The notes under the pieces were generated by a model. It made no database searches and had not been told where the DNA came from. It saw only the letters and a program-made list of their open reading frames with translations. This document shows positions 1-26,470 of a stretch of 26,470 bases of DNA, in pieces. Both the position numbers and the translations under genes were made by a program. The stretch is from positions 1 to 26,470 of the IMG/VR virus record IMGVR_UViG_3300025310_000232; one strand, written 5' to 3'. Numbering within the stretch: position 1 is the stretch's first letter; every line of letters starts with the position of its first letter. The DNA is from a virus.

Positions 1-1149
1 ATGGCTGAGAGTAGCGCACTGGACCTGACTCCGTTCGTCCCCGAGGACCTCGGCAAGCTCAGAAATCACCAGACGGAGATCCCTCGGATCGCCAAGGACC
101 CGCGGCTGGTGGCCATGATTGAGCAAGCAGTTCGCGGCGTCCCGACTGAGCACAGCCTGATGCTTGGCGACGCGCGCGACCTGTCGAAGATCCCCGACGG
201 CAGCGTCCACCTCGTCGTGACGTCTCCTCCGTACTGGACTCTCAAGGAGTACCGGAGATCGAAAGGCCAGCTCGGGTACGTCGCCGATTACGAGGAGTTC
301 CTAGGCGAACTCGACAAGGTGTGGCAGCACTGCTTCCGGGTGCTTGTACCCGGCGGGCGGCTCATCATCGTGGTCGGGGACGTCTGCCTCTCACGCCGGC
401 GAAACGGTGGGCGCCATACGGTGGTCCCGCTCCACGCCTCGATTCAAGAGCATTGCCGGCCGATCGGGTTCGACAACGTCGCGCCGATCATCTGGTACAA
501 GATCGCGAACGCGGTCTACGAGGTCGAAAACCGCGGCGGGTTCCTCGGCAAGCCATTCGAGCCGAACGCGGTGGTGAAGAACGACATCGAGTTCATCCTC
601 ATGCAGCGGAAGCACGGTGGCTACCGCAGCCCGTCAATTGCCGCGCGCGTCCTGAGCGTGATCTCTGGTGATAACCACCAAAAGTGGTTCCAACAGATCT
701 GGACAGACGTCACAGGCGCTTCGACGAGGAATCACCCAGCGCCGTACCCTCTGGAGCTCGCTGAACGACTAATCCGCATGTTCAGCTTCGTCGGCGACAC
801 TGTGCTCGACCCCTTCATGGGAACTGGCACGACAAACGTCGCGGCAATGCGCTGGGGCCGCAACAGCGTTGGCGTTGAGGTCGATCCGCATTATTTCGAA
901 CTGTCGCGGAAGCGCGTCGGCGACGCGAGCGCAGATCTATTCAGTACCGCAACCATCTCTGTCGTTGAGCCAGGGGGGAAGCGTGGAGCTTCAGGCAAGG
1001 GTCGCGGAAGCAGTCAAAGAGTTCTGGCGACTGCGAGTGGTGAACACGCAGGGCGGAAAGACAATGGGGGCACTCATCGACCTGACGAAGGCGGTGTTGT
1101 GCGAGAACGGGTGCGCGGACCGGCACGTCGTCACCGGAAGTCGGCTTGA
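1..1149 (+). CDS. Beta-class DNA methyltransferase (SPPYW type) of an R-M system
   Basis: This protein transfers a methyl group from S-adenosylmethionine to a base amino group (N4-cytosine or N6-adenine) and should protect host DNA from the nuclease encoded next to it. The catalytic motif TSPPYW is at residues 74-79, HPAPYP at 245-250, and the AdoMet-binding motif DPFMGTGTT at 270-278, followed by GVEVDPHYFE (291-300). Catalytic motif before AdoMet motif is the beta-class order. The fold appears to end near residue 312. The last 70 or so residues are Gly/Arg/Ser-rich, match nothing I know, and are read out of frame through the start of the endonuclease gene. This may be a tail gained by stop loss. 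The ATG is at base 1, so an upstream extension and the promoter cannot be judged. SPPYW most often marks m4C enzymes; the base modified here is not shown by the sequence. Confidence 0.9.
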   Translation: MAESSALDLTPFVPEDLGKLRNHQTEIPRIAKDPRLVAMIEQAVRGVPTEHSLMLGDARDLSKIPDGSVHLVVTSPPYWTLKEYRRSKGQLGYVADYEEFLGELDKVWQHCFRVLVPGGRLIIVVGDVCLSRRRNGGRHTVVPLHASIQEHCRPIGFDNVAPIIWYKIANAVYEVENRGGFLGKPFEPNAVVKNDIEFILMQRKHGGYRSPSIAARVLSVISGDNHQKWFQQIWTDVTGASTRNHPAPYPLELAERLIRMFSFVGDTVLDPFMGTGTTNVAAMRWGRNSVGVEVDPHYFELSRKRVGDASADLFSTATISVVEPGGKRGASGKGRGSSQRVLATASGEHAGRKDNGGTHRPDEGGVVRERVRGPARRHRKSA

Positions 1150-1642
1150 ACTCCCCGGCTACTTCCGACCGGCCAAACAGTGGGACCTGATCGTCATCAG
1201 GGACGGCAGGCTGATCGCGGCAGTTGAGTTCAAGTCGCAGATTGGCTCACTAGGCAACAACGTCAACAACCGCGCGGAAGAGGCGATCGGCAACGGAGTC
1301 GATCTAGGCCGGGCGTACGAGCACGGCTTGATTCACGAGGGACTTCCGAGGCCATGGATCGGATACGTCTTCCTGCTCGAAGACTGCGACGACGCTCGCT
1401 CCGTTGTGAGCGTACGCACGCCACACTTCAGCGTGAGTCCGGACTTCACGAACGCGTCTTACCAGCGGCGGTACGAGCTGTTGTGCGAACGGCTGGTGCA
1501 GGACGACATCTACCAGGGGGCGTGCTTCTTGATGTCAGGACGCGAAACCGGTCCGCGCGGCGCCTATCTCGAACCAAATCCTGCCCTGACGTTCGAGAGG
1601 TTCACAAGCGCGCTCTGCGGCCATGTTCAGGCGCACACGTAG
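983..1642 (+). CDS. XhoI/PaeR7I-family type II restriction endonuclease
   Basis: This is a predicted PD-(D/E)xK nuclease of 219 residues. Known family members XhoI and PaeR7I cut CTCGAG and are somewhat longer. In this numbering WDLIVI holds the first catalytic Asp (D68), followed by AAVEFKSQ with E82 and K84. Next comes SLGNNVNNRAEEAIGNGVD, a segment strongly typical of the family. I chose the GTG at 983 because AGGGGGGAA lies just upstream at Shine-Dalgarno distance; an in-frame ATG at 869 would bury the gene deep in the methyltransferase core. Even so the two genes overlap by 167 bases. The partner methyltransferase presumably modifies the same site. Specificity for CTCGAG is inferred from family membership only. 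The stop is followed after 12 bases by the HEPN-like gene, suggesting one transcript. Confidence 0.88.
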   Translation: MELQARVAEAVKEFWRLRVVNTQGGKTMGALIDLTKAVLCENGCADRHVVTGSRLELPGYFRPAKQWDLIVIRDGRLIAAVEFKSQIGSLGNNVNNRAEEAIGNGVDLGRAYEHGLIHEGLPRPWIGYVFLLEDCDDARSVVSVRTPHFSVSPDFTNASYQRRYELLCERLVQDDIYQGACFLMSGRETGPRGAYLEPNPALTFERFTSALCGHVQAHT

Positions 1643-1654
1643 GAGACAACAGGC

Positions 1655-2356
1655 ATGTCGACCGCCAAAGGCATCCGATCCGAACCGGTCGAACCGAAGA
1701 GCCCGCTGCTGAGCAAGGCCTGGCTCATCTGCAGGTATGCACACAAAGCCGCGAGCGATTTGCTGGGCCTCTATGATAGTTCCCGCAAAGTCAGGCGAAA
1801 GTCTGGAGGGCAGACAACGGACGCGGAGCAGGATCTGCTCCGCGCGATCTTAGTGTTCGCCTCTGCAGGACTTGATGGAACCCTGAAACAGATCGTGAAG
1901 GATGCGATGGCGAAGCTGGTCGAGTGCGATGAAAAGGTACAGGGCCAGCTCGCTCGCTTTGGTGCACGCAAGCTCAGGAAGTCGAAGGAAGAGGAACGTG
2001 TTGTGGACACTGAGTTCCTCGGGGAGCTTCTCGCCGGTGTCTCACCACGGAGCGCCCTCACCGATCGTTTCATTAGGCACCTCACGGCGAACAGCCTTCA
2101 GTCGACCGAGCAGGTCAAGGGCATGGCTGAGGCGCTCGGGCTGGACTTCCGTAATATCCCCGTTGAGGAGAAGCACCTTCTGGAAACGTTCAAGGTGCGC
2201 AACCAGATAGTTCACGAAATGGACGCAGATCCGGCCGGGAAGACTAGGAAACGCGTCAGCCGCCAGCGCGAGACGATGAGGGAGCACATCAACCGACTCT
2301 TACACCTCGCGGATTTCTTCTTGACTGACGTGGATAAGCGGCTTCAGTCGAAATAG
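1655..2356 (+). CDS. HEPN-like domain protein beside the R-M genes
   Basis: This is a 233-residue, mostly helical protein that I cannot assign to a named gene. Near the C-terminus, VRNQIVHEMD (181-190) gives R182-x4-H187, the signature of HEPN domains, many of which are metal-independent RNases in toxin-antitoxin, abortive-infection and other defence systems. A charged region (about 90-120) and two further helical stretches precede it. The start at 1655 has AGGAGA about 8 bases upstream and follows the endonuclease stop closely, so it is probably co-transcribed with the R-M genes. Its role could be backup immunity if restriction fails, or an unrelated RNase. A structural non-catalytic HEPN protein is also possible. 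The motif is seen directly; RNase activity is inferred. Confidence 0.6.
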   Translation: MSTAKGIRSEPVEPKSPLLSKAWLICRYAHKAASDLLGLYDSSRKVRRKSGGQTTDAEQDLLRAILVFASAGLDGTLKQIVKDAMAKLVECDEKVQGQLARFGARKLRKSKEEERVVDTEFLGELLAGVSPRSALTDRFIRHLTANSLQSTEQVKGMAEALGLDFRNIPVEEKHLLETFKVRNQIVHEMDADPAGKTRKRVSRQRETMREHINRLLHLADFFLTDVDKRLQSK

Positions 2357-2363
2357 CTCACTA

Positions 2364-2427
2364 GCCCCGCACGGACAACAGCCGTTCGGGGATCGACCTT
2401 GTATCCCCTAGTAAGCCCGTGCGGGGC
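2364..2427. terminator. Nested inverted repeats between convergent genes, possible bidirectional terminator
   Basis: An 11-bp perfect inverted repeat, GCCCCGCACGG at 2364-2374 and CCGTGCGGGGC at 2417-2427, encloses GGGGAT (2388-2393) and ATCCCC (2403-2408), which also pair. The left arm can instead pair with CCGTTCGGGG at 2382-2391 (9 of 10 positions, loop ACAACAG), a near copy of the right arm. The structures are mutually exclusive. The element lies 8 bases past the HEPN-like gene stop and past the end of the leftward early operon, where a shared terminator is expected. No T-run follows on either strand, so it is not a canonical intrinsic terminator. An RNA-processing or recombination site is possible. 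Confidence 0.45.
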
Positions 2428-2443
2428 GTACCAGGGGCGGGTG

Positions 2444-2506
2444 TCAGTCCTCCGAGAGCAGCTCGGCGATGACGATGACTCCGAGGATGACGAGAAGCCA
2501 GATCAT
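2444..2506 (-). CDS. Predicted 20-residue single-span membrane peptide
   Basis: On the minus strand an ATG at 2506 opens a 20-codon frame ending in TGA. The peptide begins MIWLLVILGVIVIAE and ends LLSED, so it is almost entirely one hydrophobic helix with an acidic C-terminus. It starts 5 bases after the stop of the upstream 82-residue gene, close enough for translational coupling, although no clear Shine-Dalgarno sequence is present. It would be the last gene of the early operon, just before the putative terminator. Tiny membrane peptides are common in phages (holin-like, antiholin, membrane-protein regulators), but its function is unknown. It could be a chance frame; the uninterrupted hydrophobicity and the position argue for a gene. 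Confidence 0.4.
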   Translation of the reverse strand: MIWLLVILGVIVIAELLSED

Positions 2507-2511
2507 GGCGG

Positions 2512-2760
2512 CTAGTAGTTAGCGAGTGGGCAGTTGGGGGCGTGCTCGAGGTGGGCGCCCGGTGCCGGCTCGTGCATGACCAGGTGCGGAAGGCTGCAGG
2601 AGCATCCGGTCAGGCTCTTCGGGTCCGTCGGCTCGTACTCGCGCCGGAACTGCTGGAGCGTCATCTGCTGGTCGCTCCACGGCGTCTCGACGAGCATGTT
2701 GCCGTCCTCGAGGCGGACAGCGCGGACGACGATCGGTTTGCGGCGGTACTTCGGAGTCAT
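2512..2760 (-). CDS. Small phage protein of unknown function (82 aa)
   Basis: I do not recognise this protein. It begins MTPKYRRKPIVVRAVRLEDG, a basic start followed by a short beta-rich segment. This style of opening is common in small phage early proteins. The C-terminal half has three cysteines (GCSCS near residue 54, and PNCP near the end) and two histidines, which could bind a metal; the spacing does not match a zinc finger I know. Its ATG overlaps the stop of the VRR-NUC gene as ATGA, indicating translational coupling within the early operon. The predicted 20-residue membrane peptide follows 5 bases later. Confidence 0.7.
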   Translation of the reverse strand: MTPKYRRKPIVVRAVRLEDGNMLVETPWSDQQMTLQQFRREYEPTDPKSLTGCSCSLPHLVMHEPAPGAHLEHAPNCPLANY

Positions 2761-3116
2761 GCGGCGCGGGATCGCAGAGCGATCTCTAGGAACTTCTCCA
2801 CGTCCTCGACGCTCGTGGCGACGAACGCCACTCCGCCGGCCTGACCGACTCGTGTCAGAAACTCGTCCTGGATGTCCGTCGGCATTTTACCCGGACGTTT
2901 CACTTCAATCGCGAGGAACGTCCCGCCGGGCAGGATGCCGAGGATGTCGCTGACGCCGCGAGTCGGCGAGGGACGAAAGCCGCCGCGGCCGTCGTGGAGC
3001 GGAACGCCCTGCTGGTTCACGCGGAAGGCGAAGACTCCGCGCCAGGCGAGGTACTCCAGAATCGCCCGCTGGATCAGCGACTCGCGTGGACGGAGGGCTT
3101 TCAACTTCGCCTCCAT
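2757..3116 (-). CDS. VRR-NUC domain nuclease
   Basis: This is a 119-residue stand-alone VRR-NUC protein, a PD-(D/E)xK-superfamily nuclease often found in phages and related to Holliday-junction or flap-processing enzymes. Counting from the ATG at 3116: a conserved Glu in RESLIQRAILEYL (E12), GVSDIL with D57, and LAIEVKRPG with E71 and K73, followed by a Gln-Gly-rich helix as in the family. A GTG 48 bases further upstream would give 135 residues. I prefer the ATG because the extra region largely overlaps a small upstream frame that looks real. The gene lies with SSB and an annealing protein, so resolving or trimming recombination intermediates is a reasonable inferred role. The next gene starts in an ATGA overlap. 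Confidence 0.85.
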   Translation of the reverse strand: MEAKLKALRPRESLIQRAILEYLAWRGVFAFRVNQQGVPLHDGRGGFRPSPTRGVSDILGILPGGTFLAIEVKRPGKMPTDIQDEFLTRVGQAGGVAFVATSVEDVEKFLEIALRSRAA

Positions 3117-3247
3117 GTCTTCACGCGAGCGATTCCATGCCAGACCTGGCCGCAGACGAGACACTCACGCCTCACGACGGCAGTGAAGTTGGCCAGCCGC
3201 TGGCGGACGGCTACGAAGTAAGCCCAGATGTGCTTGTGGCGTCTCAT
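3101..3247 (-). CDS. Small basic protein (48 aa) overlapping the nuclease start
   Basis: A minus-strand frame from the ATG at 3247 to the TGA at 3101-3103 encodes 48 residues starting MRRHKHIWAYFVAVRQRLAN and containing ECLVCGQVWHG. The single C-x2-C followed by H looks like half of a zinc knuckle and might bind metal as a dimer. Support comes from context: its ATG forms an ATGA overlap with the stop of the upstream 98-residue gene, and its end overlaps the VRR-NUC ATG by 16 bases, the same tight coupling used across this operon. Without it there would be a gap in an otherwise seamless array. Function is unknown. Confidence 0.5.
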   Translation of the reverse strand: MRRHKHIWAYFVAVRQRLANFTAVVRRECLVCGQVWHGIARVKTWRRS

Positions 3248-3540
3248 CGTTCTCTTGGGTCAACCGGAATGGCCTGCATCATGGGCTGGGCCGCCCGGAC
3301 GACAGGCAGGAGCCTGTAGCGCTCACAGGTGCGGTGATTCGGGCAGTCGCCGGACTTCTCCAGCCGGCCGTGTTCAGGGTGCTCGTTGAGCCAGGCCTTC
3401 AGCTCCGAGGCGGCCCTGGGCGGGTAGTTCCCGAAGAGCCGTTCGTTGGCCGGGCCGAGCATTGTGAGCATCTCCTGCGAACATGTTGAACCGTGCTGGA
3501 GGACTTCGAGGAGGCGGCGACCGCGGGCAGAGAGTTTCAT
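3244..3540 (-). CDS. Unknown early protein (98 aa), possible HTH
   Basis: I do not recognise this protein. The N-terminal part (RGRRLLEVLQHGSTCSQEML) has the look of a winged-helix or helix-turn-helix start: helix, turn, then a second helix ending in LTMLGP. The middle holds an acidic and basic helix (ELKAWLNEHPEHGRLEKSG). A C-x5-C pair with nearby histidine (GDCPNHRTCERYRLL) could coordinate zinc. It lies 4 bases after the SSB stop and overlaps the next small gene by ATGA. A DNA-binding or regulatory role is possible but is only an inference. Confidence 0.65.
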   Translation of the reverse strand: MKLSARGRRLLEVLQHGSTCSQEMLTMLGPANERLFGNYPPRAASELKAWLNEHPEHGRLEKSGDCPNHRTCERYRLLPVVRAAQPMMQAIPVDPRER

Positions 3541-3544
3541 GGCC

Positions 3545-3922
3545 CTAGTGGTGAACGATGAGCTGGTCGGCGACGATCTCGGTCTTCCGGAGCTTTACGC
3601 CGGTCTCCTGGTCGGCCTTGAAGCGGGTGTGGAGGTAGCCGAACACGGAGACGCGATTTCCGGGCTTGAGGTCGCGGAGCTTCTGCGCCATTGCGTCCCA
3701 GGCGGCGACGTGGTGGTGCTCGACGGTCTCCTTCCGCTTGCCGTTGGCGCGGAAGATCCGGAGCGTCTGGACGATGATTGTCCCGACTTCGTGGCCGGTG
3801 GGCGTCCGGGTGAGGCGCGGCTCGCCGACGACGTTCCCGGTGATGTGAGCTTCGTTGACGTCGGTGAGGACGTCCTCGGCTTGCACGTTCTCCGGGTCGT
3901 GGAGTGGGTCGGGGTGGCTCAT
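3545..3922 (-). CDS. ssb: Single-stranded DNA-binding protein
   Basis: This 125-residue OB-fold SSB would coat single-stranded phage DNA during replication and recombination. The segment NEAHITGNVVGEPRLTRT (about 23-40) matches the first strands of bacterial SSBs. It is followed by a basic strand (RIFRANGKRKETVEHHHVAAW) and KPGNRVSVFGYLHTR, the usual G-x-x-V-x-V-x-G-x-L pattern. The protein ends IVADQLIVHH right after the fold. It lacks the acidic, Phe-terminated tail that cellular SSBs use to recruit partners, so it may act without the host SSB interactome. Its ATG overlaps the preceding gene as ATGA. It is co-encoded with the Rad52-like protein two genes upstream of the 91-residue gene, fitting an annealing module. 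Confidence 0.9.
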   Translation of the reverse strand: MSHPDPLHDPENVQAEDVLTDVNEAHITGNVVGEPRLTRTPTGHEVGTIIVQTLRIFRANGKRKETVEHHHVAAWDAMAQKLRDLKPGNRVSVFGYLHTRFKADQETGVKLRKTEIVADQLIVHH

Positions 3923-4194
3923 GCGGCCCCCTTAAGCTGCGGTGGCACTTCGCGCGCAGTACCCTCAATGACGTCGACGAACACCAGGTCCTTGCGGGTC
4001 CCGATCTTCGACCCGAAGCGCATGATGCTGCCGTCTGGCATGACGTGCGCATAGCTGGGTCCAAGAGCACCGAGTGCGGCGTCCAGTCGAAGCTCGCCGT
4101 CAAACATGTGCTCCGGAGGAGCGAGCGGCCCACTTCCGTCCGGCTCTTCAAGGAAGTAGAGCGGTTTGCCGTTGAGCAATACACGGTGGTTCAT
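3919..4194 (-). CDS. Unknown early phage protein (91 aa)
   Basis: I cannot name this protein. It looks soluble and beta-rich, beginning MNHRVLLNGKPLYFLEEPDG, with a central DGELRLDAALGALGPSYAH and a later strand RKDLVFVDVIEG. No catalytic motif, membrane segment or signal peptide is visible. It overlaps the SSB start by ATGA and its own start overlaps the stop of the 3D-domain protein by the same arrangement, so the three genes are translationally coupled. Its constant neighbour here is SSB, which could mean a replication or recombination accessory role; that is inference only. Confidence 0.7.
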   Translation of the reverse strand: MNHRVLLNGKPLYFLEEPDGSGPLAPPEHMFDGELRLDAALGALGPSYAHVMPDGSIMRFGSKIGTRKDLVFVDVIEGTAREVPPQLKGAA

Positions 4195-4757
4195 AGGACG
4201 TAGACGTCAGCGGTGATCTGGAAGTTCTCGCCCCTTGTCAGGATGTCGAAGCGGATCTGTCCGGTACTGCCGTCGCAGGCGTAGCGGCTGCTCATCCGGT
4301 CATGGACGACGTACGTCTCGTTGGCGATGAACACCTCGGTCCCGAACGGCAGGCAGTTCGTGGCGACGACGCCGAAGTCCGGGAAGGGGCAGACGCTCGT
4401 GCCGTCGGCGGTGATGCACGGATTGCCGTCGGTCTGCTCGGGAACCGCCTGGAAGGTCGAAATCAGGGCATCCTCGAAGACGAGGAGCGGCTCTGAAGGC
4501 TCGCCATTGGTCAGACTCTGCGTTTCCTGCGTGGTTGGCTGGCTCTCCGCTGTCTCTTGACTTCGGAGGGCCTCATCCGCGGCCTGGCGTGATTCCAGGG
4601 CGTCCACGTTGGGCTGGGCCGTGGCTTCGAGCTGGCCGAGCCGCTGGTCCACGGCGCGGGGAAGGAGCGCCATGACGGTCGCCCAGATTCCGAGGGAGAG
4701 GAACAGCAGGGCGAGGTTGGCGAGCTTCCGCTTGGTTTGTGGGTGGTTGAGGTTCAT
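4191..4757 (-). CDS. Membrane-anchored 3D-domain (double-psi beta-barrel) protein
   Basis: The protein has 188 residues. Basic residues (KRK, 9-11) precede one hydrophobic helix (about 12-32), which acts as a signal anchor. A Gln/Ser/Thr/Glu-rich linker (40-90) follows. The exported domain (about 95-188) contains QTDGNPCITADG (108-119), GVVATNCLPFGTEV (129-142), VVHDRM (150-155) and RFDI (169-172). This spacing matches the 3D (Asp-Asp-Asp) domain of peptidoglycan-active proteins, with D153 and D171 in the expected places. The QTD-x-x-PC-x-TA opening resembles proteins I recall from Patescibacteria. It sits oddly between recombination genes. It might act on the cell wall during infection, or in lysis. 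No SD precedes the start; the leader is AACCAGTAAACCC. Confidence 0.75.
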   Translation of the reverse strand: MNLNHPQTKRKLANLALLFLSLGIWATVMALLPRAVDQRLGQLEATAQPNVDALESRQAADEALRSQETAESQPTTQETQSLTNGEPSEPLLVFEDALISTFQAVPEQTDGNPCITADGTSVCPFPDFGVVATNCLPFGTEVFIANETYVVHDRMSSRYACDGSTGQIRFDILTRGENFQITADVYVL

Positions 4758-4761
4758 GGGT

Positions 4762-5109
4762 TTACTGGTTATGTGCTGCTTCTCTTTCGGCTTCGAGGCT
4801 GCGGAGGCGGTACTTGAGCGCCCGCATCATCTCCGTCAGGAGGACGAGGTAGCCCTTGGCGCGGAGGAGAGCCTCGTACTCCTCGGACGCTTCGGCTCGG
4901 ATGCGCGCTTTGGCGGCGGTCATGTCGGGCGTGGACAGCAGGTCGTTGAGCATCCGGTTGTAGGCCATTTCGCGGTCGACGATTTCCTCGTTGACGTTCC
5001 CGATGAGCGACGACAGCTCGGTCAGGACGATTGAAGCCTCGTCGCCGGTCATGTCCTTCGCCTTCAGGAGCCGTGCGCGGTAGTCGTCGATCATCTCCCG
5101 TACGGTCAT
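4762..5109 (-). CDS. Unknown helical early protein (115 aa)
   Basis: I do not recognise this protein. It is almost wholly alpha-helical and highly charged, from MTVREMIDDYRARLLKAKDM to a C-terminal stretch LLTEMMRALKYRLRSLEAER that looks like a coiled coil. Such proteins in phage recombination operons are sometimes small oligomeric accessory factors, but nothing here fixes a function. The start overlaps the stop of the Rad52-like gene as ATGA. The stop is 4 bases before the 3D-domain gene start. Length, composition and codon pattern fit the rest of the early operon. Confidence 0.75.
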   Translation of the reverse strand: MTVREMIDDYRARLLKAKDMTGDEASIVLTELSSLIGNVNEEIVDREMAYNRMLNDLLSTPDMTAAKARIRAEASEEYEALLRAKGYLVLLTEMMRALKYRLRSLEAEREAAHNQ

Positions 5110-5723
5110 ACGCTGGCCTCCAGCCCGGCCTTCACGGCCTTACCTGCGCGGCTGATTGGCTCTCGGCTGACCACGCTGGCAGGACCGGCCGGCTTCACCG
5201 GCTCCGGCATCGTCCGGTTGAAGTCCTCGACCGCCTTGTTCGGGGCAGGTTTCGAGGATGCCGGCTTCGGGGCGAACTTGGCCGGGGTGATCGGCGAGTC
5301 CGCGAGCCGCTCGCCTTCGTCGAGTTCTGGGGCGTACTGCGTGCCGTAGCCGCAGAGGGCAAGCGCACGACCGATAGCGCCGGTCTCGGCCTTCTCGATG
5401 TAGTCAGGGAAGTCGGTCGGCGTCTCCTGCTTCGTTGCCGTGGCGATGAGCCGGCCGTTCTCGTCCTTGATCCGGGCGACGCAGATTGCGCGCTTGCCGG
5501 TGTCCTCCATGGTCAGAAACTCCGTCTCGATTCCCCACGCCGGGTGCTCCTCGCGGAACCAAACGAGTCGGTGGGCAACCTGGAGGTAGGGGTTCTTCTT
5601 GACGACCCAGGTGTTCGTCGTCTTGTCGAGCGACTTCCGTTCCATGATGAGGAACGGCAGTTCGGTCCCCTTCGGGGTTTTCATGGTCGTCGGGACCGGC
5701 TTGGTTGTTGATTGGGTAGTCAT
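5106..5723 (-). CDS. Rad52-like single-strand annealing protein (putative)
   Basis: This 205-residue protein probably binds and anneals single-stranded DNA in phage recombination. The N-terminal domain (about 20-145) contains NPYLQVAHRLVWFREEHPAW (44-63), a strand-turn stretch CVARIKDENGRLIATATKQE (81-100), and EKAETGAIGRALALCGYGTQ (110-129). This last helix-Gly arrangement resembles the Rad52/ERF-type core in which a helix with KRAL or GRAL packs near a Gly turn. The C-terminal 60 residues are Pro/Ala/Lys-rich and look disordered, as in many phage annealing proteins, where they may contact SSB. The SSB gene is downstream in the same operon, which supports the call. I rely on recalled family patterns; a profile search would be decisive. 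Confidence 0.65.
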   Translation of the reverse strand: MTTQSTTKPVPTTMKTPKGTELPFLIMERKSLDKTTNTWVVKKNPYLQVAHRLVWFREEHPAWGIETEFLTMEDTGKRAICVARIKDENGRLIATATKQETPTDFPDYIEKAETGAIGRALALCGYGTQYAPELDEGERLADSPITPAKFAPKPASSKPAPNKAVEDFNRTMPEPVKPAGPASVVSREPISRAGKAVKAGLEASV

Positions 5724-5932
5724 GCGGTGAGTCGGTTAATGATGTCGCTGGCGGATTCCATGGTGAGCTGGTCTCGCATCGGCTTCTGCGGGTCGAGGTC
5801 GAGGTGGAGCTGGTCGTTCACGAACTCCACGATGTCAGAGTCAGGCAGGTAATCGCTCGGCCTTTGGTTGAGCTTCCGGTAGGCGATGGCGCGGATCGCG
5901 TTGCACTGCTTGTAGGTGGCCTGAACGCTCAT
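5720..5932 (-). CDS. Small helical protein resembling the C-terminal module of annealing or nuclease proteins
   Basis: This is a 70-residue, all-helical protein: TYKQCNAIRAIAYRKLNQRP, then an acidic middle, then LTMESASDIINRLTA. The pattern T-x-K-Q-x-x-A-I near the start and L-T-x-x-x-A-S-x-x-I-x-x-L at the end is one I know from a small module often fused to the C-terminus of phage Rad52-like or other ssDNA-handling proteins. Here it stands alone, directly upstream of the Rad52-like gene, with its stop overlapping that gene's start by 4 bases. A role as a separate partner subunit is plausible. Function is inferred from this resemblance and neighbourhood only. Confidence 0.6.
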   Translation of the reverse strand: MSVQATYKQCNAIRAIAYRKLNQRPSDYLPDSDIVEFVNDQLHLDLDPQKPMRDQLTMESASDIINRLTA

Positions 5933-6192
5933 GCGTGGCCTCCGAGCAAGGCGTCAGCGAGACGCACCTTCGCGTCGGCCTCCTCGTCCCAGGCGCGGGC
6001 CGGGGGTTGGTCGTCAATAAAAACGTCCTCGTCCGACGCGGCGGCGAGGTCTTGCAGGTACTGGCGCTGACCGTTGCGGTCGGCGTGCTCCAGTGCGATA
6101 GCGACGACTTCAGGAAACGTGATTGCCGCCTGGACGGTGGTAATCGCCATGATGCTGGCGCGTTCCTGCTCGTGCTCTTGATACGTGCGCAT
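5929..6192 (-). CDS. First gene of the early operon, unknown protein (87 aa)
   Basis: I do not recognise this acidic, helical 87-residue protein (MRTYQEHEQERASIMAITTV at the start, LADALLGGHA at the end). The start at 6192 is well supported: AAAGGAG lies about 8 bases upstream, one of the few strong Shine-Dalgarno sequences in this phage. A second ATG at codon 15 is less favoured. It is the first well-supported gene downstream of the sigma70-type promoter at 6482-6510, after a leader of about 280 bases. Its stop overlaps the next start by ATGA. Being first in the operon it may be an early regulator or host-takeover protein, but no motif shows this. Confidence 0.7.
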   Translation of the reverse strand: MRTYQEHEQERASIMAITTVQAAITFPEVVAIALEHADRNGQRQYLQDLAAASDEDVFIDDQPPARAWDEEADAKVRLADALLGGHA

Positions 6193-6481
6193 GTGCGCTC
6201 CTTTCTCTTATGCTCTTATGACTCTTGGTGGTTCGATCGCTTCCCCCTCCGGCCTGCGTCCGTCCGTGCTGCCTGAGTTTCCCCGCCTCGCAGCGGCACA
6301 AGGCATGGATGGGCAGCAGGCAAGAGAGGGAAAGAATCGAGAGATCGGAGGAACCGCCAGAAAGTTGAGCGGAATGGCGGCTCTCTACAGAGAAGGGGTG
6401 GAGCCTGGAAGCTCCTCGGAACTCTCGGCGGTCAGGGGATGACCGGACTTGGAAGGGGCGGTCGGGGCGACCTGTAAACCT

Positions 6482-6510
6482 ATGATAGCACGCTGTTTAG
6501 CGGCAGTCAA
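6482..6510 (-). promoter_or_regulatory. Strong sigma70-type promoter for the early operon
   Basis: On the minus strand TTGACT (6510-6505) and TATCAT (6487-6482) are separated by exactly 17 bases. The -10 is preceded by TGC, giving an extended TGn -10 element. Each hexamer differs from consensus at one position (TTGACA, TATAAT). Transcription would start near 6475 and run leftward into the early operon after an untranslated leader of about 280 bases. This is the clearest promoter I found in the window. It implies that the phage uses the host housekeeping RNA polymerase for early genes. Confidence 0.75.
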
Positions 6511-6656
6511 CGGTGTTTATCCACAGGCGTCTTTGCGACGACGACGAACCGCTGCAGGTGTTCGTCCCAGCGATAGTGCGTGATTGCCCTCTTGGTCCGT
6601 ACTCTGATTAGTCTGTTCTTCCAAATCATACGTTTTACGACTCTTACTAGCGCCAC
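6507..6656 (-). CDS. Possible small basic protein (40-49 aa) upstream of the early promoter
   Basis: A minus-strand frame ends in TGA at 6507-6509, overlapping the -35 hexamer. It can start at GTG 6656 (49 aa) or ATG 6629 (40 aa). The ATG form begins MIWKNRLIRVRTKRAITHYR and continues WDEHLQRFVVVAKTPVDKHR, which looks protein-like: basic, with aromatic residues and a hydrophobic strand. GGAG lies about 12 bases before the GTG, a weak ribosome site. A chance frame is quite possible. If real, it would be expressed from late read-through or from a promoter I cannot see, and could bind nucleic acid. Confidence 0.3.
   Translation of the reverse strand: MALVRVVKRMIWKNRLIRVRTKRAITHYRWDEHLQRFVVVAKTPVDKHR
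6517..6525 (+). promoter_or_regulatory. Perfect DnaA-box 9-mer
   Basis: TTATCCACA matches the strongest DnaA-binding 9-mer exactly and lies 7 bases from the early promoter -35. A relaxed match, TTTTCCACA, is at 6967-6975, and a second perfect copy is at 22721-22729 inside the portal gene. Exact copies of a given 9-mer are expected about 0.2 times in 26 kb on both strands at even base composition, so two are slightly surprising. A binding site that represses or activates the early promoter, or part of an origin, is possible. There is no cluster of boxes with an AT-rich unwinding element, so origin function is weakly supported. Confidence 0.35.
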
Positions 6657-6810
6657 CCCATAATTCCGCTCCCTGGGGGTGTGCTCGCGACCGAAGAGGG
6701 TGTTTCAGCCGGGGGGTGGTATTCGCGCTCCACGCTGCCAGCCAGTCTCGATCATCTGACTGACAGGGCGGAGGGCGCTACTCGGCTGCCGCTCAAGTCC
6801 TGTTGGTTAT

Positions 6811-6834
6811 GCTCGTACAGCACTTATGACGAGC
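6811..6834. repeat. Inverted repeat, possible operator
   Basis: GCTCGT (6811-6816) and ACGAGC (6829-6834) form a perfect 6-bp dyad with a 12-base spacer, about 300 bases upstream of the early promoter. The 24-base span suits a dimeric regulator, and it is also a weak hairpin. No repressor gene is visible in the window and no second copy of the dyad was noticed, so the role is open. Confidence 0.25.
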
Positions 6835-6870
6835 CCGGTCGGAGTTGTAAGGCGCGCGGAATCGCCTCTG

Positions 6871-6923
6871 GTCCAACGACGGTCAGGGCGACTCCTGCAT
6901 GGAAACTGTTTGTCTCGTTGGAC
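6871..6923. repeat. Inverted repeat just after the last late gene
   Basis: GTCCAACGA (6871-6879) and TCGTTGGAC (6915-6923) are a perfect 9-bp inverted repeat with a 35-base loop, beginning 4 bases after the stop of the 64-residue gene at the end of the leftward late operon. The position is right for a transcription terminator or mRNA 3'-end protecting hairpin. The long loop and the lack of a T-run on the minus strand make it a poor intrinsic terminator. Confidence 0.35.
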
Positions 6924-6927
6924 GCCT

Positions 6928-7122
6928 TCAGTCTTGCACCTTTCCTTCCTTCCGTGAAGACCCCGGTTTTCCACAGGCCAGGCGGCGGGACCGTTCCCGG
7001 AGCTGCGCACGGAGCACATGCTGCTTCTCGATGAACGCGTCGATGGCGAACGTCGAGCAGCGGAACGCTTCGATGACCGAACGCTTGAGACGCGGCCACA
7101 GCGGATTGTAGGAGCGTTTCAT
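6928..7122 (-). CDS. Small basic protein (64 aa) ending the late operon
   Basis: This frame starts at ATG 7122, which overlaps the metallophosphoesterase stop as ATGA and has an excellent Shine-Dalgarno sequence (GGAGAGGAGGTG, about 7 bases upstream), the strongest in the window. It encodes 64 residues, very basic at both ends: MKRSYNPLWPRLKRSVIEAF, then a helix with FAIDAFIEKQHVLRAQLRER, then a Gly/Ser/Lys tail. There is no recognisable domain. Strong coupling to the metallophosphoesterase suggests a joint function, and the charge suggests nucleic acid binding. Both are inference. Confidence 0.65.
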   Translation of the reverse strand: MKRSYNPLWPRLKRSVIEAFRCSTFAIDAFIEKQHVLRAQLRERSRRLACGKPGSSRKEGKVQD

Positions 7123-7853
7123 GCCGACACCTCCTCTCCGTTGACGATTGCGCGTCCCTTCGTGATCTTGACCGGGAACGGCGTCCAGGTCGTGTCGGTC
7201 AGGTAGCCGTAGACGAAGCCCGCCTGCCAGTCCGCGGGCTTGCCCTTGACGTAGTCGAGGGGGACGCAGCCGCAGCCGGCCTCGGTCCAAACGATGTCGC
7301 CTTGCCCGGCGGTCTTCCAGACTTCGGAGAGGCGGTGGGTGTGTCCGGAGACGCCGGAGCGCCACCAGTCGTCCATTTCCCGGTAGGCGGTATATCCGGA
7401 CTTCTTTGACGCTAGGTTGCCGTGCTTGAAGACGACGCCGCGGTACTCCATGTAGCCCGGCTGGACGTAGGCGATCTTGAGCGGCTGAAGTCCAAGGAGC
7501 GACGGCAGGGAGAGGGAGCGGAGGGACCACAGAGCCATCGCGTTTCTCAAGACGAACTTGTTGAGCCGTTCCTCGTGGTTCCCTTCGAGGAAGAACATGC
7601 GGCACCGGGGGCCGGCCGCCTCCCGGTAGCCTCGGATCAGGGCGTGCGTGCCGTCGATGTCGTCCTGGAGTTTCGCCAGGCGGTCGGGGGTCTGGTTGAA
7701 CTTGCTGACCTGGTAGAAGTCGCAGTGGTCGCCGCCCAAAAACACAACGTCCGGCTTCAAGAGCCGGATCGCGTTGAGTCTGCACAGGAAGGTGGCGTCG
7801 TCCTGGTATGGGACGTGGTCGTCGGAGACGAAGACGACGGTTTCCTGTTTCAT
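7119..7853 (-). CDS. Calcineurin-like metallophosphoesterase
   Basis: This is a 244-residue hydrolase of the calcineurin-like superfamily, which cleaves phosphoesters with a two-metal centre. All core motifs are in order: SDDH (D11, H13), GGDH (G40 to H43, D42), GNHE (91-94), HGN (144-146) and SGHTHR (169-174). Length is normal for stand-alone phage and bacterial members. GGAGG lies just upstream of the ATG at 7853, unlike most neighbours, which lack an SD. Phage enzymes of this type have been linked to RNA or DNA 3'-end repair, nucleotide hydrolysis or counter-defence. The substrate cannot be read from the sequence. It sits at the end of the late operon, downstream of the adhesin-like gene and coupled to the 64-residue basic protein. 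Confidence 0.9.
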   Translation of the reverse strand: MKQETVVFVSDDHVPYQDDATFLCRLNAIRLLKPDVVFLGGDHCDFYQVSKFNQTPDRLAKLQDDIDGTHALIRGYREAAGPRCRMFFLEGNHEERLNKFVLRNAMALWSLRSLSLPSLLGLQPLKIAYVQPGYMEYRGVVFKHGNLASKKSGYTAYREMDDWWRSGVSGHTHRLSEVWKTAGQGDIVWTEAGCGCVPLDYVKGKPADWQAGFVYGYLTDTTWTPFPVKITKGRAIVNGEEVSA

Positions 7854-7864
7854 GGCCTCCGGGG

Positions 7865-9217
7865 TTAGCGCCGCAGCCTCTGAACCGTGAGGCGGGCGCT
7901 GTTGGCGAGGCGGAGGGGGCGCGACGACCGCGCAGGAGGAGGGTAGACCAGCGTCGCCCGGATGTACGCCGGGAGCAGCTCGGCAGTGTGGTCCCCCGGG
8001 TGCGAGTACGTTCCGGTCGTGGCTTCGTAGACGTAGATCGTGAGGCGGATGCTCGTTCGCCCGGTCAGGTTGATCTCGTCGTCGACGACCAGCGGGATGT
8101 CCATGAGCCCGGTCGCGGTCGGACCGCTGCCGAGAATGTGGTAGTTGCTCGTGCCGTACGACGCGTTCGGCCGACCCTCGTCGTCGGAGGTAAGCGTCGC
8201 GCCGTTCACGTCGGTCTTCGAGGTATTGAGCACGAAGGCGAAGCTCAGACCATCGTCGTACCCGTCGACGATGAAGGGCTTGAACGACGCATCTTGCAGC
8301 TTCACGCCGGCCGGAAGCGCGCCGTACTGCGCGACGTTCGGCGACCAGTAGGTGTCGGTCTTCTCCGAGAAGCCGGTGCCGCCGTTCGGGGCACTCGGCG
8401 AGGACATGAAGACGAAGCAGTAGGACGTGTCGACCGTCACCACGCCCTCAATGTTGCTGATGAGCCCATCCTGTCCGTCGGGCTGGGGAAAGACGCCTTC
8501 GCGATAGAAGGTCATCGCCATGACCGCCGCCGGGACCATGTTTGCAGCATCCGAGAACCGGAAGCTGGCGTTGGCGATCGATCCGTTGCGCGAGGGGTGC
8601 TCGCTCTCGTAAGCGACTGACCGATAGTGATTCATGGCCACCCCGACGTTGGACGACGCGTTGCGGGCAAAGCCGTCGGAGACGTAGTTCGTGCCGTTGA
8701 TCATCGTGGTGATCAGGGACGAATTCCAGCCCATGATGCCGATGATGATCTGGGCCGGCGCCGAGCGGGTCGGGGTGTTGCCCGGGGTCCGGACCTGGGT
8801 GTTGACCGTCGGCGTGAGGATGCGGCCAGAGCCCTGATCGTAGGGAGTGGAGAGGCCGTAGGAGAGCATCCCCGCGTACTCGGCGACCATGATCGAGGCC
8901 TTCACTGACGAGGCGAAGTTGACGGTGATGAGCGTCGGGCTTCCGACGGGACGGAGGCAGGTCCAGCCTTCGGCGTTCACTCCGGCGCCGTTGCTCAGTT
9001 TGTGCTTCGTAGCGTCCGGGCAGGACCAGGTGTTGCCCGCGTCGTCCGTGATGCTCGTAATCTGCGCGCCGGCGGTGCCGTCGTAGGAGGAGCCCAGGAT
9101 CAGGCCGCTCCGAGCCGCCAAGGCAAAGGTGATCGGAATCTGGTGGCTGATGGCAGCCGTGTTCGTGTCGTAGAACGCGGTGTGGAGCGCGTTATCGGTG
9201 GACGGCGTGGACGGCAT
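7865..9217 (-). CDS. Adhesin-like virion protein, candidate receptor-binding protein
   Basis: This 450-residue protein is beta-rich and full of Gly, Ser, Thr, Asn and aromatic residues, as in tail fibres and carbohydrate-binding surface proteins. Its N-terminal half has the pattern ITSITDDAGNTWSC (about 53-66), then TVNFASSVKASIMVAEYAGM. I know this from extracellular beta-sandwich repeats in secreted and phage proteins. The C-terminal half carries another set of strands ending in LTIYVYEATTG and a basic tail (SARLTVQRLRR). No signal peptide is visible, which fits a virion part. The start overlaps the nucleotidyltransferase end by 26 bases. Receptor binding is inferred from composition and from its location after the virion genes. 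Confidence 0.55.
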   Translation of the reverse strand: MPSTPSTDNALHTAFYDTNTAAISHQIPITFALAARSGLILGSSYDGTAGAQITSITDDAGNTWSCPDATKHKLSNGAGVNAEGWTCLRPVGSPTLITVNFASSVKASIMVAEYAGMLSYGLSTPYDQGSGRILTPTVNTQVRTPGNTPTRSAPAQIIIGIMGWNSSLITTMINGTNYVSDGFARNASSNVGVAMNHYRSVAYESEHPSRNGSIANASFRFSDAANMVPAAVMAMTFYREGVFPQPDGQDGLISNIEGVVTVDTSYCFVFMSSPSAPNGGTGFSEKTDTYWSPNVAQYGALPAGVKLQDASFKPFIVDGYDDGLSFAFVLNTSKTDVNGATLTSDDEGRPNASYGTSNYHILGSGPTATGLMDIPLVVDDEINLTGRTSIRLTIYVYEATTGTYSHPGDHTAELLPAYIRATLVYPPPARSSRPLRLANSARLTVQRLRR

Positions 9218-9866
9218 AGTGCGCTGTCTTCGGTGTTGAGCCGATCTCGAGGAACTTCGGGCCGAATGTGCGCCTCAGCTCGGCAAACTGCGCCGTGCCG
9301 AAGTCGGGACGGATGGAGCATGGCGAATCGTTGTTCCACGGATCGAGTCCATCAATCCAGTCGCCGGATTCGTTGAAGTCGCCGAAGTTCAGTCGGCGCG
9401 GCCGGAGGGGCACTGGCTCACGCCGCGGCCGGTAGGTCCCGTCCGGTTGTCTGTCGACCCGCTGCCTTGACTCCGGGTGGTAGGGCTTGTCCTCGAGGAT
9501 GCGGTAGCAGGCCTTCTCCGGGACGTCCTTGATCGATGGCTCCTGAAACGACAGTTGGAATCGCAGCCCGAATTCTCGGTAGAGCTGACGCAGCGGCTCA
9601 AGGGCCGCCTCGAATGCCTTGCGGTTGGCCTTAGCGGCAGCAATGGCCGCTCGGCGGCGCGCTTCAGTGCCGACCTCGAAGTTGAGGTCGAGGTCCGAGT
9701 GAAGGTCAGCCGCGTCGCGGGCGAACGAGCCCGTCACAGCCAGATCATCCAGGACAAACAATGGCGCCAGGCGCTGCTTCACCTCGGCGACAATGCCCCT
9801 GATGCGGGCCTTCACCCACGAAGGGAAGTCAGCGTAGGAGGGGAATCGGACGGCTGGGTGCTTCAT
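9192..9866 (-). CDS. Nucleotidyltransferase-fold protein in the virion gene block
   Basis: This 224-residue protein carries the Pol-beta-type nucleotidyltransferase signature: AVTGSFARDAADLHSDLDLN, with GS at 46-47 and D58-x-D60, after helices typical of the fold (residues 15-45). It could transfer a nucleotide to protein, RNA or a small molecule. The expected third carboxylate, on the strand LRFQLSFQ (101-108), appears to be missing, with Gln where Asp usually sits, so activity may be altered or lost. The ATG at 9866 overlaps the upstream stop as ATGA. A longer in-frame opening further upstream is a shadow of the 127-residue gene. Its place between a small structural gene and the adhesin-like gene is unusual. 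I cannot say whether it acts on virions, host or defence. Confidence 0.75.
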   Translation of the reverse strand: MKHPAVRFPSYADFPSWVKARIRGIVAEVKQRLAPLFVLDDLAVTGSFARDAADLHSDLDLNFEVGTEARRRAAIAAAKANRKAFEAALEPLRQLYREFGLRFQLSFQEPSIKDVPEKACYRILEDKPYHPESRQRVDRQPDGTYRPRREPVPLRPRRLNFGDFNESGDWIDGLDPWNNDSPCSIRPDFGTAQFAELRRTFGPKFLEIGSTPKTAHYAVHAVHR

Positions 9867-10246
9867 TTCAGCTCGCCGATGGCCGCCGTGTTGGACGAGC
9901 CGCTGGCGGCCTTGATGTAGACGGGCTGCTGGTCCCCGACGTCGATCCAGATGTCTCCGCCGGTGCCGTCGCCGGCAGCTGTTTCCTTGGAGAGCGGAAA
10001 GACGCAGGCGTCCGAGGCGAAGCCCCATAGCAGCACAACGGTCGAGGTGTTCTTGATGTAGACGCCGCGGCGGTCGGTCAGTCGGTTGGAGCCGTGCTTC
10101 ACCTCCGTCGCGGAGCTTCCGATGCTCGAGAGGGACTTGGCGAGACTGGCACCTTCATTGATCGGCTGGCTGCGGACTCGGCGCTCACCGATCTCATCGG
10201 TGAGCTTCTTGTGCTCGCGGACGTCGATGTCGTGCTTTGAAGACAT
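9863..10246 (-). CDS. Small beta-rich virion-type protein (127 aa)
   Basis: The protein has a charged helical N-terminus (DIDVREHKKLTDEIGERRVR) and a beta-rich C-terminal half: GVYIKNTSTVVLLWGFASDA, later GDIWIDVGDQQPVYIKAASG. The alternating strand pattern and the IWIDVGDQQPVYI repeat-like motif resemble small head-decoration or fibre-attachment proteins of phages. There is no enzyme motif. It follows the 1085-residue protein by 3 bases and is coupled by ATGA to the nucleotidyltransferase gene. The leader before its ATG is AACCGCTAACCC, without a Shine-Dalgarno sequence. A structural role is inferred. Confidence 0.65.
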   Translation of the reverse strand: MSSKHDIDVREHKKLTDEIGERRVRSQPINEGASLAKSLSSIGSSATEVKHGSNRLTDRRGVYIKNTSTVVLLWGFASDACVFPLSKETAAGDGTGGDIWIDVGDQQPVYIKAASGSSNTAAIGELK

Positions 10247-10249
10247 GGG

Positions 10250-13200
10250 TTAGCGGTTACGGAAGTACTCTCGGGCCTGCGGTGTGGCGTACTCGCCGAA
10301 CAGGGCAGAGCGGATGGCGTTCAATGGCCCTTCGTCGATGAAGAACCGCAGCCGCCCGCTGGGAGTCTCGGAGTAGCCCTGATTGAAGGCCTGGAGGCCC
10401 TTGATGGTCTTCCGAGCCTGAGCACCCCCGGTCGGCGGCAGAAGCGCGAATAGTGGCTTCTGGAGCTCCTGGGTAAGCGTGGCGTCGCCAGAGAGGATGC
10501 CGATGAGGTTCGGGAGGCTCCCGCCGATCGGAATGCGTCCGCCGGCGGCGATAGACGTGAAGGGGAGGGCAGCCACGATCTCACCGACGGGCGTGTTCTG
10601 GTCAGTCGGGTCGAGAAGCTCCGTCGCATCAGCTCCCTCGCCGACACGGCCGACGAGGTTGACGACCGCATGGACCGGGTCAAGGGCGGGTCGTCGACCG
10701 ACCGTGCGCTCGTAGAACTCGTTGAAGAGGTACGAGTACAAGGCAACCTGGGTGAGTGCCGATGCGACCTGGCGTCGGTTGAGCTTCAGTGTGCGCGGGA
10801 CGTCCTTGAGGATGAACGAGAGCTGGTTGTTCACCTCGACCTGAAACTGGGTCAGCGCCCCAAGCGTCTTCGAGTTGAAGAACAACGGCTGCTGCCCGAA
10901 GGACCGGTCCGCAAGGAGTCTGGCAGCGTAGTCGTCGGCCGCCTTCATAGCGTCGGCCTTCGAGAGGCCGTTGCGCAGCCCCTCGTAGTACTTTCCGCCG
11001 ACGACGGTGTTGGCCGTGAACTGGTCGACGACGCGGAAAAGCCAGCTCACAGCATCCTTCGCGCGGGTCGTCAATTTGGGAGCGATGGCCACCTTCGGAA
11101 AGCGGCGGGTGAGAAACGCGCTCTTGATTCCGTCGATGACAGCCGGGTCCTTGAACGGCACGGCCAGCGCTTCGAAGAGCGCACGCACAGCCGCCGGCTT
11201 CGAGGTGGTGGCCAGGGACTGAGTAAGCGGGATGTAGTTCGTGAGCGCCGCCGAGACGGAACCGCCGACGAGGTTGGCGCCTGTGCGGCGGCGCAGGCCG
11301 TCGAAGACCCGCAGGAACTTCCGGCCGAAGACCTTCTCGATCGGACGGTCGATGATGTTCTGCTTACCGGCCAGCATGTTCGTGAGTTGCTCGAGGTACG
11401 CGTGGAAGTTCGACAGCCTTGTGCTGTCCTGCTCCGGGAGGAGCTTCACGAGGGCACGCTGAAAGGCTCGGAAGCGCTGAATCGTCGGGGTGAGGTGGAT
11501 CTGTCGCACGGCGGGGTCGATGTACTTGTCGAGGGCGGTAATCAGCCCCTCGTGCGTCGAGCCATACTTGCGGCGCTTGCCGAAGGCGAAGAACTGTCGG
11601 CCCGGCTTCGTGTCGACGTTCATCGCCGAGATCTCCGTCGGCAGCGTGTCCCGGCCGCCTGAGAGGAAGCTCCCCAGCCGGTCCAGGAAGGCGCCCATTT
11701 GGCGGGTGTGCGTGACGTAGTTCTGTCGCTCGGCGACCGGCTTGTAGCCGTACGCCTTCAGGACGCCGTTGATGCGCCGCAGAAGTTCCTTGTACACGAG
11801 ACGGCCGGCGTCGGCGGCGGTCTGGATGGCCTGGACTCGGTTCTTCGTGAGCACCTTGCCCAGCTCCTCAAGGGTCACTTTGCCCTCGATGAAGTCGGCG
11901 GCGAGGAAGTCCTCTTTCGAACCGCGGCGGATGCGCACCCCACGGAAGATATTCTCCAGCTCTTGGCGGACCCGGCTTGCAAGCTCCGTGGCAGACGTCA
12001 GGTCGCGCTTCAGTGGCTCGGAGAGGTAGTCCCTGACACGGGGCGCCGCGGCGCCGAAGGTATCCTCGATGTTGCGATCGAGTGTTTCGCGTTGGTAGGC
12101 GAAGGGTGAGCGGTCCCTAACTGGCGCTGTGCGGAGTTCCTCAAGCGGGAAGGGCGAAGAGCCCGGAGGTTCGGGGATGATCGGCTTCTTGCCAGGCGGC
12201 AGGACGTTCTTGAAAGCCGGCGCCTTGGGTGGTGTCGGACGCGGAGTCGTTCCGGCCGGAATGGGTCCGTATGGCTGCTCGTTTGAGCTGCGGAGGTTGT
12301 AGTCCTCCATGGCTTGCCTGAATCCTCGCTGGTCGGCACGAAATCGGGCTTTGGCCTCGCTCGGGGTCGGCAGGCGCGGCTCGAGGGAAGCTCGGAAGGC
12401 CGGTTCGTCGAAGACAGGAACAGGCGCCGGCGGACCGAACACGTCGGCAAGACGCACGAGCGGGTCAGGAGCGGCCGGTGCCATTGCCGTCTGAGGCGGC
12501 GCCTCACGAAGCGCCTGCTGAGCAGCCTCGGTGATCAGCGCCCGCACGCCTTCGGTCGTTTCCTCAGGCAGCGAAGCCAGGAGACGCCGTTCCGCTTCGT
12601 CAACGGTGCGCGCTCCACGCATGGAGACACGAGAGACGGACTCACGGAGCGAGGACGGTAGTTTGCTCGCAACGAAGTCGCGCATCCGAAGGAGCGTGAA
12701 CGGGCTCGCCTTTGGGGCCTGTCCAGTCGGAATCCGCTCGGCGACACGGGCGATTCCTTCACCGCGCTCAGCCGGGAGCATGACGTTGCCGAAGTCCAGA
12801 ACCTGCATGTTGCTTCGCGCCCAGTTGGAGATCGCGGTCCTGGCCGTGGCGGGAGCGTTCTCGGGAAGGGCAGCGAGCAGCACGCTCTCAGCTTCGGGTA
12901 CGGAGCGCACGCCACGCAATGAGACCTTCCGGACGAGAGCGGCTACTTCGGGAGCATCGCGCTGGATCTGGTCGGCCGCCTGCGTCTGATAGGAGCGGAG
13001 CACCGTCGGGCTGACGATTGCCTTCCCTTCGGTCTGAACGGTTGGGCGTCGGTTGGAGCCAAGGACTGCTTCTGCGACAGAGACGTTCGGGCTGCGCAGC
13101 ATGGCGCCATAGCCAAGCGCGAGGTTGAGCGGGTCGCCGAAGCCGGCCGCCAGTTGCGCTCCAGCGGCCGTCACTGGACCAAGTGCGCGGGCAATCGGCT

Positions 13201-13507
13201 TGAGGATCTCCGGAAGAGTCTGCTCACCTTGGACCTGAAGCTCGATGGCGCGCTCGGGGAGCGACTTCCCACCCTCACGGAAGGGCTCTCGGACGAAGTT
13301 CTTGGCGGCTGGGAGTTTCGCGCTCGGGTTGCGAGAGAAGGCCGTGGTAGGAAGCGTCGCCGCGGTGCGGACAAGGCCCTCACCGAGTTTCGGGAGGAAG
13401 TCGAGGACCTTCTTCGGGATGTGCGCGCTCCGGTTGAGAAAGGAGACCAAGCCGTTCAGCTTCTTGGCCTGCTTCTTCGGAACGAGGTCTGAGAAGTCGA
13501 GCGCCAT
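10250..13507 (-). CDS. Very large polyvalent virion protein (1085 aa), candidate ejection protein
   Basis: This is the largest gene of the window. The N-terminal 340 residues are helical and include a duplicated unit: VRKVSLRGVRSVPEAESVLL (192-211) and VSRVSMRGARTVDEAERRLL (291-310), about 100 residues apart. A Pro-rich linker spans about 339-455. The C-terminal half is helical with hydrophobic stretches (746-764) and a conserved-looking block: NSKTLGALTQFQVEVNNQLS (878-897) followed by KDVP. Such blocks occur in the large internal virion proteins of podoviruses that are ejected with the genome, and in other polyvalent phage proteins. No protease, transglycosylase or polymerase motif is evident to me. 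Two helical proteins upstream in the operon could be partners, as in the three-protein ejectosome of T7-like phages. The leader AACCAGCCACAT is identical to that of the capsid gene. Confidence 0.6.
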   Translation of the reverse strand: MALDFSDLVPKKQAKKLNGLVSFLNRSAHIPKKVLDFLPKLGEGLVRTAATLPTTAFSRNPSAKLPAAKNFVREPFREGGKSLPERAIELQVQGEQTLPEILKPIARALGPVTAAGAQLAAGFGDPLNLALGYGAMLRSPNVSVAEAVLGSNRRPTVQTEGKAIVSPTVLRSYQTQAADQIQRDAPEVAALVRKVSLRGVRSVPEAESVLLAALPENAPATARTAISNWARSNMQVLDFGNVMLPAERGEGIARVAERIPTGQAPKASPFTLLRMRDFVASKLPSSLRESVSRVSMRGARTVDEAERRLLASLPEETTEGVRALITEAAQQALREAPPQTAMAPAAPDPLVRLADVFGPPAPVPVFDEPAFRASLEPRLPTPSEAKARFRADQRGFRQAMEDYNLRSSNEQPYGPIPAGTTPRPTPPKAPAFKNVLPPGKKPIIPEPPGSSPFPLEELRTAPVRDRSPFAYQRETLDRNIEDTFGAAAPRVRDYLSEPLKRDLTSATELASRVRQELENIFRGVRIRRGSKEDFLAADFIEGKVTLEELGKVLTKNRVQAIQTAADAGRLVYKELLRRINGVLKAYGYKPVAERQNYVTHTRQMGAFLDRLGSFLSGGRDTLPTEISAMNVDTKPGRQFFAFGKRRKYGSTHEGLITALDKYIDPAVRQIHLTPTIQRFRAFQRALVKLLPEQDSTRLSNFHAYLEQLTNMLAGKQNIIDRPIEKVFGRKFLRVFDGLRRRTGANLVGGSVSAALTNYIPLTQSLATTSKPAAVRALFEALAVPFKDPAVIDGIKSAFLTRRFPKVAIAPKLTTRAKDAVSWLFRVVDQFTANTVVGGKYYEGLRNGLSKADAMKAADDYAARLLADRSFGQQPLFFNSKTLGALTQFQVEVNNQLSFILKDVPRTLKLNRRQVASALTQVALYSYLFNEFYERTVGRRPALDPVHAVVNLVGRVGEGADATELLDPTDQNTPVGEIVAALPFTSIAAGGRIPIGGSLPNLIGILSGDATLTQELQKPLFALLPPTGGAQARKTIKGLQAFNQGYSETPSGRLRFFIDEGPLNAIRSALFGEYATPQAREYFRNR

Positions 13508-13522
13508 GCGTCATGTGGCTGG

Positions 13523-14362
13523 TTACTTGAACCCGAGTGCTGCGTCGATCGCGCTGCCGTAGGTCGGGTACTGACCAAGGAGCCGGGCGCGCACGTCCTT
13601 CTTCTTGGCACCGGTTCGAACCGCGTCGACTCCAGCCTGCAGGTCAACGTCGAAGTCGCCGTACTTGTCAACGTCGGGTTCGTTTCCGAGCGCGGCCGCG
13701 TCCTGCGGGTTGAAGGACCCCTTCAGAAAGTCCGCGCGAGACGCACCCGGAACCATCCCGGCGGCCTGCTCGACGGTAATCGGATTGCCCTGAGCATCGA
13801 GGAACTCGAAACCGCCGGACGTGTCAGGGCGACGGGTGCCGTAGTTGGCGAGGAAGTAGCCCAGCGGGTCCTTGCGAGCGTCCGCGAACGTGCTGTAGGG
13901 GGGCGCCTTGGTTGATCCGCGGAACCGCGCCGAGATCTGCTGCTTCGTCAGGTAGTCCTCAAGCTCCTGCCTTCGCTTCTGCTCGTCGATGAACGGCTGG
14001 TACGCCGCCTGGGCGTCTTCGATTCCAAACCGGGAGGTCTGCAGCTCCCGATCGAAGAGCCGGGAGGCGGCATCCGTGACGCGGGACAGGTGTTCTCGAC
14101 CGCCCTGCTGCTGCTGACGCACCAACGCCATCCGGGTCTCCGGAGTGATGTAGGTCTCGCTGTTCGGGTCCGTGTACTTCGGGTCGGCGTAGCGCGACTC
14201 AAGCCCGGCGCGGCTCAGTTTCAGCTCGGGACTGGCCGTCTCAGCCGAGCGACGCACGACGTCAGGCAGGGCGTAGCCCGCGAGGTATCGGGCACGGTAG
14301 CGGCGCGTTGCGGTGTCGAGGTTCCCGGCGGCTTGTTCGGCGGTCAGTGGTTTGGTGGCCAT
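13523..14362 (-). CDS. Helical virion-associated protein (279 aa)
   Basis: I do not recognise this protein. It is mainly alpha-helical and rich in Ala, Arg, Gln and Asp. It begins MATKPLTAEQAAGNLDTATR and includes LVRQQQQGGREHLSRVTDAA and DEQKRRQELEDYLTKQQISA, which suggest a coiled coil. The C-terminal part has short acidic motifs (EPDVDKYGDFDVD). Like the preceding 201-residue protein it lies directly before the 1085-residue gene, so a set of internal or ejection proteins is a fair inference from position. No enzyme motif is seen. The stop is 15 bases before the next start. Confidence 0.65.
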   Translation of the reverse strand: MATKPLTAEQAAGNLDTATRRYRARYLAGYALPDVVRRSAETASPELKLSRAGLESRYADPKYTDPNSETYITPETRMALVRQQQQGGREHLSRVTDAASRLFDRELQTSRFGIEDAQAAYQPFIDEQKRRQELEDYLTKQQISARFRGSTKAPPYSTFADARKDPLGYFLANYGTRRPDTSGGFEFLDAQGNPITVEQAAGMVPGASRADFLKGSFNPQDAAALGNEPDVDKYGDFDVDLQAGVDAVRTGAKKKDVRARLLGQYPTYGSAIDAALGFK

Positions 14363-14368
14363 AGTCGT

Positions 14369-14974
14369 CTAGTAAGAGAACTCGTACTTGTTGCCTGGGT
14401 CGGAGAGGTAGCCTGCGAGGGCGGCCGCGCGGTTTTGCTTGTTCTGGAGGAGGCGCTTGCGTCGCTCCTCAGCGGAGTCGTACGTGAATCGCGCCGATTG
14501 CCGTGCGGCATCCTCGGCCGACTGGTCGTAGGGCTTGAGTTGTCGCTGGACAAACTGGTTGGCGAGTGTTCCGGACGCCCCACCGGCGGCGAGTTGCTCC
14601 TCAGTCTGGGCCAGCGCCAGCGCTCGGTTTGCCGACCGGCGACGGGCCGCGGTTTCCGCGTCTTCCGTGAACCGGGATGTACGCAGGTCAGACTCACGTG
14701 CGATGTCTGCCGCGTTTGCCGTGTACGTCGGGTCAAACTGGGTGGCGAACCGGGCCGAGAGATCGGCATCGCTGACGGGCTTCGGGAGGAGTGCGTCGAC
14801 GAGCGCCTGAAGCTGCCCCTCCTGACCGACGCGGCTGCTCGGGTCCTTGAGGAGTGCCGCCCGAAGCTGGCTCGACGGTTTCCCCGTCCAGTACGCGATT
14901 TCGCCAGGCGTCACCGCGCGTCCGAAGGCGTCGGTGAAGGCAGCGGCGATCTCTCTGGGAGTCAGTGCAGCCAT
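14369..14974 (-). CDS. Helical virion-associated protein (201 aa) with DUF4214-like start
   Basis: The N-terminal 45 residues, EIAAAFTDAFGRAVTPGEIA followed by YWTGKPSSQLRAALLKDP, resemble the F-GR-x-x-x-x-G-x-x-YW module of DUF4214 and related virion domains, which are often found in structural proteins. The rest is Ala/Arg/Gln-rich helix (RRRSANRALALAQTEEQLAA, then AEERRKRLLQNKQNRAAALA), typical of oligomeric internal virion proteins. It follows the C39-like peptidase gene and precedes two further large virion genes in the same frame of spacing. Its leader AGATAACACCT has no Shine-Dalgarno. The structural role is inferred from composition and context. Confidence 0.65.
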   Translation of the reverse strand: MAALTPREIAAAFTDAFGRAVTPGEIAYWTGKPSSQLRAALLKDPSSRVGQEGQLQALVDALLPKPVSDADLSARFATQFDPTYTANAADIARESDLRTSRFTEDAETAARRRSANRALALAQTEEQLAAGGASGTLANQFVQRQLKPYDQSAEDAARQSARFTYDSAEERRKRLLQNKQNRAAALAGYLSDPGNKYEFSY

Positions 14975-14983
14975 AGGTGTTAT

Positions 14984-15436
14984 CTAGCCAAGGTAGCGGA
15001 AGTTGCTGAGGAGCTTGCGGGGCTTGCCGTCGATGACGATGTGGCCGTCGACGATCTGCGTGACCCGGCCCTGCCAGGGGTCGTACACGTCTCGGCCGGG
15101 GAGCCGGGCAACCCAGTGATTGAAGCGGCCGAAGGCAACCTGCTGCAGCGTGTACTTCTTACGAAGGCGCGCCCAGAGGCCCGAGCCGAGGTAGCGGAGC
15201 CGTCCGTTCGTCCACTGCGCGACCTTCGACCAGATGAACAGGCCTTCCCGGGTGAAGCCGGCGTTTTGGTTCAGCCAGTCCACAAAGAAGTCAGGAGCGT
15301 GGTCTTTGCCCTCGAAGCGATTGCACTGGTGCAGGACGGCTAGGGCCAGGCAACCGAACAGGTCGACGGTCAGGCCCGAGGAGTCGAGCGGCTTGTCTTT
15401 CCACTTGGGGTCGCGCTGGGTGTAGGGGGTAGGCAT
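14984..15436 (-). CDS. C39-like cysteine peptidase, candidate endolysin
   Basis: This 150-residue papain-like protein resembles the peptidase C39 group. YTQRDPKWKDKPLDSSG opens the domain in the usual way (Y-x-Q-x-D-x-x-W). C29 in DLFGCLALA is the likely nucleophile, H107 in FNHWVAR and D119 in VYDPWQG complete a Cys-His-Asp triad. I chose the ATG at 15436; a much longer in-frame opening upstream is Arg/Pro-rich noise overlapping other genes. The gene follows a holin-like gene by 11 bases, so it most probably cleaves peptidoglycan peptide bridges in lysis. A virion-borne peptidase or a protein-processing role are alternatives, because tail genes flank it on both sides. Confidence 0.75.
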   Translation of the reverse strand: MPTPYTQRDPKWKDKPLDSSGLTVDLFGCLALAVLHQCNRFEGKDHAPDFFVDWLNQNAGFTREGLFIWSKVAQWTNGRLRYLGSGLWARLRKKYTLQQVAFGRFNHWVARLPGRDVYDPWQGRVTQIVDGHIVIDGKPRKLLSNFRYLG

Positions 15437-15447
15437 GGGCAGAGTAG

Positions 15448-15654
15448 TTAGGTGGGTAAGGCTTTGACGACGGTCGCAACGAGGGCGCCGACGACAGCCA
15501 TAAGGATGAGTCCGACGAGGCCGTACGTGATTGCCTTGACCGGGAGGAACTCGTCGCGGTCGACCTTCTTCGAGAGCGAGTCCTTGATGTAGCGCAGGTC
15601 GGCGAGCACCTGCCCCTGGAATTGGCCCTGGTCGAAGCTCTGATCGCCGTTCAT
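15448..15654 (-). CDS. Holin-like membrane protein (68 aa)
   Basis: A soluble, charged N-terminal half (QVLADLRYIKDSLSKKVDRD, then EFLPVK) is followed by one hydrophobic helix, ITYGLVGLILMAVVGALVAT (about 42-61), and a short tail. This is the layout of a family of small phage proteins, XhlA/holin-like, in which an amphipathic helix ending in K-V-D-R-x-E-F-x-P-V-K precedes the single span. It would sit in the inner membrane and control lysis timing or release. The start has AAGGAG about 6 bases upstream, one of the few clear ribosome sites among late genes, and overlaps the previous stop as ATGA. The C39-like peptidase gene follows. Confidence 0.75.
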   Translation of the reverse strand: MNGDQSFDQGQFQGQVLADLRYIKDSLSKKVDRDEFLPVKAITYGLVGLILMAVVGALVATVVKALPT

Positions 15655-15800
15655 TCCGAATCTCCTTGATGCACGGCGACAGCGTAGCTACCCGGCTGGT
15701 TCTCCCAGTAGGCGACCAGCTCAGGGGTGATGTCGTCCTCGGCGTAGTACACGACCTTGCTTTGGTCGTCCTTGCGAATTGGCTGCTTGATGTCGGGCAT
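15651..15800 (-). CDS. Small acidic protein (49 aa) before the holin-like gene
   Basis: This minus-strand frame runs from ATG 15800 to TGA 15651-15653. It encodes 49 residues, starting MPDIKQPIRKDDQSKVVYYA and containing ITPELVAYWENQPGSYAVAV. It fills the space between the fibre-like gene and the holin-like gene, and its stop overlaps the holin-like ATG by 4 bases. Its own leader TTAACCGATCGCCC matches the SD-less leader type of neighbouring genes. There is no known domain; it could assist fibre folding or lysis. Coupling and position are the support for it being real. Confidence 0.55.
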   Translation of the reverse strand: MPDIKQPIRKDDQSKVVYYAEDDITPELVAYWENQPGSYAVAVHQGDSE

Positions 15801-15818
15801 GGGCGATCGGTTAACGGA

Positions 15819-16337
15819 TTAGTCGGGACCGGCGTTTCGCCAGCCGCCGTTGATGTAGAAGTACCAGCGATGCGCAGTGCCACCTGCGTTCTTCCAGAGC
15901 AGGACCATGCCTTCGGCGCCGGACGGCAGGACGCCGTCCGTTACGCGGGCCATGATGGCGTAATCGCTGAAGGTAATCTGGTCGTTGGCAATCTCGATGG
16001 CGTTGCTGCCATCTCGTGCGTAGATCCGCCAGAGGTTAGTGGACACGCCTTCGGCGAATTTTGCGCCGTCGTCGTAGAAGCCGCCGCCGGCGTCAACCTT
16101 GCCGGACACGTCGTAGTCGCCGGTGGTCGTGACGTTGCCAACGTTCGTGATGGCTCCGGTGCCGCTTGTGAGGTCAAGCTTGCTGCCGGCAATGGCGGCA
16201 TCGTCCGCGACGTGCACATTGCCGAGGTTGTTGAGCGTGCTCTGAACTGTTGCCAGTGCGTTGGCGATCGGCACGGGCGACTCGAGCTCGTCAACGGCGA
16301 TTTCGGAGAGGTCGAGGTCTAGGGCTGTGGCTGCCAT
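15819..16337 (-). CDS. Fibre-like tail appendage protein (172 aa)
   Basis: The N-terminal 45 residues are helical and acidic (MAATALDLDLSEIAVDELES), perhaps the attachment part. The centre has the Gly/Thr/Val repeats of phage fibres (LDLTSGTGAITNVGNVTTTG, then DYDVSGKVDAGGGF). The C-terminal domain contains LWRIYARDGSNAIEIAND and ends RWYFYINGGWRNAG, typical of a fibre tip or small fibre knob. It lies next to the nozzle-type gene, where tail appendages are expected. It is short for a complete fibre, so it may be a trimeric short fibre or adaptor. Receptor binding is possible, but the adhesin-like protein further down is an alternative. Confidence 0.6.
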   Translation of the reverse strand: MAATALDLDLSEIAVDELESPVPIANALATVQSTLNNLGNVHVADDAAIAGSKLDLTSGTGAITNVGNVTTTGDYDVSGKVDAGGGFYDDGAKFAEGVSTNLWRIYARDGSNAIEIANDQITFSDYAIMARVTDGVLPSGAEGMVLLWKNAGGTAHRWYFYINGGWRNAGPD

Positions 16338-16349
16338 AGGCGTGGTTGA

Positions 16350-17867
16350 TTACTTAAATCCTTCGAGGGGTTGATGATGTGGGGTAATACCGAGGAAGCG
16401 GAAGGGTTGGTTGATTCCGGAGTGCGACACCCGGAACTGGAGCCCGCGGGCTTTCGTGACGGTGAAGCCGCGCAGATAGCCCTCGATGATGTCCTGCCCC
16501 TGCCAGTACTTGCCGGTGGCCTGCCAGAGCGAGCCGTCGAGCGCCCAGCGTTCCGCGTCAGGGGCTAGGTCGATGAGTGCTTCTCGGAAGCCCCCAAGCG
16601 TTGAGGAGCGCCAGCCGAGCTTGACGAAGTACTGCGTGGTGGCGGCATCGAACTGGTAGAACAGGTGCTTCCAGCGGTTCCGGCGGTGCCTGCCTGCCGG
16701 GGTCTTGAACGGCAGAACGTAGTAGGCGCTCATGGCCGCCCCGTTGTGGTTGTAGCTGGCGGCCGCGTCATCGACGTAGCGCTTGTACGTCCCGGAGTTG
16801 CCCGCGCTCCCGCCGAAGATCAGTTGCTGTTTCCCGTCGGACTGCTCAAAGACGCAGAAACAGGCAGCCGGCCAGTCCTTCAGGAGCCAGGCACCGGTCC
16901 GGGGCTTGAAACGCAGGACCTTCGTGTTCACGGTCTGGCCGGAGGGGGTGTACGCGAGCCAGTACTCGTTCTGGTACCACTCGCCCGCGAGGTTCGACTC
17001 CTTCGACTGATCCATGCCGTAGAACTCAGGCTCCACGACGCCGGAGAGGTAGTCGTCCTGGGAGTAGCCGCGGTGCCTCCACGCACCCTGCCGGTTGGCG
17101 AAGTAGTGATAGCCGTCGGTGCCCTGAATGATCGACCGGAGCGCGGTGGTGGACTGGGAGCCAAGCGGAGTAAACGCTAACACGCTGAAGGTCAGAGCCG
17201 ACCAGGAGTACTTCATCCGTTCCTTGTAGACGATCTGGCGGCTGCCCAGGTGGCGTAGCGCGACGATCTTGCCGGCCCCGTCCTTCTTCCAGCACTCGAT
17301 GTCGCCGCCGCCTGCGAAGTTCTCGTAGTCTCCGAGCGCGGAGTAGTTGATCTTCGACGCGTCGTTGCCGGCGGTCCACAGGCGGTCGTTGAAGAAGTCG
17401 ATCGTGGTGCCGTTGTCGATGCCGGCGACCGTTGTGGAGACGGTGCCGGGGTCGAACGTCCACTTACGGGGCGTATCGACGCCGTTGACCATGTACACGA
17501 TGTCGTTGGCGACAACGAAGTCCCAGACACGACCGGAGGTGAGCCCGGTGGCGATCGAGGTCCATCCGGTGCCATCCCGGCACTCAATAACCGTGCCGCG
17601 GGACCGCAGGAGCCGTTTCGTGCCGTCGGACTTGTAGGCCGCGAAGACGCGGGTGACGACGTCGGAGCCGGAGAACGTGCCTTCGGCGGTGTAGCCGAGG
17701 TCCGTCTTCACGATTCCATCCTCGGTAATGTCAACGTTCAGGAGATCCGGCGACTCGTTCGTGAGTGTTCTGGGGTCGTCCCGGAGGTTGAGCCCGCCGA
17801 ACGGTCCATGCAGAGGGAGCGGGAGCCACTCGTCCGTATCGGAGATGATTGGGCGTGCTTTCGGCAT
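16350..17867 (-). CDS. Nozzle / tail-tube-type beta-propeller protein (podovirus tail)
   Basis: This 505-residue beta-rich protein resembles the nozzle or stabilisation proteins that close the short tail of podoviruses. It opens with GPFGGLNLRDDPRTL (21-35) and SPDLLNVDITEDGIVKTDLG (39-58), the recurring F-x-G-G-L-N-x-R-D-x-P and L-x-N-V motifs of this group. Repeated strand blocks follow (SGRVWDFVVANDIVYMVNGV; then NDRLWTAGNDASKINYSALG and DYENF). It comes directly after the adaptor gene, the order seen in podoviral tails. The leader before the ATG is TGAACCACACCC, with no Shine-Dalgarno. This gene is the main reason for suggesting podovirus morphology. Confidence 0.75.
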   Translation of the reverse strand: MPKARPIISDTDEWLPLPLHGPFGGLNLRDDPRTLTNESPDLLNVDITEDGIVKTDLGYTAEGTFSGSDVVTRVFAAYKSDGTKRLLRSRGTVIECRDGTGWTSIATGLTSGRVWDFVVANDIVYMVNGVDTPRKWTFDPGTVSTTVAGIDNGTTIDFFNDRLWTAGNDASKINYSALGDYENFAGGGDIECWKKDGAGKIVALRHLGSRQIVYKERMKYSWSALTFSVLAFTPLGSQSTTALRSIIQGTDGYHYFANRQGAWRHRGYSQDDYLSGVVEPEFYGMDQSKESNLAGEWYQNEYWLAYTPSGQTVNTKVLRFKPRTGAWLLKDWPAACFCVFEQSDGKQQLIFGGSAGNSGTYKRYVDDAAASYNHNGAAMSAYYVLPFKTPAGRHRRNRWKHLFYQFDAATTQYFVKLGWRSSTLGGFREALIDLAPDAERWALDGSLWQATGKYWQGQDIIEGYLRGFTVTKARGLQFRVSHSGINQPFRFLGITPHHQPLEGFK

Positions 17868-17889
17868 GGGTGTGGTTCAGGGCTCGGAC

Positions 17890-17918
17890 CCTCTACCGCC
17901 GGAGGAGGGCAGTAGAGG
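17890..17918. repeat. Intercistronic hairpin between adaptor and nozzle genes
   Basis: CCTCTAC (17890-17896) and GTAGAGG (17912-17918) form a perfect 7-bp stem with a 15-base loop in the 61-base gap between the adaptor and nozzle genes. No T-run follows. It may be an RNA processing or stability element, one of three hairpins found in the larger gaps of the late operon. Confidence 0.35.
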
Positions 17919-17928
17919 ATCTGAGCGC

Positions 17929-18528
17929 TCAAGGGTAGTTCGGGTAGCGGGCACGGATGTCGGTCCAGGCGACGCTCTGGCGGCGGATGCGCTTGTTCAG
18001 CTTGCCGATCAACCGTTCGATTGCGTTGTCCACGTTCGTGAAGTGCGCCACAGCCTTCGCGAACTGGCCGTTCTGCTCCCGGTAGAGACCCTTGGCGTAC
18101 TCCGCGATCAAGGGCTGAAAGACCGCCAGGCACTTCGGAACGTCGGCGTCGTCCGTGAACTGGGCATCCTGCTTGACGTACGCCAAAGTGCCCGTGGTCG
18201 TCTGGGCGGGCAGGACGCCGATCTCGGACCCCCAGAGGTAGAAGACGTAGGGGTTCGACTCGTCGGAGTACTCGTTGCGCTGCTCGTAGTCGATCTGGGT
18301 GCGGTAGGCGACGCCGTCGATGAGCAGCTCCACAAGGTGGACGAAGTCGGAGGGGAGGTCGGCAACGCCGTCGGTGAAGCTGAGGGACTGTGTCGTCTCA
18401 AGCTCGGGCAGGATGACGAACTGCTGGAGGTACTCGTAGCCGCGGTTCAGCCAGCCGAGGAGGACGTTCCCGTCAACGGTGTCGTCGACGTCCTGCAGCA
18501 CGATGTTCTTGAGAGATCCGACGTTCAT
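17929..18528 (-). CDS. Head-to-tail adaptor protein (putative)
   Basis: The 199-residue protein has a helical N-terminus (VLLGWLNRGYEYLQQFVILP) and a middle with ADLPSDFVHLVELLIDGVAY, the L-P-x-D-F-x-x-L-x-x-L-x-x-D-G motif that recurs in podoviral adaptor proteins (T7 gp11-like, P22 gp4-like). The C-terminal half is helical, with EYAKGLYREQNGQFAKAVAH, as in the bundle that docks under the portal. It lies between the glycosyltransferase gene and the nozzle-type gene, the expected place for an adaptor. There is no enzymatic motif. The call rests on motif and gene order; a profile comparison would settle which adaptor family it is. Confidence 0.7.
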   Translation of the reverse strand: MNVGSLKNIVLQDVDDTVDGNVLLGWLNRGYEYLQQFVILPELETTQSLSFTDGVADLPSDFVHLVELLIDGVAYRTQIDYEQRNEYSDESNPYVFYLWGSEIGVLPAQTTTGTLAYVKQDAQFTDDADVPKCLAVFQPLIAEYAKGLYREQNGQFAKAVAHFTNVDNAIERLIGKLNKRIRRQSVAWTDIRARYPNYP

Positions 18529-18532
18529 GGGG

Positions 18533-19216
18533 CTATTTCATGAGCTTGATGAGTTCCTCCTTTCCGGCTTCGAAGTCTCGTTCGTCGAAGACCACGTCTC
18601 CGATGTGCCCGACCTGGACCCGGCTGTCGAGCCAGACCTGGAGTCCGGCCTCCTTCGCCCGCCAGCAGAACGAGGAGTCCTCGTGCAGCTCGCCGTCCGT
18701 TTCGGGGAAGAAGAGGAATCCGAAGGGTTTGGGACCGACCTTCTCCAGGGCGTGGCGAGAGATCAGCGTGAAGGCCATACCGCAGGAATCGACCGGTTGG
18801 AGCGCGTCCTTCTTGTAGTCCAGGAGGACGTGGACCCGGCCCTTCTTCGCCGGATCGGTGTCGAACATGCCGACGACCGGCTTGACCGGGTACTGCCGTG
18901 AGAAGGCGTTCCCCGTCACAATGTCCTTGTGGTCGGCGAGCAGCTTCTCCAGCGCGTCATGCTTGAACACCATGTCGTCGTCCACGAAGAGCAGGTAATC
19001 CGGCTTGTTCGGGTGGGCCAGGAAGGCCTTGGCGACGGTGTTCCGCGCGAGGTGGATGACGCTTCCGCGGTGGAACAGCGAGAAGGCGCGGTACTGGGGG
19101 CTATTGAGGACGCTGATGATGCACGTCGCCGTCTCCGGCCAGAGCTGTCTGGCGCAGACGGTCGCGACCATCACGAGCGGTCGGGTTTCAAGGTGCTTGC
19201 GTACTTTCGAAAACAT
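18533..19216 (-). CDS. GT-A fold (GT2-like) glycosyltransferase
   Basis: This 227-residue enzyme looks like a compact family 2 glycosyltransferase, which moves a sugar from a nucleotide sugar to an acceptor. Key features: MVATVCARQLWPETA (16-30) at the nucleotide-binding start, HLARNTVAKAFL (55-66), the metal-binding LLFVDDDMVF (75-84, DDD at 79-81), GMAFTLISRHAL (146-157), and ELHEDSSFCWRAKEAG (176-191) with the acidic pair E179-D180, then GHIG (203-206). There is no membrane segment, so it is cytosolic. GGAGGAG upstream of the ATG makes it one of the few late genes with a strong ribosome site, which may mean separate acquisition. It sits between head and tail genes; virion protein glycosylation is possible, host surface change is an alternative. 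Confidence 0.85.
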   Translation of the reverse strand: MFSKVRKHLETRPLVMVATVCARQLWPETATCIISVLNSPQYRAFSLFHRGSVIHLARNTVAKAFLAHPNKPDYLLFVDDDMVFKHDALEKLLADHKDIVTGNAFSRQYPVKPVVGMFDTDPAKKGRVHVLLDYKKDALQPVDSCGMAFTLISRHALEKVGPKPFGFLFFPETDGELHEDSSFCWRAKEAGLQVWLDSRVQVGHIGDVVFDERDFEAGKEELIKLMK

Positions 19217-19236
19217 GGCTCCTCCGGTGCGGTCAA

Positions 19237-19644
19237 TTACTCTTCGTCGGAGGAGTCGGCGCCCTCGGCGGCGGCTTCATCGTCAACGTCAGCGGCAGTT
19301 GTCGGCTTGGCTTTGACGCCGGCGCGTTGTCCGGCGCGGGTGCGCGGTCGCGTGACTTCCAGTTCTTCGCCTTCGGCGGAGGAGGCAACGGCGGGATTGA
19401 CCGTCGCCGACAGGTCGTCCTGGTTCTCGAAGTAGTCGATGCCGTACGACCGGTCATTCCGCAGGAACTCGATGATTTCCGGGTCGGAGGTCGTAAAGAC
19501 ACCGTGGTCAAACTCAGCGGTCTTGCCCGGCGTGTTCATGAACCGTCCGTCAACGATAACTTTGCTGCGCGGGACGACGACGACTCGGAGCTTCGTGTAC
19601 TTCGAGTAGAACGTGACTGCCGCGCTCTCTGACTTTCGTGCCAT
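19237..19644 (-). CDS. Small head-region protein (135 aa)
   Basis: The N-terminal 65 residues are a compact beta-rich domain: TKLRVVVVPRSKVIVDGRFM, then TPGKTAEFDHGVFTTSDPEI. The pattern V-P-x-x-x-x-x-x-G and F-x-x-G-x-x-x-T-x-D resembles small proteins often encoded just after capsid genes in phages. The remainder is low complexity, with RTRAGQRAGVKAK, then a strongly acidic end (DVDDEAAAEGADSSDEE). Head completion or decoration is a reasonable inference from its place after the major capsid gene. There is no enzyme motif. The leader TAGCCACCACATCT is similar to that of the capsid gene. Confidence 0.65.
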   Translation of the reverse strand: MARKSESAAVTFYSKYTKLRVVVVPRSKVIVDGRFMNTPGKTAEFDHGVFTTSDPEIIEFLRNDRSYGIDYFENQDDLSATVNPAVASSAEGEELEVTRPRTRAGQRAGVKAKPTTAADVDDEAAAEGADSSDEE

Positions 19645-19698
19645 AGATGTGGTGGCTAATGGTTCAAGTAGGGGCTGGTGCCGCCCTTCCCGCTCCCC

Positions 19699-19718
19699 CC
19701 AAGTCCCGCAGGGCTTGG
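19699..19718. repeat. Hairpin downstream of the capsid gene
   Basis: CCAAG-T-CCC (19699-19707) pairs with GGG-CTTGG (19711-19718) around the loop GCA: eight base pairs with one bulged base. It lies 24 bases after the capsid stop in a 97-base gap. On the minus-strand RNA it is followed by a G-rich, not U-rich, stretch, so it is more likely a mRNA 3' protection, pausing or processing hairpin than a terminator. Confidence 0.45.
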
Positions 19719-19741
19719 AGGAGAGACGGGGAGAGAATCAC

Positions 19742-20896
19742 CTAGTACTGCAGGACGTCTTTGAGGATGGCGTGGGTCTTCTCCTGGACGACCATGAGAC
19801 CAGCCTCGGTGATGTACTCGTCCTTTTCGCCGTCCTGGTCATTGGCCTGGACGTTCATCTTCAGCCGCGTGTCGCGGTTCTGAAGCGGGCGGTACATGAC
19901 GTTTTCAAGGTCGACGAGGAAGGCGTAGCCGCCGTACTCCTGGTTGGTTGCCCCGGCTCCCTCGAGCATGTCGTGGGAGATGATCAGCACCTCACCATGC
20001 GGCGAGAGGTACTGGGCAATCGCGATCCCGTAGGTCTTGTCCTTCGGGAACATCTGGAGCTTGCCCTGCGCCCATGAGCTGATGGCGCTGACGATGAGTC
20101 GCGAGGCGAACAGGTACTTCTTCCGGCTGCCGTACCGGAAGCCAGAGCGGAGGAACGACTCGAACTCGGCTTCGGTGAGGGTTCCGCCGGCGTCCGTGAC
20201 GTTCGTGGTGATGAACGTGTTGAGACCGCGGGTGTACCGGCGCGGGTGCGTGCCGGACGTGTCGATAGCGCGCTCACCGAAGAAGAACGCTCGTTCTAGC
20301 TTCTGCGAGTGCTTGATGCCGACGATGCGGCGCTGCTCCGGGAGGTCCGGACCGGTGTACGTGTCCGTCTCCATCATCGTCCCGGTGTCTTCGATGGACG
20401 ACTTGAAGATCTGGCAGTAGTTGTAGACCTCGGCCGAGAGTCCGGTGTTCGCTGTCGCGGAGGTTGTGCCTTCCTCGAAGGCCGAACCGATGATCCAGAG
20501 CGGTTCGTTGTCAGCGAGGGCGCCGGCAGCGGTTTCACCAACGCCGCGAACGACCGTCAGGATGTTCGTCGAGATGGCCGTGACGCGCATGACTTCACCC
20601 GTGGACGGGACCTTGACGGTGTCCTGCGGGGAGAAGTAGCTGCCGTTGTCGACCACGATGGAGGTCGAGCCAGCGGTGTAGCCGGTCGAGTAGTTGACGG
20701 CGTCGATGTAGCTCTCGATGTTCTGCTCGAACCACGAGAACTTCGGGTTGGTCGTGACTTTCTTCCGAAGTTTCGCGGTCAGGGCCACGAGAGGGGCCTT
20801 GTTCGCGTCAAGCAGGTAGAGCTTGTTGTCGACGTCGGGTTTGATTTGGGCGGCGGTGATGTTGCCAGTACCGCGCGCCCCTGAGAGGTTGGCCAT
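19742..20896 (-). CDS. Major capsid protein, SU10/DUF5309 type
   Basis: This is a 384-residue HK97-fold capsid subunit. It begins MANLSGARGTGNITAAQIKP and continues with the N-terminal arm and KVTTNPKFSWFEQ. It then has an inserted beta domain with GSTSIVVDNGSYFSPQDTVK and a conserved block NYCQIFKSSIEDTGTM. Late in the chain come GIAIAQYLSPHGEVLIISHD and MLEGAG, a segment I associate with the DUF5309 / SU10 capsid family. Length and the scaffold gene immediately upstream support the call. The upstream leader AACCAGCCACATTC lacks a Shine-Dalgarno sequence. As the most abundant virion protein it should be strongly translated, so the missing SD is notable. Confidence 0.9.
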   Translation of the reverse strand: MANLSGARGTGNITAAQIKPDVDNKLYLLDANKAPLVALTAKLRKKVTTNPKFSWFEQNIESYIDAVNYSTGYTAGSTSIVVDNGSYFSPQDTVKVPSTGEVMRVTAISTNILTVVRGVGETAAGALADNEPLWIIGSAFEEGTTSATANTGLSAEVYNYCQIFKSSIEDTGTMMETDTYTGPDLPEQRRIVGIKHSQKLERAFFFGERAIDTSGTHPRRYTRGLNTFITTNVTDAGGTLTEAEFESFLRSGFRYGSRKKYLFASRLIVSAISSWAQGKLQMFPKDKTYGIAIAQYLSPHGEVLIISHDMLEGAGATNQEYGGYAFLVDLENVMYRPLQNRDTRLKMNVQANDQDGEKDEYITEAGLMVVQEKTHAILKDVLQY

Positions 20897-20911
20897 GAAT
20901 GTGGCTGGTTG

Positions 20912-21766
20912 CTATCTAAGCACGGTGTTGTCGTGTCCTCCTGCTGCTGTAATTTCGTCGAAGATGTCTCCTTCGCCCGCCGGTTTGCCGGTAGATCCGG
21001 TGCCGGTCTCCGAGTTGTCTGACGACAGGTCTCGGAGCTTCTTCTGCTTGCGCCCCTCGGCTGCGTCGGCAAGTTGCTTGCCGGCGACCGCGTAGTAGAG
21101 CGTGTCAAGGTCCAGCTTGCCATCGGTCTGCTGATCGAGCTTCGCCATCGCCACGCGATGCTTCGCGCGGTCCGGGTACTTCTCGAAGTAGCTGTCGACC
21201 TGGGCCTTGGCCTCTCTGAGCTCAAGCGGTGTGACGACCTGCCGGGCGGTGGCCTGGCCGGCCTCCATCGAAACTTCCGCCACGAGTTCAAGCGATGCGA
21301 GGTGCTCTGCGCTGAGCGTCTTGGGGTCGACGCCTCGGCGTTTCAGGGCACTCTCGACGGCCGCTCGGGCCGGGGAGGGCTGGTTGCCCTGATCGCCCGG
21401 CTTTTTGGGACCGCGCTGGGCTTCCTCGATGGCGTCCTTCGCTTCACGCATGCGCTCCTGGAACCGCTGGTTCATTGAGCGATACTGCGCCTTGAGCTCG
21501 GGTGGGAGCTTTGCGACTTCTTCGGGTGTAAGGAGCTGTGCTTCGGTCTTCTCGCTGCCCTCTTGAGAGTCAGCGTCATCCTGCTCGCTATCCTCCGTGC
21601 GTTCCGAGCCGTCTGCCGCGCCCTCGTGGGCTTGGTTTCCGTCCTGGGACGCGCCGGTGTTCGTTTCCGCTTGTTCGGTACCGTCCTTGTCGTCGTCGGC
21701 CGCAGCTTGCGCGCCGTCGTCGGTGGAGTTCCCGAGTGCGGAAGACTTGTCGGTCGTGTCTTCCAT
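20912..21766 (-). CDS. Capsid scaffolding protein (putative)
   Basis: This 284-residue protein is very acidic over the first 75 residues (Asp, Glu, Gln, Ser and Gly dominate). Helical charged segments follow, LKAQYRSMNQRFQERMREAK and VESALKRRGVDPKTLS, and a third helix block DSYFEKYPDRAKHRVAMAKL. There is a short basic RKQKKLR stretch near residue 240 and a flexible end. No catalytic motif is visible. An acidic disordered head plus coiled coil and a basic C-terminal patch, encoded directly before the capsid protein, is the classic scaffold layout. A capsid-associated protease is not evident, so the scaffold may exit intact or be cut by a host enzyme. Confidence 0.75.
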   Translation of the reverse strand: MEDTTDKSSALGNSTDDGAQAAADDDKDGTEQAETNTGASQDGNQAHEGAADGSERTEDSEQDDADSQEGSEKTEAQLLTPEEVAKLPPELKAQYRSMNQRFQERMREAKDAIEEAQRGPKKPGDQGNQPSPARAAVESALKRRGVDPKTLSAEHLASLELVAEVSMEAGQATARQVVTPLELREAKAQVDSYFEKYPDRAKHRVAMAKLDQQTDGKLDLDTLYYAVAGKQLADAAEGRKQKKLRDLSSDNSETGTGSTGKPAGEGDIFDEITAAGGHDNTVLR

Positions 21767-21827
21767 GGGGGTGTCCGTTTACGAAATGAGCCAGTCGCCT
21801 GATGGCGCTGGCACGGTAGGGATGAAC

Positions 21828-21881
21828 GCCCTTGGAAGGATTCACCCCTCCGTGCAAACGCACCAGGAGGATTCCAAGGGC
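21828..21881 (-). ncRNA. Long intercistronic stem-loop before the scaffold gene
   Basis: GCCCTTGGAA (21828-21837) and TTCCAAGGGC (21872-21881) pair perfectly over 10 bp. Inside, CCTCC (21847-21851) pairs with GGAGG (21866-21870) and GTGC (21852-21855) with GCAC (21860-21863) around a 4-base loop. The whole 54-base element folds as one long interrupted hairpin, in the 133-base gap between the 101-residue gene and the scaffold gene. No U-run follows on the transcribed strand. It could be an RNase III-type processing site, an mRNA stabiliser for the abundant scaffold-capsid message, or a regulatory structure. No open frame fits the gap. Confidence 0.55.
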
Positions 21882-21899
21882 TGTCGTTGTGGAAAGGGA

Positions 21900-22205
21900 C
21901 TAGGCGAGCTCGCCGGTAGCCGCGCCTTCGGCCGGCTCTTGCGCGGCCTTCTTCTCCATCGCCTTGATGAACTGCCGCTGGCCTTCAATCTCGTTCAGGA
22001 GCCACTTGATGCCTTCACGCCGCTCGAAGTACGAGCTGTACTCGTCCGGCCGGAGCTTCTTCGGTCCTGTGAGCTTCTGGTTCAGGAAGGCGATGCCAGA
22101 GAGGACGTGCTTTTTCTCGAAGGCCTCCCAGTTCGGCGTCTCCGTCATTTCGACGACGAGCCGGGCGTGCTCGAGGGCGAGTTGTTCTTCCGGAGAGAGT
22201 TCCAA
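21900..22205 (-). CDS. Unknown helical protein (101 aa) after portal genes
   Basis: I do not recognise this acidic, helical protein. It has LSPEEQLALEHARLVVEMTE near the start and EGIKWLLNEIEGQRQFIKAM later, with an Ala/Glu-rich tail. The first start codon in frame is TTG at 22205, 12 bases after the upstream gene's stop and in the same frame; an ATG exists at codon 20. No Shine-Dalgarno sequence is visible for either, so the start is uncertain, and reinitiation after the upstream stop is possible. Its place between portal and scaffold suggests a head-assembly accessory role, but this is inference. Confidence 0.6.
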   Translation of the reverse strand: MELSPEEQLALEHARLVVEMTETPNWEAFEKKHVLSGIAFLNQKLTGPKKLRPDEYSSYFERREGIKWLLNEIEGQRQFIKAMEKKAAQEPAEGAATGELA

Positions 22206-22217
22206 GGGGTGGGGAGG

Positions 22218-22634
22218 TTAGGCGACGAGGGACGGGTGGGCTTGTTCCTCGGCGGAGCGCGGGCGGATGAGCTCCTTGCGCTCGTCGCGGATCTCCGTCA
22301 CGACCGCGATCAGGTCGTTGAGGGTCCGTTCGAGAAGGCGGTCCGCCTCCTGCTTTGATTGAACACCGTGCTCGGGATTCTGGCAAGCCCTCTCGGCCGC
22401 TGACACGGCTTCGCGCAGCTTCGAGAAGACTGGTACGAAGCGCTGCGTGAACTCTTGGGACTTCATCTGCTGCGCGACGACGTTGCCTTTGTGTGGCGTG
22501 GCACGGGACTTGGGGGCCTTTGGCTTGGGTTCATCGCCCATAAGCGCGGCGGCACGGGGGCCGTGGGAGGATCGCAGGCGTTGCTGATCGGTCATGTTGA
22601 CGATGCGTTCCGCCTCCGAATGGTCGAATGGCAT
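22218..22634 (-). CDS. Unknown helical protein (138 aa) after portal
   Basis: I do not recognise this protein. It is charged and helical, with a basic, flexible first third (MPFDHSEAERIVNMTDQQRL, then DEPKPKAPKSRATPHKG) and helices such as QQMKSQEFTQRFVPVFSKLR and EADRLLERTLNDLIAVVTEI. No membrane segment or enzyme motif is visible. It starts 4 bases after the portal stop and precedes the 101-residue gene in the same frame. Two adjacent small helical genes between portal and scaffold suggest head accessory proteins. Composition also allows a nucleic-acid-binding or internal protein. Confidence 0.65.
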   Translation of the reverse strand: MPFDHSEAERIVNMTDQQRLRSSHGPRAAALMGDEPKPKAPKSRATPHKGNVVAQQMKSQEFTQRFVPVFSKLREAVSAAERACQNPEHGVQSKQEADRLLERTLNDLIAVVTEIRDERKELIRPRSAEEQAHPSLVA

Positions 22635-22638
22635 GGGC

Positions 22639-24621
22639 TTAGAGCTTAGTGGTTGAAGCTAGAGTCTGGGACTGGTCCGGAGTAGGCGCGTCGAGAGGCA
22701 CAACGTCGTCAACGGGCTGGTTATCCACAGGAGGAACCGGCGGCGCTGGTGGCGGCGGAGTCAGCTTGATCTTGGCGTAGGCCTCGATCGCGTTCATGAG
22801 CTCGGTCGGATTGACCTTGATTTCATCGAATAGCTCCAGCAACGGGCGCAGGATTGGCTTCGCAGCCGCGATCTTGAGCGGGTCGCCGGACAGGAGCTTG
22901 TCGGTCAGCTCCATGAGCTGCATGCCCTGCTTCCGGCTGACTTCCTTGTACGCCACCACGGACTTCGCGTCGTAACGGAGCCGTTTGGCGCTCACGCCAG
23001 CGAAGTTGGCCGGCGAGAAGTCTTGCTCCTGGAGGTCGCCGTTGGCGTCGACCCAGTCGAGACTCTGGTCATCCTCCCAGTTCTGCTGCACGAGCATGTG
23101 GACCAAGCGCGCATGGCGGTTGAGGGAGCGCTCCAGCCGCCGGATGACGCCGTCGTAGCGTTCATTCGCGGACGATACGAGCAGGTCGGTCTGGCCGAGA
23201 GTCTCATCGGCCCGCTTGCCTCCTCCGACCACGTACTCGTTGGCACCGGTCGCCCGGGCCATGTCCTGCAGCAGCAGCCCATCTTCCTGGTAGGCGCTGG
23301 ACGTAACGTCCTTCGTTTCCTTCTCCTTGAGGTTCCCGAGTTCGCTCAACCGGATGACGCCATTCGGTCGGTGCACGAGATCCCCGTCCTCGAGCGGCTC
23401 GTCTTTCTGCAGCAGCGTCATGCCGTCGATGGCACGGCTGACGTTGTCCATCCGTTGATTGCGCTTGTCGGCCCGCTCCAGCACGAGTCGTTCAAGCTCG
23501 CGGGCTACGCCGACGTTTCGAAGGTTGAACGTGTCCTCGATGTAGCCAAAGACCACAAGCGGCAGCTCGCCCTCGGGCATCGGATTCGGTCGGTCGCGGA
23601 GCACGGCCTTCCTGTTGGCCAGCGTGACCAGGCGGCCTTTCGGGTACTTCTTGCACGGCCGCTCCCAGCATTCCAGGAGTTCAACCATCGGGTCGTCTTT
23701 GTCGTCATCGGGCGCGGCGGTCGTGTCGGTCTGGCCGAGGTTCGAGGAGTCTGTCTGGCCGAGAACGTCGGATTTGCGGGGCAGTCTGTGGACCTTGTCG
23801 CGATCGAGGGTGGGGTCATCGGCGGTGTTGGCGGCCGAGGCGTCGAGCTGCGAGAGGTCGTAGAGCTTCTCATCCAGCTCGGACTTTCGCTTGAAGTACT
23901 GGAAGATGACCCACGGCAGGTCCTCCTCGCGGGCATAGCCCCGCGGGAAGAAGACCCGGGCCGGATCGCAGACCTCTGAGACTGGAGCGTGGTAGTCAGG
24001 GACGAACTGCGTCTTTGGCTTCTCGGTCGTGGTTACGTTGCCTTCGTCGTCCTTCGTTTCGACGGCCTCCATGACTTGGCGTCGCTTCGTGAACCCGGTC
24101 GGCTGACCAAGCTGGTCGAGAACCGGGATGTGCTCGTAGACCGGCTCCTCATGGCCGGTTGTCTTCCAGGTGATCTTCTCCGGGCCGAACCCGAACCAAG
24201 TGCCACGTTTGACGAGCACCTCGAACTTGTCGTCCATGTCCATGATCGACCAAAGCGCGTCGTGGCCGCGCTGGACGGCGAGGGCGGTATCCGTGGAAAC
24301 AGACCGTCCGCCGAGCACGATCGGCCGCGGTCTGCCCTTGGTGAGGCGCGGCACGATCGACTCGACGGCGGCGTGGACGTCAGGCGGGAAGATGTTCGAC
24401 CGGTAGGGGCCTCGAAACTCCCGCCACATGTACCAGAACTCGAACGCCTGCTGATCGCGTTCGATGAACGGCTCGAGAAACTTCTTGGCCTTCGTGAAGC
24501 GGCTCGTCCACGTCTGCACCGTCTCAGAGTTGTCCTGCTGCTTCTTCGTCGGTGGCGGTGCGGAAGGCAGGGACGGGTTCTCCTGGCCTCCGAGGGGTTT
24601 GGTTTCGCCGAGTGTAGGCAT
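22639..24621 (-). CDS. Portal protein
   Basis: This is a 660-residue portal, the dodecameric ring at the packaging vertex. I start it at ATG 24621 (MPTLGETKPLGGQENPSLPS), 8 bases after the terminase stop; an opening 63 codons further upstream is out-of-frame terminase sequence. Portal hallmarks include helices around PFIERDQQAFEFWYMWREFR (51-70), GPYRSNIFPPDVHAAVESIV (71-90) and KGRPRP (95-100). A long helical clip and stem region in the middle follows, then a helical crown rich in charged residues. The C-terminal 40 residues are Pro-rich. The length resembles P22-like and other podoviral portals. The gene lies immediately after the large terminase, the usual order. The leader is TAACAACGCCC, with no Shine-Dalgarno sequence. 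Confidence 0.88.
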   Translation of the reverse strand: MPTLGETKPLGGQENPSLPSAPPPTKKQQDNSETVQTWTSRFTKAKKFLEPFIERDQQAFEFWYMWREFRGPYRSNIFPPDVHAAVESIVPRLTKGRPRPIVLGGRSVSTDTALAVQRGHDALWSIMDMDDKFEVLVKRGTWFGFGPEKITWKTTGHEEPVYEHIPVLDQLGQPTGFTKRRQVMEAVETKDDEGNVTTTEKPKTQFVPDYHAPVSEVCDPARVFFPRGYAREEDLPWVIFQYFKRKSELDEKLYDLSQLDASAANTADDPTLDRDKVHRLPRKSDVLGQTDSSNLGQTDTTAAPDDDKDDPMVELLECWERPCKKYPKGRLVTLANRKAVLRDRPNPMPEGELPLVVFGYIEDTFNLRNVGVARELERLVLERADKRNQRMDNVSRAIDGMTLLQKDEPLEDGDLVHRPNGVIRLSELGNLKEKETKDVTSSAYQEDGLLLQDMARATGANEYVVGGGKRADETLGQTDLLVSSANERYDGVIRRLERSLNRHARLVHMLVQQNWEDDQSLDWVDANGDLQEQDFSPANFAGVSAKRLRYDAKSVVAYKEVSRKQGMQLMELTDKLLSGDPLKIAAAKPILRPLLELFDEIKVNPTELMNAIEAYAKIKLTPPPPAPPVPPVDNQPVDDVVPLDAPTPDQSQTLASTTKL

Positions 24622-24629
24622 GGGCGTTG

Positions 24630-26330
24630 TTAGTAGCCGGTGATCGCGGAGTACTCCGGCGCCGCAGTCCGCCGGGCAGCACGGATAGGCTTGGTGTAGG
24701 GGTGGAGCTTCAGGAGCTGGAGGGCGCCGCCGAGCGACATGACGCAGTCGTCGTGGCAGTGCTCCTGGGCAGCGGTCGTACCGTCGGGGCGACGGACGAA
24801 GGTGAGACACTCGTCGAGCGTGCGGGCGCTGTTGATCGTGACGCTGCGCTCGCGGAACCGCTGCCTGATCTCATCTACCAGTAAAGGCTTTGATTTGCCG
24901 GTTGTCAACCACCCGAGCTTCTTCGTCCGCTTGTTCGTGCGTTCGTCAATCTGCACCGAGCGGAAGAGATGTGTGTATCCGGAGCGCTTCAAGGCCACGA
25001 GAACGGAACCGCCGTGCTGGCCATTGCGCTCAAAGCCGACCAGAGCGCTTCGGAAGAACCAGCCGAGATTCGGGAGGATGTCGGAGCCGAGGAGGTCGGG
25101 GTCGATGTGGCCGTGCCACTGGGCCACCTGCTCACTGGTCTCCTTATCGAAGACATCCACGGACGTGTAGTCGCCGGTTGCCAACCCCTCCGACGGGTCG
25201 GCGAAGACGACGTACTGGCCTTCGGGCCTCGGCATACTCCAGATCGAGAGCGGACCTTTCGGGTCGGCCGCGAAACGGATTTTCTCTACCGGGTTGGCCG
25301 GGTCCTTCTCGTCGACGTAGGTCTCGAGGTAGCCGCGCCACTTCGGAGGAGCGATTCGCTTCTGCATCGCGCGGATGTCGGCCACGGGGAGAGCCGGGGA
25401 GCCGGACGTGAGGAAGCAGTCGACGTCGTTCTCGGGGTATTCCTGCAAGAACTGGTCGAACGAGTCGAACTCCTTGGCCTTCTGGCGGCGCCAATGGAGC
25501 TGCTCGAGGTCGAGATCGTAGAGCCTCCGAGCCTGTTTCTCGTTCGCGGTCAGCGACTCCTTGAAACGCTGTCGCTCCGCGTCGCTCTCGAAGGGGCGCC
25601 GGTACTCGTGGTGCTCATACCAGGCGATGAAGACCGGCGTGTAGGCGTTCTCTCCCCGCTTGGCGGCCTCCCAGAGGCGGTGAAACGCGTCCCCGACGCC
25701 GTTGGCCGTCGTTTCGAGGACGATAGCCGTGTTCGGCCGGTCCGGGACCGCGTTTTGAACGCTTAGGAGGAGCGTCGCGAGGTCGGGATAGAACGCCGCC
25801 TCGGAACAGTGCACGTTGCGGAGCGTCTTGGAACGGCCAGCACGGACGTTGCGAGCCGAAGCAACCGAGAGGCGGGAACGTAGCCCGGGGCGAGCAGGAC
25901 GGTCAGCATCCGACGGATTCTCAAAGACCAGCTCGCGCCGGTTCGAGTACCGCTGCATCGGGCGCAAGGCCGGCGGAAGCTGCTCGTTGAACAGCTTGAC
26001 CATGTCGAAGAGGTGGACCGCCGAATCGTCGTCGTGGCTGACGATGAGCGAGCTGACGTTCTTGTGGGTGACGGTGTCGTGGAAGATCCAGCCGTCAATC
26101 CACGTCGAGACGCCTTCCTGGCGAGCCTTGAGGATGAGGAGCCTGACGGGTTCGTTCGCCTTGCGCTTGGCGTCGATGATCCGCTGGAGCTTCTCCTGCG
26201 TAGCGTTCGGGGCGAGCCGGACGAGGCGGTTGTCTTTCGTCTTGATCCAGAGAAACCGCCGCGCGTACCAGCGGACATCGTCCCTAATCCTCCGAAGTTT
26301 CTGCTTCTGGTCTTTCGTCAGGGTCGTCAT
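24630..26330 (-). CDS. terL: Terminase large subunit
   Basis: This 566-residue packaging motor has an ATPase domain and a nuclease domain. The Walker A variant KARQEGVST is at 69-77, the Walker B-type NVHCSEAAF at 172-180 with the catalytic Glu, and the coupling motif LETTANG at 205-211. The RNase H-like nuclease domain shows VVFADPSEG (D378), VGFERNGQHG (431-440) and HDDCVMSLGGAL (526-537), giving three acidic positions. It cuts the concatemer and drives DNA into the prohead through the portal encoded next. The small terminase is not visible; it may lie beyond the right edge. The reading frame is open upstream of the ATG into the adjacent IS element, so an N-terminal difference cannot be excluded, but the length is normal. 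Confidence 0.93.
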   Translation of the reverse strand: MTTLTKDQKQKLRRIRDDVRWYARRFLWIKTKDNRLVRLAPNATQEKLQRIIDAKRKANEPVRLLILKARQEGVSTWIDGWIFHDTVTHKNVSSLIVSHDDDSAVHLFDMVKLFNEQLPPALRPMQRYSNRRELVFENPSDADRPARPGLRSRLSVASARNVRAGRSKTLRNVHCSEAAFYPDLATLLLSVQNAVPDRPNTAIVLETTANGVGDAFHRLWEAAKRGENAYTPVFIAWYEHHEYRRPFESDAERQRFKESLTANEKQARRLYDLDLEQLHWRRQKAKEFDSFDQFLQEYPENDVDCFLTSGSPALPVADIRAMQKRIAPPKWRGYLETYVDEKDPANPVEKIRFAADPKGPLSIWSMPRPEGQYVVFADPSEGLATGDYTSVDVFDKETSEQVAQWHGHIDPDLLGSDILPNLGWFFRSALVGFERNGQHGGSVLVALKRSGYTHLFRSVQIDERTNKRTKKLGWLTTGKSKPLLVDEIRQRFRERSVTINSARTLDECLTFVRRPDGTTAAQEHCHDDCVMSLGGALQLLKLHPYTKPIRAARRTAAPEYSAITGY

Positions 26331-26381
26331 CGAGGGAATCGAGCCGTAAGCTTCCCCCTCTCGTAGACAGCCGTTGCTAAA

Positions 26382-26399
26382 CTCCCGGGCATCCGGGAG
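26382..26399. repeat. Hairpin just upstream of the IS3 orfA start
   Basis: CTCCCGG (26382-26388) and CCGGGAG (26393-26399) pair perfectly over 7 bp around the loop GCAT, and end 5 bases before the orfA ATG. In minus-strand sense it lies upstream of the terminase gene. Hairpins near IS ends can limit transposase translation from outside transcripts. The IS end itself is probably within about 26340-26380, but I cannot fix it. Confidence 0.45.
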
Positions 26400-26404
26400 G
26401 GCAC

Positions 26405-26470
26405 ATGCGGAAGTCGCGGTTCACGGAGTCGCAGATCGTCGCGATCCTGAGGGAAGGCGAGGCCGGCATG
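26405..26470 (+). mobile_element. Start of an IS3-family element, orfA (transposase N-terminus), cut by window end
   Basis: The frame starting at ATG 26405 reads MRKSRFTESQIVAILREGEA and continues to the window edge, 22 codons in all. R-K-S-R-F-T-E-S-Q-I-V-A-I-L is the unmistakable start of IS3-family OrfA, a helix-turn-helix protein that acts with OrfB after a programmed frameshift. GGGAGG precedes the ATG. The rest of the element, including the second end, lies outside, so copy intactness and target-site duplication cannot be judged. The element is divergent from the terminase gene and may have replaced whatever lay upstream of it, perhaps the small terminase. Confidence 0.85.

Follow-up and report, generated by a model that had tools for sequence, protein, structure and literature searches.

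Introduction

In phyla that make little use of Shine-Dalgarno (SD) sequences, C is favored just before the start codon and C/A near -15 (PMC5397173). Leaders of Bacteroidetes carry A/T at -12/-13 and those of Chlorobi carry C/T before the start, and binding of ribosomal protein S1 to such unstructured leaders has been proposed (PMC3155529). In Flavobacterium johnsoniae, A at -3, -6, -12, and -13 raises translation (PMC6847099), and SDs in Flavobacterium are read preferentially by ribosomes that lack bS21 (PMC9976891). One leader class, defined by principal component 3, has been attributed to leaderless mRNA and/or S1 and to relaxed structure (Nakagawa et al., 2017; PMC5397173). Among phages, the bS21-encoding phages of Bacteroidetes are thought to match the SD-less ribosomes of Bacteroidota and carry SDs on few genes (PMC9723584).

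The window, which is the whole stretch of DNA analysed here, is an IMG/VR virus record of 26,470 bases with 63% GC and no tRNAs. Most of its leaders belong to a class that matches the already known start-site style of Bacteroidota-type bacteria. To our knowledge, which here reflects a small literature search, there are few accounts in phages of SD-less leaders in their GC-rich form, which has C/A where A/T would otherwise stand.

Results

Start set and its support

A run of minus-strand genes extends from 26.3 to 4.2 kb of the window and encodes a terminase, portal, capsid, nozzle-like protein, and other products (Table 1). The set examined comprised 26 minus-strand genes. Starts in the window and in its two closest relatives, L001 and L002 (capsids 80% and 67% identical), were curated by hand; a simple automatic gene caller was weak on GC-rich DNA and kept only 11 of the window genes. 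Starts of isolate phages were taken from their annotation. A gene was scored as SD-less if GGAG, GAGG, and AGGA were absent from -18 to -4. The start calls are supported because start codons align in relatives: those of the capsid, nozzle-like, fibre-like, scaffold, 101-aa, 227-aa, and 199-aa genes are exactly aligned in L001 (with an ATG opposite the TTG of the 101-aa gene), and that of the capsid gene is also aligned in L002. The number of genes is small, and two starts (22205 and 15436) were added after the pattern had been seen, both with homology support, so that the statistics below are exploratory.

Table 1. Leaders (positions -20 to -1) of minus-strand genes in the window, in the order of the gene run.
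Gene	Leader position	Strand	Start	Leader	Remarks
Portal	24622..24641	-	ATG 24621	SD-less, accggctacTAAcaacgccc	matches phrog_1216
138-aa	22635..22654	-		SD-less, contains AACC, ends TAAgccc	
101-aa	22206..22225	-	TTG 22205	SD-less, TAAcctccccacccc	start aligned with ATG in L001
284-aa, scaffold position	21767..21786	-		SD-less, gtaaacggacaccccc	start aligned with L001
Major capsid	20897..20916	-		SD-less, TAGcaaccagccacattc	start aligned with L001 and L002; matches phrog_1328
135-aa	19645..19664	-		SD-less, aaccattagccaccacatct	
227-aa, glycosyltransferase-like	19217..19236	-		SD, ccGGAGGAGcc	SD kept in L001 and L002
199-aa	18529..18548	-		SD-less, TAGcccc	
505-aa, nozzle-like	17868..17887	-		SD-less, ctgaaccacaccc	start aligned with L001
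172-aa, fibre-like	16338..16357	-		SD-less, TAAtcaaccacgcct	start aligned with L001
49-aa	15801..15820	-		SD-less, tccgttaaccgatcgccc	
68-aa	15655..15674	-		SD, AGGAG within upstream gene	ATGA overlap
150-aa	15437..15456	-	ATG 15436	SD-less, TAActactctgccc	
201-aa	14975..14994	-		SD-less, TAGataacacct	
279-aa	14363..14382	-		SD-less, TAGacgact	
1085-aa	13508..13527	-		SD-less, agTAAccagccacatgacgc	
127-aa	10247..10266	-		SD-less, cgtaaccgcTAAccc	
244-aa, phosphoesterase	7854..7873	-	7853	SD gene, TAAccccGGAGgcc	
87-aa	6193..6212	-		SD, aaAGGAGcgcac	after 926-base gap
70-aa	5933..5952	-		SD, GGAGG within upstream gene	ATGA overlap
205-aa	5724..5743	-		SD-less, attaaccgactcaccgc	ATGA overlap with preceding gene
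115-aa	5110..5129	-		SD, GGAGG	ATGA overlap
188-aa (3D-domain gene of the first-pass annotation)	4758..4777	-		SD-less, cataaccagTAAaccc	

Most leaders lack an SD and are poor in G

No SD 4-mer precedes 20 of the 26 genes, and with a 4-mer background of ≈15%, SD occurrence is at or near chance for most genes. The first-pass annotation had quoted nine leaders without an SD, and all nine are present before their minus-strand starts; the TTG at 22205 and the ATG at 15436 add two further genes to this class. From -20 to -1, the 20 SD-less leaders consist of A 0.29, C 0.40, G 0.14, and T 0.17 (A+C ≈69%), compared to A 0.21, C 0.345, G 0.29, and T 0.16 on the coding strand of the genes themselves. 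The interval from -12 to -1 is 14% G and 72% A+C, compared to 31% and 52% before internal ATGs of the same genes. In 20,000 random samples of internal ATGs, none reached the low G or the high A+C of the SD-less leaders. Moreover, the depletion of G extends some codons beyond the start codon.

Position-specific preferences are superimposed on this composition. In the window leaders, A occurs at -13 in 0.65 and at -6 in 0.55; in the pooled leaders of the window, L001, and L002, these peaks are 0.53 and 0.51, and a pyrimidine occupies -1 in 0.85. A is found at -3 in only 0.10 of the leaders, where C is dominant and G nearly absent. The region from -15 to +10 is predicted to be unpaired at a fraction of 0.58, compared to 0.41 for coding positions picked at random (p = 3e-7), and the predicted fraction drops to 0.475 when random coding 20-mers are swapped in for the leaders.

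AACC and CCC exceed composition in the window

AACC is present in 11 of the 20 SD-less leaders, compared to a mean of 4.1 in mono-nucleotide shuffles (p = 0.001) and ≈1 before internal ATGs, and the motif reported in the first-pass annotation is thus more frequent than in randomized sequence. TAACC occurs in six leaders (0.76 in the shuffles), and CCC stands directly before the start in ten (1.2 in the shuffles). By contrast, CCAC/ACCA shows no excess over composition in the window leaders. Part of the AACC and TAACC excess arises because TAA stop codons adjoin CC; once the upstream stops are masked, nine leaders retain AACC (3.3 expected; p = 0.0015) and ten retain the final CCC (1.75 expected). 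Because AACC exceeds the composition shuffles, composition is an incomplete account of these leaders.

AACC lies anywhere from -20 to -4 with no fixed distance to the start, and nine of the 20 window genes lack it; 15 of the 28 AACC starts in the window, L001, and L002 fall within the seven positions from -16 to -10. AACC is also above composition in L002 (9 compared to 3.0), and its excess in L001 is not significant (2/10, p = 0.44). The 12-mer AACCAGCCACAT, described earlier as identical before the capsid and 1085-aa genes, does occur twice in the window, at 20899-20910 and 13513-13524. It was ruled out as a shared element, since none of the 122 fetched loci contains it.

A minority of genes carries SDs

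Six genes of the set bear an SD (starts 5109, 5932, 6192, 7853, 15654, and 19216). Four of these had been singled out before for strong SDs, and 5109 and 5932 are added here. A fifth start from that earlier group, 7122, begins a 64-aa ORF that is outside the 26-gene set and has a strong SD by eye. SD 5-mers precede 5 of the 26 genes, whereas coding sequence has them at 2.7% per site (p = 5.5e-4), and this excess implies that some of the SDs are not due to chance. Together with the six SD genes, it indicates that the anti-SD of the host is probably not wholly silent. GGAGG before the 227-aa gene is kept in the window, L001, and L002, where the start in L002 was inferred from its ORF, and the other leaders of these three phages are mostly SD-less. 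By analogy with bS21-lacking ribosomes in Flavobacterium, a regulatory use of such kept SDs is conceivable. A search for bS21 (PF01165) gave no match at E ≤ 1 in the window and four relatives, all of which are fragments.

Leader style follows lineage

A capsid tree supports a group made up of the window, L001, and L002, and leaders of the same genes in L001 and L002 are mostly SD-less and G-poor. Leader identity to the window is 0.37 in L001 and 0.35 in L002, compared to 0.29 for random pairing. Because orthologous leaders are near random identity yet still G-poor, composition is better kept than letters. A low-GC group (L004, L005, and L008) likewise shows no SD excess; its leaders are A/T-rich and G-poor with little AACC. 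A occupies position -6 in 76% of them, -12 in 58%, and -11 in 55%, which resembles A-6 and A-12/-13 in F. johnsoniae (PMC6847099).

A third, sister group (L013, L020, L023, L025, L026, L028, and L042) is mostly SD-poor, but on other grounds. Many of its genes have a sigma70-type promoter resembling TTGACA-17-TATAAT, with the -10 box ending 5-8 bases before the ATG, which suggests that mRNAs of this group are near-leaderless. In L020, the promoter core AATTGTCTAA is present four times. Most of the remaining capsid relatives have a clear SD excess, as judged by SD counts per locus. Portal and nozzle scans found no new close relatives. A capsid profile search of genome contigs, tried as a route to the host, returned five distant MAG loci (Humimicrobiia, Omnitrophota, Deltaproteobacteria, Syntrophomonadaceae, and Clostridia); those examined had SDs, and the search named no host.

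Phages of Salinibacter ruber have similar leaders

Salinibacter is a GC-rich host of the Rhodothermota. Among annotated isolates, phages of S. ruber are the best match to the window. Compared by leaders alone, M1EM-1, M8CR30-2, and M31CR41-2 (59-65% GC) are SD-poor and have C/A-rich, G-poor leaders with frequent AACC. Their pooled leaders consist of A 0.30, C 0.36, G 0.18, and T 0.16, with AACC in 33%; in two of the phages, AACC exceeds composition (21 compared to 12.9; p = 0.008). The match is incomplete: SD 4-mers precede 5-12% of the Salinibacter phage genes compared to 23% in the window, the position of AACC is broader, and CCC before the ATG is weaker. Isolates infecting Thermus, Polaromonas, Microcystis, Roseobacter, and Caulobacter were compared as well, and none resembles the window in SD use and leader composition together. 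Plasmid genes of Salinibacter and Rhodothermus share the low SD use of the window (4-18%, compared to 53% on a Cupriavidus plasmid) but their leaders are less depleted of G and not enriched in AACC.

Discussion

The reading that we favor, and hold to be probable, is that most of these genes use ordinary SD-independent initiation on unstructured, G-poor leaders, in the style of Bacteroidota, Chlorobi, and Rhodothermota transposed to a GC-rich setting. In a tightly packed run where most genes begin 3-20 bases past the preceding stop, the spacer and first codons avoid G, which in a genome of 63% GC leaves mostly C and A. A sequence of this kind would give the anti-SD nothing to pair with and would form little structure, and the start codon would stay open. 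The 30S subunit could then land on the open leader and take the AUG, probably with S1 in contact with the A-bearing segment around -13, and would often be handed on from the ribosome terminating on the preceding gene. A minority of genes would keep a true SD. The likeness in leader style suggests a Bacteroidota- or Rhodothermota-like host, to which we give about an even chance.

Stops supply TAAC or TAACC in several leaders (101-aa, 1085-aa, and 127-aa genes) and the coding strand is C-rich. Such leaders might therefore be a by-product of TAA or TAG stops that lie a short spacer away from starts which were picked to match. This account is largely refuted and we consider it very improbable: the AACC and CCC excesses survive stop masking, G falls from 0.29 to 0.14, the depletion runs past the start codon, and the starts are aligned with those of relatives. 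The short spacers themselves also allow termination-reinitiation from the preceding gene to be the main route, with leader composition merely keeping the spacer open, and 16 of the 20 SD-less genes begin 3-20 bases past, or overlap, the preceding stop. The scaffold, 135-aa, and nozzle-like genes follow long gaps (133, 97, and 61 bases) and carry the same leaders, and because of these, coupling is not the sole route. Reinitiation is compatible with SD-independent initiation on open leaders and does not exclude it, and as the main route we judge it unlikely.

The same operon-like spacing, with genes 3-20 bases apart in a long run, speaks against the opposite arrangement, in which a separate promoter lies directly before each gene, mRNAs are leaderless, and the leader letters are promoter letters with AACC at the place of the -10 box. 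Such an arrangement has precedents in the sister-clade promoters and in the leaderless mRNAs that Nakagawa et al. raised for the same bias (PMC5397173). A sigma70 promoter before each window gene was nevertheless rejected: pattern searches found nothing resembling TTGACA-17-TATAAT in the window, L001, or L002, and a promoter scan of 7000-26470 found none. Moreover, the positional profile has no -35-like signal and AACC lacks the tight spacing of the sister clade, which leaves leaderless transcription a decidedly unlikely explanation. AACC could instead be read, as (T)AACC centered near -13, as a specific element that replaces the SD and is recognized by a host or phage-altered ribosome through an rRNA segment, S1, or another factor. 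The excess in the window, L002, and two Salinibacter phages and the clustering from -16 to -10 favor such an element, but the lack of a significant excess in L001, the nine window genes without AACC, its spread from -20 to -4, the turnover of letters between orthologous leaders, and the scarcity of AACC in the low-GC relatives do not. The only obvious rRNA partner of AACC, GGUU of helix 45, is bound in a stem and would be offset by ≈12 bases from the register of the SD site, and neither the fixed distance nor the conserved motif expected of direct pairing with 16S rRNA outside the anti-SD was found. We therefore regard a dedicated AACC element as improbable. The residual excess near -13 in the window, L002, and the Salinibacter phages possibly reflects a weak sequence preference; it may be a mild liking for a pair of A followed by C in the part that would face S1, or something more specific.

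These results separate two parts of the alternative initiation signal postulated in the first-pass annotation. Initiation that looks largely SD-independent, on leaders that differ from background, is supported; a specific new signal is not, as letters turn over, the 12-mer is unconserved, and AACC is spread. The suggestion that the leaders are matched to the host ribosome fits in that leader style follows lineage, and plausibly host: Salinibacter phages are alike, and most other capsid relatives are SD users.

Among described systems, the leaders of Bacteroidota and Chlorobi (F. johnsoniae and Prevotella bryantii; PMC6847099, PMC3155529) resemble those of the window in being open and without SDs, with A near -13 and -6, a pyrimidine at -1, and avoidance of G. 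The window differs in its high GC, in C replacing A/T over much of the leader, in its few strong SDs, and at -3, where A is a positive determinant in F. johnsoniae and the window has C instead. The principal component 3 class of Nakagawa et al. (2017; PMC5397173) has the same base preferences at similar positions, but was described for cellular genomes, and in the window its U signal near -25 is weak if present at all. Like the bS21-encoding phages of Bacteroidetes (PMC9723584), the window has SDs on few genes; no bS21 gene was found in it or in the four relatives, all of them fragments. A more elaborate scheme would have two start classes, with C/A-rich leaders bearing AACC near -13 serving SD-blind ribosomes, and a few strong-SD genes, such as the 227-aa gene in three relatives, serving ribosomes with a freed anti-SD, giving control of gene sets at the level of translation during infection. 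We consider this scheme a long shot.

One capsid tree thus holds SD users, near-leaderless users, and users of SD-less open leaders, and a phage family can switch start-site style, presumably along with its hosts. For uncultivated phages, leader style can thus hint at the host, and in genomes of this kind starts may be placed wrongly by gene callers that look for SDs.

Other features of the window were noted. The plus strand of 1-2356 encodes, in tandem, a DNA methyltransferase (PF01555), an XhoI/PaeR7I-type restriction endonuclease (PF04555, E 3e-57), and a HEPN-domain protein, apparently a restriction-modification module carried by the phage. The endonuclease was tried as a host clue and was uninformative, with matches at ≈40% on plasmids of many Proteobacteria. 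On the minus strand, the 926 bases at 6193-7119, between the 244-aa and 87-aa genes, hold no gene of the examined set. An inverted repeat, CCCTTGGAATCCTCC...GGTGAATCCTTCCAAGGG, was seen by eye at ≈21803-21899 on the same strand, within the 133-base gap before the scaffold gene.
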